Source: Comamonas terrigena NBRC 13299 (GTDB taxonomy: Bacteria; Pseudomonadota; Gammaproteobacteria; Burkholderiales; Burkholderiaceae_C). From it: a stretch of 64,000 nucleotides of DNA. The notes under the pieces are model-generated. The model had not been told where the DNA came from and did no database searches. It was given only the letters and a program-made list of their open reading frames with translations. A program made the position numbers and the translations under genes. The stretch covers positions 3,119,001 to 3,183,000 of the forward strand of contig NZ_AP019749.1 in the NCBI RefSeq assembly GCF_006740045.1, written 5' to 3'. Shown piece by piece: positions 1 through 64,000 of this stretch (the first letter of the stretch is position 1; every line of letters begins with the position of its first letter).

Positions 1-413
1 ACAAACACAGCCCCTGCCGGTGGGGGTTGCAGCCGTTTTTTCGCCTGCAGCGCAGACGCCGCGCTGCACAAACCGCACCACATTGGAGCTTGCCGATGGC
101 CCTGAAAGTCGCGGTTTGGTGCATGCCTGTGGGGCTTGGGGACGGGGTGCGCTGCGGGAGCGTGGCGCATCAGCGACGCTGCCACTGCCGTCTGTACAGA
201 GCGCGGGTGCGGTACGCTGCACCGGCTGGCCGCTGCAGGGCGGCTGGGTGCGGCCGGGGCAAGCGGTGGCCGCATGTGGTGGATGCGTGCTGAGGCGGGG
301 TGCAGCGACCGTGTGCACGCCCCGGGATTGCTATTGCATCAATAGCTGCCTGCACCCGCCTGGAGCGCCCGGGCGGTGCAGCGGCCTGTTTTCAGCGGCT
401 CATTTGCAGCGGC
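1..413. other. Intergenic region downstream of pgsA
   Basis: I see no convincing gene here. Open frames are short, mutually overlapping and lack a ribosome site. At 330-346 there is a short inverted repeat, GCTATTG-CAT-CAATAGC, followed at about 349-380 by an imperfect GC-rich hairpin. The two together could end pgsA transcription on the minus strand, but there is no clear T-run, so this is inference. Confidence 0.4.
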
Positions 414-980
414 TTATCTGTCCACGCGGGCGCGGATCTCGGGAATGGCTTTTTGCAGGTAGTACACCATGGACCACACGGTCAGCACGGCGGCCAGCCA
501 GATCAGCCAGTGCCCCCAGTAGCCGGTGTCCACGCCGGCGACCTTGCCGTCGTACAGCAAGAAGGGAATGGCCACCATCTGCACCATGGTCTTGACCTTG
601 CCGATCATGTGCACGGCCACGCTCTTGCCTGCACCGATATGGGCCATCCATTCGCGCAGCGCGGAGATGGCGATTTCGCGGCCGATGATGATCAGCGCCA
701 CAAACACATCGGCCCGCTGCAGGTGCACCAGCACCAGCAGCGAGGCGCAGACCAGGAATTTGTCTGCCACCGGGTCCAGAAAGGCGCCAAAGGACGACGT
801 CTGGTTGAGCCGGCGGGCCAGAAAGCCATCCAGCCAGTCGGTGGCCGCAAAGACAATGAACATCACCGCCGCAATCAGGTTGCGCGTGGCGGGATCAAAA
901 GGGGCGTAGAACACTCCGACGATCAGCGGGATCGCGACGATGCGCGTCCAGGTCATCACAGTGGGGATGGTGAAAAACAT
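414..980 (-). CDS. pgsA: CDP-diacylglycerol--glycerol-3-phosphate 3-phosphatidyltransferase
   Basis: Inner-membrane enzyme for the committed step of phosphatidylglycerol synthesis, joining CDP-diacylglycerol and glycerol-3-phosphate. The 188 residues carry the complete CDP-alcohol phosphatidyltransferase signature D-G-x2-A-R-x8-G-x3-D-x3-D, with the metal-binding aspartates at about D48, D51, D69 and D73. Several hydrophobic helices surround it, and length is normal for the family. It lies 176 bp downstream of uvrC on the same strand, a neighbourhood common in proteobacteria, so the two may be cotranscribed. Confidence 0.95.
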   Translation of the reverse strand: MFFTIPTVMTWTRIVAIPLIVGVFYAPFDPATRNLIAAVMFIVFAATDWLDGFLARRLNQTSSFGAFLDPVADKFLVCASLLVLVHLQRADVFVALIIIGREIAISALREWMAHIGAGKSVAVHMIGKVKTMVQMVAIPFLLYDGKVAGVDTGYWGHWLIWLAAVLTVWSMVYYLQKAIPEIRARVDR

Positions 981-1156
981 GGGGGCGATTGTGGCACGCC
1001 ACCGTGGCTTTCACCGGTAGCCCTTGCGCATGGGCCTGCAGCGTCCACTGCCGGGCCGCTGCAGGGCCGACTCGCGCGCCGAAACCACCACAAACGAAGC
1101 CTGGTACGGCGCGAACCGGTGTGAACCGATGTGTTTGCGGCCGCCGCCGCGCCGCT

Positions 1157-3103
1157 TCAGTGCAGGGCGCGGTAAATATCCTCGGCCAGTGCGGCGGAGA
1201 TGCCCTCCACCGTCATCAGGTCTTCCACGCTGGCATCGGTCACGCCGCGCACACCGCCAAAGCGCTGCAGCAGGCGCGCGCGCTTCTTGGGGCCCACGCC
1301 GGGAATCTCTTCCAGGCTGCTGCTGCCGGTGCGCACCTTGGCGCGGGCCGCGCGCATGCCGGTGATGGCAAAGCGGTGGGCCTCGTCACGGATCTGCGCC
1401 ACCAGCATCAGCGCGGCGGAGTCGTGGCCCAGGTAGACCTTGGGCCGGCCATCGGCAAACACCAGCTCCTCCAGGCCCACCTTGCGGCCCTCGCCCTTCT
1501 CCACCCCCACGATGCGCGCCAGATCCAGCCCCAGCTCGGTGAACACCTCGCGCGCCATGCTGACCTGGCCTTTGCCGCCGTCCACCAGCACCAGGTCCGG
1601 CAGGCGCGGTGCGCCGGCCGGCAGTTCGGCGCCGCCGGCTTCGGCCAGGGCCTGGGCCACCGGCTTGTAGCGGCGGGTCAGCACCTGGCGCATGGCGGCA
1701 TAGTCGTCGCCCGGTGTGATGCCGTTGATGTTGAAGCGCCGGTATTCGCTGCCCTGCATCTTGTGGTGGTGGAACACCACGCACGAGGCCTGGGTGCTCT
1801 CCCCGGCCGTGTGCGAGATGTCGAAGCATTCGATGAGCAGGTTTTCCAGCCCTTCCTGCGGCAGGTCCAGGGCTTCGGCCAGCGCACGGGTGCGGGCCTG
1901 TTGCGAGCCTTCTTCGGACAGCAGCCGCGCCAGCTGGATGGCCGCGTTCTGCTGCGCCATCTCCAGCCAGATGCGGCGCTGGCCGCGCGGCTGGTGCTGG
2001 CTGCCGACCTTGTAGCCGGCCTGCTCCGACAGTGCCTGGGTCAGTTGCGGGTCCATGGCCTCGCTGACCAGCAGCACCGGCGGCACCGGTACGTCGATGT
2101 AGTGCTGCGCCACAAAGGCTTCCAGCACCCGCACCTCCACGGCCTGGGTCTGCTCGGCCTCGTCTTCGGTGGCGTAGACCCCCATGGCATCGTCCAGCTG
2201 GCTGGGGAAGTAGGCGCGGTCGCCCAGGTGGCGGCCGCCGCGCACCATGGCCAGGTTCACGCAGGCACGGCCGCCCTGCACCTTGACGGCCAGGATGTCC
2301 ACATCCCGATCGTCGGCGGTTTCGATGGCCTGCTGGTGCAGCACGGTGGACAGCGCCGAAAGCTGGTTGCGCACCTCGGCGGCCAGCTCGAATTCGAGCT
2401 TGTCGGAATATTCCATCATGCGCCGCTCCATGCTTTTGAGCAGGGAATCGGTCTCGCCGCGCAGCATGGCTTCGGCATTGCGCACGTCCAGCGCATAGGC
2501 TTCGGGCGAGATCAGGTCCACGCACGGCCCGGTGCAGCGCTTGATCTGGTAGAGCAGGCAGGGGCGCGAGCGGTTGGCAAACACCGTGTCCTCGCAGGTG
2601 CGCAGGCGGAACACCTTCTGCAGCAGCTGGATGGTTTCCTTGACCGCCCAGGCGCTGGGGTACGGACCGAAGTAGCGGTGGCGCTTGTCCACGCTGCCGC
2701 GGTAGTAGGCCATGCGCGGGAACATCTGGCCGGCGGACTCGCCTGCCTTGCCGTCCTTGCCGGCCACGCCGGTGATCTTCAGATAGGGATAGCTCTTGTC
2801 GTCCCGGAACAGGATGTTGTACTTGGGGTGCTGCGTCTTGATGAGGTTGTTTTCCAGCAGCAGTGCCTCTGCCTCGGAGCGCACCACCGTGGTGTCCAGT
2901 CGCACGATCTTGCCGACCATGTGGCCGATGCGCGTGCCGCCATGGTCTTTCTGGAAGTAGCTGCCCACGCGGCGCTTGAGGTTGCGGGCCTTGCCCACAT
3001 AGAGCAAGGTGTCCGCCGCATCGAAATAGCGGTAGACGCCCGGCAGTGCGGGCAAGGCGGCCACCTGGGCCAGGAGTTCGGCGGAATGCACATCAGAAGC
3101 CAT
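1157..3103 (-). CDS. uvrC: Excinuclease ABC subunit C
   Basis: UvrC makes both incisions in nucleotide excision repair after UvrA/UvrB load on damage. The 648 residues show an N-terminal GIY-YIG nuclease (GVYRYF and [12 protein letters not shown]), a cysteine-containing linker, a UVR motif for UvrB contact, the RNase-H-like C-terminal nuclease ([21 protein letters not shown]) and two helix-hairpin-helix units at the C terminus ([16 protein letters not shown]). The start at 3103 (MASDVHS) is chosen because the reading frame further upstream is low-complexity arginine-rich translation with no similarity to the family. Confidence 0.97.
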
Positions 3104-3171
3104 GGCCCGTATTGTGCGTTGGCGCGCACCGCGCTGCCGCGTCCGCCGGCCATGGGCATGCGCCCGCACCA

Positions 3172-3216
3172 AGAAAAAGGCTGCTGCAGCACTTTCCGTG
3201 CGCTGCAGCAGCCTTT
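3172..3216 (-). terminator. Rho-independent terminator of the Bug receptor gene
   Basis: A 15-bp stem (arms 3176-3190 and 3202-3216, GGCTGCTGCAGC core) with an 11-nt loop is followed on the minus strand by a T-rich tract. It lies 65 bp past the stop of the receptor gene. Confidence 0.85.
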
Positions 3217-3280
3217 GGTGCAGGGTCGGCCGCCCTGGCCAGCGCACACACCGTGCGGGCGGGCCTGTGGGGCCTGCGGC

Positions 3281-4282
3281 TTATTCCGCCTGGATGTTGG
3301 CGGACTTGACCACGCCGGCCCAGTTCTTCAGATCGCCGGCCACCATGGTGCCCAGCGCCTTGGGCGCCATGTAGTCGGCCGTGGCGCCCTGCTCTTCGGC
3401 CTTCTTCTTGAACGCCGGGTCCTGCACCACGGTCTTCACGTCAGCCGTCAGCTTGTCGATCACCGCCTGGGGCGTGCCGGCCGGGGCAAACAACGCGAAC
3501 CAGGAGGTGGCGTTCACGCCGGGGTAGCCCATTTCGGCCGTGGTGGGCACGTTCGGCAGGCTGGGCAGGCGTTCCTTGCCGGTGACGGCCAGCACCTTGA
3601 GCTTGCCGCTCTGGATGTGGGGCATGAATGGCGGCGCGGTGCCGAAGGTCAGGTCCACCTGGCCGCCCAGCAGGTCCTGCAGCGCCGGGCCGGTGCCCTT
3701 GTACGGTACGTGCACCATGTGGATGCCGGCCTGCTGTTCCAGCATGGCGCCGGTCACGTGCTGCAGCGAGCCATTGCCCGAGGAGGCGTAGTTCAGCTTG
3801 CCGGCATGGGCTTTGGCATAGGCCACCAGTTCCTTCATGTCCTTGACCGGCAGGTCGCCGCGCACCACGATGATCTGCGGCGCCGACACCAGGTTGGCCA
3901 CGGGAACAAAGTCGTTCTGCTGCCAGGTCTGGCTCTTGCTCAGGTGGGGCGAGATCACGTGATAGCCCGAGTACTGCATCAGCAGGGTGTAGCCATCGGC
4001 CGGCGCACGCTTGACCTGGGCGGCCGCGAGGTTGCCGTTGCCGCCGCCCTTGTTTTCCACGATGACGCTCTGGCCGATCACCGGCGCCAGGGCCTGGGCC
4101 ACCATGCGGCCCGACAGGTCGGTGGTGCCGCCGGCCGCAGCCGGCACGATGAAGGTGATGGGCTTGCTGGGGTAGTTGCCCTGGGCCCAGCCGGCAGCCG
4201 GCAGGGCCAGCGCCATGGCCGCAGCCAGTGCCGCACCATGCAGGCGGCGGGTACAACGTGGGGACAGCGAAATGGAAGGCAT
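3281..4282 (-). CDS. Bug-family tripartite tricarboxylate receptor (periplasmic solute-binding protein)
   Basis: Periplasmic binding protein of the TctC/Bug type, a family greatly expanded in Betaproteobacteria that binds small carboxylates. It is 333 residues with a Sec signal peptide (arginine-rich start, hydrophobic core, AWAQ-like cleavage near residue 34) and family motifs: YPSKPI after the signal, VPAAAGGTTD, VPYKGTGPAL and NVPTTAEMG. An AAGGAG ribosome site precedes ATG 4282. It is encoded just downstream of a CoA-lyase/CoA-transferase pair on the same strand, so the ligand may be the acid those enzymes process; this is inference. No TctA/TctB membrane genes are nearby. Confidence 0.9.
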   Translation of the reverse strand: MPSISLSPRCTRRLHGAALAAAMALALPAAGWAQGNYPSKPITFIVPAAAGGTTDLSGRMVAQALAPVIGQSVIVENKGGGNGNLAAAQVKRAPADGYTLLMQYSGYHVISPHLSKSQTWQQNDFVPVANLVSAPQIIVVRGDLPVKDMKELVAYAKAHAGKLNYASSGNGSLQHVTGAMLEQQAGIHMVHVPYKGTGPALQDLLGGQVDLTFGTAPPFMPHIQSGKLKVLAVTGKERLPSLPNVPTTAEMGYPGVNATSWFALFAPAGTPQAVIDKLTADVKTVVQDPAFKKKAEEQGATADYMAPKALGTMVAGDLKNWAGVVKSANIQAE

Positions 4283-4489
4283 ACAAATCTCCTTGGGGTG
4301 TGCCGTTCAGGCTTGTTATCGGTGCAGGACGCCAGGGATCTGTTTCCCTGGGCACCTGCCGGTGCAGTGGCTGCTGGCCGGGTGGCTGCAGCTTCTTGGT
4401 GGAAGGCGGACAGTGCGTCCCTGCTCCATGCCCCCGCATGGAACCGGGCGTGCTGTCAGCCCATCAATGGATCTTAGGATCGCATCGGA

Positions 4490-5470
4490 TCAGGCCCGCG
4501 CCAGGGCGCGCTCCCGCAGTGCGGCAAAGTCGGCCGGCGGCTGGTGCAGATCCAGGCGGCAGCCCGCCTTGGCAATCTGGCTGGGTGTGTCGTGGCCGAT
4601 CAGCGCCGGCAGCGCACGCGCCGCCGCCACCACCTGCTCCAGGTCCACGCCGGTGTCATAGCCCATCAGCTCCAGTGCGTGCACGATCTCTTCGGTGCAG
4701 GCATTGCCGGAGGCGCCGGGCGCATACGGGCAGCCGCCCAAACCGCCGATCGATGCATCGAAGCGGTCGGCACCCGCGTCGATGGAGGCCAGCACATTTG
4801 CCAGCGCCATGCCGCGCGTGTTGTGGAAGTGCAGGGTCAGGCCCAGCTGGGGCCAGCGCGCCTTGTACGCGGCCACCAGGGCATGTACCTGGCTGGGATA
4901 GGCCATGCCCGTGGTGTCGCACAGGGTCACGCCCTGCACGCCCAGGTCGGCAAAGCGCTGCACCCAGGCCAGCACCTCGGCCTGCGGCACGTCGCCTTCC
5001 ATGGGACAGCCGAAGCAGCAGGACAGCGATACATTCACCGGCACACCGGCCTGCTGCGCCGTGGCGATCACCTGCAGCAGCGCCGCGAAGGACTGGCTGC
5101 GCTGCATGCGCAGATTGCAGAGGTTGTGTGTCTCGCTGACCGACATCACCAGGTTCAGCTCGTCGGTGAGCGCTTCGATGGCGCGCTCGGCGCCGCGCAC
5201 ATTGGGCACCAGGGCGGTGTAAACCGTGCCGGGGCGGCGTGCGATCTCGCGCATCACCACCTCGCCGTCGCGCAGTGCCGGAATGGCCGTGGGCGAGACA
5301 AAGGCCGTGACCTCGATCTTGGACAACCCGGCCGCCGACAGCGCATTCACCAGCGCAATCTTGTCTTCGGTAGGCACGAACGCCTGCTCCATCTGCAGAC
5401 CGTCGCGCGTGCCGACTTCATTCATGTAGATGCGGCGATCCGCACCCTGCCACAGGTTCTGGCTGTTCAT
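4490..5470 (-). CDS. Hydroxymethylglutaryl-CoA lyase family protein
   Basis: TIM-barrel acyl-CoA lyase of the HMG-CoA lyase/citramalate synthase superfamily, which cleaves 3-hydroxy-3-methylglutaryl-CoA or a related thioester to acetyl-CoA and a keto acid. Seen in 326 residues: NEVGTRDGLQ near the N terminus (catalytic Arg-Asp), the metal ligands in HFHNTRG, and the active-site loop SIGGLGGCPYAPGASGN with its catalytic cysteine. Its ATG overlaps the stop of the upstream CoA-transferase gene by 4 bp (ATGA), so translation is probably coupled. The substrate is not certain; citramalyl-CoA-type substrates are equally possible. Confidence 0.9.
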   Translation of the reverse strand: MNSQNLWQGADRRIYMNEVGTRDGLQMEQAFVPTEDKIALVNALSAAGLSKIEVTAFVSPTAIPALRDGEVVMREIARRPGTVYTALVPNVRGAERAIEALTDELNLVMSVSETHNLCNLRMQRSQSFAALLQVIATAQQAGVPVNVSLSCCFGCPMEGDVPQAEVLAWVQRFADLGVQGVTLCDTTGMAYPSQVHALVAAYKARWPQLGLTLHFHNTRGMALANVLASIDAGADRFDASIGGLGGCPYAPGASGNACTEEIVHALELMGYDTGVDLEQVVAAARALPALIGHDTPSQIAKAGCRLDLHQPPADFAALRERALARA

Positions 5471-6702
5471 TGGATGACTCCCTTGGCGCGCAACTGCGCA
5501 ATCTGTTCGGCCGTCAGGCCGACTTCGGCCAGCACGGCATCGGTGTCGTCGCCCACATGCGGAGCGCTGCTGCGCACGGTGCCGGGCGTGGCGCTGAGCT
5601 TGGGCACGATGCCGGGCACTTCCACGGCATGGCCGTCGCGGGTGTGCTGGGTCAGGATCATCTCGCGGGCACGGTAGTGCGGGTCCTCGGCAATGTCCTT
5701 GGCGGTGTAGACCTTGCCGGCCGGCACGCGCGCGGCGCCCAGCTGGTCCATCACCTGCTGCACGGTCTGCTGCCGGGTCCAGTGGCCGATCACGCCGTCG
5801 ATCTCGGCCACCCGCGCCACGCGGCCGGCGTTGTCGGCCAGATCGGGCGCATCGGCCAGGTCCTGGCGGCCGATCACGCCCATCAGGCGCTTGAAGATGG
5901 AGTCGCCATTGCCCGCCACCAGCACCCAGCCATCCTGGCAGGGGTAGGCATTGGACGGGGCAATGCCCGGCAGCGCGCTGCCGGCGGCTTCGCGCACGGC
6001 ACCGAAGGCGCTGTATTCGGGCAGCAGGCTTTCCATCACGTTGAACACGGCTTCGTGCAGCGCCACGTCGATGACCTGGCCCGGGCCGCCGTTCACCTTG
6101 CGGTGGTAGAGGGCCATCATCACGCCGATCACGCCATGCAGCGCCGCCAGCGTGTCGCCGATGGACACGCCCACGCGCACCGGCACGCGGCCGGGCTCGG
6201 CCGTCAGATGGCGCAGGCCGCCCATGGCTTCCCCGATCACGCCGAACCCTGGCAGATCGCGGTACGGGCCGGTCTGGCCGTAACCGGAGATGCGCAGGAT
6301 CACCAGCCCGGGGTTGAGGGCGTGCAGCGCCTCGGGCGACATGCCCCAGCCTTCCAGCGTGCCGGGGCGGAAATTCTCCACCAGCACATCGGCCTCGGCA
6401 ATCAGCTTGCGCGCCAGGTCCTGCGCTTCCTGCTGGCGCAGGTCCAGTGCGATGGAGCGCTTGTTGCGCGACTGCACCTGCCACCAGACGGAGGTGCCAT
6501 CCTGGATCAGGCGCCAGTTGCGCAGCGGATCGCCGGCGCCGGGTGCCTCGATCTTCACCACATCGGCGCCAAATTCACCCAGCGTCTTGCCGCAGAAAGG
6601 GCCGGCAATCAGTTGCCCCATCTCGACCACCTTCACCCCCTGCAGCGCGCGCGGCGTGGCAGTCTGGGTGGCGGGGTCCCGTATCCATTGCGTTGTGGAC
6701 AT
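5467..6702 (-). CDS. CaiB/BaiF-type (class III) CoA-transferase
   Basis: Family III CoA-transferase that moves CoA between acids. It is 411 residues, normal length, with the N-terminal LQGVKVVEMGQLIAGPFCG, the NFRPGTLEGWG motif, the catalytic aspartate in VGVSIGDTLAALHG and the C-terminal domain around ARVPAGKVYTAKDIAEDPHY. The start at 6702 begins the family-typical sequence. It is translationally coupled to the lyase gene: activation of a carboxylic acid by CoA transfer, then cleavage of the thioester. A divergent LysR gene 165 bp away is the probable regulator. Confidence 0.92.
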   Translation of the reverse strand: MSTTQWIRDPATQTATPRALQGVKVVEMGQLIAGPFCGKTLGEFGADVVKIEAPGAGDPLRNWRLIQDGTSVWWQVQSRNKRSIALDLRQQEAQDLARKLIAEADVLVENFRPGTLEGWGMSPEALHALNPGLVILRISGYGQTGPYRDLPGFGVIGEAMGGLRHLTAEPGRVPVRVGVSIGDTLAALHGVIGVMMALYHRKVNGGPGQVIDVALHEAVFNVMESLLPEYSAFGAVREAAGSALPGIAPSNAYPCQDGWVLVAGNGDSIFKRLMGVIGRQDLADAPDLADNAGRVARVAEIDGVIGHWTRQQTVQQVMDQLGAARVPAGKVYTAKDIAEDPHYRAREMILTQHTRDGHAVEVPGIVPKLSATPGTVRSSAPHVGDDTDAVLAEVGLTAEQIAQLRAKGVIQ

Positions 6703-6788
6703 CGCGTCTTGTCTCCATATCCCAGGCCCATGGTCTCCGGGCCTTTGTGCAGGCATCTTGCCGCCGGTCGCGCAGTGTGCAAAACGCT

Positions 6789-6814
6789 GAAATGCGAAGC
6801 TGCCATCGCATTTC
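6789..6814. promoter_or_regulatory. Inverted-repeat operator between CoA-transferase and lysR genes
   Basis: Perfect 9-bp arms GAAATGCGA (6789-6797) and TCGCATTTC (6806-6814) separated by 8 bp lie in the divergent intergenic region. Position and symmetry fit a LysR-type recognition site. A GATAAT at 6838-6843 could be the -10 of the lysR promoter. Confidence 0.65.
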
Positions 6815-6867
6815 GGCATAGCCGGACCGCGTGACGGGATAATGACACCCCTCTCCTGTTGCACCGT

Positions 6868-7773
6868 ATGAAGCTCGACCCCGTCACCCTGCGCCTGTTT
6901 GTGGCCGTCATGGAAGAAAGCGCCATTGCCCGCGCCGCCGCGCGCGAGCACATTGCCCCGTCTGCCGCCAGCCGCCGCCTGGCCGAACTGGAAGCCCAGC
7001 TGCAGGTGGAGCTGTTCACCCGCAGCAACCGCGGCAGCCAGCCCACCGCCGCCGCCTATGCGCTGCTGCACATGGCGCGCAGCGTGCTCAACGAGCTGGA
7101 CGGCATTGCCACGCAGATCAAGGACTACGGCCGCGACCACGGCAGCGGCCTGCGCGGCCATGTGCGCGTGGTGGCCAATATCTCGGTCATCACCCAGTTC
7201 CTGCCGGCGCAGCTGCAGCGCTTTCTGGCCCAGCACCCGCAGGTGGATGTGCGCCTGCAGGAGCGCGTGAGCACCGACATTGCCCGCGCCGTGGCCGACA
7301 ACGAGGCCGATATCGGCCTGCTCAACCACGGCAGCTATGGCGAAAAAATCCAGCTGCGCCCCTACCGGCGCGACCGGCTGGCCGTGGTCGTGCCCCACGG
7401 CCATGCCCTGGTGCGACGGCGCAGCGTGCGCCTGGCCGAGCTGGTGCAGTACGACTGGGTGGGCATGCATGCCGGCAGCGCGCTCAACCACCTGGTCACG
7501 CGCGCGGCCGCCGACCAGGGCCTGCAGCCGCGCCTGCGCATGAAGGTGACCGGCTATGACGCCCTGTGCCTGATGGTGGCCTCCGGCCTGGGCATCGGCA
7601 TCCTGCCCGAGGGCAGCGCCCGCCTGTACCTGGGCACGCTGCCGCTGCACTGCATTGCGCTGCAGGAGCCCTGGGCCGAACGCGAGCTGATGCTGTGCGT
7701 GCGCGCCACCGAAACCCTGTCCCCTGTCACCCAGCTGCTGGCCGAGCACCTGTGCCAGCCGGCCGCCGACTGA
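6868..7773 (+). CDS. LysR-family transcriptional regulator
   Basis: 301-residue LysR-type activator/repressor. N-terminal winged helix-turn-helix (residues about 5-62: TLRLFVAVMEESAIARAAAR then APSAASRRLAELE), followed by the periplasmic-binding-protein-like inducer domain. The ATG at 6868 is preferred over a TTG nine bases upstream. Divergent from the CoA-transferase/lyase/Bug genes, with a symmetric site in the shared intergenic region, it probably controls those genes in response to a CoA-pathway acid. Confidence 0.92.
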   Translation: MKLDPVTLRLFVAVMEESAIARAAAREHIAPSAASRRLAELEAQLQVELFTRSNRGSQPTAAAYALLHMARSVLNELDGIATQIKDYGRDHGSGLRGHVRVVANISVITQFLPAQLQRFLAQHPQVDVRLQERVSTDIARAVADNEADIGLLNHGSYGEKIQLRPYRRDRLAVVVPHGHALVRRRSVRLAELVQYDWVGMHAGSALNHLVTRAAADQGLQPRLRMKVTGYDALCLMVASGLGIGILPEGSARLYLGTLPLHCIALQEPWAERELMLCVRATETLSPVTQLLAEHLCQPAAD

Positions 7774-7782
7774 AGTTCCTGC

Positions 7783-8934
7783 ATGCCCGACTTTCTTCCG
7801 CTTTCCCCCTCTGCCGTCCCCTCCAACGCAGCGCCACGCACCTGGGACCTGTTCTGCCAGGTGATCGACAACTTCGGCGATGTGGGCGTGTGCTGGCGCG
7901 CCGCGTCGGAGCTGGTGGCGCGCGGCCAGACCGTGCGGCTGTGGATGGACGACGCCAGTGCCCTGCAATGGATGGCACCGCTGCCGCACCCGCCGGGCCT
8001 CACGGTGCACCCCTGGCCCGCCAGCGCCGCCGATGTGCCTGCGCGCGTGGGCGAGGTGGTGGTGGAAGCCTTTGGCTGCGAGATTCCCGCACCGTTTCTG
8101 CAGACCCTGGCCGCCCAGGCGGCGGCCGACCGACCGCCGGTGTGGATCAACCTGGAATACCTGTCCGCCGAAGACTATGTGGCGCGCTGCCACCGCCTGC
8201 CGTCGCGCCTGATGAGCGGGCCGGCCAGCGGGCTGACGCGCTGGTTCTTCTACCCCGGCTTCACCGCCGACACCGGTGGGCTGATTGCCGAGCACGACCT
8301 GGCGGCGCGCCAGGCGGCTTTCGCCGCCCGGGGCCGCAGCGCCTGGCGTGCCGCCCACGGCCTGCAGGACGGCGACTGCGCCATCAGCCTGTTCTGCTAT
8401 GAACCGCCGGCCCTGCCCCAGCTGCTGGCCCAGTTGCGGGAGCAGACCGCGTCTGCACAGGCCGGCTGGCAGCCCCAGCTGCTGACCACGCCCGGCCGCG
8501 CCACGGCGGCGGTGGCCGCCGCCCGGCAGGCCGATCCGCGCCTGGAAAGCCTGGACGTGCACGCACTGGACACCAGCCCCCAGCCGCAGTTCGACGAGAT
8601 GCTGTGGGCCTGCGACCTGAACCTGGTGCGCGGCGAGGATTCGCTGGTGCGTGCGCTGTGGGCGGGCCAGCCACTGGTGTGGCACATCTACCCCCAGGAC
8701 GACAATGCCCATCACGCCAAGCTGGACGCATTTCTGGACTGGCTGCAGGCCCCGGCGGCATTGCGGTCTTTTCACCACGCCTGGAACGGCCTGGCGCCGG
8801 CCGATTCCCTGCCCCGGCTCACCCCCGGTTTGCTGCGGGAATGGCAGGCCTGCACGCTTGCGGCGCGTCAAAAATTGCATGCCCAAACCGACTTGATCGC
8901 ACAGCTGCTGCAGTTTGTGGCCGAAAAAAGTTAA
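7783..8934 (+). CDS. earP: EF-P arginine rhamnosyltransferase
   Basis: EarP transfers rhamnose from dTDP-rhamnose to arginine 32 of translation elongation factor P. This 383-residue protein has the family N terminus [18 protein letters not shown] (conserved aspartates at about D29 and D33), the [13 protein letters not shown] block and a C-terminal nucleotide-sugar-binding segment around [28 protein letters not shown]. It starts 9 bp after the LysR stop but is functionally tied to efp, which follows by 161 bp. The efp product carries the required Arg32. Confidence 0.95.
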
Positions 8935-9095
8935 AATCGACGTTTTGCCTTCTTGGGCCCGCCTTTTCTGAACAGGCTGTGGCCCTGAGGCTCCCGCCGC
9001 GGAACATGCGGCAGGCCCTCGTCATCGAACGCCATTGCAGCGCCACTGACGCCCTCGCCTGCCGCGTAGAGCGGCTCAACCTCCCGCAATCAGCT

Positions 9096-9650
9096 ATGAA
9101 AATCGCTCAAGAAATCCGCGCCGGCAACGTGATCATGTTCGACAAGAACCCCATGATCGTTCTGAAGACCGAATACGCCCGTGGCGGCCGTGGCGCTGCC
9201 ACCGTGCGCATGAAGCTCAAGAGCCTGATCGGCAACTTCGGCACAGAAAACGTGTTCAAGGCCGACGACAAGATCGACAACGTGATCCTGGACAAGAAGG
9301 ATTGCACCTACTCCTACTTCGCTGACCCGATGTACGTGTGGATGGACGAAGAGTTCAACCAGTACGAAGTGGAAGCCGAAAACATGGCCGACGCCCTGAA
9401 CTACCTGGAAGACGGCATGACCGCCGAAGTGGTGTTCTATGACGGCAAGGCCATCTCGGTCGAACTGCCCACCACCATCGTGCGCGAAATCACCTGGACC
9501 GAACCCGCTGTGAAGGGTGACACGTCCGGCAAGGTGCTCAAGCCCGCCAAGATCGCTACCGGTTTCGAAGTGGCTGTGCCCCTGTTCGTGGCCCAGGAAG
9601 ACAAGATCGAAATCGACACCCGCACCGGCGAATACCGCAAGCGCGTGTAA
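9096..9650 (+). CDS. efp: Translation elongation factor P (Arg32 type)
   Basis: EF-P relieves ribosome stalling at polyproline. It is 184 residues with the KOW-like N domain and two OB domains. The modification loop reads YARGGRGAA, with arginine at position 32, the residue rhamnosylated by EarP, in place of the lysine used by EpmA systems. The C terminus [11 protein letters not shown] is typical. A strong terminator follows directly. The 161-bp leader after earP shows no other gene. Confidence 0.97.
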
Positions 9651-9682
9651 TGGAGCCGTAGCCCTGGCGGCTGCGCTCCATG

Positions 9683-9713
9683 CAAAAAGGCTTCCCTCGG
9701 GAAGCCTTTTTTT
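9683..9713 (+). terminator. Rho-independent terminator of efp
   Basis: Stem AAAGGCTTCCC / GGAAGCCTTT with a 3-nt loop followed by a run of seven or more Ts, 35 bp after the efp stop codon. Confidence 0.92.
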
Positions 9714-9809
9714 GTGCGCTGCGCTGGGCGCAGTGCGGTGGACGGCAGGTCTGAAGGGCGGCAGCGCCTGCGTGCCGCCTGCCTTCCGGAGGCCGTTGTC
9801 AGACCGTTT

Positions 9810-11207
9810 TCAGACCGGAATACCGACCAGATCGTGGCCTTGCGCGCCCAGGATGCGCACGCTGATCATGTCGCCCACCTTGTAGGTCTTGCTGGCCTTT
9901 TCGGGCGGCTGGATGTGGACCACGCCGTCGATTTCGGGCGCATCGGCATAGGTGCGGCCCACGCCGCCCTTCTTGCCCAGGCTCACAGCCTTGTCCACAA
10001 CCACCTTCATGACCTGGCCCACGCGGCGCTGCAGGCGCTTGGCGGACACTTCCTCGGCCACTTCCATGAAGCGGGCGCGGCGTGCTTCGCGCACGGACTC
10101 GGGCAGCATGCCGGGCAGTTCGTTGGCGGTGGCGCCTTCGACCGGGCTGTAGGCAAAGCAGCCGGCGCGGTCGATTTCGGCTTCACGGATGAAGTCCAGC
10201 AGGTGCTCGAACTCTTCTTCGGTCTCGCCGGGGAAACCGGCGATGAAGGTGCTGCGGATGACCAGCTCGGGGCAGATGGCGCGCCATTCGCGGATGCGGT
10301 CCAGGTTCTTCTCGCCCGATGCGGGGCGCTTCATGCGCTTGAGCACATCGGGGTGGCTGTGCTGCAGCGGCACATCCAGGTAAGGCAGGATCTTGCCTTC
10401 AGCCATCAGCGGCAGGATGTTGTCCACCGTGGGATAGGGGTAGACATAGTGCAGGCGCACCCAGGCGCCGTGCTGTGCGGCCAGCTTGCCCAGCTCTTCG
10501 GTCAGCTCCAGCATGCGGGTCTTGACCGGCTTGCCGTCCCAGAAGCCGGTGCGGTACTTCACGTCCACGCCATAGGCCGAGGTGTCCTGGCTGATGACCA
10601 GCAGTTCCTTGACGCCGCCTTCGAACAGCGCCTTGGCTTCCTTGAGCACGTCACCAATCGGACGCGACACCAGGTCCCCGCGCATGCTGGGGATGATGCA
10701 GAAGGTGCAGCGGTGGTTGCAGCCTTCGGAAATCTTCAGGTAGGCGTAGTGCTTGGGCGTGAGCTTGATGCCTGCATCGCCAAAGCTGCCGGGCACCAGA
10801 TCGACAAAGGGATCGTGGGGCTTGGGCAGGTGGGTGTGCACCGCATCCATCACCTCCTGCGTGGCGTGGGGGCCGGTCACGGCCAGCACGCTGGGGTGGA
10901 TTTCGGCCACCATGGTGGCGCCGCCCTCTTTGCCGGCCTTGGCGCCCAGGCAACCGGTGACGATCACCTTGCCGTTGGCGGCCAGGGCTTCACCGATGGT
11001 GTCCAGGCTTTCCTTGACGGCATCGTCGATGAAGCCGCAGGTGTTGACGATGACCAGATCCGCGCCTTCGAAGGTCTTGGAGGTCTGGTAGCCCTCGGCG
11101 CTGAGCTGGGTAAGGATCAGCTCGGAGTCGGTCAGGGCCTTGGGGCACCCGAGTGATACCATACCTATACGCGGCAGGCGGTCCTGTTGGGAGATGGTTT
11201 CAGTCAT
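9810..11207 (-). CDS. rimO: Ribosomal protein S12 methylthiotransferase; N terminus replaced by prophage DNA
   Basis: Radical-SAM enzyme that methylthiolates a conserved aspartate of ribosomal protein S12. It has 465 residues: an N-terminal UPF0004 domain (first cluster cysteine C21 in SLGCPK, then NTCGF and GCLGA), the radical-SAM triad in CNHRCTFC, and a C-terminal TRAM domain. Codons 1-20 (11148-11207) lie outside the integration core and come from the phage. They read [20 protein letters not shown], whereas the displaced chromosomal 5' end at 47377-47444 reads MTSEANTPVASAPKVGFVSLG. The frame and the cysteine are kept, so the gene is probably functional. Its ATG overlaps that of the recombinase on the other strand. 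The native promoter is 36 kb away, so expression must come from phage sequence. Confidence 0.95.
11143..11147 (-). repeat. Prophage attachment core, left (rimO body side)
   Basis: Minus-strand core TGCCC covers the rimO Cys21 codon and two bases of Pro22. Phage sequence lies at higher coordinates and chromosomal rimO at lower. Surrounding bases are also similar to the right site (TCACTCGGGTGCCC versus TCGCTGGGCTGCCC), as expected for serine-integrase att sites with a short true core. Confidence 0.85.
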
Positions 11208-12870
11208 GGGGCACGCAATCGAAAATGGTTTGGTTTATAGCTATCTGCGGTTCTCTGACCCTAAGCAATCCGCCGGCGGCAGCACGGACCGGCAACTGGC
11301 CTATGCCGCCAAGTGGGCGGCAGAGCATGGCCTAAAGCTGGACACGAATCTATCTCTGAGGGACGAAGGCCTATCGGCTTACCACCAGCAGCACATCAAG
11401 TCTGGGGCGCTGGGTGTGTTCTTGCGCGCCGTGGAGGACGGCCGCGTGCCCAGTGGGTCGGTGCTGATTGTGGAAGGTCTGGACCGCTTATCTCGCGCCG
11501 AACCGATCCAGGCACAGGCGCAACTGGCGCAGATTGTAAATGCCGGCATAACTGTGGTGACTGCCAGCGACGGCAAGACCTACAGCCGCCAACGGCTAAA
11601 AGACAATCCCATGGATCTGGTCTACAGCCTGCTGGTGATGATCCGCGCCCATGAGGAAAGCGACACGAAAAGCAAGCGGGTGAAGGCCAGCATCCGCCGC
11701 CTCTGCGAACACTGGATTGACGGCACGTACAAGGGCCGCATCAGACAGGGGAAAGACCCGCACTGGGTCAGGGAGCTGGACGAAGGCTGGGAGCTTGTGC
11801 CCGAGCGGGTGGCCGTGATCCGCCGCGTCCTGGCCATGTACCAGGACGGCATCGGCGGGCTCAAGATCATGGAGTCGCTGGAGCGCGAAGGCCTGCAGCT
11901 GCTGCCCGGTGCAGTCAACAACAGCCAGCAGGTCTACCGGCTGATAAAGCAGCACGCCCTGGCCGGCAGCAAAGAGGTCAGCGTGGACGGCGAGCTATTC
12001 CTGTTGCCCGACTACTACCCAGCAATCCTGACCGCTGAAGAGTGGAGCGAGCTGCAGCGCGTGGCGGCCGACAGCGGCCGCCGACGGGTGAAGGGAGAGC
12101 TGCCGCACCTTATTACTGGCCTGGGCATCACCACCTGCGGATACTGTGCCCGCCCCATGGCCGGACAAAATCTGGCGACAAAGCCACGCCTGCCTGATGG
12201 GCGCATTCGTGACGGCTACCGGCGCTTGCTCTGCGCTTCGGCCGCAGCCTACGGCGGTGGCTGCCCTGTGCCCGGGTCAACCAGTGTGGCGCCCGTGGAG
12301 CGGGCCATCATGTCCTATTGCTCGGACATCGTGAACCTGCAGGCCCTGTACGGCACGGACCGCAGCGAAGGTCCGCGCAAACGTGTGCACGCAGCAAGAC
12401 AGGCTGTCAAAGAGCTGCGCGACCAACTGGACAAGCTGACGGATGCCATGCTGGCGACCGCCAGCGAAGGCACCCCATTGGTATTTGCCCGCCGGGCAAG
12501 GCAACTGGAAGCCGATCTGGAGCACGCGGAGAAGGCGGCAGCCCAGGCCGAGCGGGAGTTGGCCAACCTGGCCAGGCAGGACATCACGGGCGCAGACGCC
12601 CGCTGGGCAGAACTCGCTGCCGGCGTAGAGGCCCAGAAAGTGGCCCCCCGCCTCAAGGCGCGCCAACTAATTGCCGACACATTCGAGAAGATCGTTGTCT
12701 ACCACCACGGGCTGCGCCCTGACCCAGACTCACTGCAGCGCGATTACCACATTGACTTGCTGCTGGTCGCCAAAGGCGGGAACACACGCATGCTACGCGT
12801 CGACCGGGAAGGCAATTGGATGGCGGGCGAAGAGACATCCACTATACAAAGCATCCACGAACGCAAATAA
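11206..12870 (+). CDS. Large serine recombinase (phage integrase)
   Basis: 554-residue large serine recombinase that integrates and, with a directionality factor, excises the prophage. The N-terminal resolvase domain has YLRFSDPKQ with the catalytic serine at about S17, and DRLSR further on. The recombinase domain follows, then a zinc ribbon near residue 310 (CGYC and a later C-x9-C pair), and a charged coiled-coil segment at about 395-470. The ATG at 11206 is chosen because family homology starts a few residues later, and GGGAG lies upstream; the frame also extends back through the att site, which would only be phage sequence in the circular form. The gene begins on the complementary strand of the rimO start codon. 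Confidence 0.93.
11234..11268 (-). promoter_or_regulatory. Possible replacement promoter for rimO inside the recombinase gene
   Basis: On the minus strand, TTGCTT (11263-11268) and GATAGC (11240-11245) are 17 bp apart, followed by an A/T-rich stretch 27-33 bp before the rimO start. This is the only promoter-like pair I see in the prophage-derived upstream region. Weak -10, no strong ribosome site; a guess only. Confidence 0.22.
12375..12390 (+). repeat. Dispersed CACGTG-type motif, variant copy 1
   Basis: GCGCAAACGTGTGCAC, one mismatch outside the free position to the prophage consensus GTGCANACGTGTGCAC. It lies within the recombinase coding sequence. Confidence 0.4.
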
Positions 12871-12977
12871 ACACCCCCTCAAGTCTGCGAACACGTGCCT
12901 ACACGGACTTGTTACATACCGACCCAGCCGAACCAATTGTGTAACCTTTATCATTAAGGGAAACAATAGGTGAATCG

Positions 12978-13553
12978 GTGACGAAAGAAAAAAAAGACCC
13001 TGATCTCAATAATGCTGTCACGAAGTACCAGCAGATACGAGTCGAGACCTACAGCGCTGCAGTCCGGCAGCTACGGATGACAACTACGGACAGTGCATTC
13101 GAGTCTCTAACAATTTCAGAAATTCGCGACCGTGCAGCCGAAGCCTATCTACAGCATTGGAATCACTCTCTCCGTCGCGTGCGCTGGAAGTGGCTCGAAA
13201 TGCGTGAACAACTGAGGATGAAACGGCCAAGCTACTGGGAGATGGCCATATGGCATAAGAACACACTCTGCGGGCTCGTGCTTGGGAAGCCTTCGCAGAA
13301 GCGCACTCGCCTTTACATTGAAGGCATCGAAGGTAACCCTGCACAGCACCCGCTCAAAGGGAAGATCATTGCGATTGCACTGATCGCCTCCGAGATGTAT
13401 GCTGACTCCATCGGATGCGATCAAGTTTGGCTTGTTGAGCCAGACCCTTTGCTTCTTGACACGTACAAACGTGCAGGATACAATCTCGTGCTCCCGAACA
13501 AACTCCTAAAAAGAGTCTTCAGACTTAAGAGTTTTGCAACTAAGGAACTGTGA
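12978..13553 (+). CDS. GNAT-like acetyltransferase domain protein (accessory)
   Basis: 191 residues, AT-richer than its surroundings. The C-terminal half has GNAT-type features: LCGLVLGKPS, a helix KIIAIALIASEMYADSIG that would contact acetyl-CoA, and the closing DTYKRAGYNLVLPN. The N-terminal 60 residues are charged and helical. GTG start at 12978 with AGGTGA just upstream. It lies between the recombinase and lysis genes with a small downstream partner and a terminator, the usual position for a lysogenically expressed accessory gene. Substrate unknown; the GNAT assignment rests on pattern only. Confidence 0.65.
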   Translation: MTKEKKDPDLNNAVTKYQQIRVETYSAAVRQLRMTTTDSAFESLTISEIRDRAAEAYLQHWNHSLRRVRWKWLEMREQLRMKRPSYWEMAIWHKNTLCGLVLGKPSQKRTRLYIEGIEGNPAQHPLKGKIIAIALIASEMYADSIGCDQVWLVEPDPLLLDTYKRAGYNLVLPNKLLKRVFRLKSFATKEL

Positions 13554-13560
13554 GGCCACC

Positions 13561-13782
13561 ATGACTGCAGCAACGTATAACGAATACTCTCAGACAAGTG
13601 GCCGCCAACACACGGGCAAGAGCACGGTAAATCATTGGACAAGTGGTCGTAGTGCTCATTGGACAAACGTCAAACGGAAGGCTCCTATCGATTGGAGCGC
13701 AAGAACAGCCGCAGTTCTTGCCGCATTTGACAATCCTGACGCACCGGAAACGAGCGGCAAACTTGGAACCTACCTCCCTTAA
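13561..13782 (+). CDS. Small hypothetical protein paired with the GNAT gene
   Basis: 73 residues starting 7 bp after the preceding stop, so the two genes form a short operon closed by a terminator. Polar N-terminal half rich in Thr/Ser/His/Trp, then APIDWSARTAAVLAAFD. No family recognised. Confidence 0.55.
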   Translation: MTAATYNEYSQTSGRQHTGKSTVNHWTSGRSAHWTNVKRKAPIDWSARTAAVLAAFDNPDAPETSGKLGTYLP

Positions 13783-13807
13783 CCACTCGTTAATAATATG
13801 AGTGATG

Positions 13808-13833
13808 AAAGCCCCGCATAGCGGGGCTTTTTC
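13808..13833 (+). terminator. Rho-independent terminator after the GNAT cassette
   Basis: Stem AAAGCCCCGC / GCGGGGCTTT with a short loop followed by TTTTTC, 25 bp past the small-protein stop. Confidence 0.88.
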
Positions 13834-13928
13834 ATTGTGCAACTTAGCATTGCTGCTAGCAGCAATGCCTCGTAGCCCCGCATAACTTGCACTACACAGA
13901 CACGTGGTAACGGAATTATCAGCCAAAA

Positions 13929-13948
13929 TACTGTATAAATTATCAGTA
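13929..13948. promoter_or_regulatory. LexA-box-like sequence at the start of a small gene pair
   Basis: TACTGTATAAATTATCAGTA resembles the LexA consensus CTGT-N8-ACAG, with one mismatch in the four key right-hand bases (TCAG). It abuts the ATG of the next gene. If real it would make the cassette SOS-responsive. Confidence 0.35.
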
Positions 13949-14268
13949 TGTGGTGCACTGTCTACCCCCTCTATGCTCACGGCAAGCGGCTGTCGGCCGA
14001 GGCCGCGAAGGCCCGCGGTCACTACGGCTGGCTGTACATGCGCCCAAAAGTGCCGATCACAGGCCAGCCAGACCCGCGCGCATACCTCTTGCCAGCACCG
14101 CCTGCATCTACCGATGCCCCTATTCTTAGCTCCATTCTTGAACTTGAGTGCTGCACACTTCGCGCTATCAGTCGCGGCATCCGGCTAACAGGATTGGAGC
14201 CACGGCCGCCGTCCAGCTGGACCGTCCATCGGCAGTCCTGGTGGATCATCCCAGGGGCTCGGCCGTGA
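13948..14268 (+). CDS. Hypothetical phage protein
   Basis: 106 residues, MWCTVYPLYAHGKRLSAEAA at the start, with many Trp, Pro and Arg. No clear ribosome site precedes ATG 13948, and a LexA-like box overlaps it. The TGA stop overlaps a GTG start of the next frame (GTGA), so two small proteins seem to be translated together. Family not recognised. Confidence 0.55.
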   Translation: MWCTVYPLYAHGKRLSAEAAKARGHYGWLYMRPKVPITGQPDPRAYLLPAPPASTDAPILSSILELECCTLRAISRGIRLTGLEPRPPSSWTVHRQSWWIIPGARP

Positions 14269-14459
14269 CGCACCCCACCCTGCTTCGCATGCCGCCGTGG
14301 CTTGGGTTCCCCAAAGAACGTATCCTGCCGCAGCCGCCCGAGTCGTACACTGTCGAGGAAGAAGGCCAAGAATGGTGGTGCGTGCGCGATGCCGCCGGCG
14401 CGTTGGTCTACAGCGGCGTGGGTCCGGTGGAGGTTGTCAGATCCCCGTCGCCCTTCTAG
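14265..14459 (+). CDS. Small hypothetical phage protein, coupled to the preceding gene
   Basis: 64 residues from GTG 14265, overlapping the previous stop by 4 bp. An alternative ATG is at 14289. The sequence YTVEEEGQEWWCVRDAAGALVYSGVGPVEVV looks like a small beta-rich domain. A terminator follows 28 bp after the stop. Unknown function. Confidence 0.5.
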   Translation: MTHPTLLRMPPWLGFPKERILPQPPESYTVEEEGQEWWCVRDAAGALVYSGVGPVEVVRSPSPF

Positions 14460-14481
14460 CCCACCTGGCTGGCCACAAACG

Positions 14482-14526
14482 CAAAAAAACCCGCCCCAGT
14501 GCCGAAGCACCGGGGCGGGTTTTGCG
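14482..14526. terminator. Bidirectional rho-independent terminator
   Basis: Arms AAACCCGCCCC and GGGGCGGGTTT pair around a 14-nt loop. A run of A on the left and T on the right lets it serve both the plus-strand cassette and the convergent minus-strand gene at 14551-14805. Confidence 0.85.
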
Positions 14527-14550
14527 TTCAAAGCCTCAAATCCAATCTAA

Positions 14551-14805
14551 TCATTCAGCGGACAACTTAAGCAAATCAATAACTTCAATACCTTCGTTGT
14601 CACCCAAGCGTATCGTCATCGGTTTGGGCTCAGTAAAAGGGAGGAGCTTGGAGCAGTCCACTCCTTTAACCTCGCTGAGGTACTTTTTCGCGACTTCTAT
14701 GGCGTTCCGGTCGTCAGTGCCAAGCGCACCTAACTGATGCTCAAGGACATCGCCTCTATGAAAGGACACGCGGTAGCGATTTCTCCGAACCATTTTCTCT
14801 TCCAT
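14551..14805 (-). CDS. Small hypothetical protein (accessory)
   Basis: 84 residues, lysine- and isoleucine-richer and lower in GC than the structural genes. A perfect AGGAGG lies 6 bp before ATG 14805. It sits downstream of the lysis genes on the same strand and ends at a bidirectional terminator. Strong ribosome site and atypical composition suggest independent acquisition. No family recognised. Confidence 0.6.
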   Translation of the reverse strand: MEEKMVRRNRYRVSFHRGDVLEHQLGALGTDDRNAIEVAKKYLSEVKGVDCSKLLPFTEPKPMTIRLGDNEGIEVIDLLKLSAE

Positions 14806-14906
14806 GAATGCCTCCTAAATAATTCATCCTAGCATTCACTGGATAAATCATTTAACGGTGCCGGAATCCGCCGAGAGCGCAGCAGAGAGAAGGGGTAGAA
14901 ATGGCA

Positions 14907-15419
14907 TCAGTCCCGGAGCAGCAGCACTCTGTCGGCCCGGATCTGCCCCGCCAACAGCCCTATTTCTGTGTCCCGCTGGTGGACCAGGCCTGCAAGGCCT
15001 GCAACCACTGCTCCGCCCTCTCCAGCCAGGGCCGCGAGTCGCTGGTGTCGATCTGCGAGACTTCGGCAGGCAGCGGCGTCACTTGCAGCTTGGGCGCTGC
15101 GGGTGGCGGCAGAGCTGATGTCACGCTGCAGGCCTGCAATACGGGCAGCGTCAGCAGCGCGGCCAGCCTCCAGCTGAGCCATTTTTTGCGTGTAGTCATG
15201 GGTGTTGTCCTGCTGATCGCGGGCATGCTGCAGCAGCGCGCCCGCTTTGCTCTCCGTGGCCGCCTGCGATTGCTGCGCCTGCGTCACGTCCTTGCCTGAT
15301 TGCTCGGCCTGCACCCGGGCCGCTGCGGCGTCTGCTCGCCATCCTTGTGCAGTCCAGCCGGCGGTGAAGGCCCCGGCCAGCGCCAGGGCGGCCAGGATGG
15401 TTTTGATGCGCCCCGTCAT
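14907..15419 (-). CDS. Rz-like i-spanin (inner-membrane lysis protein)
   Basis: 170-residue inner-membrane spanin subunit that, with Rz1, fuses inner and outer membranes in the last step of lysis. N-terminal transmembrane segment at residues 5-25, then a long Ala/Gln-rich coiled coil (about 30-130). Its ATG overlaps the lysozyme stop (ATGA). A second frame inside it encodes the lipoprotein partner. Confidence 0.85.
   Translation of the reverse strand: MTGRIKTILAALALAGAFTAGWTAQGWRADAAAARVQAEQSGKDVTQAQQSQAATESKAGALLQHARDQQDNTHDYTQKMAQLEAGRAADAARIAGLQRDISSAATRSAQAASDAAACRSLADRHQRLAALAGEGGAVVAGLAGLVHQRDTEIGLLAGQIRADRVLLLRD
14960..15199 (-). CDS. Rz1-like o-spanin lipoprotein nested in Rz
   Basis: 79 residues entirely inside the Rz frame. 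The signal region MTTRKKWLSWRLAALLTLPV ends in a lipobox (LQAC), so the mature protein would be lipid-anchored to the outer membrane. A proline-rich stretch follows (PPPAAPKLQVTPLP), the hallmark of Rz1. Start chosen at the ATG directly before the basic signal. Confidence 0.85.
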   Translation of the reverse strand: MTTRKKWLSWRLAALLTLPVLQACSVTSALPPPAAPKLQVTPLPAEVSQIDTSDSRPWLERAEQWLQALQAWSTSGTQK

Positions 15420-15886
15420 GCCAGGCCCCCTTCGCACAGTTGACGCTCGGCCGCCCGCCGGCGCACCAGGCCGGGCAGTTGTTTGCCGCCGGCATAGGTC
15501 CAGCGGCTCAGTTCGGCGCATGCCCCATCCATGTCGCCGGCATTGGCCTTGCGCACCAGGGTGGATCCACAGAAAGCCCCCTCCCCCACGTTGAAGGCGA
15601 ACGACAGGAACGCAGCGCGCTGGCCATCGGTCAGCGGCTGGCGGATGCAGCCCAGGGCATCGGCATGCTGGGCCAGATCCTGATACAGCATCGCTTCGCA
15701 CTGTTCACGCGTGAAGGTCTGTCCCATGCGCAGATCGGGCCCTGTGTGACCGGTGCACGCCGTCACGATGCCGATGGGGTCGCGGTAGGTGCGGTGCACG
15801 GTCCCTTCGTAGGTAGCCACGAACGGCACCACCGCAGCCGCTGCGGCCGCACCAATGGCAGCAATCAGTTTCTGCTTGTAGTTCAT
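15416..15886 (-). CDS. Phage lysozyme, GH24, probable SAR endolysin
   Basis: 156-residue muramidase. The catalytic triad E-x8-D-x5-T is visible as E27, D36 and T42 in YEGTVHRTYRDPIGIVT. Residues 7-24 form a weak Ala/Gly-rich hydrophobic helix, as in signal-arrest-release endolysins that reach the periplasm through Sec and are activated on membrane depolarisation. Start at ATG 15886, overlapping the holin stop by 4 bp. Part of the holin-endolysin-Rz/Rz1 cassette. Confidence 0.92.
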   Translation of the reverse strand: MNYKQKLIAAIGAAAAAAVVPFVATYEGTVHRTYRDPIGIVTACTGHTGPDLRMGQTFTREQCEAMLYQDLAQHADALGCIRQPLTDGQRAAFLSFAFNVGEGAFCGSTLVRKANAGDMDGACAELSRWTYAGGKQLPGLVRRRAAERQLCEGGLA

Positions 15887-16182
15887 TTCGGGTAGATCCC
15901 TCCGCGTGCTGCATTCCATGCCGCTGTGAGCGCCACGCCCAGCGCAACGATGGCAGCCGCCGGACGGGCCAACATCCCGAACCAGTGAAACACCTTGATT
16001 GCACCCTTCATTGCAGTGATGAACTCCAGGAGGTCCACCAGTTGCTGATTGCGCTCATGCAACTGCTGCGTGACCGCTTTCAAATCGCGCTCGATTGCTG
16101 CCATACGCTCGCTCCCTTTGTCAAAACGCTCATTCACCTGCTGGGCTGATAGCGCCGGCAGCTCGTTTCCAAAGTCGTCCAT
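15883..16182 (-). CDS. Holin-like protein
   Basis: 99 residues: an N-terminal charged coiled coil (about 15-50) and a hydrophobic C-terminal segment (AIKVFHWFGMLARPAAAIVALGVALT region) ending in a basic tail. Size, position and overlap with the lysozyme start indicate the holin or pinholin. ATG 16182 is preferred because GGGGAGGGGG immediately precedes it; an earlier ATG at 16200 sits right on the upstream terminator. Confidence 0.75.
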   Translation of the reverse strand: MDDFGNELPALSAQQVNERFDKGSERMAAIERDLKAVTQQLHERNQQLVDLLEFITAMKGAIKVFHWFGMLARPAAAIVALGVALTAAWNAARGGIYPK

Positions 16183-16200
16183 CCCCCCCTCCCCGGACAT

Positions 16201-16226
16201 AAAAAACCCGCCGGGTGGCGGGTTGT
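16201..16226 (-). terminator. Terminator/attenuator between tail and lysis genes
   Basis: Stem AACCCGCC / GGCGGGTT with a 4-nt loop and a minus-strand run of six Ts, located directly before the holin start. It should reduce read-through from the tail operon into lysis unless antiterminated. Confidence 0.8.
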
Positions 16227-16246
16227 GTTTGGTTTTATCTGGCGGC

Positions 16247-16621
16247 TTACAGCGTTACCGCCAGCCGGAATGCGTCATCCAGGCCTTCGGAAGATCCGCC
16301 CAGAGACGCCCACAGTTGCTGCACGAATGCGTTCGAACGTTCCCAGGTGTCAGCCTCATATTCGATCTGCGCCTTCATGCGCTCGGCGCGATCCTCGATC
16401 GCCCCAATGGACGCCTCTGCCGCTTCCAGAAAACCCAGCTGGTGCAGGGCCAAACGGCCCTGCCGACGTGTGCAGAATGCGGGCACTGGCGCCGGCGGCG
16501 GGGTCAGAAGGGCGTATGCCTCGGCCTCGGTGATGGGCGTGAGTCCCTCGCGGATCTGCGCTTCCTGCACATCATCCGGATACGCCCACGGCACGTCATT
16601 GTTGTCTTTGAAATACTTCAC
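16247..16621 (-). CDS. Tail fibre assembly-like protein
   Basis: 124 residues, starting with MKYFKDNNDVPWAYPDDV and containing a central proline-rich linker and a helical C terminus. The N-terminal pattern (residues on a substrate-like fibre tip, WAYP) and its place directly after the fibre gene suggest the small chaperone found beside phage tail fibres. ATGA overlap with the upstream fibre gene. Assignment moderate. Confidence 0.55.
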   Translation of the reverse strand: MKYFKDNNDVPWAYPDDVQEAQIREGLTPITEAEAYALLTPPPAPVPAFCTRRQGRLALHQLGFLEAAEASIGAIEDRAERMKAQIEYEADTWERSNAFVQQLWASLGGSSEGLDDAFRLAVTL

Positions 16622-17121
16622 TGCGATGTCTCCAGCCAGCTTGTGATTGCCGAAAATTTCCCTGCAGGAACCCGGTAAGACTTCCCCGGTGGGACAACTG
16701 CAGTTATCGCCATATTCAGCCCTTGGGTCGGCTGCGATGAACCAACAAACTCCAACCCCTCGACGATCAATGTCGCGGTGGCTTGAGCTGTAGCGGCCCC
16801 TCCAGCGACATTCACCTCTATGTCATCCTGTGTGTTGTTCGTGTAGGTCATGCCGGCCACCCGCGACGCCAGCACATTGCGCGGAATCCGCTTGGCCGGA
16901 CTGCTGGCATTCAGCATGGCTTTGATCGCATCCCGGAGCTGGTAGTTTTTCTGCTCATCCGGCACCATGCCAGCCGCTTCGATAACCGCCAGGATTTCAT
17001 CGGTCAGGGCGTTCACGGCCTGCGCCGTAATCAGGGTGCCCGGTTGCCCGGTGGCCTGGTTCTCGTCCACATACCGGCCCGCTACCAGGCCAACACCGGG
17101 GACACTTTTTGGAAAGTCCAT
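16618..17121 (-). CDS. Short tail fibre / receptor-binding candidate
   Basis: 167 residues. The N-terminal third matches the phage fibre start type (DFPKSVPGVGLVAGRYVDEN with a repeated TLITAQAVNALTDEI segment), and the rest is a beta-rich Gly/Ala/Thr domain. Following the gp48-like gene and preceding the fibre chaperone, it is the likely host-recognition protein; it is unusually short for a fibre. Confidence 0.6.
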   Translation of the reverse strand: MDFPKSVPGVGLVAGRYVDENQATGQPGTLITAQAVNALTDEILAVIEAAGMVPDEQKNYQLRDAIKAMLNASSPAKRIPRNVLASRVAGMTYTNNTQDDIEVNVAGGAATAQATATLIVEGLEFVGSSQPTQGLNMAITAVVPPGKSYRVPAGKFSAITSWLETSQ

Positions 17122-17127
17122 CGCGTC

Positions 17128-17730
17128 TTACTCCTCACCAAAATTCACGTATTCCAGCGTGTGCGCAGGGGCAGCACGCCGTATCACACACACCAGCGCA
17201 TTGCTGGGATTGCTGCCCAGGTGTTCGCCGCACACCGTCAAGCCAGCACGGCTGCCACCGGCAAGGCGTTCGCCGACATGCAGTACCCACATGAACTGCG
17301 CATTCCAGGTTCCCAGGTGTTGGCCGCAGCGCGTGCGGCCGGTGCGGCTGGCCCGCAGCTCTTGCACGCGGGCGTTGCGGTAGCCCAGCCGCGCTGCCAG
17401 CTGCACGTAGTAAGCGGGGGTCTGCCCGCCCAGCTCAACCAGGCGCAGCCGCACCATGGCTTTGCGCTCTGCCACCGTGCCGGTGGCACCCAGGCATTCA
17501 TCGGGCAGATCCAGCACCCGCTCCCAGTCGGTCAGCAGTTCATGGAAGCCGTCCAGAAACGATTCGTTCTGCAGCTGCAGGCCCCGGGCGTCCACGCGGG
17601 CAAATTCGGCCGCAAAGGCTTTCAGCAGCGCGTGCAGCTCGGGCTGGTATTCCTCCTCCCAGGCAGGGCCAGGGGGCAGCAGCGCCACCAGCTGCTGGTG
17701 GTAATCGGCAGCGGTGCGTGCTACAGCCAT
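17128..17730 (-). CDS. Mu gp48-like baseplate/tail protein (DUF2313, YmfQ type)
   Basis: 200 residues beginning MAVARTAADYHQQLVALLPPGPAW, the usual opening of the YmfQ/gp48 family, with DWERVLDLPDECLG and a later duplicated C-G-x-H-L-G segment. It joins baseplate to fibre in Mu-like tails. Overlaps the gp47-like gene by 10 bp. Confidence 0.85.
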   Translation of the reverse strand: MAVARTAADYHQQLVALLPPGPAWEEEYQPELHALLKAFAAEFARVDARGLQLQNESFLDGFHELLTDWERVLDLPDECLGATGTVAERKAMVRLRLVELGGQTPAYYVQLAARLGYRNARVQELRASRTGRTRCGQHLGTWNAQFMWVLHVGERLAGGSRAGLTVCGEHLGSNPSNALVCVIRRAAPAHTLEYVNFGEE

Positions 17731-18755
17731 TCCACCCCCCCGTACACCAGCAGCTCACCGGCCGCCGGCACCACGTCATCTGCCGGCTGCACCAGGGTGT
17801 GGTCCTTCTCCCCCGCCGCGCCGCTGATGGCTTCACCCATGTGCGTCCACAGCATGCGCGCCCCAAGGTCGCTTTCACGGTCATGCAACTGCTGCAATGC
17901 CTTCTCCACGGCCGCACGCACCCGGGGCTCATCTGGGGTCAGGTCGATGCGGTAGACCACCGGCCGCAGCACGGGGCTGCGCACCACCAGCTCAGGGGTG
18001 ACAGGGCGCAACGCCTCCAATGCAGCCTTGATGCGGTCCAGATCCGCTGCCGGCAAGGTGATGTCAGCCGCCGCGTCGTTGACCACAAACACCCCCACGG
18101 TGCCCGGTCCCACCCAATTGCGACGGCACCAGGCCCGGGTGACGCCGGGCTGGTCCGTGGCCCAGCTCACGTAGTCGTCAGCGCTGCCGCCGTGGGGCAC
18201 GTTCCGGAACCGCGCCATCACACGCGCACGACAGTCCTCCAGCTCCTCCACGTCTGTGCCGCCGGTGATTCCTACAGCGCCCACGGTCACGCTGCTTTCC
18301 ACCCCCAGCACGGGGCTGACCAGCTGCAGCACAGCCCCTGCTGACTGGTTGCCCTGCACGCCGGCATCCACCGCCCGGATGGTTGCCACTGCGGCGCCGC
18401 CCACCAGGATGACCCCAGCCTGCACCTCATACAACACACCGTCACGCTCCAGGCGGGTGCCTGCATCCACCACGGCGTCGGTGCTGCCTACAAACAGTGC
18501 CACGCCGCCGGCATGGGTGGGTTCCTTGCGGTACACGCCCCGGCTGCTACCGTGGCGCAACAGGGCTTCTTCTTCGGCCGTATCGGGGAACAGCTGACGG
18601 TATTGCCAGTCCAGGTACTGGTACAGCCCGTATACCGCCGCAGGGTGCACCCGGGCCAGCACAGCGCTGTCGCTGCGGCGCAGGCCTGCGGAGCCTTCCA
18701 GGTCCGCGCTGGTGCGTGACACCAGCAAGGGCAGATTGGGGGTTTCAAACGGCAT
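17721..18755 (-). CDS. Baseplate J-like protein (Mu gp47 type)
   Basis: 344-residue baseplate wedge protein. N terminus MPFETPNLPLLVSRTSADLEG and the central GATGT-like PTHAGGVALFVGSTDAVVDAGT, CRARVMARFRNVPHGGSADDYVSWA and VGVFVVNDA blocks are typical of the J/gp47 family. In order with gp46-, gp45-, gp44- and gp43-like genes exactly as in Mu. Confidence 0.92.
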   Translation of the reverse strand: MPFETPNLPLLVSRTSADLEGSAGLRRSDSAVLARVHPAAVYGLYQYLDWQYRQLFPDTAEEEALLRHGSSRGVYRKEPTHAGGVALFVGSTDAVVDAGTRLERDGVLYEVQAGVILVGGAAVATIRAVDAGVQGNQSAGAVLQLVSPVLGVESSVTVGAVGITGGTDVEELEDCRARVMARFRNVPHGGSADDYVSWATDQPGVTRAWCRRNWVGPGTVGVFVVNDAAADITLPAADLDRIKAALEALRPVTPELVVRSPVLRPVVYRIDLTPDEPRVRAAVEKALQQLHDRESDLGARMLWTHMGEAISGAAGEKDHTLVQPADDVVPAAGELLVYGGVEWL

Positions 18756-19155
18756 AGGCCACCTGCAATAGATCGTCGATGTTCAATTCGATAGGGTCGC
18801 CATCCGGGCGGTACAGCACGATGTGGGCAGCCAGGCGCACGGCGCTGGGCCGCGAAATGGTCACAGTCACCCCGGTAAGAAAGCCGTCATCCAGCAGCCA
18901 CTGCAACGCCTCTTCGCAGAATCGCTGTGCATCGCGGATGGTTTGCGGCGTGATCTTTCGGCGCCGTAGCAGCCACAGCTTGCTGCCGATGCGGTCGCCG
19001 GCCACGCTGGGGAAGCTGTCGCCCCACCAGCCCTGCAGGTCCGCGTCGTCCACCTGGTCGCTGGGGTCTGCCCGGCGCCAGGTGAACAGACTGATATGCA
19101 CGGCGCGCACCAGTGCACTGCGCTGAAGTTGCGCAGTGTCTATATAGGTCTGCAT
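18745..19155 (-). CDS. Mu gp46-like baseplate protein
   Basis: 136 residues with the GP46 pattern: FTWRRADPSDQVDDADLQGWWGD, GSKLWLLRRRKIT and a C-terminal beta domain ending in IDDLLQVAYAV. Overlaps the J-like gene by 11 bp. It is the gp25/W-like wedge component of the contractile tail. Confidence 0.88.
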   Translation of the reverse strand: MQTYIDTAQLQRSALVRAVHISLFTWRRADPSDQVDDADLQGWWGDSFPSVAGDRIGSKLWLLRRRKITPQTIRDAQRFCEEALQWLLDDGFLTGVTVTISRPSAVRLAAHIVLYRPDGDPIELNIDDLLQVAYAV

Positions 19156-19163
19156 GGAATCTC

Positions 19164-19628
19164 CTAGATTGGGCCGCCGGTGCGGTCGCCGCCCTTCACC
19201 ACGCCGCCGTGGCCATGGGTCGAACCGATGTTGACGCCGTTGTGCGTCAGCTCCGGAGACTGGATGTCCACCGAATCGGTGGCCTGAATGGTCAGCGTCG
19301 CCGTCACCACGGTCAGCTTGCGGCCCCGCTCAAAATGGATCTTGTCGCCCTCATCGGTGTAGAGCGCGACCTCCCCAGGCTTCAGGCCCTTCAGCCTGAA
19401 TCGGCGGTCTGCCACCACCACCACCACGCCATGGCTGCGGTCACCGCCAGGGAACACTGCAACACCCTCCGCACCGGGGTGCGGCCTGCTGGTGTAGCCG
19501 TAGGGCTCCAGGTGCTCCACGTCATCTTTGAACGAGCCAGCCGTCAGGCCAATCTGCAGGCTCTGCATCTTGCGTGCCGCGTTCACCAGTGTCACCGTGC
19601 AGCGGCTGACTATGCTTTTCAGGCTCAT
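19164..19628 (-). CDS. Baseplate spike protein (Mu gp45 / V type)
   Basis: 154 residues; the OB-fold N-terminal part (LQIGLTAGSFKDDVEHLEPYGYTSRP) and the repetitive beta-helix C terminus (KLTVVTATLTIQATDSVDIQSPELT...GSTHGHGG) match phage membrane-piercing spikes. The terminal His/Gly motif is a likely metal site at the tip. Start ATG 19628 overlaps the stop of the hub gene. Confidence 0.88.
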   Translation of the reverse strand: MSLKSIVSRCTVTLVNAARKMQSLQIGLTAGSFKDDVEHLEPYGYTSRPHPGAEGVAVFPGGDRSHGVVVVVADRRFRLKGLKPGEVALYTDEGDKIHFERGRKLTVVTATLTIQATDSVDIQSPELTHNGVNIGSTHGHGGVVKGGDRTGGPI

Positions 19629-20743
19629 TTCTTGTCCCAATCCGCAGGCAACAGGTATTCAAAGTTATCGGCCTTGCCGCCTTTTTTCAGCTTGCGATTG
19701 CGCTGCTTGTCGTTGGGCTCGGGCTGCACCGATTCCGGCGGGGCCACGTGCAGCGTCGCGACGGTGCCTTTCTCGTCCAGCACATACTCCACTTCCGTAA
19801 TCAGCATGTCCCGCTCAAAACCAATGATGGGGTCACGCACCGGAACAATCAGGTTCGGCACCCACAACGCACCATTGCTTTGCCGCCAGCCCTGCACCTT
19901 GTACGTGGTGGCCAGGGCCTTGCCCATGCGGCTGTTGCGCTCCCAGTCCACCCGGTCCCGTGCCAGTTGCTTGGTCAGCTGGCCCTGCTGCTGAATCAGC
20001 AACGGCCGGTAGCGCGTGGCGCGGGCGTCTGTGACTTCGGCCGCCACCTCGTTGGTTTCCTGGCCCCAGCTTTCATCCGTGCCGCTTTTCTGCCCCACTA
20101 CGCGGTACTGGCTCATGATCTGGGAGAAGTCCAGCCCGGCATCCGCACTGAGCACGTTCTCCCCCACCACCAGCGCGTCCACTGCGCGGCCGGCACTGCC
20201 CGGCTCCACAATCACGATCCGGCCCTGCGGGTCGTCAGTGCTCAGCAAGCGGCTGATGGTCAGCAGCCGGTCGATGCTGGCGAACACGGTTTCGCCGGGT
20301 TCAATGCTGTGGTCTGCCAGCGCCTGCGTTTCCGCCACCTGGCTGACCACCTGCAGGCCGAACGGCTGGGCCAGGGCCTGCACGATCTTCTGCACGCTTT
20401 GCCGCCGCCACTGGCCCGGCTTGTTCACCGCGCTGCAGTCCACCATGTCGGCAGTCAGGCTGCGGCCCGCAGCGCCACGGGTGATCTGGTCAGGGTCGTA
20501 GCTGATGGGCGTTGCAAACACCCAGCCCGTCATCACCAGATCCTGGCCGATCCACACCTGGGCCTTTTCGCCCTGCTTGATGGGGATGGGCCGGGCCTGC
20601 TGCCCCCAGCGCCAGGTAATGCCGAGGTCAAAGTCCCGGGCCTGGCGCTCGATGCCGGCGCCGATCTTGACGCGGGTCCACCCGTCGTAGTCCATGCCGG
20701 CCACCCGCAGGCGCACTTTGTGATCGTCTGCAGTAGCCGTCAT
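19625..20743 (-). CDS. Baseplate hub protein (Mu gp44 / P type)
   Basis: 372 residues. N-terminal barrel (VRLRVAGMDYDGWTRVKIGAGIERQARDF), then the late-control/gpD-like body (FATPISYDP, QKIVQALAQPFGL, LLSTDDPQGRIVIVEPG, QYRVVGQKSG) and a Lys-rich C terminus. It forms the trimeric hub above the spike. Order and overlap conserved with Mu-like phages. Confidence 0.88.
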   Translation of the reverse strand: MTATADDHKVRLRVAGMDYDGWTRVKIGAGIERQARDFDLGITWRWGQQARPIPIKQGEKAQVWIGQDLVMTGWVFATPISYDPDQITRGAAGRSLTADMVDCSAVNKPGQWRRQSVQKIVQALAQPFGLQVVSQVAETQALADHSIEPGETVFASIDRLLTISRLLSTDDPQGRIVIVEPGSAGRAVDALVVGENVLSADAGLDFSQIMSQYRVVGQKSGTDESWGQETNEVAAEVTDARATRYRPLLIQQQGQLTKQLARDRVDWERNSRMGKALATTYKVQGWRQSNGALWVPNLIVPVRDPIIGFERDMLITEVEYVLDEKGTVATLHVAPPESVQPEPNDKQRNRKLKKGGKADNFEYLLPADWDKK

Positions 20744-20755
20744 GTGATCCTCTAC

Positions 20756-22006
20756 TTACTCACGCGCCACCTGCAGCTGCTTGGGTGGCACAAAACCAGG
20801 GTGCGCAATGCGGTTGCGCTGCGCAATCTCAGGGGCGCGGGTGGCGTCCCCCCACTGCCGGTAAGCCAGCACCAGGGCCGGCAGCACAGCACCGGGCGTC
20901 ACCACCACCAGCGGCACGCTGGCCGATGCGGCTTGCGCCATGTGCCGGCGGGCCGTGGTGCGTGCCTGCTGCAGTGCGTTGAACACCGCCACGGGTGGGC
21001 GGCCACCGCCTCCCTGCAGGGCATCCCACAGGGCTGCATCCAGCACATCCCGCCCAGCCAGCACGTCAGCTTGGTAGAGCACCTGGGCCCGCTCCACAGG
21101 CTGCACTGCCTGCTGCCACACGGGCGTGGCCACATCCGCGGGCACTGCCTGGCGCTGCGCCGGCACCTGCGCGCCCGCCTCCAGCGCCACGGCCAGCTGC
21201 GCATGCCGCACTAGTTCTTGCACCGCCTGCACGGCCGCCACGGTGTGCGCACCGCCGGCCGGGTTGACGCTGCCCATGCGCCGGCTACCGCCGGCCGCGC
21301 TGCGCAGGTTGGCCAGGGCGCCCGAAGGGTCCAGGGACTGCAAGCTGCCGCGCACGCTGCCCACCCCTGCACGCACTGCAGACAGCAGGTTTGCCGGGGC
21401 GTTGAGCACCATGTCCACCAGGGCGGTGGCGCTGGCCACCGTGCTGGTGATGCTGCCGATGGTGCTGGTGACCTGCCCGTATGCGGCGGCCACGCTGCCA
21501 GTCATGGCGGCGATGTTGACCCGGGCGGCGTCCACCTGGGCCATGGCGTCGGTAAACCAGCTGCTGCCGGCGTCCAGCACATCATCAGCGGCCATGCCCA
21601 TTTGCGCGTCGGTCGCAGGGGTGGCGATGGGGTAGCCCTTTTCGCCGCTCTCCACAAACTGCAGATCAAAGCGGACCAGGCCGCCTTCATCCCGGGCATG
21701 ACTCACATTGCCGGGCAGGGCCGTGACCTGCAGCGCACCCCAGGCCGGGAGGATCAATTCCCCCAGGCCCGGCACATCCACCGCAGCCATCAGCGCATCG
21801 CGCAGCTTGAAGCAGTCGTCACCGCCCACAAATCCGGTGACCGAAAAGGTGCGCGTCACGCGCCCCAGATCTTCGGCATAGGGCGTGTCTCGCTGCACGA
21901 ATTCGTGCACCTGCACCCGGCGGCCGAAGGGGCTGCTTTCGTTCAGCACTTCAAAGGGCACCCCACGGAATGACGCGGGTTGCAGTTCTTTGCGCCAGTC
22001 GGCCAT
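20756..22006 (-). CDS. Mu N-like DNA circularisation / tail protein (gp43)
   Basis: 416 residues. The N terminus MADWRKELQPASFRGVPFEV, with FGRRVQVHEFVQRDTPYAEDLGR, is the DNA-circulation N-domain family. The middle contains an Ala/Val-rich helical segment and the C terminus ends RIAHPGFVPPKQLQV. In Mu, protein N is a tail component; the circularisation name comes from the family database label. Confidence 0.88.
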   Translation of the reverse strand: MADWRKELQPASFRGVPFEVLNESSPFGRRVQVHEFVQRDTPYAEDLGRVTRTFSVTGFVGGDDCFKLRDALMAAVDVPGLGELILPAWGALQVTALPGNVSHARDEGGLVRFDLQFVESGEKGYPIATPATDAQMGMAADDVLDAGSSWFTDAMAQVDAARVNIAAMTGSVAAAYGQVTSTIGSITSTVASATALVDMVLNAPANLLSAVRAGVGSVRGSLQSLDPSGALANLRSAAGGSRRMGSVNPAGGAHTVAAVQAVQELVRHAQLAVALEAGAQVPAQRQAVPADVATPVWQQAVQPVERAQVLYQADVLAGRDVLDAALWDALQGGGGRPPVAVFNALQQARTTARRHMAQAASASVPLVVVTPGAVLPALVLAYRQWGDATRAPEIAQRNRIAHPGFVPPKQLQVARE

Positions 22007-22026
22007 GGGGTTACCCTTCTTTCACT

Positions 22027-23862
22027 TCAACCGCCGGACAGGCTACGCCGCCCTACCTCAGTGAACATCTGCACCCCAGGCTGGCTGGATGTGGCAGATG
22101 TCACCCTCATTCCTGGCGGCGCGTTATCAAAGCGCACCACCATCTCGCCCTGCAGCTGCTGCTTGGTGGATCCACCACCCGGCATCAGCGGCGACTGGCG
22201 CGACTGGATAGGGCTGGTGGCGGCAGGCGGCACAGCCAGGCGCCGGTCGGAACCGTCTGCCTCGCCCTCTGCCACCGCAGCTGCCACCTTGCGGTCCGTG
22301 ACAAAAGCCTGCGCCTTGCCGCCCAGCCACTGGGCCCCCTTCATGATCGGCTGAATGATGGGTTCAAGCTTGGCCCAGAAGGCCTTGAACCAGGCCATGA
22401 TCGGCTCCCAGTGCTTCACGATCAAGCCCAGCGGGGACCAGTCGAAGGCCATTTTCAACAGCTCCCAGCCGGCTTCAAAGAGCGGGCCTACAGTGCCCCA
22501 CATCCCTTCAAAGTACGGCCCGATGGTGCTCCAGTTGGCTATCACCACCCCCGCCAGCAAGGCGATGCCACGAATGGCAATACCCAGGGGCGACAGTGAT
22601 CCCACCGTCAGCAGCGCCTTCAGCGCGAAGGTTGCACCCATGGCACCCAGCCGCAGGGCAACAAAGCCAGCAGCCGCGCCAATGACGGTCTTGACCAGCC
22701 AGGGATTGGCCTCGGCCAGCTCGGCAACGCCAGTGACCACCGGGCCGATGGTGTCCATGAAGTCATTGAACGGGGGCAACAACACGTTGCCCACCACAAT
22801 GCCCACCTCCACCGCTTTATTGGTCAGCAGCTGCAGCGCATTGGCGGTGGTGGCTGCACGGGATGCATATTCCTTGCCCATGCTGCCGGCGTACTTGCTG
22901 GAGTCCGACACCTTGTCGAAGTTTTCCGCCAGCTTGTCCAGGTTGGTCAGCATGGGGGCGATGGCGCCCACGCTTTCCTTGCCGAACAGCTCGGTCAGCA
23001 CGGCGGCCTGCTTGGACTTGTCCACCTTGCTCACGGCCGAGAGCACTTTCATGATGGTGCCCTGGGAATCCTTTTGCATGCCCGTGGCCATCTGCTTTGC
23101 GTCCAGGCGCAAGGCCTTGAAGGCGTTCTGCTGGCCCTTGGTGGCAGCACTGCCAGCCGTCAGCGTCAGCATGAAATTCTTCATGCCCGTGGCGGCCACG
23201 TCCTCCGCAATGCCCACCCCGGCCAGGGTGGCGCCCATGGCTGCAATCTGCGCGCTGGCCAATCCGGCCACCTCGCCCAGCGGCCCGATGCTGGTGACGA
23301 TGGCGCTGATTTGCTTGGTGTTGGCCGGGCCGGTGTTGCCCAGGTAGTTGATCTGGTCGGCCAGGGTCACCACCTCGGCCTGCCCCATCTTGAAAGCGGT
23401 ACGCCAGGTCGCCATCATCTGGCCCGATTGGTCGGCCGTCTGGTCGAAGGCCACCCCCATCATCACCGCATCTTTGGCAAAGCCTTTCAACTCTTCACGC
23501 GGAATTCCAGCCTGCCCCCCTGCAGCCACGATCTGTGCGATGCCGTTGGCAGCCATGGGCAGCTCACGCGACAGGCCCAGCACGTCCTTTTGCATCTTGG
23601 CAAAGTCGGCCGGGGTGTCGAAGTCCACCACCTTTTTGACATCGGCCATCTTGGACTCAAAGTCCATCGCCGCTTTGACACCACCAATGAAAGGGGCTGC
23701 AAAGGCACCAGCACCGGCCATATCGCCCAGGCTCATCTTGCCCAGGCCTGAAGACTCAAGCTGCTTTTTCAGGGTGTTGGCATTCTTCTGAATGCCCTTG
23801 AACATGGGGCTGAGCTTGTCGACCCCCGTTATCAGGGCCTTGAGTGTGAATTTATCTGCCAT
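22027..23862 (-). CDS. Tail tape measure protein (Mu gp42 type)
   Basis: 611 residues, short for a tape measure, which implies a short tail. N-terminal TP901-like core (FESKMADVKKVVDFDTPADFAKM, LSRELPMAANGIAQIVAAGGQAGIP), several hydrophobic helices in the middle, and tryptophan-rich repeats (NWSTIGPYFEGMWGTVGPLFEAGW). ATG 23862 is chosen for the GGGGA ribosome site; it lies 2 bp after the stop of the frameshifted chaperone. Confidence 0.92.
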   Translation of the reverse strand: MADKFTLKALITGVDKLSPMFKGIQKNANTLKKQLESSGLGKMSLGDMAGAGAFAAPFIGGVKAAMDFESKMADVKKVVDFDTPADFAKMQKDVLGLSRELPMAANGIAQIVAAGGQAGIPREELKGFAKDAVMMGVAFDQTADQSGQMMATWRTAFKMGQAEVVTLADQINYLGNTGPANTKQISAIVTSIGPLGEVAGLASAQIAAMGATLAGVGIAEDVAATGMKNFMLTLTAGSAATKGQQNAFKALRLDAKQMATGMQKDSQGTIMKVLSAVSKVDKSKQAAVLTELFGKESVGAIAPMLTNLDKLAENFDKVSDSSKYAGSMGKEYASRAATTANALQLLTNKAVEVGIVVGNVLLPPFNDFMDTIGPVVTGVAELAEANPWLVKTVIGAAAGFVALRLGAMGATFALKALLTVGSLSPLGIAIRGIALLAGVVIANWSTIGPYFEGMWGTVGPLFEAGWELLKMAFDWSPLGLIVKHWEPIMAWFKAFWAKLEPIIQPIMKGAQWLGGKAQAFVTDRKVAAAVAEGEADGSDRRLAVPPAATSPIQSRQSPLMPGGGSTKQQLQGEMVVRFDNAPPGMRVTSATSSQPGVQMFTEVGRRSLSGG

Positions 23863-23864
23863 GC

Positions 23865-24316
23865 TCAATCCCCGTACAGCGTTTTGTTGATGCGCCCTGC
23901 CTGGTCCAGGTGCTCCACCAGCACATCCAGCGGCATGGACAGCACCTGGCTCGGCGGCAAGCGCCAGAACCAGGCAGCTTCATAGGCCAGGTCGACTAGC
24001 TGGTCGACGCCGTGGATTCCGCATTCAAAAAAAAACCAATGACTGCCCAGGTCAGTTTGTTGAGGTCCAGCAGTTCCAACTGGTCCACCGAGCTTTCAGG
24101 GATGCCCAGGCATAACACCAGGTAGTCCGAGATCACACCCATGTTCGGGGTCGGCTTGTTGTCATCGTCCAGCAAGTAAGGCATGCGCCCGATCTGCTTG
24201 ACTTCCTTGGGCGTAGGACGCCGCAGCGTGACTTCGTTCACCTCTTCGCCGTGCGCTTTGATGGCCTTGACCAACGGGTGCACGCTGCTGCCCATAATTT
24301 GTTGCGCTTCGTTCAT
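23865..24316 (-). CDS. Tail assembly chaperone, long form made by -1 frameshift
   Basis: Slipping back one base on the T9 run (24027-24035) continues in an open frame for about 50 codons to a TGA at 23865, giving about 150 residues. The extension includes EAAWFWRLPPSQVLSMPLD and VEHLDQAGRINKTLYGD, a pattern known from gp41-42 fusions of Mu-like phages. Its stop touches the tape-measure start. Double products of this kind guide tape-measure and tube assembly in long-tailed phages. Direct sequence evidence is strong; slippage itself is inferred. Confidence 0.82.
23996..24316 (-). CDS. Tail assembly chaperone, short form (Mu gp41-like)
   Basis: 106-residue zero-frame product. VKAIKAHGEEVNEVTLRRPTPKEVKQIG and the following SDYLVLCLG..LELLDLNKL match the E/41/14 tail chaperone family. 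Start ATG 24316 overlaps the tube stop (ATGA). The frame runs through a T9 tract near its end and stops soon after, which is the arrangement for a frameshifted long form. Confidence 0.88.
   Translation of the reverse strand: MNEAQQIMGSSVHPLVKAIKAHGEEVNEVTLRRPTPKEVKQIGRMPYLLDDDNKPTPNMGVISDYLVLCLGIPESSVDQLELLDLNKLTWAVIGFFLNAESTASTS
24027..24035 (-). promoter_or_regulatory. Slippery T9 site for -1 ribosomal frameshifting
   Basis: Nine consecutive Ts on the minus strand (GGTTTTTTTTTGAA) in the last quarter of the short chaperone frame, the only such run in the tail genes. The -1 frame is open from here to the tape-measure start. Confidence 0.8.
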
Positions 24317-24663
24317 GACCAACGTCCTTTGTCGCCGTTGAATTCCAATGGGGCTTTGCCTTCTTCGCTGTCGAGGTTCGACTCACCGACCACATAACCG
24401 CCCGACAGGGTGTAGACCTTGCCATTGGCAAATTCCACAGTCACCGTCATGTTGGTGCCATCCATGATCTTTTGGACGGCCGTCCCCTTGGTCACCAGGA
24501 ACTCGCTGACCTTCACAAAGGGAGCGACCTCCTCCTCCTTGTAGTAGCCCGGCGCGATGGTTTCGCGCTTCTTGTCGGACAGCGGAGCTTCCACATTCCC
24601 TTTGATGACCACCTGCTGCCCGTCCACCTTGACGTAGCAGACGCCACCGCTTTTTTGACCCAT
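24313..24663 (-). CDS. Tail tube protein (Mu gpM type)
   Basis: 116-residue tube subunit: MGQKSGGVCYVKVDGQQVVIKG, then the EAPLSDKKRETIAPGYYKEEEVAPFVK block and a beta-strand C terminus (TVTVEFANGKVYTLSGGYVVG). It polymerises inside the sheath. It follows the sheath gene after an internal terminator and overlaps the chaperone gene. Confidence 0.92.
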   Translation of the reverse strand: MGQKSGGVCYVKVDGQQVVIKGNVEAPLSDKKRETIAPGYYKEEEVAPFVKVSEFLVTKGTAVQKIMDGTNMTVTVEFANGKVYTLSGGYVVGESNLDSEEGKAPLEFNGDKGRWS

Positions 24664-24681
24664 GGCGAGTCCTCCTCACAA

Positions 24682-24716
24682 TAAAAATGCCCGCCGTGGC
24701 AAAGGCCAGGGCGGGC
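24682..24716 (-). terminator. Terminator/attenuator between sheath and tube genes
   Basis: Arms GCCCGCC (24689-24695) and GGCGGGC (24710-24716), followed on the minus strand by ATTTTTATT. It lies between the sheath stop and the tube ribosome site and may set tube:sheath message ratios. Confidence 0.65.
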
Positions 24717-24735
24717 GGGTTACGACGGGCAGCGC

Positions 24736-26232
24736 TTACGCCGCTTCTTCCGGGTACTGCAGACGGAACTGGTTCACCAGCGCGAACACGCGCAGCTGGT
24801 TGACATAGTCCGGCGGGAACAGCACGTCCACGCGATTGGGGTTTGTTGCACTGCGCTCCACGATCAAGTGCGTTTCGAACGCCTCCATGTTCTCCACAAT
24901 GCCCCGATCTTCCAGCTCTCCGTAGGCCCCAATCAGCTCACCACGAGCCACCACAGGGGTGAGGATTGCTTGGCCGGCCCCGTACTTGGTCCCATCGTTT
25001 GCCAGCTTGTGGCGCGGGTACTTGCTGGTGATGCGCGACTCCAGATAGCGCAGCACGTAGGAACTGGTGTGCAAGGTTTCGCTATCCAGGTAGCTGTCGT
25101 CCTCCACCCCGAAGCTGTTTTCTTGATAAGTAGTGACAGACCGCTCAATACGGTACGCACCTCCCTTTGCATTGGCAGTGGCAATGCCGCTGGTCAGCAG
25201 GCTCTGGCGTTCATTCAGCATGAACCGTTCACCCTCTGGCGCGGCATCGATGCCCGTCAGCACGCCGGTTTGCGTGGGCCGGGCCGGGTCAGCACCAATG
25301 AATACCGCAGTACGCGCCAGCCAGGCGCCGGCCACTTCCCATGCGGGCTGCGGCACACCAGGCTCAAAGCCATGCACCGTGGTGTGCTGGTCATTGCGCG
25401 TAGACCCGAAGGCCACCAGTTCACCCAGTTCACCACGGCGTGCACCGTACACGTGGCCGTAGATTTGCTGCGACCAGGACCAGCGGCCGGTGGAATCGTT
25501 CATCCAGTCGCGCAGCGCATTCAGGCTTCCGGCATCGGTGAAGGCGCAGCCGATGAACTCGAATGCTTCATCCCCCACGGCCGCCAGTGCATCCTGCAGC
25601 TCGGGGGAACCAGCGCCGCCAGCCATAGGCGTGAAGGCCACCGCAATGCCTGCAGGCGTGGACTCGCCACCGGCCGTGCCCAGGCGGTTGAGCTGCAGCT
25701 GGATGTCGTTGCCCAGCAGGCCCTTGAACTTGGCAGTCAGCGACACCACGCCCAACGCTGCCAGCGCCGTCACGTACATGCCCGCCTTGGCGTTGATGGC
25801 TGCGGCGGTCGCTGCGGCTACGGCCGTAGGCGTGTCACCGTTGACCACCGAAACCTGCACACGCACACCTGCGACGTACACATTCAACACCCCGCTGGCG
25901 GTTGCTGCGCCGGTGACGGTGATCTTGCCTGCAGCTGCAGCGCCCTGGGTCAGCTTGACCGGCAGGCACCACACTTCGCCAAAGGTGTCGTTCTTGCGGT
26001 AGGCCTGGTGCATGCCGTGCAGCACGCTGCCAATGCCGCCGATCTGGCCTGCCAGTTCGCTGCGGCTGACCAGGACCAGCTTGCCGATGCTGTCATGCTC
26101 CGCATCGTCGTTCACCTGGCCAATCACCAAGCTGCGCAGCGTGCTGCTGCCGCTGTTGGCCATGCTGCTGTCCATCTCTGCATAGAACAGAGGCACCCGC
26201 TGCGCGGGCGGGATGGTGCTACTGATTGCCAT
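24736..26232 (-). CDS. Contractile tail sheath protein (Mu gpL type)
   Basis: 498-residue sheath subunit. N terminus MAISSTIPPAQRVPLFYAEM with RSLVIGQVNDDAEH, a central domain inserted around KAGMYVTALAALGVVSLTAKF, and a C terminus (ENSFGVEDDSYLDSETLHTSSYVLRYLESRITSKYPRHKL, DVLFPPDYVNQLRVFALVNQFRLQY). This establishes a myovirus-type tail. Overlaps the preceding small gene by 14 bp. Confidence 0.93.
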   Translation of the reverse strand: MAISSTIPPAQRVPLFYAEMDSSMANSGSSTLRSLVIGQVNDDAEHDSIGKLVLVSRSELAGQIGGIGSVLHGMHQAYRKNDTFGEVWCLPVKLTQGAAAAGKITVTGAATASGVLNVYVAGVRVQVSVVNGDTPTAVAAATAAAINAKAGMYVTALAALGVVSLTAKFKGLLGNDIQLQLNRLGTAGGESTPAGIAVAFTPMAGGAGSPELQDALAAVGDEAFEFIGCAFTDAGSLNALRDWMNDSTGRWSWSQQIYGHVYGARRGELGELVAFGSTRNDQHTTVHGFEPGVPQPAWEVAGAWLARTAVFIGADPARPTQTGVLTGIDAAPEGERFMLNERQSLLTSGIATANAKGGAYRIERSVTTYQENSFGVEDDSYLDSETLHTSSYVLRYLESRITSKYPRHKLANDGTKYGAGQAILTPVVARGELIGAYGELEDRGIVENMEAFETHLIVERSATNPNRVDVLFPPDYVNQLRVFALVNQFRLQYPEEAA

Positions 26233-26440
26233 CGGACTTCACTCCCTTGGTTGCAGCGGCCTTGGCTGCGGGTTGAACAATCACCACATCGCCCACGGCG
26301 AGGCGGCGGCGCCAGTACACGTTGTGCGGCACCTCCATGCCCTCGGGCGGCATCAGCTGGTGCTGGCGCTCAGGCATGCGCACTGCACGCCCTTCGCAGG
26401 GTTTGACGTGCACACGTGTGCACTGCACGGTTTCAGTCAT
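26219..26440 (-). CDS. Mu gp38-like small protein (DUF2635)
   Basis: 73 residues with the family core PEGMEVPHNVYWRRRLAVGDVV. It precedes the sheath gene in Mu-like tail clusters; role unknown. A copy of the dispersed palindrome lies 17 bp inside its start and encodes TRVHV. Confidence 0.8.
   Translation of the reverse strand: MTETVQCTRVHVKPCEGRAVRMPERQHQLMPPEGMEVPHNVYWRRRLAVGDVVIVQPAAKAAATKGVKSDGNQ
26408..26423. repeat. Dispersed CACGTG palindrome, copy 2
   Basis: Perfect 16-bp palindrome GTGCACACGTGTGCAC, within the first 35 bases of the gp38-like gene. Confidence 0.7.
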
Positions 26441-27056
26441 GCGGAAAATCCTTTTTCAGTTGGTGTTCAATGCGGCCGTCAGGGCCGTGGGTCTGACCGT
26501 GCGGCAGGAGGCTCCTGTCCACCATCGGATCAATCGCATCGACGCGGATGTCGATGCCTTGCAGTTCAGGCAGGCCCAGCAGCTCCAGGGCCTCCCAGGT
26601 TTCAGCGACAGCGGGATCGCTAGGCAGCTCGACATGGCCCAGCACCTCCACGGCCGAGAAGCTGAAGGCATAGACCGCTTTGGCACGGTCGGTATGCACA
26701 AAGCTGCGGCCCTCATAAATCAGCGGCTCGGTATTACCAGGGGGCTTCCAGCCCACCAGCGCGCGGCACAGTTCCTTGCGCACTTCGGAAACTTCGTCTG
26801 CCACCCCGTAGCCGCCTTCATCGCCCTTGGCCTGGGGGAAAGCCACCACGATGTCCACCCCCTCCACCAGCTCTTGCACTATCACGTTTTCATAGAGCGG
26901 GTCGCCTGCCTTTTCGTCCGTGGGCACCACGTAGGCAGCACGTGCTGGCAGCTGGGTGGACGCATGCAAGGCATCCCAGTTGATGCCTGCCGCCACATTG
27001 CGGCCAAAGCCAGGGCAGCGCGCACGCAGGTGCGCAACGATGTCGGAGGGTTTCAT
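26433..27056 (-). CDS. Mu gp37-like tail terminator/completion protein
   Basis: 207 residues starting MKPSDIVAHLRARCPGFGRNV, with VVPTDEKAGDPLYENVIVQELVEGVDIVVAFP, the pattern of the gp37/gpJ group that caps the tail. ATG 27056 is preceded by GGAGGG. Position upstream of gp38 and the sheath matches Mu. Confidence 0.78.
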   Translation of the reverse strand: MKPSDIVAHLRARCPGFGRNVAAGINWDALHASTQLPARAAYVVPTDEKAGDPLYENVIVQELVEGVDIVVAFPQAKGDEGGYGVADEVSEVRKELCRALVGWKPPGNTEPLIYEGRSFVHTDRAKAVYAFSFSAVEVLGHVELPSDPAVAETWEALELLGLPELQGIDIRVDAIDPMVDRSLLPHGQTHGPDGRIEHQLKKDFPHD

Positions 27057-27063
27057 GGCGGCA

Positions 27064-27097
27064 ACAAAAAAGCCGCCTGGCAATGCCGGGCGGCTTG
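27064..27097 (-). terminator. Terminator after the secreted accessory gene
   Basis: Arms AAGCCGCC and GGCGGCTT (minus strand) with a 10-nt loop followed by TTTTTTGTTG, 21 bp past the stop of the signal-peptide gene and just before the gp37-like start. Confidence 0.8.
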
Positions 27098-27117
27098 GTG
27101 GTGAAAGCAGCTTGTGC

Positions 27118-27495
27118 TTACTTGAAGGCTGACATGGCAGCGCCAAAGTCAATGTCTTTGGGCAGCGGCAATGGCATCGTCTTGATGTGCGGCTGACCGG
27201 CCAGCTTGCCCTCGGCAAAGCCACGCGCTGTGCCGTTCAGGGACTTGAATACACCGCCCTCATACAGCCACAGCGAAACCTGGGAATTCCCGCCCAGGCT
27301 GCGGTTAAGGCAGCCCACGTACAGGCGGTCGCCAATTTCTTTGTCACGGCAGCTGACAGCGCCGCCTGCGTAGACCTTGGCATTCAGAAAGGACAGTGTG
27401 ATCTTGTCCATGTCGGCCGAAGGCACCGAAGCGGCCATGGCCGCAGACGAAAGCAGCAGGCCCAGGGCCGTTCCAAGTAGTTTTCTGGTTCGCAT
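27118..27495 (-). CDS. Exported small protein of unknown function (probable moron)
   Basis: 125 residues with a clear Sec signal (MRTRKLLGTALGLLLSSAAMA, cleavage after AMA-A). The mature part has two cysteines (AVSCRDKE and VGCLNRS) that could form a disulphide, and ends in a Pro/Asp-rich tail. Perfect AAGGAGGAG ribosome site before ATG 27495 and its own terminator. An exported protein is foreign to the tail-terminator/head-closure module it interrupts, so it is probably an accessory gene changing the host envelope. No family recognised. Confidence 0.7.
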   Translation of the reverse strand: MRTRKLLGTALGLLLSSAAMAASVPSADMDKITLSFLNAKVYAGGAVSCRDKEIGDRLYVGCLNRSLGGNSQVSLWLYEGGVFKSLNGTARGFAEGKLAGQPHIKTMPLPLPKDIDFGAAMSAFK

Positions 27496-27520
27496 CGCTC
27501 CTCCTTTTGAAGGGGAAATG

Positions 27521-28021
27521 CTAACGCAGTGCCGCAGCGAACCCCGCCGATAAGACCGACCGAACCCTTGCGCTTTCATCTTCCAGGGCATCAGCAATGT
27601 AGTTGTCACGCGGTGCGATGCGCCACCCTCCCGCCTTGCGGGCATTCACCAGGGCAGCACGTTCGCCCTTCTTGCGCCGCTGGCCGCCCGTGCCTTTAAC
27701 CCGCCCACCTTGCTTCACACCGTAGTGCAGGAAGGCGGGGTAATACTCATCCATGCCGGCAATCTTGTCCGGCATGACCTTGACCATGAAGCCGCTGCGA
27801 CTGACCCGCATCTTGATGGAGTCACGCAGCACGCCGCTGATTTTGCGCGGGTAGTTCCCAGCCCCGCCAGCCAGCGACAGGTTGAGCTGCGCACGTGACG
27901 CAACCAGGCGCCCCACTTTGCGAAAGGCAGCGCGCACCTTGCGCTTGTCGAAGCTGTCTTTGTGGAACTGGTCGAAGCCCTCCACGTGCATGTGGGCGGC
28001 AAGAGTGGCACGCTGGCTCAT
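27521..28021 (-). CDS. HK97 gp10-like head-tail joining / tail completion protein
   Basis: 166 residues, strongly basic. VRAAFRKVGRLVASRAQLNLS, NYPRKISGVLRDSIKMRVSRSGFMVKVMPD and YYPAFLHYGVKQGGRVKGTGGQRRKKG are typical for gp10-family proteins that join tail to head. ATGA overlap with the head-closure gene upstream. Confidence 0.8.
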   Translation of the reverse strand: MSQRATLAAHMHVEGFDQFHKDSFDKRKVRAAFRKVGRLVASRAQLNLSLAGGAGNYPRKISGVLRDSIKMRVSRSGFMVKVMPDKIAGMDEYYPAFLHYGVKQGGRVKGTGGQRRKKGERAALVNARKAGGWRIAPRDNYIADALEDESARVRSVLSAGFAAALR

Positions 28022-28365
28022 TGCAGTTGCTCCACTTCCAAGATGGTGAAGGCGTTGCCGCCGTCCAGGTCGGCGCTGCGCAGTACGCGGTACAGACTTT
28101 CCTTGTGCACCACTTCATGCGCCGTGGTGATGCCAGCGATCTTGCGCAGCCAGATGCGATGCGTAATCGCGTGGTCTGTCTGCTGCCCTTCGGCATACAC
28201 CGCCGTGCCCACCGGCTGAATCCGCGCCCATCGGGGCTTGGGATCACTGAACACCTGGCCAAGATCGCTATCCCCCAGCGGCACGTCAGTGCGCTTGCGG
28301 ATCTGCACTAGCTTGTTGAGCTTCTGGCTGGGTGGCGCCTCCAGCGTCGTGATGCTGGTAGCCAT
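28018..28365 (-). CDS. Head closure / head-tail joining protein (SPP1 gp16-like)
   Basis: 115 residues beginning MATSITTLEAPPSQKLNKLVQIRKRT; WARIQPVGTAVYAEGQQTDHAITHRIWLR is the usual head-tail-joining pattern (A-x-I-x-P followed by TH-x-I-x-IR). ATG 28365 chosen because upstream in-frame residues are out-of-family. Lies between the connector and gp10-like genes. Confidence 0.82.
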   Translation of the reverse strand: MATSITTLEAPPSQKLNKLVQIRKRTDVPLGDSDLGQVFSDPKPRWARIQPVGTAVYAEGQQTDHAITHRIWLRKIAGITTAHEVVHKESLYRVLRSADLDGGNAFTILEVEQLQ

Positions 28366-28366
28366 G

Positions 28367-28699
28367 CTATGCCCCCATGTTGCGATGGCGGCGCAACATA
28401 TTGAATGCACGTGTGCGCTTGGTTTCCACAGCGTCCTCCCCGTTGTCAGCCACCAGCGCGTCCACTAAAAGCAGCTGCGCCGCGATGATGTCCGGCGTGC
28501 AGACGATGCCGCGCAGATCCTGCGCATCCGCCTTGGCCTGCGCTGTGGCGTAGAGCTTGCCATCCAGAAAGACCTCGGCCTCAGCCAGTGCCTGGGGAAT
28601 GGCTGCTTCAACGTCTTCGGCCAGGTCATCATCCAGGCGCAGCCGGCGCATTGCATCCCCAGGGGTCGGAGCTACAGCACCAGGCCCTACGGCTTCCAT
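28367..28699 (-). CDS. Head-tail connector protein (HK97 gp6-like)
   Basis: 110 residues, helical, with MRRLRLDDDLAEDVEAAIPQALAEAEVFLDGKLY and DIIAAQLLLVDALVADNGEDAVETKRTRAFNMLRRHRNMGA, the pattern of adaptor proteins that dock beneath the portal. AAGGAG precedes ATG 28699; a GTG two codons earlier is an alternative. Confidence 0.8.
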   Translation of the reverse strand: MEAVGPGAVAPTPGDAMRRLRLDDDLAEDVEAAIPQALAEAEVFLDGKLYATAQAKADAQDLRGIVCTPDIIAAQLLLVDALVADNGEDAVETKRTRAFNMLRRHRNMGA

Positions 28700-28701
28700 G
28701 C

Positions 28702-29100
28702 TCACTCCTTAGCTGCGTCAGTTGCTGCGGAAGCGGGGCTTTCAGTGGTATCAGCCTTGGCGTCCGAGCCGGGGCCTGCAGGCGCATCGCCAGTGCTACC
28801 CGTGCCTGCTGCCTGTTGATTGCCCCCTGCATCAGCTGCCTGTGCGTCGGGAACAGCTGGCTTGCCTGCATCCTTCTTTCCACCCTTGCGGCCACCGCTG
28901 CGCCCCGCATCACTGGCTGTCACCTGCGGCACCTGGGCAATCAGTGCCTCCGGAACCTCTTCGTCCGCCACCGGCAACCGCACAAGTCCGCGAGATTGCA
29001 GTGCCTCGGCGTGCAGCGGCGAGACCAGAAAGCTTTCACCGCGCTGGCGCTTTCCGTTGTGCTCGAAGCCCCAAAGGGCCACGACTTCAACTTGATTCAT
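28702..29100 (-). CDS. Hypothetical structural-region protein with low-complexity tail
   Basis: 132 residues: a small ordered N-terminal domain (VEVVALWGFEHNGKRQRGESFLVSPLHAEALQSRGLVRLP) resembling DNA-/capsid-associated phage proteins encoded after the capsid, then a disordered Ala/Gly/Asp-rich tail. Possibly a head decoration protein; not certain. A 24-bp perfect palindrome lies 20 bp before ATG 29100. Confidence 0.6.
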   Translation of the reverse strand: MNQVEVVALWGFEHNGKRQRGESFLVSPLHAEALQSRGLVRLPVADEEVPEALIAQVPQVTASDAGRSGGRKGGKKDAGKPAVPDAQAADAGGNQQAAGTGSTGDAPAGPGSDAKADTTESPASAATDAAKE

Positions 29101-29119
29101 GGTGTGTGTCCTCTGTAGA

Positions 29120-29143
29120 GGGTGTGCACACGTGTGCACACCC
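29120..29143. repeat. Dispersed CACGTG palindrome, copy 3 (24-bp perfect palindrome)
   Basis: The 16-bp core GTGCACACGTGTGCAC (29124-29139) is extended symmetrically by 4 bp on each side. It is intergenic, between the capsid stop and the next start. Confidence 0.75.
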
Positions 29144-29165
29144 TTGATTGAAGATGCCGGCGCTA

Positions 29166-30386
29166 TTAGCCGCCGTTTTGTGGCAGCGGATTGACGCCGT
29201 CAAAGTTGCCCTTCACGAAGGCTTCCGGACGGAAGACGGTGAGGCCCACGCGCTCTTCCACGAGGATCGTCACCATGTTCTTGGTGAAGTTGTCGCCGTC
29301 CGAATTGCTCACCGCAATGGATGCGCTTTCGCGGTCCCAACCCTGGGCACCCAGCTGGAAGGCGCCCACCAGGAAGTCGTTCGCGTCTTGGGCCTTGGTG
29401 CTCACCACCGGGCGACCCCACAAGCCAGGTGCGGCCAGGCCACGCGGTGTGGCGAACAGGTAGGCGTTATCGCTGGTCTTGGTCAGCTCGATCTGCGTCC
29501 AATCGATAGGATTGAGCACGATGCCGTCCGCCGTGTACTCGGCCAGCTCTGCCTGCAGCATGGCGATACGCAAGCGGTCCAGCATGGTTTCGTTCTGGAC
29601 GACCACGCCGGGGTTGCCATACAGAACGGCCTGCGTCATGAGGCCCAGCAGGTTGGCGCCGACACCAGAGCCCTTGAGGATCTGTGCTTCGTCCTTGAGT
29701 TTCAGCCCGTACAGCAGGCGGCCGTCGATGTAGGACTGCAGCATGGGCACGTCGGCAAGCACCTGCTTGGAGGCGCGAATCCAGTGCGCGATCGTGGCGA
29801 TCTTGGACGAGTCCAGCTCGAACGTAATGTCCGACTGAGGCTTGCCGGCGGCGGGGTTTTCGCCCACCACGTCGGCATTGTTGGAGAAACCAGTCTCGCG
29901 CACGTACTCCACTTCACCGGAGGCCACAGTGCCCCAGTTCAGCAGGTCACGGATGAACAGGCGTTGCTGGGGCGGCGCCACAACACCGGGAACGCGGTGA
30001 GGCTGGACCAGGTCACCAGCCGAGCCCGTGGTGCCGGTGATAGCCGCATGGATGCTGCCCACGGTCACAGCAACAGCACCCTTGAGGGTGGGGTTGAATC
30101 CTGTGATGGCCTCGTTCTCCACGACCATCTGGCCCAGAGACTTGACCGCCGCACCGCCGCCGCCCTGACCTTCCAGCTTGGCCAGCAGTTGCTCGGCAGC
30201 CTTGAGATTGGCGCGCAGCTCACCCTGTTCGGTCAGCAGCTTGTCCACGCTGGCCTTGGTTTCTTCGGAGAGCTTGGCGCTGGCCTTGACCTCCTTGTCG
30301 GTCTGCTCGGCATGGGCCTTGAGCTGGTCGCCCACCTTGGCCAGGCTGGCGTTGATTTGTTTGATGTCTTCGTCGATTTGAGCCAT
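29166..30386 (-). CDS. Major capsid protein (HK97 fold)
   Basis: 406 residues. The first 75 form a charged coiled coil (delta/scaffolding domain) ending in a Gly-rich linker, normally removed by the prohead protease. The remainder has the HK97 body: SLGQMVVENE, RLFIRDLLNWGTV, VEYVRETGFSNNADVVGE, FELDSSKIATIAHWIRASKQVL, DGIVLNPIDWTQIELTK, and the C-terminal FTKNMVTILVEERVGLTVFRPEAFVKG. Downstream of the protease gene by 11 bp, the standard order. Confidence 0.95.
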   Translation of the reverse strand: MAQIDEDIKQINASLAKVGDQLKAHAEQTDKEVKASAKLSEETKASVDKLLTEQGELRANLKAAEQLLAKLEGQGGGGAAVKSLGQMVVENEAITGFNPTLKGAVAVTVGSIHAAITGTTGSAGDLVQPHRVPGVVAPPQQRLFIRDLLNWGTVASGEVEYVRETGFSNNADVVGENPAAGKPQSDITFELDSSKIATIAHWIRASKQVLADVPMLQSYIDGRLLYGLKLKDEAQILKGSGVGANLLGLMTQAVLYGNPGVVVQNETMLDRLRIAMLQAELAEYTADGIVLNPIDWTQIELTKTSDNAYLFATPRGLAAPGLWGRPVVSTKAQDANDFLVGAFQLGAQGWDRESASIAVSNSDGDNFTKNMVTILVEERVGLTVFRPEAFVKGNFDGVNPLPQNGG

Positions 30387-30397
30387 GGTGCGGCCTT

Positions 30398-31264
30398 TCA
30401 GTTGAGGATGGAAGCTAGGGATGCGGCAGCAGCCGCAGTGGCGCTCATGTCGGCCACATGGCCGCGCTCGGCGGGGTCGCCCCCACCGCTGCCGGCCGGT
30501 TTGCCCGCCCCGGCCTGAAATTGACTGAGCAGGCGCAGGGCCTCGCTCTTGGGCATGCCACCTGCACGCAATGCCGCTTCCAGGCGACGGGTTGCATGGG
30601 CTTGTGCCTTGGCCTCATCGCTCCCCACCTGGTCAGAGGCAAGCAGTTCGTCGGCGAAGCCTTGTTCGACCGCACTTGCGCCGTTGATCCACGATTCGGC
30701 ATCCATCAGCTTTGCCATGGCATCTGCATCCCCGCCAGTACGGGCGGCGTAGATGTCGGCCATGGCCGCGTCGAAGGGCTTCAGCCAGGCAGCCAGTTCG
30801 ATGTAATCGTTGCGGTTACCTGCGGCCACCACCCATGCGTTGTGGATCATCAGGAAGCCCGCACGCGCAATCTGCACCACATCGCCGGCCATGGCGATCA
30901 CGCTGCCGGCCGACGCAGCTAGGCCCAGGACCTTGACCGTGACCTGGCCCTTGTGCTCACGCAGCATGTTGTAGATGGCCAGGCCCTCGAACATGTCCCC
31001 GCCGGGGCTGTTCACGTTCACGGTCACATCGCCCGGCCCCAACTGGCGCAAGGCGGCAGCAACATGCCGCGATGTCACGCCCTCGCCGGTCCAGTAGTCC
31101 ACACCGATCACGTCATAGATGCTGATGGTTCGGCCTGCCTCTTCCTGCTTCTCCTCGGCCCGTAGGCCGGGGCTCCAGCGGGCGAAGGCATTCGGCAGAA
31201 TCTCGCTGCGCACGCTGGCGCTCGGGCGGCCTGTTGGGGCGCCCGGTAGGTCTTTCAAACTCAT
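30398..31264 (-). CDS. ClpP-like prohead protease
   Basis: 288-residue serine protease that matures the prohead. Nucleophile in AASAGSVIAMAG, histidine in MIHNAW, preceded by VNVNSPGGDMFEGLAIYNMLREH. The long C-terminal part is Ala-rich, possibly a scaffold remnant. Situated between portal and capsid genes as in HK97-type phages with the S14-like protease in place of the U35 type. Confidence 0.93.
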   Translation of the reverse strand: MSLKDLPGAPTGRPSASVRSEILPNAFARWSPGLRAEEKQEEAGRTISIYDVIGVDYWTGEGVTSRHVAAALRQLGPGDVTVNVNSPGGDMFEGLAIYNMLREHKGQVTVKVLGLAASAGSVIAMAGDVVQIARAGFLMIHNAWVVAAGNRNDYIELAAWLKPFDAAMADIYAARTGGDADAMAKLMDAESWINGASAVEQGFADELLASDQVGSDEAKAQAHATRRLEAALRAGGMPKSEALRLLSQFQAGAGKPAGSGGGDPAERGHVADMSATAAAAASLASILN

Positions 31265-31273
31265 GTTTCTGTC

Positions 31274-32575
31274 CTAGGTTTTGCCCGGATCTGCAGGCAG
31301 GCCGAGTAAGTCACGCAGTGCATCGCGTGCGGCGCCGCCGCTGTCCTGAACACCGATGGCATCCAGCGTGGTCATAGCCGACTGCACCGTCAGCACCGCA
31401 GCGTTGCCCCCCATGGGCTCGCGGTCCTCCAGCTCGCGCACTTCGTCGCGGGTCAGAATCCCCTTGTCCACCATCACCCCATAGAAGGCTGCACGCGCTG
31501 CACTGTCTGCGCGCAGCAGGCCCTCAACCGCATATTTGGGGTAGTAGCGCAGCCGCTCGGCAGGCGTCAGCAGATCCTTGCTGATGGCTTGCTCAATCCG
31601 TCGAATCCAGGGCGCCAGCGTGAAGACCAGGAAGGCAATCATTTGCTGCTCGATACCTGAGCCCCAACTGGTGGACTTCTCGGTGTGGCCGACCATCCAG
31701 GGCGGCACACGGAACCAGCGGCAAATTTCCTCCACGCTCCAGCTACGCGACTCCAGCAGCTGAATGTCCTTGGGACTGATGCTCAGAGCTTTGACGTCGA
31801 TGCCCCCCTCCAGCAGCGGGGTTTGGCCTGTCTCAATCAGACCCAGCACGTTGTCGCGGAATTCCTGGCGCTGTTTCCCCGTGAGAAAGTCCTTGACCAC
31901 GTAGTAAAGGTGCTGCAGCGCGCCGTTACGGAACGCACGGCTTGCAACCTTTTCTGCAGCCGCTGCCTGGCCAAACACACTTGCGCCATACCGAATCACG
32001 CTGACGCCGTTTTTGCCGTCCAGCGAGAAGCCCGGAATGGTCCACACCTTCTCTGCCGGGATGATGCGGCGCACGCCGGTGTCGCTGATGTATGCCCACT
32101 CACGCACCACGCGCCCCTGGCTCCGATGGGGTGTAAGCCGCTCGGGGTCCAGGAAGTCCAGGCCCACAAGGCGGTTGCCGATCATCAGCTTCTCAGCCCG
32201 GCCAGCACCGCGCAGCAGCATCGCCGCCACCATCGACTCCCAGAACACCGCCGCTGTCGTGTCGCTATTGGGCACGTCATGCAAGATGCTGTGCAGCGGG
32301 TGCTGGGATGCCAGCTTTTTGGAGCCACCAGAGCTGTCGTACATGCTCAGCGGCAGGGTCGCCAGTGTTTCCGAGATGAGCCGCACGCAGCCCCACACGG
32401 CCGACATGCGCAGCATGCCGTTGGCCGAGAGTGGTACACCGGCATCCGAATCAATGCGCAGGGCCGCAACACTTCCAGGGCCGTCGCTGATGGAGAAGCT
32501 ATTCCCCGTCAACGCGGCCCAGATCGTACGCAACCGGCCAGTTCCGGCTTGGTTGGTGGTTTGCCTCAGTTTCAT
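31274..32575 (-). CDS. Portal protein (HK97 type)
   Basis: 433-residue portal subunit through which DNA enters and leaves the head. Conserved segments: VWGCVRLISETLATLPLSMY, HPLHSILHDVPN, FWESMVAAMLLRG, KVWTIPGFSLDGKNGVSVIRYG, and SVEEICRWFRVPPWMVGHTEKSTSWGSGIEQQ. ATG 32575 is chosen with AAGGGA upstream; the frame extends 18 codons further without family resemblance. Confidence 0.95.
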   Translation of the reverse strand: MKLRQTTNQAGTGRLRTIWAALTGNSFSISDGPGSVAALRIDSDAGVPLSANGMLRMSAVWGCVRLISETLATLPLSMYDSSGGSKKLASQHPLHSILHDVPNSDTTAAVFWESMVAAMLLRGAGRAEKLMIGNRLVGLDFLDPERLTPHRSQGRVVREWAYISDTGVRRIIPAEKVWTIPGFSLDGKNGVSVIRYGASVFGQAAAAEKVASRAFRNGALQHLYYVVKDFLTGKQRQEFRDNVLGLIETGQTPLLEGGIDVKALSISPKDIQLLESRSWSVEEICRWFRVPPWMVGHTEKSTSWGSGIEQQMIAFLVFTLAPWIRRIEQAISKDLLTPAERLRYYPKYAVEGLLRADSAARAAFYGVMVDKGILTRDEVRELEDREPMGGNAAVLTVQSAMTTLDAIGVQDSGGAARDALRDLLGLPADPGKT

Positions 32576-32579
32576 GCCG

Positions 32580-34409
32580 CTATCCCTTCGCCGGAGCGGC
32601 AAAGAAGCCGTCCTTGTCACCTGAGTCATCCGGCTGCTGGAATCGGCCCAGTGCCATCACCAAAGCCACCACGCCGTCAATTCGGCCGTTCTGCTTGCTC
32701 TTTTTCTTGTCCGGCCGGTAATTGCCATTGCTGTCGAACAGCAGCGACACATTGCCCGCGCAATAGCGCAGCACCGGGTTGCCCCCGTGCGCCAGCTGCC
32801 CGCCGTAAACCAACGCCTCCAGCGCCTTGCTGCCCGGCCCCATGCCGTGCGTGTTCTGCGGGATGTTGACCATGGGCAGGCCTGCCGCCAGCAGGTTGTT
32901 CACCAGCTGCGTCGCATTCCAGTCATCAAAGCCCAGCTCGACAATGTCGTACTCCAGGCTTGCGGCTTTGATGTCACGCTCTACGGTGTCGTAGTCCGTG
33001 ACGTTGCCCGGCGTGACCTTCAACCACCCTTCATCTGCCCACTGCCTGTAGGCGGCTTCGTCCTCGGCCTCGGTCGCCAGCTTGGCCTCGGGGCACCAGT
33101 GCCACACCAGCACATGCACCGTGGTCTCCCCCTCCAGCGGGGGGAACACCAGCGCAAACGCTGTCAGGTCGCGCACGTTCGCCAGGTCAAGCCCACCAAA
33201 GCAGCGGCGCCCTCTGAGCATGGCCGGGTTGAAGGCCTTGCCGCGTGCGTCCCAAACCTGAATGTCAAACCAGCCTTCGGCGCTGTTGCACCAGATATTC
33301 AGGTCTTTGGTCAGGAAGTTGGCACGTGCACCTGGCAGCGCCTTTGCCTTGCGCGCCTGGGCGCGCATGTAGTCCCAGGTCTTGCTGCGGCCCAGCCCCG
33401 GGTTGGCCTTGATCCAGTTGCGTTCATCGTAGGGATCGTCCCCCACGTCCGGCGTGTAGATGTAGCCGAACAAGTCATCGTCCTGGCGCTTACCGTCCAG
33501 CACGCTGACCAGGTAGCTGCGTATCTCCACGCAAATGCCGTTCAGAATGAAGCCGGCAGTCGTGATGGCAGACAGCAGCGGCTGCAGTCGCGCGCCCAGT
33601 GCCGACTCCATCACGTCCCACACATCGCGGTCAGCCTGGGCGTGCAGTTCATCGAACAGGACCGCCGAAGGATTCAGGCCGTCCAGACTCTCGGCATTGG
33701 CAGGCAGCGGAGCAAACACGCTGGCGTCCATCTGCACGCGCTCTTGGTTCAAGCCCTCATGGATCTTGAAACTACGCTTGACCCCGGCGGAGCGCCGCGC
33801 CCAGCGTTTGATGTTGTCGAATGCCGGCTTGAACACCGACATGGCCTGCGCCCGGGTGGTCGCCACCGCATACACCTCGGCGCCTGCTTCGCCATCCATG
33901 GAGAACAGGTAGGCGCCTTGCGGCCCCGTCCATGTGCTCTTGCCGTTCTTGCGGGCCACCTCTTCATAGGCCCGCGTGAAGCGGCGGCGCATATCGTCTG
34001 CATGCCGCCAGCCGTACTTCACGGCCGTCCAGAACTTTTGCCAGGGGTCCAGCAGGATGGGTTTCCCAGCCAGCGGGCCTTTGATGTGCACAAAGAACCG
34101 CTCAATGAACTGGATCATGTGCCACGAGTAGCTGGGGGCAAACACCAGCCCACGGGCGCCGGCCTCCTGCAGGTCACGGTAGTGGCGCACCACCGCCAGG
34201 TAGGTGTAGCGGCCTGTGCAAATCTCATTGCGCAGCACGGGTAGCCCGTACTCCACATCCCACTGCTGCAGCTCCGCTGGAATCAGTGCGTCGGTCTGTT
34301 TCCGGGTGAGGCGGTACCGTGCGCGACGAGCGCGCCGAACAGGTCGTCCTGCCCGGCCTGCGCTCCCGTGTCCTTGCGCACTCGCGCCAAGGAGGGAATG
34401 GTCAAACAT
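32580..34409 (-). CDS. terL: Terminase large subunit
   Basis: About 609 residues. ATPase domain: LLDPWQKFWTAVKYGW, then the Walker A-like EEVARKNGKST and the Walker B VLFDELHAQ with the TerL coupling motif (SAITTAGF). Nuclease domain: GGLDLANVRDLTAFALVFP with catalytic aspartates, later GFDDWNATQLVNNL and RIDGVVALVMALG. The start is uncertain: the earliest sensible ATG (34409) overlaps the small-subunit gene by 127 bp in another frame, so a later or non-ATG start is possible. Confidence 0.93.
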   Translation of the reverse strand: MFDHSLLGASAQGHGSAGRAGRPVRRARRARYRLTRKQTDALIPAELQQWDVEYGLPVLRNEICTGRYTYLAVVRHYRDLQEAGARGLVFAPSYSWHMIQFIERFFVHIKGPLAGKPILLDPWQKFWTAVKYGWRHADDMRRRFTRAYEEVARKNGKSTWTGPQGAYLFSMDGEAGAEVYAVATTRAQAMSVFKPAFDNIKRWARRSAGVKRSFKIHEGLNQERVQMDASVFAPLPANAESLDGLNPSAVLFDELHAQADRDVWDVMESALGARLQPLLSAITTAGFILNGICVEIRSYLVSVLDGKRQDDDLFGYIYTPDVGDDPYDERNWIKANPGLGRSKTWDYMRAQARKAKALPGARANFLTKDLNIWCNSAEGWFDIQVWDARGKAFNPAMLRGRRCFGGLDLANVRDLTAFALVFPPLEGETTVHVLVWHWCPEAKLATEAEDEAAYRQWADEGWLKVTPGNVTDYDTVERDIKAASLEYDIVELGFDDWNATQLVNNLLAAGLPMVNIPQNTHGMGPGSKALEALVYGGQLAHGGNPVLRYCAGNVSLLFDSNGNYRPDKKKSKQNGRIDGVVALVMALGRFQQPDDSGDKDGFFAAPAKG

Positions 34410-34771
34410 GCTTTGGGCAGCCATTGGCCAAGCTCCATCTTGAGGCGGACCTCATCCTTGGCCCAGGGCGTTTCCGTAGCCCACCCCGTCTTTGACGTTT
34501 GGGTGCGACCTTTTTCCTCGCACAGCGCCACCGCCTTGAGCCAGTCCGCGAAGGTGCGAACAATCACAGCGATGGGGATACCTGCGGTCATGTGCTCGAT
34601 GCCGGCGTTGCGCAGCGAATCGCAGATGTAGTCGTACAGCTCTTGCTCATCGGCCGAGAACTGCAGCTGCTGGGGCGCAGCCGGAGATTCGATTTCTGTC
34701 TTGAGGCCAGCAACCTGCCCAGCCCCCACGGCTGGCGGCTGGACCGCAAAAGCCGGGGGCTTGTTGGTCAT
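34283..34771 (-). CDS. terS: Terminase small subunit
   Basis: 162 residues. FSADEQELYDYICDSLRNAGIEHMTAGIPIAVIVRTFADWLKAVALCEEKGR followed by VRLKMELGQWLPKACLTIPSLARVRKD is the P27/phi-family small terminase layout with a helical DNA-binding N domain and oligomerisation core. The ATG at 34771 is spaced correctly from AAGG. Immediately upstream of terL. Confidence 0.85.
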   Translation of the reverse strand: MTNKPPAFAVQPPAVGAGQVAGLKTEIESPAAPQQLQFSADEQELYDYICDSLRNAGIEHMTAGIPIAVIVRTFADWLKAVALCEEKGRTQTSKTGWATETPWAKDEVRLKMELGQWLPKACLTIPSLARVRKDTGAQAGQDDLFGALVAHGTASPGNRPTH

Positions 34772-34898
34772 GGTCATCCTTGGTTAAACCCCCAGGGGGT
34801 AGTTTTTGTTTCCCATAAAAGTTCAGCTGGGCGCTCGGTTTCCGCAGGGCGCGGTCAGAAGTTTTGACCCTCCCCCTCCCCTTTGATGAGAATCCTTC

Positions 34899-35273
34899 TC
34901 ATCTGTCGCGGTAGGCACCCCATGCCCGCCGCACCCCGCGTGCCCGCTCGGCTTTCGACTTCGCGTCGTGGCATGGCTCGCAGATGGGCTGCACATTGGC
35001 CTCCACGTCGCGCCCGCCTTCCTCCAGCGGCACGATGTGGTCACGCATGGTTGCCAGCACCACCAGGCCCAGCCTGCTGCATGGCCTGCACAGTGGCTCA
35101 CGGTCGAACAGATCCTGGCGCAACTGCTGCAACCTGCGGCCGGTGATGCGCTTGGCGGCGGTGGGCTTCTTCACCCATGCCTGCTTCGGATGCTTGGCAC
35201 ACCGGCCACTGCCGTCATGCACCAGGGCACGGCAGCCAGGCTGGGTGCATAGGCGCGGGGCAGCAGATGGCAC
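34899..35273 (-). CDS. HNH endonuclease
   Basis: 124 residues. A zinc finger-like N terminus (CTQPGCRALV...GRCAKH) precedes the HNH core: CRPCSRLGLVVLATMRDHIVPLEEGGRDVEANVQPICEPCHDAKSKAER. HNH proteins beside terminase assist DNA packaging in many HK97-type phages. GTG 35273 is chosen because AAAGGA lies upstream and the family opening starts here; the longer frame upstream is unrelated. Confidence 0.9.
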   Translation of the reverse strand: MPSAAPRLCTQPGCRALVHDGSGRCAKHPKQAWVKKPTAAKRITGRRLQQLRQDLFDREPLCRPCSRLGLVVLATMRDHIVPLEEGGRDVEANVQPICEPCHDAKSKAERARGVRRAWGAYRDR

Positions 35274-35371
35274 GGCGCGTCCTTTCAATTGGTGGCGGTT
35301 GCGTGCCGCCGATGCGCATTGCGCGCACCCGCTTAGGTGTTGACCAACTGCCGGCCGGTCGGCCAACAAAA

Positions 35372-35405
35372 CAAAACCCCGCACAGCTTGCACTGGCGGG
35401 GTTCT
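35372..35405 (-). terminator. Terminator upstream of the packaging genes
   Basis: Arms AACCCCGC (minus) and GCGGGGTT around a 13-nt loop, then TTGTTTTG on the minus strand. It lies between the regulator at 35486-35932 and the HNH gene and is a natural target for late antitermination. Confidence 0.75.
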
Positions 35406-35485
35406 GCCCTGGCTCTCAGTGGTTGGGGGCACTAAGCGCTAGGTTGCCTGAAATGTAGACCAACTCTACAAAATGTAAAACTCCC

Positions 35486-35932
35486 TCAGCCCCCATCCAA
35501 ATGCCTCCGTGCGGCCCATTCACGGCCCTTCACGCGGGCTTGCTGTTCCTCTCGCACCCTAGCCTTATCCTCTAGCCACCGCGCAATGCAAAGGTCAGCC
35601 TGCCCAAGCTGCGCATGTATCGTGCTCGGGCTGCGCCTCATGATGCGCGCAGCCTCAGTCACACCCTTGTCCCGCAGGTAGATCAGCACCAGGGTTTCGT
35701 GCAGGTGACCGTGGCCCAGCTTCAGCGCCTGCACCGCCTGGTCCGTTTCTTCGGCCTCGATGTTCAGGATGGGCATGGTCGATTCCCTGCACTTCGACCC
35801 CGACTCACCCGCTGCCGCCATCCAATTTGCCAGCATGTTGCGCGATGGGAAGCCCAGGCCGTGGTTGTCGCTGCGCTCCCGCCACAGCGCCCAGTTACCC
35901 AGGCGGCGCTTGATGTACTCAATGCGTGCCAT
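35486..35932 (-). CDS. Putative late-gene regulator / antitermination-type HTH protein
   Basis: 148 residues. The C-terminal half reads HLHETLVLIYLRDKGVTEAARIMRRSPSTIHAQLGQADLCIARWLED, a sigma-region-4-like helix-turn-helix found in phage late regulators and antiterminators. Position supports this: it is the last gene before a terminator that guards the HNH-terminase-structural operon. Exact family not identified. Confidence 0.6.
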   Translation of the reverse strand: MARIEYIKRRLGNWALWRERSDNHGLGFPSRNMLANWMAAAGESGSKCRESTMPILNIEAEETDQAVQALKLGHGHLHETLVLIYLRDKGVTEAARIMRRSPSTIHAQLGQADLCIARWLEDKARVREEQQARVKGREWAARRHLDGG

Positions 35933-36236
35933 TCACACCTCCGGCTCCAGGCTCACGCATGAAGGCCGCAAAGGCCACACCACACACCACCACCACTCGC
36001 TGCAGCTCGGCAACCGATGGCCCAGCTGCAGTCACTTGTCCCAGCACCACATCGGCAGGCCATGGTGTGCCCACCGCCCGGCCGCCCTCAATCGCATAGA
36101 AGTACCCCGGCAAATTCCGCTGCACACCATTGCGCAGGCATTCATCCACATGCTCACGCCCCCAATCAACCCGGCGCTTATCAATCCAATCCGCCGTGTT
36201 CGGCATCGCATCCCTCAAGCTGGCTGGCTTATCCAT
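35919..36236 (-). CDS. Hypothetical phage protein
   Basis: 105 residues from ATG 36236 with GGGGAGG seven bases upstream: MDKPASLRDAMPNTADWIDKRRVDWGREHVDECLRNGV, then a second half GYFYAIEGGRAVGTPWPADVV. Overlaps the regulator downstream by 14 bp. Small acidic/basic mixed protein without a recognised family. A dispersed palindrome copy lies 20 bp before its start. Confidence 0.65.
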   Translation of the reverse strand: MDKPASLRDAMPNTADWIDKRRVDWGREHVDECLRNGVQRNLPGYFYAIEGGRAVGTPWPADVVLGQVTAAGPSVAELQRVVVVCGVAFAAFMREPGAGGVNGTH

Positions 36237-36255
36237 TTCATGACCTCCCCAAACT

Positions 36256-36271
36256 GTGCATACGTGTGCAC
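36256..36271. repeat. Dispersed CACGTG-type motif, copy 4
   Basis: GTGCATACGTGTGCAC, matching the consensus except at the free sixth position; intergenic, just upstream of the gene starting at 36236. Confidence 0.6.
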
Positions 36272-36302
36272 AGCGCCACCTCACCACGACCACCACCATG
36301 AA

Positions 36303-36557
36303 GGGGTGGACGGGGGGTGGACGCCGCAAACCCGCGCCAAATCACAATCCGTCCATCTGTCCATACCTCCCACCTACATGAGGTGTTCTGCACCCGTGCG
36401 CGTGCGCAGACACGCGCCCGCCTGCCTGCGCCCACGCCCATGTGTGAGAGATTGCTTGCAAAGGGGTGGACGGGTGGACGAAACACCACAAACCCCAACA
36501 AAATCAACCGCTTGCGCCGTCCACCCCCTGGTGGACGGATCGTGGACACGGTGGACG
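36303..36557. repeat. Iteron-like GGTGGACG cluster, candidate replication origin
   Basis: The gene-free stretch 36273-36658 holds six direct copies of GGTGGACG (36305, 36316, 36465, 36473, 36530, 36550) and one inverted copy (36518), including the inverted pair CCGTCCACC / GGTGGACGG at 36517-36538. Two further CGTCCA/GTCCA relics are near 36352. It lies immediately downstream of the primase-helicase gene, where many phages place their origin. Open frames here are artefacts of the repeats. Confidence 0.55.
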
Positions 36558-36658
36558 GCGGTGGCGACAGGACCAGCCAGGCAGGGGCAAGCGCCTCCCA
36601 CCGGCTGGGGCGTGACCAGCTCGCAAAGCGCCCATAGCGCCACGCAAACGCGTTGAAT

Positions 36659-39145
36659 TCAGAACGGCAGCGGTTCATCGCCCTCTGCCCATGCACCCGG
36701 CTGCGCCGGTGCGTTTGTCATTGCTCCAGGCTGCTGATCTGCAGGCTGCGCGTGCGGCAAGCCCGCACCAGGGCGCTGCCGCAAAAAGCCACGGCGCCGC
36801 ATCAGCCCCTTGGTATCGCGGTGGGCCTTGAACCCAAGTACCTTCATGGCGTTGCTGATGCGGGTATCCATCTGGCCGTTACCGTCAATGCGGTCAGCCT
36901 TGATGCCCAGCACGTCATACAGCTCAACCCGGGGGAAGAAGTCGCGCCCGCTCGGTGGCAGATCGGCTGCTTTCAGCCCTTCCGACCCGTTCACATAGGC
37001 ATCCAGCATGTCCTCCCATGGGTCGGACCGCTTGAACTGCTCTTGCGCCGGAAACACCAGCCGCCGTTCCTCTTCCGGGGTGGGCCAATAACGCTCCCCC
37101 TTCTCCAAACGGGCAAAGGCCTCGGCCAGGAGCTGGGCACGTTGCTGCCGCAGCTCCTCCACGTCCACCGAAAACACCTCAAGCGGCCAAAAGCGCCGGT
37201 CCCCGGTGGCATCACGCAAAAAGGCGTCGGCATTGGTCGTGCCCACATTCACGGAATGCCGGGGCGCCTTCACCATCTTTGAACCATAGGGCGGGCGGTA
37301 CCAATCCTCTTGGGCAGACAGGTACTGCTTAATCGCCGTCGAATCCGACTTGTTCAGCGACTCCAGCTCGGCCGACTCAGCAATCCAGGCCAACTGGATC
37401 GCCATCTGGCTATCCTTCTCGCCCACCCGGATCGCGTTGTCCGTGAAGTACGGGTAGGCCAGCTCCCGGAACGCGCTGGACTTCTTCAGACCCTGCTCAC
37501 CCTTGATGATGAGCATGTAGTCAAACTTGCAGCCAGGTCGCAGCGCACGGTTGACCAAACCCATCATGAAGCACTTGCCAATCAGGCGCACGTACTCCGA
37601 ATCCTCCACCCCGTAGACATCCACCAGCCAATGCTCCAGGCGGTCTACCCCGTCCCATGGCTCGGCTTTAATCAGGTCAATGATCGGGTTGTACTTGCAG
37701 CCCCGCGCTGCCATCTGCACACCGTGTGAGATGGTGCTGGTGGCCCGCACAGCAAGGCCGTGGGTGCGCAACAGGTACTCACCCAGCATCCAGTCATCTT
37801 CCTCATCCCAGTCACCAGCGCCCCGGCCCCAAGGCACATCGCCGCCGCGCTCCAGCAAGCGGCTGAACTCGTTGAATCGCACAGCGCCCCGCAGCTCCGG
37901 GTCCCACTGCATGCAATACATCACGTTCTCGCGGCAATCCATGGGGCGGCCACGGGCAAGCACCAGCTTGCGCTCCAGCTCCGCCCGGCACTCTTCAGGC
38001 GTCAAGCCGTCAGCTGCATCACCATCCGTGGGCAACTTCGCCCCCCCAGCGGCAGCACCATCGTTCGATTTTTTTTCTTCCGGCTGGGCCTTCTCTGCTT
38101 CCGCCTCAGCAGGCGCGGGTGCAGGTGCCTGAACAGGCGCGGGGGCATGCTGCGGGGCCAAGGGCTGCAACTGCACACCCACCAAGGGGGCAAGCCAGCG
38201 CAAGGCATCACCTGGCTTCGCAGTGCCCGGCCCCCACTCCATCACCAGATCCACCGGCGTGCGCTTTCCTCCCCTGGCATCGCCCATATCGGCCACGCCC
38301 CAGTCCTTGATGCCCTCGGGGTGGATGACCAGATCCTCCTGCAGGTCGCGCCCCAGGTCCTTGCTGGTCACACGGTAGGACGGCCCCTTCTTGAACGCAC
38401 GCCCCCCAAACAAGGCTGGCACCCATGCGTCAAAGTTCAGCATGGCTTCGTCGTTCACATACCGGAAGTCGTCGCGCCCCTGGCGGTCTGCAGCTTGTTT
38501 ACGCTGGGCAGGCGCTGCGCAGGCGGCAGGCTTCAGCCGGTCCTTGGCCTCTTGAATCGTGGCATGCAGGCGCCGCAGCGCCGCTTCATCCACCGGCATC
38601 ACATCAGCCGGTGTATTGGCCACCTGGCGCCCTGTCACAGTGAAATACTGGCGCTCGCAGAACATCTCCACGCCAATGTCATTGGACTTTGCCGTGGTCG
38701 TGTGTCCCTGCACATACAGGTGCACCCCAGTGCCACTGGGGGAAAGCTCCGTGTAGGTGTGGAACGCCTGAATAATCTTGGCGCACCGGTCATTCATTGC
38801 ACCGGTGCTGGCATCCACCATCTTGTCCAGGTCAATGCCAATCAGGCCATCCCCAGGCAAAAAGCCAAAGCCCACACCACTCCAGGCATCAGGCTGCCCC
38901 TGCTTGCGCTCAAACGCCCTGCGCACCACCTCCAGGGTCGCCAGCCGCATGCGGTCGCGGTCGCTGCCCTGGTCACCAGTCCGTCGCCCGCCCATGGCGT
39001 AGTACGGCACCTTCAGCCAGGTGCTGCGCTTTGTGTCCCATTCATACTTCCACAGCACCCACTGCTGCCGCAGCGCCAAGCTGGCCGGGATGGCATCCCA
39101 CAGCGGCGGCTCCACCACGGGTGGCACACGCACTTCATCAACCAT
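36659..39145 (-). CDS. Primase-helicase (prim-pol N domain plus VirE-type ATPase)
   Basis: 828 residues. N-terminal archaeo-eukaryotic-type primase/polymerase domain: QQWVLWKYEW, GFGFLPGDGLIGIDLDKMVD (metal aspartates) and ELSPSGTGVHLYVQG. A Pro/Ala/Lys-rich linker lies near residues 335-385. The C-terminal virulence-associated-E superfamily-3-like helicase has the Walker A IIKGEQGLKKSS, the sensor segment WIAESAELESLNKSD, and GDRRFWPLEVF. It would prime and unwind at the phage origin. Member of the minus-strand early operon that begins with the Cro-like gene. Confidence 0.92.
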   Translation of the reverse strand: MVDEVRVPPVVEPPLWDAIPASLALRQQWVLWKYEWDTKRSTWLKVPYYAMGGRRTGDQGSDRDRMRLATLEVVRRAFERKQGQPDAWSGVGFGFLPGDGLIGIDLDKMVDASTGAMNDRCAKIIQAFHTYTELSPSGTGVHLYVQGHTTTAKSNDIGVEMFCERQYFTVTGRQVANTPADVMPVDEAALRRLHATIQEAKDRLKPAACAAPAQRKQAADRQGRDDFRYVNDEAMLNFDAWVPALFGGRAFKKGPSYRVTSKDLGRDLQEDLVIHPEGIKDWGVADMGDARGGKRTPVDLVMEWGPGTAKPGDALRWLAPLVGVQLQPLAPQHAPAPVQAPAPAPAEAEAEKAQPEEKKSNDGAAAGGAKLPTDGDAADGLTPEECRAELERKLVLARGRPMDCRENVMYCMQWDPELRGAVRFNEFSRLLERGGDVPWGRGAGDWDEEDDWMLGEYLLRTHGLAVRATSTISHGVQMAARGCKYNPIIDLIKAEPWDGVDRLEHWLVDVYGVEDSEYVRLIGKCFMMGLVNRALRPGCKFDYMLIIKGEQGLKKSSAFRELAYPYFTDNAIRVGEKDSQMAIQLAWIAESAELESLNKSDSTAIKQYLSAQEDWYRPPYGSKMVKAPRHSVNVGTTNADAFLRDATGDRRFWPLEVFSVDVEELRQQRAQLLAEAFARLEKGERYWPTPEEERRLVFPAQEQFKRSDPWEDMLDAYVNGSEGLKAADLPPSGRDFFPRVELYDVLGIKADRIDGNGQMDTRISNAMKVLGFKAHRDTKGLMRRRGFLRQRPGAGLPHAQPADQQPGAMTNAPAQPGAWAEGDEPLPF

Positions 39146-39215
39146 GCGTCACCCCCGCAGCAGCCAAACCCAACACGCTGGCGTCCCCAACACCAGCAGC
39201 GTGCAATATCGCCAT
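39138..39215 (-). CDS. Possible 25-residue small protein
   Basis: ATG 39215, with GGGGGTAACGGG upstream, encodes MAILHAAGVGDASVLGLAAA and ends 8 bp inside the primase start. It fills the only gap in an otherwise contiguous operon. Small hydrophobic peptide; could be chance. Confidence 0.3.
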   Translation of the reverse strand: MAILHAAGVGDASVLGLAAAGVTHG

Positions 39216-39219
39216 CCCG

Positions 39220-39504
39220 TTACCCCCAGCAGCGCTGCAGCTGCGTAAAACCATCCTGCGGGGCCACTGCCTTGCGGCAGGGCAACGCATACTCCGCCAC
39301 CGGCTTTTTGCAGTGCGGCACCCGTCGCGTCCGGGGCACATCCAGGCGGCCATAGCGGCGCATGTTCAGCAGCGTCTGCTGGGCCACCTTTAGCCCCACC
39401 TGTGCAGCAGCGGCAATCTCTTGGGCAGTCAGGCCACGCTCGTCGGTAGCCAGTCGTTGCACAGCTTCCAGCAGTGCCTTGCTCACATCACCTGCGGGCC
39501 GCAT
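39220..39504 (-). CDS. Small helix-turn-helix-like protein
   Basis: 94 residues. LLEAVQRLATDERGLTAQEIAAAAQVGLKVAQQTLLNMRRYGRLDV is a winged-helix pattern (MarR/DUF-type), followed by a basic tail. Start and the previous stop share one base (TAATG). Probably a DNA-binding replication accessory or regulator. Confidence 0.65.
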   Translation of the reverse strand: MRPAGDVSKALLEAVQRLATDERGLTAQEIAAAAQVGLKVAQQTLLNMRRYGRLDVPRTRRVPHCKKPVAEYALPCRKAVAPQDGFTQLQRCWG

Positions 39505-40022
39505 TACTGCACCTCCAGGCCAGCGCTGCGGCGCACATTGCGGCGCAAGCGCAAGAGCAGCAATACAAATTCCATGATCTGGGCATCGGCCTCTTCCGCC
39601 TCCGGCACACTCATGTGGTGGTCATCCGTGGCCATGGTCAGGAACTGGGTCAGCACCCCCTTCTTCACGCTGGCCTGCAGCAACTTTTCCTTGATCGCGG
39701 TTATCTCGCAGGGCCACCCGCCAGCAGGGGGCGGGGGCAGCTCCATCGTCACCATCCCGTGCTGAATGCTCAGCGCCTGCAGCCACTGCAAAGCGTTAGG
39801 CTCGCGGATCTCTTGCAGCCACTCCGTCAGCAGCTCCAGCACTTCCACGTTCACCCATTGGCCGTCCACGCCGCGCAGGCGGGCACGCAGATATTCAGAG
39901 TGGATAGACACCCCCCGGCGGTCGGCCAGGAAGGCGGCGGCAGCCTTCACGCCGCCATTGGCGCCGCGCACCGTGTTGTAAAGAACGTCGCGCCAGTCAG
40001 TGGGCGAAAGTCGGCAGGTCAT
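39504..40022 (-). CDS. CII-like / CP76-type regulatory protein
   Basis: 172 residues, N terminus WRDVLYNTVRGANGGVKAAAAFLADRRGVSIHSEYLRARLRG with a helix-turn-helix-like segment, and a mixed helical C terminus. This shape and position (second or third early gene, before replication genes) fit the phage CII/CP76 regulatory group; the assignment is from pattern and context only. Confidence 0.55.
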   Translation of the reverse strand: MTCRLSPTDWRDVLYNTVRGANGGVKAAAAFLADRRGVSIHSEYLRARLRGVDGQWVNVEVLELLTEWLQEIREPNALQWLQALSIQHGMVTMELPPPPAGGWPCEITAIKEKLLQASVKKGVLTQFLTMATDDHHMSVPEAEEADAQIMEFVLLLLRLRRNVRRSAGLEVQ

Positions 40023-40342
40023 CAGCGGCCCCCTTGAAATGGAAATGAATCAAGCTGGTGCCCCAGGCGACCGCGGCCGACACTGCAGGCATGCACAACA
40101 AAAAGGAAACCCAGCACCACCAGCCACGCAAGCTGCACACACCGGCCCGTGTGGGCAGCACCTTTGCGATGGAGGACGGAGACAGAACCCCCGGCGGCGT
40201 GGCCGATATAGGGGTGGTGCTGGAGAAAGACAGCGCTCACGTCCAGCAGGACGGACCGCACATAGACAAAGCGCTTGCCCTGACCGCTCGCAGCGAATAC
40301 AGGGGAGGCGCCAGACAAGCTGGACAAAGCAGACTCAAACAC
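40022..40342 (-). CDS. Hypothetical protein with one membrane helix, between Cro- and CII-like genes
   Basis: 106 residues. GTG start at 40342 overlaps the Cro-like stop (GTGTTTGA), and the stop overlaps the start of the next gene (TGATG), so it fits the operon with no gap. CVQLAWLVVLGFLFVVHAC is a likely membrane helix. The opposite strand also has an open frame (from 40094) but without such junctions. Moderate confidence. Confidence 0.45.
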   Translation of the reverse strand: MFESALSSLSGASPVFAASGQGKRFVYVRSVLLDVSAVFLQHHPYIGHAAGGSVSVLHRKGAAHTGRCVQLAWLVVLGFLFVVHACSVGRGRLGHQLDSFPFQGGR

Positions 40343-40604
40343 CGAGGGCCTCCGACGGGCCGATCTGTGCAGTTGCCGCAGTAGCCGCTACCGCATTCAC
40401 GGACTGCAACTGCTGTTTCACAAGGTCGGTGCGAAAGATTGCCCGGACTGTCTCAATGCCCGGGTTCTTCGTGGTCCCCTGCCTGATCTTCACAAGGGTG
40501 GAGAAGGGAACACCAGACTGGCCCTCAATGGACTTCAGCTGGACCTGCCGGAACTTCAGCAGCAGGGCACGGACTTGCTCGGTACTTGGGATTTCGGTAG
40601 GCAT
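40335..40604 (-). CDS. Cro-like HTH regulator
   Basis: 89 residues. VRALLLKFRQVQLKSIEGQSGVPFSTLVKIRQGTTKNPGIETVRAIF is an Xre-type helix-turn-helix. It is the first gene of the leftward early operon, divergent from the larger repressor with 30 bp between start codons. ATG 40604 chosen; the longer frame would run through the operator. Confidence 0.8.
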   Translation of the reverse strand: MPTEIPSTEQVRALLLKFRQVQLKSIEGQSGVPFSTLVKIRQGTTKNPGIETVRAIFRTDLVKQQLQSVNAVAATAATAQIGPSEALGV

Positions 40605-40634
40605 GCACGAATCATATCGTATACGGAATAATCC
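40605..40634. promoter_or_regulatory. Immunity operator between Cro-like and CI-like genes
   Basis: The 30-bp divergent gap contains CGTATACG (40618-40625) inside ATTCCGTATACGA (minus strand). The same ATTCCGTATNCG core is found in the large palindrome at 41531-41564, so both are likely bound by the same repressor. The CI-like message may have almost no leader, because the motif ends within 10 bp of its ATG. Confidence 0.6.
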
Positions 40635-41135
40635 ATGCAAGATAATCAATCCGCATCCGGAATGGCATCGCAGTTAGATTCAGTCAGTCCTGACTTACCC
40701 AAAACTGTTACGTCTATGCCTCTCTTCGACAGCCGCCCAGTGCTGTGGAAAAACATCGCCGCGCTCATGCTCAAGAAGTACGGACGCGAAAATTTGAATC
40801 AGCTGGCCCGCGAAGCCAAGTTCGGCCCCGCCACAGCATCACGCATCAAAGCTCAGGACACCTCTGTCGGTATCGAAGTCATTGATCGCGTTGCCACAGT
40901 GCTGGGAGTGCACCCGTGGCAACTTCTGCACGAAGACTTCAATCCTGAATTTCCGAGCAACAGCACGAACCTCAGTCCGCTAGCGCTCGACCTTGCCCAG
41001 CAGCTCGACGCTATCCCAGATCAGACAGCCCGCGAAAAGGCACATGCTCTGGCAACTCAGGTGCTATCACTTGCGGCCGCCTCGATAACAGCACCGCCCT
41101 CGCCCGAAGAGCCACCCACGCAGCAGCCTGGCTAA
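40635..41135 (+). CDS. CI-like phage repressor (HTH only, no protease domain)
   Basis: 166 residues. Central helix-turn-helix (WKNIAALMLKKYGRENLNQLAREAKFGPATASRIKAQDTSVGIEVIDRVATVLGVHPWQLL) and a short C terminus. There is no S24 self-cleavage domain, so induction cannot be by RecA-stimulated autoproteolysis. No ribosome site at ATG 40635; a later ATG at residue 28 is possible. Confidence 0.8.
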   Translation: MQDNQSASGMASQLDSVSPDLPKTVTSMPLFDSRPVLWKNIAALMLKKYGRENLNQLAREAKFGPATASRIKAQDTSVGIEVIDRVATVLGVHPWQLLHEDFNPEFPSNSTNLSPLALDLAQQLDAIPDQTAREKAHALATQVLSLAAASITAPPSPEEPPTQQPG

Positions 41136-41427
41136 GCTCCACGAAGCACCCCCTCACCTGCCCATTGCGCGCCCCAGCCATTGCAATCGCCTGCAATGCT
41201 GGGTGCGCCTCTTTGGGCGCCACATAAGCCAGCGCTGGAAACTCATAGCCCCACGGGCCTAGAGTGCGCGCGGCTGCCTGGCAGACCCCACCCCCAAGAA
41301 GAATGCACACACCGGCCCTCCCCTGGCCGGCGCTGTTGCGCGCACGCCACCGGCTCAGACATGCACCTACCGCATGCCCCTGCACTCCACGCAGATCAAT
41401 GCAAAAAGCCTCGGCTGGCTCGCCCAT
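41011..41427 (-). CDS. Hypothetical phage protein overlapping the repressor 3' end
   Basis: 138 residues on the opposite strand, with the last 125 bp overlapping the repressor gene. The N-terminal two thirds look protein-like (EAFCIDLRGVQGHAV, GRAGVCILLGGG, GPWGYEFPALAYVAPKEAHPAL); the C-terminal part is arginine-rich and may be out-of-frame noise. Weak GAGTGGAA before ATG 41427. Uncertain. Confidence 0.42.
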   Translation of the reverse strand: MGEPAEAFCIDLRGVQGHAVGACLSRWRARNSAGQGRAGVCILLGGGVCQAAARTLGPWGYEFPALAYVAPKEAHPALQAIAMAGARNGQVRGCFVELSQAAAWVALRARAVLLSRRPQVIAPELPEHVPFRGLSDLG

Positions 41428-41530
41428 TTCCACTCAGTGACCTCACTTGTGATGGTTTCTTATTGGCGCAAACTACTGTATGCCCATACATATTTTGACA
41501 CCTAACAGAACGGAAAGGCAATGCAAATTT

Positions 41531-41564
41531 AACCGAATACGGATTGATCATTCCGTATTCGGTT
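41531..41564. promoter_or_regulatory. 34-bp operator palindrome upstream of the rightward operon
   Basis: 13-bp perfect arms AACCGAATACGGA / TCCGTATTCGGTT around TTGATCAT, nearly a continuous palindrome. Further CATTCC / GGAATG half-sites follow at 41592-41609. The region 41428-41701 contains no gene otherwise. The core matches that of the immunity operator. Confidence 0.7.
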
Positions 41565-41701
41565 GCGCATACATTCCGAATTAGATATGCTCATTCCATC
41601 AACGGAATGGCTTATGGCCATTTCTTGATGGGCTCCACGACATCAAACCGTGTACGCCCGCTTCATTTACCAACGCCGGCCCAGCCGGACAGGAGCGTGG
41701 A

Positions 41702-42421
41702 ATGCAGACAGCGACCAGTGCACACGTGTGCACACAAAACACCCCCGGGGAATACATCAGCGGCCTGCCCGCGTGGGACCGCGTGCCGCGCCTGGATGCG
41801 TGGCTTCCCCACGTGCTGGGCGAATCGCCCCAAAGTGCCGGCATGCACCGCATGCAGTACCTCACCCTGGTGGGTCGGCAGTGGCTGATGGGCATGGTGC
41901 GCCGCGCACAAGAGCCCGGCAGCAAATTTGACTTCACGCCGGTGCTCCAAGGCCCTCAAGGGAAGGGCAAATCCGCCCTGCTGCGCGTGCTAGTGGGCAA
42001 AGCCTTTTTCAGCGATGACGCCGGCCCCATCAGCTGGGGCAAAGGCTCGCTGGAAGAAATACAAGGCGTGTGGCTCTACGAAATCAACGAGCTGACGGCA
42101 TTCCGAGCTGCGGAGATGGATGGCATCAAAGCATTCATCAAAAGCACCACGGACAGCTACCGCCCGCCTTACAGCCAACAAGCCGAGTTCTACAAGCGCC
42201 AGTTTGTGGTGGCAATCACCACGGACAGCACCGTCCTGCACAAGGACCGCATCGGCCGCAGCTATTGGGTGGTCCCTGTGTGGAATCAAGTCAACACCCA
42301 ATGGCTGGGCGAACACCGCGACCAGCTTTTTGCCGAAGCCCTGGCACGCAACAAGGCAGACCTGAACGGCCGCGTGCAAGACCTGAACTACCACCCCGGC
42401 AATCCTCTGTGTGGCCGGTAA
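41702..42421 (+). CDS. Stand-alone VirE-type P-loop ATPase
   Basis: 239 residues, homologous in pattern to the C-terminal helicase half of the phage's own primase-helicase but with no primase domain. Walker A LQGPQGKGKSALL (a full G-x-x-G-x-G-K-S), then VWLYEINELTAFRAAEMDGIKAFIKSTTDSYRPPY, FVVAITTDSTVLHKDRIGRSYWVVPV. GGAG lies 7 bp before ATG 41702. It heads the rightward operon. It may be a helicase-loading or interfering paralogue. It ends before the C-terminal extension of the large protein, so it could also be a shortened relic kept under selection. Confidence 0.8.
   Translation: MQTATSAHVCTQNTPGEYISGLPAWDRVPRLDAWLPHVLGESPQSAGMHRMQYLTLVGRQWLMGMVRRAQEPGSKFDFTPVLQGPQGKGKSALLRVLVGKAFFSDDAGPISWGKGSLEEIQGVWLYEINELTAFRAAEMDGIKAFIKSTTDSYRPPYSQQAEFYKRQFVVAITTDSTVLHKDRIGRSYWVVPVWNQVNTQWLGEHRDQLFAEALARNKADLNGRVQDLNYHPGNPLCGR
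41718..41733. repeat. Dispersed CACGTG palindrome, copy 5
   Basis: Perfect GTGCACACGTGTGCAC, 16 bp inside the first gene of the rightward operon. Confidence 0.7.
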
Positions 42422-42433
42422 GGAGAAGCAGCG

Positions 42434-42673
42434 ATGAACACAGCTACCACTCCACGCCGCAACACCCCGGGCCGCGTGCCCATTCTGGGTGATCTGGTCC
42501 TGGCAGATGAAGCCACAGCGCGCCCCGCAGCCCACAAGGTGCCCATTACCCTGGACGGCCCCTACCCCAAGCGCCTGCGCCGCGTAGTCCGTGCTCGCCG
42601 CACCTGGGGCGCTGCCCTGGTGGTGATCGCCGTCACCCTGGCGTTGCATGGCCTGCGGCACTTCATGGGGTAG
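42434..42673 (+). CDS. Small membrane protein, unknown
   Basis: 79 residues; basic N-terminal region (KRLRRVVRARRTW) followed by one membrane helix (GAALVVIAVTLALHGL). TAAGGAG precedes ATG 42434. No family recognised. Confidence 0.6.
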   Translation: MNTATTPRRNTPGRVPILGDLVLADEATARPAAHKVPITLDGPYPKRLRRVVRARRTWGAALVVIAVTLALHGLRHFMG

Positions 42674-42675
42674 CC

Positions 42676-42777
42676 ATGGCCCGCAAAACCATCAAGGCCA
42701 TTGCCGCCCACCTGATGACCGTGGCACTGGCCACGGCCGCAGCTGCGGTCCAAACCCTGCCAGGAGCGCATCCATGA
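42676..42777 (+). CDS. 33-residue small protein
   Basis: Starts 3 bp after the previous stop and overlaps the next ATG by 4 bp (ATGA). MARKTIKAIAAHLMTVALAT is a basic start plus a hydrophobic helix, a possible membrane peptide. Supported mainly by the tight packing of this operon. Confidence 0.45.
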   Translation: MARKTIKAIAAHLMTVALATAAAAVQTLPGAHP

Positions 42778-43097
42778 CTACCGAACCTCTGGTGGAAGTT
42801 ATCGGCACCTTGGCCGAGCCACCCCGGCCGCAGATGCAGCCCGTGGGCGAAGCAGGCGATGCCCTCCCCGTGCTGAAGCTGGTGCTGCAGGACTGCGGTG
42901 TCAGCAATAAGCGCCTGACCGCAACCCAAGTGTTCCCCGTGGGCGGAATGGCCGCCTGCCACCACCGCGCCGCACAGCTGCAAGTCGGCATGCGGCTGCG
43001 CCTGCAGACGCCGGCTTCCCACATCGAATGGCACATGGCCGATGTGCACCACATCCACATCATCAAACCCGAAACCCAGGAGCAAGCAAATGCCTGA
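42774..43097 (+). CDS. Hypothetical phage protein, beta-rich
   Basis: 107 residues: VEVIGTLAEPPRPQMQPVGEAGDALPVLKLVLQD, CHHRAAQLQVGMRLRLQTPASHIEWHMADVHHIHI. Alternating strands with a closing histidine-rich strand suggest a small OB-like fold, possibly nucleic-acid binding; this is inference. Translationally coupled on both sides. Confidence 0.55.
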   Translation: MTTEPLVEVIGTLAEPPRPQMQPVGEAGDALPVLKLVLQDCGVSNKRLTATQVFPVGGMAACHHRAAQLQVGMRLRLQTPASHIEWHMADVHHIHIIKPETQEQANA

Positions 43098-43725
43098 TCT
43101 GGACCGAATCAAATTCGTGATCGAAACCCTGCCCGGCGCCCGCGCTCAGGTATCCATCGACATGCCCGCACCCCACCCCGGCATGCGCATCGGCACGCCT
43201 GCCCACTCCCTGGCAATCGACGCCCTGGGCTGGCTGGGCAAGCAGCCGGCGGTGGCGGGCTTTGTGTACAGCCCCGACCCAGCAACCCACAGCGATGACC
43301 AGCAGATCCTGCTGGCCGCATCCAGCTTGCTGCAAGGCAGCGGCTATCACGCTGCCGCTGCCGCCGTGCTGCGCGCAATGGATGCCCCTGGACTCAAGCT
43401 GACAGCCGCAGCACACGATGTACTGAAGGAGCGTGCACGGCAGGTAGCGCAGGAAGGCTACGACACCGAGCACGACGACAGCCATGTGAACGACGAGATT
43501 GCCGCCATGGCAGCGCTGCTTGTCATGCCCGAGGCTGCACGTGACTGGGACGCCAGCAGCACCGGCTACGGCCGCACCTTTGGCGAAGCCATCCTGCCAC
43601 CGGACTGGAACTATCCACGCCTTGGCGACCGCCGCGACCAACTGGTGAAGGGTGCAGCCATGGCGCTGGCCGAGATTGAACGCATCGACCGTGCCGCCCA
43701 GGCCAGCAATGGAGCCGCAGCATGA
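43090..43725 (+). CDS. Phage protein with EGYDTEHDDSH-type C-terminal domain
   Basis: 211 residues. The C-terminal half (VLKERARQVAQEGYDTEHDDSHVNDEIAAMA... PPDWNYPRLGDRRDQLVKGAAMALAEIERIDR) is a widely distributed phage/prophage module of unknown function; the N-terminal half is a different small domain. ATG 43090 overlaps the previous stop by 8 bp. Confidence 0.7.
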   Translation: MPDLDRIKFVIETLPGARAQVSIDMPAPHPGMRIGTPAHSLAIDALGWLGKQPAVAGFVYSPDPATHSDDQQILLAASSLLQGSGYHAAAAAVLRAMDAPGLKLTAAAHDVLKERARQVAQEGYDTEHDDSHVNDEIAAMAALLVMPEAARDWDASSTGYGRTFGEAILPPDWNYPRLGDRRDQLVKGAAMALAEIERIDRAAQASNGAAA

Positions 43726-43985
43726 CCACATCTCGCCTCACGCCTGAGCAACAGGCAGAGAACAGACGCCTTTGGACCATCGCAGTCGAGAACGCCAAAC
43801 GCACTCTCAAGGCCGGCGACCGCCTCCGCGTCACAAAGTGCCCCGGCACAAAGCGGTGGATCACCTTCGCCGGATGGGACGGCAATTGGATCGTCTCCAA
43901 GTCAGGAATCAACGACTTCAGCCCACGCTGCGTGGACCGCGTCAACAGCTTGGCAGTTGACTTCACCCAGGAAGGCACAGCATGA
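43722..43985 (+). CDS. Small hypothetical phage protein
   Basis: 87 residues: LTPEQQAENRRLWTIAVENAKRTLKAGDRLRVTKCPGTKRWITFAGWDGNWIVSKSGIND. Basic, KOW/SH3-like in appearance, with ATGA overlaps at both ends. Encoded directly before the ParB-like protein. Confidence 0.6.
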   Translation: MTTSRLTPEQQAENRRLWTIAVENAKRTLKAGDRLRVTKCPGTKRWITFAGWDGNWIVSKSGINDFSPRCVDRVNSLAVDFTQEGTA

Positions 43986-46264
43986 CCGACGCACACGACA
44001 CCATCACCCATGCCATCCCGGCGGCCGGCGCCGGTGCTGGCTTCGCGCACCTGCCCGTGTTGAGCATTGCCCGTAGTCTGACAAACCCGCGCAAGCACTT
44101 CGACCCGGTATTCCTGCAGGAGCTGGCAGACAGCATCAAGGCCACGGGCGTGCACCAGCCTATTCTGGTTCGCCCTTTGCCCGCCCACCGCGTGGCAGAT
44201 GAACAGGCATGGGCCAAGACCGAGAAGCGCGAGCGCGCACAGTACGAACTGATCGCCGGGGAACACCGCTGGCGTGCCTGCCAGATGGCGGGCATGGCCG
44301 AGATACCGGCGATGATCCGCGACATGACCGACGCCGAGGCACTGGAAGCCCAGGTGATTGAAAACCTTCAGCGCAAAGACGTGTCCGAGCTGGAGGAAGC
44401 CGAGGGCTTTCAGGTGCTGATGCAGCACCAGGGCATCAGCGCCGACCAGATGGGCGCCAAGATCGGCAAGAGCCGCGCCTATGTGTATGGCCGACTCAAG
44501 ATACTGGACCTGTGCGAAGAGGGGCGCCAGGCATTGCGGGAGGGCAAGCTGGACTATTCCTGCGGCTTACCCATTGCCCGCATTCCCAACGAGCAACTGC
44601 AGCTCAAAGCCCTGCAGCGTGCAATTGCCCCTCATGGGGGCTGGAACGACGGTGGCCGCAGCCGCATGAGCGCCCGCGAAGTCCAGTATATGTGCCAGAG
44701 CGAATTCATGACCAAGCTGGAATATGCCCGGTTTGATCGTGAGGACGCCACCTTGTGCGCCACCGCCGGCGCCTGCTCCACTTGCCCTAACCGGACCGGA
44801 GCCAACCCCGATCTGTTTACGGACGTGGACAGTGCAGACGTGTGCACAAACCCACCCTGCTTCAAAGCCAAGGAAGAAGCCCACGCAGTGCGCGTGCGCA
44901 AACAAGCCCAGGACATGGGCTGCGAGATCATCGACGGCCGCGCTGCCAAGGAACTGGTGCCCAGCGCCTATTCCGGCGGGGTCACCGGCTACCTGCGGCT
45001 GGACAGCCCATCTGACAGCCCCGTCAAAGGCAAGACGCTGCGCAAGCTGACGCACAAGGCACTTGAGGAGTCAGGCATCAAGCCGACCATGGTGGTCAAC
45101 CCCCATGACGAGAAAGAACTGATTGCCGTGGTGACGCCCAACCAGGCCGAAGAACTGCTGAAGATGGCCGGCAAGGCCGAAGCCCACAAGCAGCTGCTGG
45201 CCGACAACGAGCGCGACGCCAAACAGAACGAGCAGAACCAGAAAAAGCAGGCTGAAGAAACCTACGAGCGCGATTGGCGCACCGAGGTTGCCCGACAGAT
45301 TGCGGTGCACACCAAAGAGCCAAGCGACGCCTGCCTTGTTACTGCCGCCCGCATGGTGACGCAGCACCTGGCCACATCCCTCAATGGCGAATATGCCAAG
45401 GAGCTGTGCAAGATGCTGGAGCTGGGCAAGGTAGCCCCCAAGGATGCGATACGCGACCTGGCGAACGATTGGGCGCACCCAATCGCCCTGGCGGGCGCAA
45501 TCCTTGCCTTGCGCGATAAGCACTACTCCCCTTGGTACTACGAGCACAACCCCTCGGCACCGCGCAATCCCGAACTGATGGCAATGGCAGAGGCTTGCGG
45601 TGTTGATGTGGAAGCCATCAAGGCCCAGGTGAAGGCCAACATGCGCGCAGCGGCCAAGCAATCCGCCAACCCGGCGGAGGGCGATACACCCCTTCCTCCG
45701 GCTGCGCGTGCTGGCGCGGATGGCAAAGGTGGCAAAGCCAAAAAATCCAAAAATCCCGCTGCGCGTGCGGCCGAGGATGCGGAAAAGCTCAGCTCCGCTG
45801 CGGCCACCGCCGGCATCGCTGCCGCGCTGCAGTCGTTGTCCGGGGATGCAGCACCAGGCGCGGCCGAAGCCGCGCTAGGCGACGAAGCGGTGCCAGTCGC
45901 GGCTGCGGCCGCGCAGGCACCGGCACCCCTGGTGACATTGAAGCGACCCAAGCCGACCGCGCCCGCCGCTGACACCCCAGCCAGTGGGGGGCAGCAGGAA
46001 CCTGCCGGCGATGCCCAGGACAGTGCAGACGCAAAGACTGCCACGGCGCCTAAGCAGGTTTACACGCCCGAAGAACTGCTGGCAAACCGCGTGACCGTGC
46101 TGCCCAATGCAACGGGCCGGGGCAAGAAAATCTACATCGGGGACGAAGGCACGGTGGTGGCCATCATGGGCGACGCTGCGGTGGACGTGTCTTTCCCTGG
46201 CCCCAAGGGCTGCAAGCCCGTGCGCGTGGCATTCCACGTAACCGAACTGGAGCTGGCGGAATGA
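43982..46264 (+). CDS. ParB-like CTPase/DNA-binding protein, phage-encoded
   Basis: 760 residues. The N-terminal ParB domain carries the CTP-clamp motifs: TNPRKHF (34-40), GEHRWRA (93-99) and ENLQR (127-131). A central helix-turn-helix follows (GISADQMGAKIGKSRAYVYGRLKILDL, about 150-180), then cysteines arranged as a zinc site (CATAGACSTCPNR and CTNPPC), a charged helical region, an Ala/Pro/Lys-rich linker at about 550-690, and a KOW-like end (GDEGTVVAIMGDAAVDVSF). No ParA gene is in the prophage. Palindromes with a parS-like CACGTG centre are dispersed over the prophage, one within this gene. Confidence 0.85.
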   Translation: MTDAHDTITHAIPAAGAGAGFAHLPVLSIARSLTNPRKHFDPVFLQELADSIKATGVHQPILVRPLPAHRVADEQAWAKTEKRERAQYELIAGEHRWRACQMAGMAEIPAMIRDMTDAEALEAQVIENLQRKDVSELEEAEGFQVLMQHQGISADQMGAKIGKSRAYVYGRLKILDLCEEGRQALREGKLDYSCGLPIARIPNEQLQLKALQRAIAPHGGWNDGGRSRMSAREVQYMCQSEFMTKLEYARFDREDATLCATAGACSTCPNRTGANPDLFTDVDSADVCTNPPCFKAKEEAHAVRVRKQAQDMGCEIIDGRAAKELVPSAYSGGVTGYLRLDSPSDSPVKGKTLRKLTHKALEESGIKPTMVVNPHDEKELIAVVTPNQAEELLKMAGKAEAHKQLLADNERDAKQNEQNQKKQAEETYERDWRTEVARQIAVHTKEPSDACLVTAARMVTQHLATSLNGEYAKELCKMLELGKVAPKDAIRDLANDWAHPIALAGAILALRDKHYSPWYYEHNPSAPRNPELMAMAEACGVDVEAIKAQVKANMRAAAKQSANPAEGDTPLPPAARAGADGKGGKAKKSKNPAARAAEDAEKLSSAAATAGIAAALQSLSGDAAPGAAEAALGDEAVPVAAAAAQAPAPLVTLKRPKPTAPAADTPASGGQQEPAGDAQDSADAKTATAPKQVYTPEELLANRVTVLPNATGRGKKIYIGDEGTVVAIMGDAAVDVSFPGPKGCKPVRVAFHVTELELAE
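44832..44847. repeat. Dispersed CACGTG-type motif, copy 6
   Basis: GTGCAGACGTGTGCAC, consensus except at the free sixth position; inside the ParB-like gene, encoding ADVCT. Confidence 0.55.
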
Positions 46265-46506
46265 AAGCCGTAGACCACAAGCTCTGCAAGAAATGCAATG
46301 AAGAGTGGCCGGCTGATACCGAGTTTTTCTACTCGCAGCCGGGCGGCTATCTGAACCTGGCGCACTGCTGCAAGGCTTGCTACAAGGAGCACGTGCGCCG
46401 GGCTGATAGCCGCCGCAAGGAGCCCGTTGCAGCCGCCGCCCCACGAATCACCGACTGCCTGCAAGGCCTGCTGACTGGCCTGCTGCACCAAGGAGCCCGC
46501 GCATGA
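46261..46506 (+). CDS. Small zinc-binding protein
   Basis: 81 residues. CKKCNEEWPADTEFFYSQPGGYLNLAHCCKACYKEHVRR gives a C-x2-C ... C-x2-C zinc-ribbon/HNH-like core of the type seen in truncated HNH proteins, without the catalytic histidines. ATGA overlap with the ParB-like stop. Confidence 0.65.
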   Translation: MKAVDHKLCKKCNEEWPADTEFFYSQPGGYLNLAHCCKACYKEHVRRADSRRKEPVAAAAPRITDCLQGLLTGLLHQGARA

Positions 46507-47030
46507 GCCGCACCCGCTTTTTCCGCAGCGGTGGCAAGCCACAAGGCGATCCGCTGAAGGCTATCAACCACCACCACACCTTGCTCAAGGCCCAGGAAGT
46601 GGCGGACACCATGCAGCCCCTGCGCGATGGCTTCGGCGTGATGCGCGCCGGGGTGGCGTCCCATGACCATTACGTGGTGGTTTACACCATCTTCCGCATC
46701 GCCAGCGAGATTGAGAAGCAAGGCGTTGTGCGCGGCCTGGCTGAACACATTCAGCAAGCCCTGCAGGCATGCGACAGCTACTACAGCAGGTGCATGTGTG
46801 CAGACGTATGGACAGCGCACGAGCTGGAATTCTCCGAGCTGGACGCCATGGCCAACATGATCGAACTGCACGAGTTCCAGCTTAAGCAGTTGACGCTTGC
46901 AGAGCTACATGCTGCTGCCAGGAAGCTGATCGCCCGCACGCAAAGCACCGGGGGCGAGGTCTACCGGGCCGACATCGACCTGAAGAACATGAAGCCCATG
47001 CAACAACAAAAACAAGGAGTGCCGGCATGA
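46503..47030 (+). CDS. Hypothetical phage protein
   Basis: 175 residues, largely helical: PLKAINHHHTLLKAQEVADTMQPLRDGFGVMRAG, then EIEKQGVVRGLAEHIQQALQACDSYYSRC and ELDAMANMIELHEFQLKQLTLAEL. Common in prophages of this family beside ParB-like genes, as far as I recall; function unknown. Coupled to both neighbours. Confidence 0.62.
   Translation: MSRTRFFRSGGKPQGDPLKAINHHHTLLKAQEVADTMQPLRDGFGVMRAGVASHDHYVVVYTIFRIASEIEKQGVVRGLAEHIQQALQACDSYYSRCMCADVWTAHELEFSELDAMANMIELHEFQLKQLTLAELHAAARKLIARTQSTGGEVYRADIDLKNMKPMQQQKQGVPA
46798..46813 (+). repeat. Dispersed CACGTG-type motif, degenerate copy 7
   Basis: GTGCAGACGTATGGAC, two mismatches to the consensus outside the free position, with an adjacent GTGCATGTGTGCAG. 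Weakest member. Confidence 0.3.
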
Positions 47031-47290
47031 TTGGTGACCAACAAACTGGCGCCATCGATGGCGTCCACATCCACGCGGTAGTGTTTGAAGGACTGACCGT
47101 CACCGTCAATGGCGTGCCCGCCCAGTTGGCTATCGTTGCCGCAGACGGAACTATCGTGGCGGCCGGCAAAGATGTGGCCCGCGAAGTCGAAGCCGTGGCC
47201 GTCAACTGCCACCGAAATTTTCTCAAAGGTGAAGGACATCTGCGTGTACTCAGCAACCCCATCCCCACCAAGGTGCGCGCTGCCGCCTAA
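47027..47290 (+). CDS. Small beta-rich phage protein, last gene of the rightward operon
   Basis: 87 residues: GVHIHAVVFEGLTVTVNGVPAQLAIVAADGTIVAAGKDVAREVEAVAVNCHRNFLKGEGHLRVL. Alternating hydrophobic strands; unknown. Coupled to the preceding gene and followed by a terminator. Confidence 0.6.
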   Translation: MIGDQQTGAIDGVHIHAVVFEGLTVTVNGVPAQLAIVAADGTIVAAGKDVAREVEAVAVNCHRNFLKGEGHLRVLSNPIPTKVRAAA

Positions 47291-47307
47291 TAGCAAGCCC
47301 CAAAAAA

Positions 47308-47341
47308 GAAAGCCGCCCGGTCAAGCCGAGGCGGCTTTTTT
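47308..47341 (+). terminator. Terminator closing the prophage rightward operon
   Basis: Arms AAAGCCGCC and GGCGGCTTT with a 12-nt loop followed by TTTTT; 20 bp after the last phage stop and 36 bp before the prophage boundary. Confidence 0.88.
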
Positions 47342-47376
47342 ACGTCTGCAGCAGACGTATACATAAACAATCGCAT

Positions 47377-47381
47377 GGGCA
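47377..47381 (-). repeat. Prophage attachment core, right
   Basis: Minus-strand TGCCC at the end of the displaced rimO 5' fragment, covering its Cys22 codon; partner of 11143-11147. Phage DNA begins at lower coordinates (ATGCGATTG on the minus strand). Confidence 0.85.
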
Positions 47382-47444
47382 GCCCAGCGACACAAAGCCC
47401 ACTTTGGGGGCGCTGGCTACAGGGGTGTTTGCTTCGCTTGTCAT
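47377..47444 (-). pseudogene. rimO: Displaced native 5' end of rimO
   Basis: Codons 1-22 of the chromosomal rimO: MTSEANTPVASAPKVGFVSL, then GCP, then phage sequence and loss of frame. It keeps its start context, and upstream (47445-47580) lies the probable native promoter: TTGCAC (47554-47559) and TAGAAT (47529-47534) with a 19-bp spacer on the minus strand. Transcription from here would enter the prophage antisense to its rightward operon. Confidence 0.9.
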
Positions 47445-47602
47445 GGTGTTTCCGTGTGGGGAGGATTCCGTCCGCCGCAAGAAGCTTGCAGGCACTTTCC
47501 GGCCCTGCCAGACAAAATCGAACCGGGCATTCTATCGGCTCGCCCCACGGCATGTGCAAAGCAGGGCATCCTGGCGGCCCCGGCCCTCTGATCTACCCCT
47601 GG

Positions 47603-47635
47603 CTGCCCTCTGCCCGGTGCCCGACCAGAGGGCAG
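47603..47635 (-). terminator. Original chemoreceptor-gene terminator hairpin
   Basis: Perfect 10-bp arms CTGCCCTCTG / CAGAGGGCAG with a 13-nt loop, 7 bp beyond the orphan copy of the chemoreceptor 3' end. It lacks a clear T-run. It marks 47642-47685 as the native end of that gene. Confidence 0.6.
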
Positions 47636-47641
47636 TCGGTG

Positions 47642-47685
47642 TCAGCCCGCGCGCGTCACGAACAGGGCGGCGCGCTGTTCCATCT
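47642..47685 (-). repeat. 44-bp direct repeat, orphan copy of the chemoreceptor gene 3' end
   Basis: Matches 48929-48972 at 42 of 44 positions. It encodes [13 protein letters not shown] plus stop, against VTRTG in the intact gene. Flanks the HEPN mini-island on the left. Confidence 0.93.
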
Positions 47686-47833
47686 ATAGCTAGAAATCTG
47701 GCGGCTCTCGAAATTTCGGACCAAAGACCGGGAGGCATTACCAAGTTGACCGCTTCTAGCCTTATTCGCCTACCCGAGCGACTACCACGTCCAGTGCATT
47801 GCTTTGAATTGCGACATGCTTTATCAACAGCCA

Positions 47834-48841
47834 CTAACCACTATGGGAGACCGGGTTGCAAATAGCCAGGGTGTATGAAAAATTCCACTGAACATCCGCC
47901 ACGCCGCGTCCAACACATTCTTGCAATGTCGCAAGCAACAACCTGACTGCCAAGCCAGTTCCTTCCGACATTTTTCTGGCATCGCAAGATTCTTCAAGAT
48001 TTGTTTTTCCATAAGCATGTCGATACGGCAATCGAGCTGCTCCATGAACAAATTTAGAACGAAGGTCGTACAAGTGGCCAACCAAATTCGCCTTGCTTGG
48101 CCACGCTCCTAACCACAAGCGCGCTTTGTCAGATAGCTGGCGACGAAGATCACCAACGCCATCACAGTAGAACGCCTCGAGACCTTGCATTGCGCGAAAG
48201 AGTGCTTCACCTTCACGATCGTAGTTTTGACCAATGCAATACGTATAAGCGGCAAACGCACGCTGAATTCTTGACTCAGCGAATGGCGCCTTGTCCATTT
48301 CACAATCGACAAACCAGTCCACAACATCAACCATAGCGAGCTGCTTCAACGATGGCCACGCGTCAGAATGAGGCAAGTCAATCAAGCTTGCTTTGCGGTC
48401 AAGAGAGACTAATGCCGTCTCGCCACTAGCAATCATGCCTTCTGAAGTCCATATACAGCCTGGCGCAGAAATTTCGGAGAGCTGCAGCGCAACACCGATT
48501 CCATCAGCCAAGCAATACGCTACCCCAGTTAGGATCAATAACTCTCGATCCGAATCACTTAAGTCACCCCAATCTTCGCCAGCACTAACCGCGACATGTG
48601 CTGAAACCCGAAAGAACTTGAACCATGGGGGGCGAGCTACAACTGATCGCCCTAAAAGCCATGGAGGAGCGTCTTCAGCAGAAATCTTCGCCGACTTAAC
48701 TTCTTTGGCTAACTTTGGAAGCACATCTGGCAAGGACCAAATCCAGTCTTGAATCCCTTGCTCAAACTCCTTTTGGTACTCAATGTCAGGCAACCCTACA
48801 CGGACTGGGATCCATGCATCGACAACTCTTTCAATCATCAT
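47834..48841 (-). CDS. Apea-like HEPN-domain protein, probable defence cargo
   Basis: 335 residues. The C-terminal part matches the Apea-like HEPN pattern: FRAMQGLEAFYCDGVGDLRR, then GHLYDLRSKFVHGAARLP with the HEPN nuclease signature R261-x4-H266. Residues 1-190 form a separate region with ARPPWFKFFRV and several tryptophans, which may sense a trigger. HEPN proteins are often RNases in phage defence or toxin systems. Start: GAGGGG precedes ATG 48841; TTG 48844 is possible. Codon use is AT-richer than in the flanking chromosome. Single-gene cargo; no antitoxin visible. Confidence 0.78.
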   Translation of the reverse strand: MMIERVVDAWIPVRVGLPDIEYQKEFEQGIQDWIWSLPDVLPKLAKEVKSAKISAEDAPPWLLGRSVVARPPWFKFFRVSAHVAVSAGEDWGDLSDSDRELLILTGVAYCLADGIGVALQLSEISAPGCIWTSEGMIASGETALVSLDRKASLIDLPHSDAWPSLKQLAMVDVVDWFVDCEMDKAPFAESRIQRAFAAYTYCIGQNYDREGEALFRAMQGLEAFYCDGVGDLRRQLSDKARLWLGAWPSKANLVGHLYDLRSKFVHGAARLPYRHAYGKTNLEESCDARKMSEGTGLAVRLLLATLQECVGRGVADVQWNFSYTLAICNPVSHSG

Positions 48842-48928
48842 CAACGCCCCTCACGATGCATCTGTGGCCTCATATTCTGAGTCTTCGAAAAAATCAGGCC
48901 AGCCACGCCATGGGTTATAGAGCACAAC

Positions 48929-48972
48929 TCAGCCCGTGCGCGTCACAAACAGGGCGGCGCGCTGTTCCATCT
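48929..48972 (-). repeat. 44-bp direct repeat, chemoreceptor-proximal copy
   Basis: Last 13 codons and stop of the chemoreceptor gene; two mismatches to 47642-47685. Confidence 0.93.
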
Positions 48973-50410
48973 GCTGGGTGTGGGCCTGCAGCATCTGCGC
49001 CGTGGCCAGGGACTGCTCGGCCAGCTCGGCATTCTGCGCGGTGGCCTGCTCCAGCTGGCCGATGGCGTCGCTGATCTGGGCAATGCCTTCGTGCTGCTGC
49101 ACCGCCGCCTGGGCGATGTCCTGCATGCGCTCGGCGACTTCGCCGATGCGGCTTTCAAAGCCTTGCATCACGGACTGCACCTGGCCGCTCAAGGCTGCGC
49201 CCTGGGCCACGGCCTGCACGGAGCGGTCGATCTGGCGGCGGATGTCCTTGGCCGCTTCGCCGCTGCGCAGCGCCAGGCGGCGCACTTCCTCGGCCACCAC
49301 GGCAAAGCCGCGGCCCTGCTCACCGGCACGGGCGGCTTCCACGGCGGCATTCAGCGCCAGCAGATTGGTCTGGAAGGCCAGGCTGTCCACCACGCCCACG
49401 ATGCTGGCGATTTCGTCCGAGCCGCGCTGCACGGTCTGCATGTTCTGCACCAGCTGGTCCACCATGCTGCCGCCCTGGCGGGCGTCCTGCGCGGCCTGCC
49501 CCACCAGGCCGTGGGCATGCTGGGCGATCTGCGCCGTGCTGCCCACGGTCTGGCGGATTTCGTGGGCGGCGGTGGCGGTTTCCTCCACGCTGTGGCGGGC
49601 CTGTTCGGTGCGGGCCGACAGCTCCTGGCTGCCCGCCGCAATGCGGGCGCTCGCCGACTGCAGGGCCGCTGCCGTCTGCTTGACGCTGTCCACCGTGTCA
49701 TGCACGCGCATGAACATCTGCTGCAGGCGCTGGGCCACGGCCGTGACCACGGGCGCAGCGGCCACATCCAGCACCATTGCCTGTGGCTGGTCCACCTGCT
49801 GCACCAGGGCATTGAGTTCCCGCCCTTGCGAGAACGCCTGGTTCATGCGGTAGACGATGAAGATCTCCACCCCGGTCTGCAGCACCACATAGGCGGCATG
49901 CAGCAGCACGCGCGGGAAGCTGGCTTCCGTCAGGCAGTACATGCCCAGGCCCCAGGCCTGCAGGCGGTCGAACAGCACATGGTGCACGGCAAAGAAGGCT
50001 GCGCAGGCCAGCACCACCCGCCAGTCGCGGTAGACCATGACCAGCGCCAGCGTGACGAAGACGCCGAAGTGGAATTCGATCATGCCCAGCGAGACCTGGA
50101 TGTGCAGCGCCACGGTGGCGCTCAGCAGCAGCGGCAGCACAAAGCGCGTCCACTGCGAACCACGGGCCAGGGCGTACGAGGCCAGCGCCAGCGCCGCCAC
50201 TGCGCCCCCGGCCACAGCGGGCAGCACCGCCGTGCTCATCACCGCACCGATGACCACGGCCACGGCGGCCGACACCAGGGTCAGCAGCAGCAGCAACAGA
50301 TCCGCCTGCCGGCCGACCGCCTGCGCATCCAGCGGCACTTCCGCCTGGCTGCGCGCCTGTATCCCTGCAGAACCGCCGCGGGCCTGCTCCCGAATTTCAA
50401 CACCGTACAT
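48929..50410 (-). CDS. Methyl-accepting chemotaxis protein with membrane N-terminal domain
   Basis: 493 residues. The N-terminal half contains about five or six membrane helices (40-185) and no large periplasmic loop, so it may sense from within the membrane; FFAVHHVLF holds a histidine pair. A HAMP-less linker leads to the signalling coiled coil with the invariant hairpin [41 protein letters not shown]. The C terminus was rebuilt by the mini-island (T for A at the second-last residue). It sits between phaR and the prophage in the same orientation as rimO. Confidence 0.92.
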
Positions 50411-50728
50411 ATGACAACGGCGCCCGAAGGCGCCGACCTGCGTTCACCCGCGCACCGGCCCGCTGCCAGCACCTCCCGGGGTTCGTGTCAAATTGTATGA
50501 ATACGGACAGAACCATCCGCCAGCCTGGCGCTTGCCCAATCCCTGCCTGGGCGTATGTGCCCCTGCGCTTGCACAGCCCGCGAAAATCGCCTATCGCGCG
50601 ACTAATAGATACCTCAAAGAGGCAGAGCCAGGCTATCGACGCCCATGCAAAACGGACCCGAAGGTCCGTCGTGTGGGAGCAGCTCCCGGTCTATGCCCAG
50701 CCCGAGGCCGGCCGGATCACTGCGCCGA
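50411..50728. other. Intergenic region between the chemoreceptor gene and phaR
   Basis: 318 bp with the phaR terminator (50650-50670) and a GC-rich hairpin, GGCGCC-CGAA-GGCGCC, near 50420-50433 close to the chemoreceptor start. No gene supported; promoter of the chemoreceptor gene presumably lies here. Confidence 0.5.
50648..50671 (-). terminator. Rho-independent terminator of phaR
   Basis: Minus strand ACGGACC-TTCG-GGTCCGT followed by TTTGC; a UUCG tetraloop hairpin 58 bp past the phaR stop. Confidence 0.85.
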
Positions 50729-51247
50729 TCAGCGCTTGAGGCCGAACATGGACATCATCTGCTCGGTCTGCTTTTGCATCTGCTCCTGCATCTTCTGCAT
50801 CTGCTCGGTGTAGCCCGCCGGCATCATGGGGTTGGGCATCTGCATCATCTTGGCCCAGGCATCGGTGCCGCCCACACCGGACTGTTCGGATATCTTGTTC
50901 TGGAAGTCGGTGAACATCTGCACGTTCTTCTCGATGTAGCTGCCCATATAGCCCTGCATTGCATGGCCGTAGAAGCGGATGATGTTGGCCAGCATGGCTT
51001 CGCTGAACATGGGCGCGCCACCGGCTTCTTCTTCCAGAATGATCTGCAGCAGGATGGAGCGGGTCAGGTCCTCACCCGACTTGGCGTCACGCACCACCAC
51101 GGGTTCGCGCTCGATCACCAGCTGGCGCACTTCGGCCAGGGTGATATAGGACGAGGTGTCGGTGTCATACAAGCGGCGGTTCGGGTACTTCTTGATGACG
51201 CGCTGCTTGGATGCGGACGGGTTGGTACTGTTTTCTGTGGTGGTCAT
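50729..51247 (-). CDS. phaR: Polyhydroxyalkanoate synthesis regulator PhaR
   Basis: 172-residue DNA-binding regulator that represses phasin genes and binds PHA granules. The N-terminal PHB/PHA regulator domain is clear (VIKKYPNRRLYDTDTSSYIT then LAEVRQLVIEREPVVVRDAKSGEDLTRSILLQII), and the Met/Gln-rich C terminus (QMQKMQEQMQKQTEQMMSMF) is typical. GGAGGAG precedes ATG 51247. Its adjacency to rimO (now split by the insertions) is a known Comamonadaceae arrangement as I recall it. Confidence 0.95.
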   Translation of the reverse strand: MTTTENSTNPSASKQRVIKKYPNRRLYDTDTSSYITLAEVRQLVIEREPVVVRDAKSGEDLTRSILLQIILEEEAGGAPMFSEAMLANIIRFYGHAMQGYMGSYIEKNVQMFTDFQNKISEQSGVGGTDAWAKMMQMPNPMMPAGYTEQMQKMQEQMQKQTEQMMSMFGLKR

Positions 51248-51521
51248 CTGGGACTCCTCCGGGCCCGGGCCCGCTGCCTGTGTCGGTCTGTGTGTATTTG
51301 CAGCTGCCGATTCTAAGGACGCCAGCGCCTCCGGCTGCGCAGGGCCAACCCTGATCCCTGGACATAGCAGCACAGAATGCTCTTTTCGTGATAGCAGCCC
51401 ATGCGCTTGCCGTCTGGGCATATAGGCCGGTAGCGCGCAAACTGTTGGTGCATGCCCTGCCACCGCTCCTGCTTTTGAGGGCAGCCACCATGCCTGCCTG
51501 CGCTTTGCCGGCGCACAGGCA

Positions 51522-51559
51522 ACAAAAAAGCCTTTCATCTTGCGATGAAAGGCTTTTGA
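51522..51559 (-). terminator. Terminator downstream of tRNA-Val copy 1
   Basis: Arms AAGCCTTTCATC and GATGAAAGGCTT with a 4-nt loop and a minus-strand T-run, 4 bp after the tRNA. Confidence 0.88.
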
Positions 51560-51562
51560 ATT

Positions 51563-51639
51563 TGGTAGGCGCGATTGGACTCGAACCAACGACCCCCACC
51601 ATGTCAAGGTGGTGCTCTAACCAGCTGAGCTACGCGCCT
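51563..51639 (-). tRNA. tRNA-Val (anticodon GAC), copy 1
   Basis: 77 nt with encoded CCA. Acceptor AGGCGCG / CGCGCCT pairs fully; D-arm AGCTCAGCTGGTTAGAGC; anticodon stem CCACC / GGTGG with loop TTGACAT; T-arm with GGTTCGAGTCC. Identical to the copy at 61897-61973. Confidence 0.97.
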
Positions 51640-51766
51640 GTCGTTGAAGCTGCAAGTATAGCAGGCTGAAATGGGCACTTTGGAAAAATGCCGCAGATTT
51701 TGTGCGTAGCCGGTGCGCCGCCGGGCCTGGGGCGACAATGACCGCTTGCCCCACGCTTTCTGAACC

Positions 51767-52684
51767 ATGCAATTTACCCAACCCGGTATCCTGGCCCCGC
51801 TGCCCGTTGTGGGCCGCTATGTCTTTTTCTCGCTGCAAGGCGATGCCGCCGCCCTGCGCACCGCGCTGGCACAGCTGCGCAGCCACGCCGATGGCGCGCG
51901 CACGGTGGTCGCCATCGGCACCCGCCTGGCCCAGGCGCTGGATGCCGATATTCCGGGCCTGCGCGATTTCCCGGTGCTGCAGGGCGTGGCTCCGGCGCAG
52001 TCGGTCAGCACCCCATCGGCGCTGTGCCTGTGGCTGCGCGGTGAAGAGCGCGGCGAGCTGCTGCTGCGCACGCGCCGCCTGGCCCAGTTGCTGGCGCCAG
52101 CGTTGACCGTGGAGCACATCGTGGACGCGTTCCGCCACGGCCACGGCCCCAATGGCTACGGCCGCGATCTGACCGGCTACGAGGACGGCACGGAAAACCC
52201 GGTGGATGCCGAGGCCGAAGCCGCCGGCTGCCTGCGCTGCGCCACCATGGGGCTGCACGGCTCCAGCTTTCTGGCGCTGCAGCAGTGGGAGCACAACATG
52301 CCCGCCTTCCATTCCCTGGCACCGGACGCACGCGACAACGCCATGGGCCGCCGCCTGAGCGACAACGAGGAGCTGGACGATGCGCCCGCCTCCGCCCACA
52401 CCCAGCGCACCGCCCAGGAAAGCTTCACGCCCGAGGCCTTTGTGGTGCGCCGCTCCATGCCCTGGTGGAACACCAGCGCCCAGGGCCAGGACCGCATGGG
52501 CCTGATGTTTGCCGCCTTCGGCCATTCACTGGATGCCTTCGAGGCCCAGTGGCGCCGCATGCTGGGCCTGGAGGACGGGGTGAGCGATGCGCTGTTCCAG
52601 TTCTCGCAACCGCTGAGCGGCAGCTACTACTGGTGCCCGCCCGTGCACCAGGGCCAGATCGATCTGCGCCTGCTGGGCGCATAA
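51767..52684 (+). CDS. Dye-decolourising (DyP-type) haem peroxidase
   Basis: 305 residues, usual for B-type DyPs. The distal motif GYEDGTENP contains the catalytic aspartate; the proximal haem histidine is in SAHTQRTAQ, and VVRRSMPWWN provides the distal arginine region. FAAFGHSLDAFEAQWRRMLG and the C-terminal YYWCPP complete the family pattern. No signal peptide, so cytoplasmic or encapsulated; I see no encapsulin gene beside it. Terminator follows. Confidence 0.93.
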   Translation: MQFTQPGILAPLPVVGRYVFFSLQGDAAALRTALAQLRSHADGARTVVAIGTRLAQALDADIPGLRDFPVLQGVAPAQSVSTPSALCLWLRGEERGELLLRTRRLAQLLAPALTVEHIVDAFRHGHGPNGYGRDLTGYEDGTENPVDAEAEAAGCLRCATMGLHGSSFLALQQWEHNMPAFHSLAPDARDNAMGRRLSDNEELDDAPASAHTQRTAQESFTPEAFVVRRSMPWWNTSAQGQDRMGLMFAAFGHSLDAFEAQWRRMLGLEDGVSDALFQFSQPLSGSYYWCPPVHQGQIDLRLLGA

Positions 52685-52742
52685 CACCACTGCGCGGCGC
52701 CAACGCATGGAGCCAAGGCATCACGCACAGCGAGCTGACAGC

Positions 52743-52773
52743 ACAAAGGGCTTCCCGCAGGAAGCCCTTTTCC
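52743..52773 (+). terminator. Terminator after the DyP gene
   Basis: Stem AAAGGGCTTCC / GGAAGCCCTTT followed by T and C; 60 bp past the DyP stop. The T-run is short (TTTT). Confidence 0.75.
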
Positions 52774-52828
52774 ATGGTGCCGGAGATGGTGGGGACGCGC
52801 GATCTTGCACGGCCTTGCGCGGGCGTGC

Positions 52829-54094
52829 TCAGACCACCTTGGCGCGCTCCAGCATAGCGTGCATCAGCACATTGCAGCCGGCGGTGATGTCGGCCGGCGT
52901 GGCGTCTTCGATCTCGTTGTGGCTGATACCGTCCTTGCACGGAATGAAGACCATGCCTGCCGGGGCCAGCCGGGCCATGTAGACCGCATCGTGGCCGGCC
53001 CCCGACACCGCCGGCATGTGCGAATAGCCCAGTGCTTTGGCGGCCCGCGCCACCGCATCCACGCAGTCCGCATGGAAGGGCTGGGCCGGGTAGTTGGAGA
53101 CCAGCGTGATCTCGATGGGCAGGCCGCTGGCCTGGCTGATGCGCGCGGCCACGGCGCGGATGTCGGCATCCATGGCGTCGCAGTCGGCATCGCTGGCATT
53201 GCGCAGGTCGATGCTGAACTTGACCTGGCCCGGGATCACATTGCGGCTGTTGGGGTGCACCTGCACCATGCCCACCGTGCCACGGCCATGCGGCGGATGG
53301 CGGTGGGCACAGGCCACCACTTCCTGCATCAGCTGCGCGGCCACCTGCAGGGCATCCTTGCGCAAGGCCATGGGTGTGGGGCCGGCATGGGCTTCCATGC
53401 CGGTGACCACACAGTCGTACCAGCGGATGCCCAGCACCCCGGTGACCACGCCGATGGTCTTGGCGTTGTCTTCCAGCACCGGGCCCTGTTCGATGTGCGC
53501 TTCGAAATAGGCGCCGATGGGGTGGTCGCCCGGCTCCTGGCTGCCCACATAGCCGATGCGCTCCAGCTCCCCGCCGACCGTCTTGCCTTCGGTGTCGGTG
53601 GCGGCATAGGCATGCTCCAGCGTGAAGGCCTTGGCGAACACGCCCGAGCCCATCATCACCGGGACAAAGCGCGAGCCCTCCTCGTTGGTCCAGAAGGCCA
53701 CTTCGATGGGGGCTTCGGTTTCGATGCCGTGGTCGTTGAGGGTGCGCACCACTTCCAGGCCCGCCAGCACGCCGTAGTTGCCGTCGAACTTGCCGCCCGT
53801 GGGCTGGGTGTCGATGTGGCTGCCGGTCATGATGGGCGGCAGGCTGTTGTTGCGTCCGGGCCGGCGCATGAAGCCGTTGCCGATCTTGTCGATGGTCACT
53901 GTCATGCCGGCCTCGCGCGCCCAGCCGGTCACCAGGTCGCGGCCCTGCTTGTCCAGGTCGGTCAGGGTCAGCCGGCACACGCCGCCCTTGGGCGTGGCGC
54001 CGATCTGCGCCAGCTCCATCAGCGCGTCCCACAGCCGGGGGCCGTTGACGCGCAGCTGCGCGATGTCTTGCTTCTGCATCACTGGGGTGTCCAT
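52829..54094 (-). CDS. M20-family N-carbamoyl amino-acid amidohydrolase (beta-ureidopropionase type)
   Basis: 421-residue binuclear-zinc amidohydrolase, the likely third enzyme of reductive pyrimidine degradation, turning N-carbamoyl-beta-alanine into beta-alanine, CO2 and ammonia. Metal ligands visible: TGSHIDTQPTGGKFDGNYG, TNEEGSRF, EAHIEQG and the C-terminal ISHNE. Dimer-interface sequence RWYDCVVTGMEAHAGPTPM. AAGGAGA precedes ATG 54094. Last gene of the pyrimidine cluster, 26 bp after dihydropyrimidinase. An allantoate or hydantoin-acid substrate cannot be excluded. Confidence 0.9.
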   Translation of the reverse strand: MDTPVMQKQDIAQLRVNGPRLWDALMELAQIGATPKGGVCRLTLTDLDKQGRDLVTGWAREAGMTVTIDKIGNGFMRRPGRNNSLPPIMTGSHIDTQPTGGKFDGNYGVLAGLEVVRTLNDHGIETEAPIEVAFWTNEEGSRFVPVMMGSGVFAKAFTLEHAYAATDTEGKTVGGELERIGYVGSQEPGDHPIGAYFEAHIEQGPVLEDNAKTIGVVTGVLGIRWYDCVVTGMEAHAGPTPMALRKDALQVAAQLMQEVVACAHRHPPHGRGTVGMVQVHPNSRNVIPGQVKFSIDLRNASDADCDAMDADIRAVAARISQASGLPIEITLVSNYPAQPFHADCVDAVARAAKALGYSHMPAVSGAGHDAVYMARLAPAGMVFIPCKDGISHNEIEDATPADITAGCNVLMHAMLERAKVV

Positions 54095-54120
54095 GGTGGT
54101 TCTCCTTGTCCCGCCGGCGT

Positions 54121-57113
<2,993 letters not shown>

Positions 57114-57351
57114 CTCCGAATCTCCTGTGGGGGTTCACTCACGGAACGACAAGAAACCCAGCCCGGTGCTACCGACTGCACGACATATCCCCTGAATCAC
57201 CGGGTCTGGATCGCAAGTTCTTCTTCAGCATGATGTGTGCCAGTTGACAGTGCCGCGCACGCTGGAACACACCCTCGAAAACACCGCCAAAAGGCGTGGA
57301 TTGCGCCTGTTCTGCCACTGCGTTGCACCAGAACAGGCACACACGCGCACC

Positions 57352-58665
57352 TCACACGGGCACCACCGCACGATGCGGGTTGTTGGGATGCGTTGTCCAG
57401 TTGGCGTATTCCCCGGTGACCGTCTTTCCGGTGCGCAGATCCACTTCGCCCGGCTGCAGGCTGCGCATGGAAATGCACTCCGGCACCGGACAGATGGAGA
57501 CGCACAGATTGCAGCCCACGCACTCGGCTTCGTTCACCTCGAACTTGCGCACGCCGCCCTCTTTTTCGAAGGTGATGGCCTGGTGCGAGGTGTCTTCGCA
57601 CACCACATGGCAGCGCCCGCACTGGATGCAGCTGTCCTGGTTGATGACGGCCTTGTCGATGTGGTTGAGGTTCAGGTCTTTCCAGTCCTTGACCGTGGGC
57701 ACGGCCCGGCCCTGGAAGTCCTCGATGCGCGCAAAGCCATGCTGGTCCATGTAGTTGGACAGGCCGTCGCACATGTCCTGCACGATCTTGAAACCGTAGA
57801 CCATGGCTGCCGTGCACACCTGCACATTGCCGCAGCCCAGTGCGATGTATTCGGCCGCATCCTTCCAGGTGGTGATGCCGCCGATGCCCGAGATGGGCAG
57901 GCCCGCCGTCTGCGGGTCGCGGGCGATCTCGGCCACCATGTTCTGGGCGATGGGCTTGACCGCCGGACCGCAGTAGCCGCCGTGCGAGCCCTGACCGTCG
58001 GTGCTGGGGTGCATCACCAGGGTATCCAGGTTCACCCCCATCAGCGAGTTGATGGTGTTGATCAGCGAGACGGCATCCGCACCGCCCGCCTTGGCTGCCC
58101 GCGCGGGATAGCGCACATCGGTGATGTTGGGCGTGAGTTTCACGATCACCGGCAGCTTGCTGTAGTGCTTGCACCAGGCCGTCACCATCTGGATGTATTC
58201 CGGCACCTGGCCCACGGCGGCGCCCATGCCGCGCTCGCTCATGCCGTGGGGGCAGCCGAAGTTCAGCTCCAGCCCGTCGGCCCCGGTGTCTTCCACCATG
58301 GGCAGGATGCGTTTCCAGCTTTCTTCCTCGCAGGGCACCATCAGCGAGGCGATCAGCGCGCGGTCCGGCCAAGCCTTTTTCACGCGGGTCATCTCCTCCA
58401 GATTGGTACGCAGCGGCCGGTCGGTGATCAGCTCGATGTTGTTGAGCCCCATCACGCGCCGGTCCTGCGCCAGCAGGGTGGAATAGCGTGGTCCGTTGAC
58501 GTTGACCACATGCGGGTCCTCACCCAGCGTCTTCCACACCACGCCACCCCAGCCGGCTTCGAAGGCGCGGGTGACGTTGATCTCCTTGTCCGTGGGTGGG
58601 GCCGATGCCAGCCAGAACGGGTTGGGGCTTGCAATGCCCAGAAAGCGGGTGCTGATGTCTGCCAT
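57352..58665 (-). CDS. preA: NAD-dependent dihydropyrimidine dehydrogenase, subunit PreA
   Basis: 437-residue catalytic subunit that reduces uracil or thymine. TIM-barrel dihydroorotate-dehydrogenase domain (FGIASPNPFWLASAPPTD-like start, GLELNFGCPHGMSERGMG, VSLINTINSLMG, SGIGGITTWKDAAEYIALG), then two 4Fe-4S clusters: CIQCGRCHVVC and CVGCNLCVSICP. ATG 58665 gives correct spacing to AAGGAG; ATG 58671 is too close. Downstream of preT by 34 bp. Confidence 0.95.
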   Translation of the reverse strand: MADISTRFLGIASPNPFWLASAPPTDKEINVTRAFEAGWGGVVWKTLGEDPHVVNVNGPRYSTLLAQDRRVMGLNNIELITDRPLRTNLEEMTRVKKAWPDRALIASLMVPCEEESWKRILPMVEDTGADGLELNFGCPHGMSERGMGAAVGQVPEYIQMVTAWCKHYSKLPVIVKLTPNITDVRYPARAAKAGGADAVSLINTINSLMGVNLDTLVMHPSTDGQGSHGGYCGPAVKPIAQNMVAEIARDPQTAGLPISGIGGITTWKDAAEYIALGCGNVQVCTAAMVYGFKIVQDMCDGLSNYMDQHGFARIEDFQGRAVPTVKDWKDLNLNHIDKAVINQDSCIQCGRCHVVCEDTSHQAITFEKEGGVRKFEVNEAECVGCNLCVSICPVPECISMRSLQPGEVDLRTGKTVTGEYANWTTHPNNPHRAVVPV

Positions 58666-58699
58666 ATCCATGCTCCTTGAAAAGCGCGGGCACTGCCGC

Positions 58700-60067
58700 T
58701 TACACCCCGGCACCCACGGCGCTGGTCAGCGCCTGGTGCATGGCACGCGCGGCCACTTTGCCGTGCTCCACGGCTTCCACCGTCAGATCCTGACCGCCGG
58801 CACGGCAGTCGCCACCGGCCCACACGCGGGGCACGCTGGTCTGGCCTTCGGCATCGGTGTCGATGCGGCCGTCGCGCAGCGCGATCGCGTTGCCGGCATG
58901 GGCGCTGACATAGGTCTGGCCAATGGCCTTGAGCACCATGTCGGCGGGCACGTCAAACACCTCGGGCCCCACCTGCAACTTGCCGTCCTGCAACTGCGTG
59001 TAGGCCATGCGGATGCCCGTCACCTTGCCGTCCTGCACCAGCACCTGCTGGGGCGCAGCCCACAACCGCAGGTTGACGCCATGGGTCTGGGCCCATTCCT
59101 GCTCCACGCCGGACGCGGACAGCGCGTCCTTGCCCCGGCGGTAGAACATGGTGACTTCTTCGGCGCCCAGCAGCTTGGCCTGCACGGCGGCATCCACCGC
59201 CGTCATGCCGCCGCCGATGACCACCACGCGCCGGCCCACCGGCACCGTGGCCTTGTCGCTGGCCTGGCGGATGTCGGCAATGAAATCCACCGCGTTGCGC
59301 AGGCCGTCGGCCTGGGGTTCGGCAATGCCCAGCGCGTTCACACCGCCCAGGCCCATGCCCAGGAACACGGCGTCGTAGCTGGCCAGCAGCGAATCCAAGG
59401 TGAAGTCGCGCCCCAGCCGCTGGTTGTTGTGCGGCGTGATGCCGCCCACCGACAGCAGCCAGTCGATTTCCTTCTGCGCAAAGTCGTTGGGGGTCTTGTA
59501 GCTGGCCAGGCCGTATTCGTTGAGCCCACCGAGCTTGGGCCGGGCATCCAGCAGCACCACGTCGTGGCCCTGCAGCGCCAACTGGTGGGCGCAGGTCAGA
59601 CCGGCCGGTCCGGCCCCGACCACGGCCACCTTCTTGCCGGTGGCGGCGGCGCGCTGGAACAGCGGCGCGCCGCCTGCGGCCATGAAGGCATCGGTGGCAT
59701 AGCGCTGCAGCGCACCGATTTCGACCGGCTTGTCTTCATTGGTGTTGCGCACGCAGGCTTCTTCGCACAGCTGCTCGGTGGGGCACACGCGGGAGCACAT
59801 GCCGCCCAGCGGGTTGGCGGTCAGGATCTCCCGGGCCGCGCCGCGCACATTGTCCTGGGCGATGCGGGCGATGAAGGCCGGTACATCGATGCTGGTGGGA
59901 CAGGCCGTGGTGCACGGCGCGTCATAGCAGTAGTAGCAGCGCTCGGCCTCGATCAGGGCCTGGGGGCGGTTGAGCGGGGGGTGGGCGTCGGAGAAATTGG
60001 CCGCGTACTCGGCCAGATTCAGTCGGCCGGCGGCAATGCCGCAGGTGCGGCTGGCGGGGCTGTCCAT
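58700..60067 (-). CDS. preT: NAD-dependent dihydropyrimidine dehydrogenase, subunit PreT
   Basis: 455-residue flavin/iron-sulphur electron-transfer subunit. N-terminal cluster-binding cysteines (CYYCYDAPCTTACP, GGMCSRVCPTEQLCEEAC), FAD Rossmann motif VAVVGAGPAGLTCAH, second nucleotide site VVVIGGGMTAVDAA, and the C-terminal WAGGDCRAGGQDLTVEAVEHGK. First gene of the operon preT-preA-transporter-hydA-amidohydrolase. Confidence 0.95.
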   Translation of the reverse strand: MDSPASRTCGIAAGRLNLAEYAANFSDAHPPLNRPQALIEAERCYYCYDAPCTTACPTSIDVPAFIARIAQDNVRGAAREILTANPLGGMCSRVCPTEQLCEEACVRNTNEDKPVEIGALQRYATDAFMAAGGAPLFQRAAATGKKVAVVGAGPAGLTCAHQLALQGHDVVLLDARPKLGGLNEYGLASYKTPNDFAQKEIDWLLSVGGITPHNNQRLGRDFTLDSLLASYDAVFLGMGLGGVNALGIAEPQADGLRNAVDFIADIRQASDKATVPVGRRVVVIGGGMTAVDAAVQAKLLGAEEVTMFYRRGKDALSASGVEQEWAQTHGVNLRLWAAPQQVLVQDGKVTGIRMAYTQLQDGKLQVGPEVFDVPADMVLKAIGQTYVSAHAGNAIALRDGRIDTDAEGQTSVPRVWAGGDCRAGGQDLTVEAVEHGKVAARAMHQALTSAVGAGV

Positions 60068-60271
60068 GGTGAACCTCCAAATTCAGGATTGAGGGCGTGA
60101 AGGGAACCCGGGCTCGCAGGGCGATGCCAGGCCAGATCGAACAACGCAAGGGGGCACGCAGGCTGTCCGCCTGCGCGTCCCCGAATCCAACAACACAGTC
60201 TTCGGAGGTTTCATCATGGTCCTCGTAGGTGCAATGTGGCGCCTCTTGCCGGGCGCACTGGGGTGGAGTTC

Positions 60272-60307
60272 AATGTACGCGGGTGAAAAAATTTACCAAT
60301 CAGTAAA
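60272..60307 (-). promoter_or_regulatory. Promoter and TetR-type operator for the pyrimidine operon
   Basis: Imperfect palindrome TTTACCAATCAGTAAA (60292-60307) overlaps a possible -35, TTGGTA, which is followed after 16 bp by TACATT (minus strand, 60272-60277). It resembles in layout the RutR site TTGACCA-N2-TGGTCAA. The rest of 60068-60390, the divergent intergenic region, shows no gene. Confidence 0.5.
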
Positions 60308-60390
60308 ATCACCCAGAAAGTCGTGAGCAAGAAAGATGCCAGACAATCGCACCACAATGGCGCAACTTATCTCTACTTACCGCAGGCGCA

Positions 60391-61119
60391 ATGGCGACTT
60401 TTTCTGACAACAGCCCCGTGAACAGCCCCATTAATAGCCCCGCCTCCCAGGCCCGATCGGCCACCCGCAAGCCCACGGCGGCGCGGCTGCGCAAGGAGCA
60501 GCACATCCTGCAGATGGCGGAGCTGCACTTCGCACAATATGGTTTCGAAGGCGCCTCGCTGGACCTGATCGCCCAGGACGCCGGCATCAGCCGCCACAAC
60601 CTGCTGTACTACTTCGCCAGCAAGGAAGAGCTGTATCTGCGCGTGCTGGGCGATGTGCTGACGCAGTGGCTGGCAGGCATGTCCGACCTGCTGCGCGGCG
60701 ACGACCCGGCCCAGGCCCTGCGCACCTATATCCGCGCCAAGCTGCAGTCCTCGCGCGAGCGGCCCCATGGCTCCAAGGTCTTCACCCGCGAGGTGATGGC
60801 CGGCGCCCCCCGCTTTGGTGATGCCATCCTGAGCCGGGTCGGCCCCGCGCTGGCGGCCGACACCCAGGCGTTCGAGCGCTGGGTGGCCCAGGGCAAGATT
60901 GCCCGCGTGGATTTCACCCACCTGATGTTCATTCTCTGGTCCGTGACCCAGGCCTACGCCGACCAGCAGGCCCAGTTTGCGCTGCTGCTGGGCAAGGATG
61001 CGCTGACGGCCCAGGATTACGACACGGCGGCCGAACTGATCTACCGCCTGGTGGTGCGCGGTCTGCAGCCAGACGGCCCGGCCGAAGGGCCGCTGCTGGC
61101 GCCAGCGCCAGCGCGCTAG
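60391..61119 (+). CDS. TetR-family regulator, RutR-like
   Basis: 242 residues. An extended Ser/Pro-rich N terminus (about 25 residues) precedes the HTH: HILQMAELHFAQYGFEGASLDLIAQDAGISRHNLLYYFASKEELY. The C-terminal ligand domain resembles YcdC/RutR (PHGSKVFTREVMAGAP, FILWSVTQAYADQQAQF). RutR senses uracil/thymine. Divergent from preT, so it probably represses the pyrimidine operon until pyrimidine is present. Confidence 0.9.
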   Translation: MATFSDNSPVNSPINSPASQARSATRKPTAARLRKEQHILQMAELHFAQYGFEGASLDLIAQDAGISRHNLLYYFASKEELYLRVLGDVLTQWLAGMSDLLRGDDPAQALRTYIRAKLQSSRERPHGSKVFTREVMAGAPRFGDAILSRVGPALAADTQAFERWVAQGKIARVDFTHLMFILWSVTQAYADQQAQFALLLGKDALTAQDYDTAAELIYRLVVRGLQPDGPAEGPLLAPAPAR

Positions 61120-61270
61120 GCGCCCTGCTGACGGCAAGCGGTGCAGGCCAGGGGGCATGGCGCAAGGCGGTAGTGCATGGGCGGCGGCCCCGGCGTCTTG
61201 CCTTATCCTTGTGCGCTCTGATTGCTCCTGCACGGCGCCCTGCACCAGGGCCCGGACCCGATTGCTGCCC

Positions 61271-61765
61271 ATGACCGACATCCGCCCCGCCCGCTTTCCC
61301 GACGATCTGGACGCCGTGGTCCGCATCTTCCGGGAATACGTGGCCAGCCCCACCGTGAGCCTGGACTTCCAGGACTTCGAGGCCGAGTTCGCGGCCCTGC
61401 CCGGCAAGTACGCCGCTCCACACGGCTGCGTGCTGCTGGCCTGGAAAGACGGCCAGCCCGTGGGCTGCGCGGCCCTGCGGCAGGTGGATGCACAAATCGG
61501 CGAAATGAAGCGCGTCTACGTGCGCCCCACGGCGCGCGGCGAAAACCTGGGACGCCGCCTGGTGGAAGGCATTCTGGACGCAGCGCGGCACAGGGGCTAC
61601 ACCCGCATCTGCCTGGATGTGCTGCCCGAGTTCCAGGCTGCGCAGCGGCTGTATGCGTCGCTGGGCTTCGAGGACGCGCCGCCGGTGAGTTTCAATCCCG
61701 TGACGGGCACCCGCTACCTGGGACTGGATCTTCGGGCCACGCGCTCGCCCACAGACGCCCTGTAG
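61271..61765 (+). CDS. GNAT-family N-acetyltransferase
   Basis: 164 residues with MTDIRPARFPDDLDAVVRIFREY, KDGQPVGCAALRQV, then the acetyl-CoA loop VYVRPTARGENLGRRLVEGIL and EFQAAQRLYASLGFEDAPP. Substrate unknown. Its own short gene between the TetR regulator and tRNA-Val. Confidence 0.88.
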   Translation: MTDIRPARFPDDLDAVVRIFREYVASPTVSLDFQDFEAEFAALPGKYAAPHGCVLLAWKDGQPVGCAALRQVDAQIGEMKRVYVRPTARGENLGRRLVEGILDAARHRGYTRICLDVLPEFQAAQRLYASLGFEDAPPVSFNPVTGTRYLGLDLRATRSPTDAL

Positions 61766-61841
61766 CCTCCTATGGAGGCCTGCCACGCCCTTTAGCGCCT
61801 GCACGGCGCCTGGGGCGCAGCGATCAGCCATTGCCCCCGGA

Positions 61842-61883
61842 AAAAGAAAAAGCCTTCTAGACCGTGGATCTAGAAGGCTTTGT
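61842..61883 (-). terminator. Terminator downstream of tRNA-Val copy 2
   Basis: 13-bp arms AAAGCCTTCTAGA / TCTAGAAGGCTTT with a 7-nt loop and T-rich minus-strand tail, 15 bp after the tRNA. Confidence 0.88.
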
Positions 61884-61896
61884 ACCAATGGTTAGT

Positions 61897-61973
61897 TGGT
61901 AGGCGCGATTGGACTCGAACCAACGACCCCCACCATGTCAAGGTGGTGCTCTAACCAGCTGAGCTACGCGCCT
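61897..61973 (-). tRNA. tRNA-Val (anticodon GAC), copy 2
   Basis: 77 nt, identical to 51563-51639 including CCA, loop TTGACAT. Directly downstream of relA on the same strand. Confidence 0.97.
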
Positions 61974-62007
61974 GTGTTTGTTCGAGAAAGCGATTCTAGC
62001 ACGGTTT

Positions 62008-64000
62008 TCAGCGTCGCCGCGCCGAACGCACGCCAGCCACCCCGGAAACAATGCCCAGCACCTTGTTCAGGCGGCCGGAGTCCGAGACTTCCACGGTGAA
62101 CGTCATCCAGGCCACGCCCTTGACGGACTGGGTCTGCACGCCGATCACATTGGTCTTTTCACGGGCGAACACGTCGGAGATGTCGCGCAGCAGGCCCTGG
62201 CGGTCGGCGGCTTCCACCGCCACATCCACCGGATAGACCGCCGCTGTCGCGGCCGCCTTGGGCAGACCCCAGGCCACATCGATCACGCGCTCTTCGTAGC
62301 GCGCGGCCATTTCACGGAAATTGCTGCAGTCCGAGCGGTGCACGCTGACGCCCTTGCCGCGCGTGACAAAGCCGCGGATATCGTCGGGCGGCGCCGGCCG
62401 GCAGCACTTGGCCAGCTGGGTCATCAGCGAATCGATACCCACCACCAGCACGCCGCCCTTCTGGCCTTCGCCGCGGGGTTTGCGCACCATCTGCTGGATG
62501 TCCTCTTCGGCCGCCACCGGCTCGGGCGGCGGGCGCAGCACGGCTTCGATGTTGCGCAAGGAGTATTCGTCCTTGCCCACCACCTCGAACATGGCTTCGG
62601 CAGACTTGAAGCCCAGTTGCACCGCCAGCTCGTCCAGCCTGATGGCGGTCTTGCCTTCGCGCTGCAGCAGCTTTTCCACGGCCTCGCGGCCCCGGGTCAT
62701 GGTCTCGTGCATGGCCTGGGCATTGAACCAGGCACGCACCTTGGCCTTGGCGCGGTTGCTGGTCAGATAGCCCAGCTCGGAGTTGAGCCAGTCGCGCGAA
62801 GGCCGGCCTTCCTTGACGGTGGTGATTTCCACCGTCTGGCCGCTTTGCAGCGGCGTGTTCAGCGGCACCATGGCCCCGTCCACCCGCGCGCCGCGGCAGC
62901 GGTGCCCCAGGTTGGTGTGCACGGCGTAGGCGAAGTCCACCGGCGTGGCGTTCTGCGGCAGCTCGATCACGGCCGCATCCGGCGTCAGCACATAGATGCG
63001 GTCGTCGAACAGGTTGCGGTGTTCCGGGCCTTCGGACAGGTCCTTGCCCCAGGCCAGCAGTTGCCGCAGCACGGCGATCTTGGCATCGTATTCGCTGGTG
63101 GCCGACACCCCGGCATAGCCCTTGGTGCCCGCTTCCTTGTACGCCCAGTGCGCGGCCACGCCATGTTCGGCATGGTCGTGCATGGCCTGGGTGCGGATCT
63201 GGATCTCGATGGCCTTGCCCTGCTCGTCCCGCACCACGGTGTGCAGCGACTGGTAGCCATTGGGCTTGGGCTTGGCGATGTAGTCGTCGAACTCCGACTC
63301 GATGGGGGTGAAATGCTCATGCACCCAGGACAGTGCGGTGTAGCAGTCCTTGACGTTGGGCACCACCACGCGCAGCGCGCGAATGTCGAACACCTGGGCA
63401 AAGTCCAGCGACTTGCCGCGCATCTTCTTGACGATGCTGTAGATGTGCTTGGGCCGCCCCTGCACGGTGGCGCTGATGCTGTAGGCACGCAGCTCGGATT
63501 CGAGCCGCGAGCGCAGTTGCTCCATGTAGATCTCGCGCTCGGCCCGCTTTTCATCCAGGTTCTTGGCAATCTGGCGGTAGGTCTCCGGCTCCAGAAAGCG
63601 GAAGGACAGGTCTTCCAGCTCCCACTTGAGCTGCCAGATCCCCAGGCGGTTGGCCAGCGGCGCAAACACATGCAGCGCCTCGCGCGCCAGGGTGGGCGAC
63701 ACCGGGCGCTTGCTGGCGGCGTAGTAGCGCAGCGTCTGCAGGCGCGATGCCAGGCGCAGCAGCACCACGCGCACATCGCGGGAAAAGCCCAGCAGCATCT
63801 TGCGCACGGTCTCGGCCTGGGTGGCCGGATCGTCCACGCGCTGGCTGTTGCTTTCCGCATCGCGCGCCTGCTGCTGCACATGCATCAGCTTGGTGGTTTC
63901 CACCGCCAGGGTGGCGAAGTTGGCGCCAAAGGCCTTGGTCAGCACCTCCAGCGGCTTGTTCAGGTGCATGCTGGCGTATACCAGATACACGGCCGCCTGC
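62008..64000 (-). CDS. relA: RelA-type (p)ppGpp synthetase, 5' end outside the window
   Basis: 664 residues visible; the N-terminal end runs off the window. The degenerate hydrolase region (MLLGFSRDVRVVLLRLASRLQTLRYY) lacks the HD-domain aspartate seen in SpoT (ADRLHN). The synthetase domain has EFDDYIAKPKPNGYQSLHTVV with the acidic ExDD motif of monofunctional RelA. TGS domain (YVLTPDAAVIELPQNATPVDFAYAVHTNLGHRC) and C-terminal ACT domain follow. It makes the stringent-response alarmone on stalled ribosomes. Confidence 0.95.
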   Translation of the reverse strand, partial: QAAVYLVYASMHLNKPLEVLTKAFGANFATLAVETTKLMHVQQQARDAESNSQRVDDPATQAETVRKMLLGFSRDVRVVLLRLASRLQTLRYYAASKRPVSPTLAREALHVFAPLANRLGIWQLKWELEDLSFRFLEPETYRQIAKNLDEKRAEREIYMEQLRSRLESELRAYSISATVQGRPKHIYSIVKKMRGKSLDFAQVFDIRALRVVVPNVKDCYTALSWVHEHFTPIESEFDDYIAKPKPNGYQSLHTVVRDEQGKAIEIQIRTQAMHDHAEHGVAAHWAYKEAGTKGYAGVSATSEYDAKIAVLRQLLAWGKDLSEGPEHRNLFDDRIYVLTPDAAVIELPQNATPVDFAYAVHTNLGHRCRGARVDGAMVPLNTPLQSGQTVEITTVKEGRPSRDWLNSELGYLTSNRAKAKVRAWFNAQAMHETMTRGREAVEKLLQREGKTAIRLDELAVQLGFKSAEAMFEVVGKDEYSLRNIEAVLRPPPEPVAAEEDIQQMVRKPRGEGQKGGVLVVGIDSLMTQLAKCCRPAPPDDIRGFVTRGKGVSVHRSDCSNFREMAARYEERVIDVAWGLPKAAATAAVYPVDVAVEAADRQGLLRDISDVFAREKTNVIGVQTQSVKGVAWMTFTVEVSDSGRLNKVLGIVSGVAGVRSARRR

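Follow-up and report, generated by a model that had tools for sequence, protein, structure and literature searches.

A prophage-encoded orphan ParB and its predicted dispersed cognate sites in Comamonas terrigena NBRC 13299

Genetic organization of the prophage

The window analysed here is a stretch of 64,000 nucleotides from the genome of C. terrigena NBRC 13299, and it contains a contractile-tail prophage that encodes a ParB-type protein. The genes and the copies of a palindromic motif that bear on the analysis are as follows.

11140..12870, + strand: large serine recombinase (Resolvase, Recombinase and zinc ribbon domains in Pfam), probably the prophage's integrase, at its left end
12375..12390: site with one mismatch, GCGCAAACGTGTGCAC, within the serine recombinase gene
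24736..26232, - strand: tail sheath of a contractile-tail phage
26408..26423: site GTGCACACGTGTGCAC between the tail terminator and sheath genes
29120..29143: perfect 24-bp palindrome with the site at 29124-29139, immediately downstream of the major capsid gene
29166..30386, - strand: major capsid protein (MCP)
32580..34424, - strand: terminase large subunit
36256..36271: site GTGCATACGTGTGCAC downstream of the VapE primase
36659..39145, - strand: VapE-domain primase/helicase
39504..40022, - strand: CII-like activator
40635..41135, + strand: Cro/C1-type repressor candidate, heading the + strand run that includes parB
41718..41733: site GTGCACACGTGTGCAC in the interval from the repressor candidate to parB, some 0.9 kb ahead of the gp39-type gene
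42648..43097, + strand: gp39-type gene, related to gp39 of phage VarioGold (annotated as ssDNA-binding protein)
43982..46264, + strand: parB, orphan ParB-type protein of 760 amino acids
44832..44847: site GTGCAGACGTGTGCAC within parB, on the codons for S-A-D-V-C-T
46798..46813: weak site GTGCAGACGTATGGAC downstream of parB, one mismatch to GTGCANACGTNTGCAC
47323..47337, + strand: terminator-like hairpin 3' of the parB gene run

Because the serine recombinase gene adjoins a MiaB-type gene (Radical SAM, UPF0004 and TRAM domains), the left boundary of the prophage is probably near 11.1 kb, to the left of the IMG/VR record, and the motif copy at 12375 therefore probably falls within the prophage. 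The gp39-type gene has no direct match to gp39 of VarioGold, and the two are connected by a shared matching place in nine relative loci and in G003, a parB-less phage of the same kind. A kinase gene related to VarioGold gp37, proposed at 43042-43725 adjoining parB, was not borne out on comparison. In the parB region, the terminator scan as a whole performed no better than chance (11 found versus 8.9 expected), and the promoter scan yielded nothing exceeding chance.

The ParB protein and the lack of a ParA

A sequence-only reading of this DNA had ascribed three ParB CTP-clamp motifs and a ParB-type helix-turn-helix to the 760-residue protein, and its place among the ParB-type proteins is borne out by matches to ParB_N (PF02195, residues 22-130, E 3.5e-25) and HTH_ParB (PF17762, residues 133-216, E 1.1e-13), together with the CTP boxes GEHR (GERR-like) and ENLQR (ENxQR). 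Simple expressions for these two boxes are satisfied in 81 and 90, respectively, of the 102 family members, the window ParB included. Four invariant cysteines (residues 265-293) are followed by a helical middle and a disordered linker, and in the structure model the protein ends in a beta domain (about 696-760), while residues 1-17 are modelled with low confidence. The C-terminal dimerisation domain PF23552 is absent from the Pfam matches of the window ParB up to E 1, and an alternative dimer interface is possible. Moreover, by profile as well as by fold, the protein matches structures of ParB, Noc and KorB in the nucleotide-bound state.

The same reading had found no ParA and doubted a role in partition, and the present searches agree with it. 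ORFs of at least 80 amino acids with the ParA-type motif KGGxxK[ST], searched in the 102 ParB loci (for the most part some 10 kb on the upstream side of parB), were matched in six loci; they have 104-152 or 864-902 residues, none is of ParA length, and at least two are VapE primases. In the window prophage, no ParA was found by this search or among those ORFs, a part of the total, that were put to Pfam, and the ParA-binding motif [LFI]G[KR]G[LFI] occurs in 0 of the 102 ParBs. These results bear on partition proper, either from a dispersed centromere with the help of a host ParA or as a leftover of a plasmid-prophage life like that of N15. The IR centromere sites of N15 are dispersed, and its Sop system includes SopA. 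In the account given in PMC7205306, N15 is a linear plasmid prophage that depends on active partition and has the Sop system and the centromere sites IR1-4. SopB/IR resembles the present case in that the phage encodes a relative of ParB and itself carries several inverted repeats as sites, and one relative in the present set is listed as a circular plasmid of 36.9 kb. However, no ParA-like gene is seen nearby, the sites differ from those of N15, and the window phage, its relatives Aval and VarioGold and the Comamonas plasmid all encode integrases; we thus consider partition quite unlikely.

Distribution of the palindrome in the host genome

The motif GTGCANACGTGTGCAC has five exact copies in the host genome of 4,673,011 bases, at 26408, 29124, 36256, 41718 and 44832 of the window, all within the prophage, and in the whole host genome a single copy with one mismatch lies outside it (C1:1881917). 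All five positions had been named in the sequence-only reading, as had the poorer copies at 12375 and 46798, the 24-bp palindrome around the copy at 29124, which was read directly, and the want of a full copy in the flanks. Its view that the clustering is not due to chance also held: at up to three mismatches, with both strands counted, the window has 15 matches at eight places versus 4.4 expected, and 0 of 100 shuffles reach 15. It had described three of the copies as perfect palindromes centred on CACGTG; across the relatives the motif is the 16-bp palindrome GTGCANACGTNTGCAC, in which the centre ACGT is conserved and CACGTG is not required. This palindrome, the predicted cognate site of the phage ParB, is dispersed and not gathered at one centromere. 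The host has its own ACGT-centred palindrome and its own ParB with HTH_ParB, but the canonical parS sites of the host, GTTTCACGTGAAAC, are found at C1:32-38 kb, close to its own parB gene at 40.8 kb, whereas the exact phage sites are confined to the prophage, and the half-sites differ.

Linkage of the palindrome to parB in relatives

The palindrome is likewise dispersed in relatives whose ParBs are only 35–44% identical to that of the window. Aval, VarioGold and the Comamonas plasmid (ParB identity 43%, 35% and 44%) have 7, 6 and 6 matches at up to three mismatches where about 0.3 would be expected, numbers that none of 100 shuffles reached for any of the three, and 95 dereplicated ParB loci have 169 sites within one mismatch, while 30 control palindromes made from the shuffled half-site have 0–3 sites each in the same loci. 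Furthermore, the sites recur at the same places, namely behind the MCP and VapE genes, close to the gp39-type gene and within parB: Aval, VarioGold and G003 share the position just downstream of the major capsid gene, relatives carry a site of the VapE/gp49 region that is comparable to that at 36256, and they have another upstream of, or at the start of, the gp39-type gene.

The sites could instead serve a protein of replication, packaging or integration whose gene accompanies parB. VapE and parB are often together (39 of 52 VapE-selected loci), parB-less G003 retains VapE and five sites, and 5 of the 13 VapE loci without ParB retain one site. Nevertheless, among 33 relatives selected by capsid, all three with ParB have 4–6 sites and all 30 without ParB have 0–1 (Fisher p 2e-4), which rules out a link to the capsid. 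In the VapE-selected set, at least two sites outside parB are found in 28 of the 39 ParB loci versus 1 of the 13 without ParB, which is G003 (p 6e-5), and a link to VapE is thus disfavoured. The kinds of integrase also differ, serine in the window and tyrosine in VarioGold, and this explanation is very improbable.

There are exceptions to the pairing. Even when one mismatch is allowed, no site is present in 20 of the 95 ParB loci, most of which are fragments some 15 kb long; this is the first of two patterns that speak against the pair, and it is confined to a minority, the motif being present in the remainder. At the same threshold 40 of 95 have no site outside parB, as is the case for 7 of the 39 VapE-selected ParB loci, several of which have a closely similar recognition helix. 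Clustering of palindromes in the site-less loci yielded no convincing alternative motif and, save for the most distant members, their recognition helices are not clearly different, so that covariation between helix-turn-helix and motif could not be demonstrated. The second pattern, the motif without ParB, is also a minority (5 of 22 multi-site records): besides G003, with its five sites, no ParB match was found in the satellite-like element G014 (four sites), the unrelated 76.8 kb phage G001 (11 sites), G007 (three sites in 113 kb) and G008 (three sites in a record that looks truncated). Hosts of the G014-type satellite include IMG 2808606525 and 2808606527.

Codon choice and spacing of the sites

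One site falls on the S-A-D-V-C-T codons of parB and two satellite sites fall on similar V-C-T codons, so the codons of the conserved cysteine motif might merely resemble the palindrome. At the in-parB site, however, AGT is used in 48 of 61 cases (2.9 expected) and GCA in 53 of 76 (10.4 expected), and where G replaces S, GGT is used in 16 of 24 (2.8 expected); these choices are far from the gene's own usage, and those of T and A co-occur (Fisher p 2e-6). Together with the intergenic copies, such as that after the capsid gene, the codon test rules out a coding coincidence, to which we give practically no weight. The in-parB site is under synonymous constraint and kept by rare codons.

Spacing was analysed in 20 genomes, namely 16 of the 22 multi-site records (G037 included) plus the window, Aval, VarioGold and the Comamonas plasmid; the other phages G001 and G007, the fragments G008, G011 and G024 and the satellite G014 were left out, as was the degenerate in-parB copy of VarioGold. 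Six of the 20 genomes have sites spaced more evenly than random at P < 0.05. The median P is 0.27 and the combined p 1e-5, which is only suggestive because the relatives are not independent.

Another possibility is that the phage repressor or CII uses the sites as dispersed operators or stoperators, unconnected with ParB, and dispersed repressor sites are described for mycobacteriophages in PMC9283540. But among the window, Aval, VarioGold and the Comamonas plasmid the site stays constant, whereas their CI candidates match each other at E 0.002 at best, which disfavours this explanation; the argument is weaker for CII, since the CII candidates of Aval and the plasmid, alone among the four, are clearly related (35%, 2e-20). 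Three CI queries find matches in just 18 of the 102 ParB loci and the CII queries in 66, and the rare codons at the in-parB site also speak against operators, which we regard as most improbable.

The protein family, the motif, its dispersal and its linkage to parB are established at the level of sequence. The idea of the sequence-only reading that ParB and the dispersed palindromes form a pair is strongly supported by the relatives, the in-gene codon test and both selected controls, and we consider the pairing by itself highly probable and the pairing together with clamp loading fairly likely.

Possible role of the ParB and comparison with known systems

The reading that best fits these data is that the orphan ParB would load at scattered sites and coat the phage DNA in the manner of Noc or KorB, with no ParA involved and not for partition. 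We infer the steps of binding, CTP switching and sliding, their timing and their function. The prophage would encode both the orphan ParB and its loading sites; ParB dimers would recognise the 16-bp palindrome, bind CTP, close and slide away, and clamps from about one site per 7 kb could span most of a phage genome of 36-40 kb. The coat would most likely form on induced or replicating phage DNA, since parB lies in a + strand run behind the repressor candidate, together with the gp39-type gene, and it might organise, mark or regulate that DNA.

No single biological role, be it silencing, packaging, replication or organisation of the genome, can be held more than tentatively. It is possible, though doubtful, that the same pair acts in long-range regulation like KorB or VirB, with clamps sliding to promoters and silencing or activating phage genes with a partner such as the repressor. 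The window ParB matches the KorB structures 8qa8/8qa9 by fold and sequence, and parB is placed behind the repressor candidate. KorB of plasmid RK2 is also a ParB-type clamp on a mobile element, with operators up to kilobases from the promoter, from which it acts with KorA as described in PMC11790492; however, no KorA-like partner common to the family was identified in the non-systematic comparisons made here, the repressor candidates vary between phages, and many sites lie within genes or at gene ends. KorB-type regulators rely on a partner repressor to lock the clamp in place at promoters. Marking of the genome, with sites tiled roughly every 6–8 kb from which a CTP-switched clamp coats the whole phage genome in lytic growth, and with satellites that took up the sites but not the clamp, which would act on them in trans, is a rather unlikely reading. 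Noc, the nucleoid occlusion protein of Bacillus and Geobacillus, is alike in its ParB-type clamp, its dispersed cognate sites and its independence of ParA, and its structure 7nfu is matched by residues 22-215 or so of the window ParB, which differs in being carried by a phage, in the sequence of its candidate sites, and in having a long middle part with cysteines and a beta domain at the C-terminus. Noc also has an N-terminal membrane-targeting helix and inhibits division.

Orphan ParBs are frequent in prophages. A PNAS 2025 survey (PMC12704722) describes prophage ParBs with the ParB fold and without the ParA-binding motif, and the window ParB resembles them in these respects; the passages of that survey considered here name no cognate DNA sites for them, whereas here a candidate target set, with recurring places and a codon-kept in-gene copy, can be named from sequence for such a protein. 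VarioGold, which was induced with mitomycin from an environmental Variovorax (lysogen ZS18.2.2), has both the ParB and the sites, so that it would allow direct tests of binding, of sliding and of what a parB deletion does. Our results suggest that phages of this temperate family use a clamp to mark and coat their own DNA. If the genome-marking reading is true, satellite DNA would be treated as the helper's own by the helper ParB in trans, and if the satellite reading is true, the sites of ParB would constitute a new type of signal between helper and satellite.

Distribution of the palindrome in the host genome

Motif scan of the window placed exact copies of GTGCANACGTGTGCAC at 26408, 29124, 36256, 41718 and 44832, together with a copy with one mismatch at 12375 and one with two mismatches at 46798, in agreement with the five full and two poorer copies of the sequence-only reading. 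Its observation that full copies are absent from the flanks extends to the complete 4.67 Mb host genome, where all five exact copies fall inside the prophage. The sole one-mismatch copy beyond the prophage is located at C1:1881917 in host genome coordinates (L010, G000:C1:1872000-1891900). Only two HTH_ParB matches are present in the host genome, namely the chromosomal ParB (C1:40.8 kb) and the phage ParB, and the canonical parS occurs near the former at C1:32-38 kb (two exact copies and two with one mismatch).

Organization of the prophage

The prophage probably extends from the gene for a large serine recombinase as far as about 47.3 kb, and no att sites were found. The features concerned are the following (window coordinates):
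11140-12870, large serine recombinase, adjoining a MiaB-type gene
41702-42421 (plus strand), second VapE-like domain of 239 aa between the repressor candidate and parB; a motif site overlaps the first codons of this ORF
42648-43097 (plus strand), gp39-type gene, related to gp39 of Variovorax phage VarioGold
43042-43725, gene with matches in its C-terminal half to several PHROG families lacking an assigned function; by tblastn it matches VarioGold within the gp34 gene, on the opposite side of parB there
43982-46264 (plus strand), parB, encoding 760 aa
47323, terminator-like hairpin, 3' of the parB run
47642-47685 and 48929-48972, 44-nt direct repeat (95%), corresponding to the 3' end of a chemotaxis receptor gene
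47834-48844, unassigned ORF in the ~1.3 kb between the 44-nt repeats

The minus strand carries the contractile-tail, capsid, portal, ClpP-type protease, terminase, VapE primase and CII-like genes, while the repressor candidate, small genes and parB are on the plus strand. The hairpin scan was overall no richer than chance. The IMG/VR record of this prophage is 32,067 bp and ends about 765 bp beyond parB. The ~1.3 kb bracketed by the 44-nt repeats is perhaps a separate small insertion.

The ParB protein

Both ParB_N and HTH_ParB were clearly matched by Pfam, as expected for the ParB-type protein with a helix-turn-helix that had been read from the sequence. The family profile aligns with the solved ParB, Noc and KorB sequences over approximately positions 20-235, and the family is large, with 1477 proteins at E ≤1e-10 among 7994 scored candidates, 120 of which were listed. 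In the AlphaFold model (mean pLDDT 78, pTM 0.50, alignment of 25 sequences) the ParB core is followed by a helical middle and then, past a disordered linker, by a C-terminal beta domain; Foldseek matched the model to ParB, Noc, KorB and other phage ParB-like proteins. Moreover, the invariance of C265, C268, C288 and C293 in the family suggests that these four cysteines form a metal site.

Sites in the relatives with ParB

The palindrome is dispersed in each of Acidovorax phage Aval, Variovorax phage VarioGold and the Comamonas odontotermitis plasmid NZ_CP083453, whose ParB proteins show 43%, 35% and 44% identity to that of the window, respectively. The last (L003) is a phage of this kind with an integrase gene, yet it is listed as a circular plasmid of 36.9 kb. 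Alignment-based scans yielded 78 viral loci, the window prophage among them, and 21 genome loci, whose hosts, going by the record titles, belong to the Burkholderiales or are unresolved proteobacteria. Together with the three relatives above and the window, the set amounts to 102 ParB loci, and 95 remained after removal of seven duplicates, mostly as fragments of ~15 kb. Within one mismatch, sites are found inside parB in 66 and outside parB in 55 of the 95 loci, 169 sites in total versus 0-3 for each half-site-shuffled palindrome (n=30). The expectation that relatives with this ParB carry the motif stands for 75 loci with at least one site, but not for the rest, which have none within one mismatch.

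Recurrent site positions in the 23 loci shown are downstream of the capsid gene, the VapE/gp49 region, the neighbourhood of the gp39-type gene and parB itself. The density in twenty genomes is about one site per 7 kb (108 sites, 778 kb), and the spacing is more even than random at P <0.05 in six of them.

The site inside parB sits on codons for S/G-A-D-V-C-T, a peptide stretch that was required, irrespective of its codons, by one of the two scan patterns behind the locus set. After six genes with unlocated codons and seven duplicates were dropped from the 102, the 89 unique genes used AGT for serine at this place in 48 of 61 cases (2.9 expected from the same genes), GGT for glycine in 16 of 24 (2.8 expected) and GCA for alanine in 53 of 76 (10.4 expected).

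Linkage between the palindrome and parB

The exact 16-mer GTGCACACGTGTGCAC was found in 65 stretches of IMG/VR, from which 48 contigs were counted; eight were ParB loci already known, and the other 40 were examined whole. At least three sites are present in 22 of the 40, and the supposition that the motif does not occur without ParB holds for 17 of these, which encode the protein, but not for the five that show none. Among the 18 contigs with one or two sites, ParB is encoded in two.

In the capsid-selected control (best 80 of at least 563 confirmed matches), 33 loci with a record of at least 28.8 kb were used. ParB was found in three, having 4, 6 and 6 sites, and of the 30 in which it was not seen, 27 have no site and three have one. 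In the VapE-selected control (best 78 of at least 580 confirmed matches), 52 loci with at least 7 kb upstream were counted; of the 39 loci with ParB, 28 have two or more sites outside parB, 4 have one and 7 have none, and the corresponding numbers for the 13 without are 1, 5 and 7. In the 26 uncounted loci the upstream sequence falls short of 7 kb; outside parB they carry 0-3 sites, and ParB was not seen in them. Sequence comparison overall shows a closer linkage of the palindrome with parB than with capsid, VapE or repressor.

Site-bearing records without a ParB match

G003 (L289/L290) is a phage of this kind, sharing with the window 72% identity in the capsid and 75-81% in the terminase. Three of its five sites are in corresponding places (after the capsid gene, at gp49 and before the gp39-type gene). 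Its gp39-type gene and integrase are separated by an AlpA-like gene and one for an OLD-like protein; parB is absent from this interval. G008 stops shortly past a site, probably before the expected place of parB.

G014 (L291) resembles capsid-forming satellites in its anatomy: it encodes an integrase, a small HTH protein and an AAA_25 protein, has capsid, protease, portal and HNH genes as well as a terminase match, and no tail gene was found among ten ORFs put through Pfam. There are 6 motif matches within two mismatches versus 0.12 expected. The sites of this satellite-like record without ParB, to which L299 and L304 are related, lie at 2827, 3437, 7121 and 9337. Among 19 capsid-selected loci including G014, three have sites (≤2 mismatches) and 16 do not; the three are G014, a 95% relative with four sites and a locus with a single site. 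Their site at the end of the protease gene varies in its letters and is still within one mismatch of the consensus.

In addition, the 76.8 kb phage contig G001 (L294-L297) has 11 palindrome copies and no match to the query genes or to ParB. Three of the 11 precede an open frame of 220 codons or more by at most 30 bp and could be operators. G007 has three sites in 113 kb and no match to ParB.

Possible roles

A ParB-like domain is remarked on in the paper on VarioGold, the available part of which makes no mention of a repeat, palindrome or parS (PMC9658991), and the word ParB is absent from the accessible portion of the main text on Aval (PMC11619371). Orphan ParBs on prophages are reported in the part available of a 2025 ParB-fold survey (PMC12704722). 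In the literature searched there was no paper with GTGCACACGTGTGCAC, and no title or abstract opening on this site set was found, satellites and stoperators included in the search.

As far as sequence can tell, a ParB-family protein occurs together with a constant palindrome dispersed around the phage genome, and no ParA was seen, as had been noted before. By analogy with its family, ParB would load at the sites in a CTP-gated manner and then slide, and the gene order suggests an early, replication-phase use. Comparison was made with N15 and KorB, as described in the available parts of PMC7205306 and PMC11790492, respectively. Three candidate roles remain for this system: organising or marking the genome in the course of lytic growth, regulation over long distances in the manner of KorB, and a partition-like function with partners unspecified.
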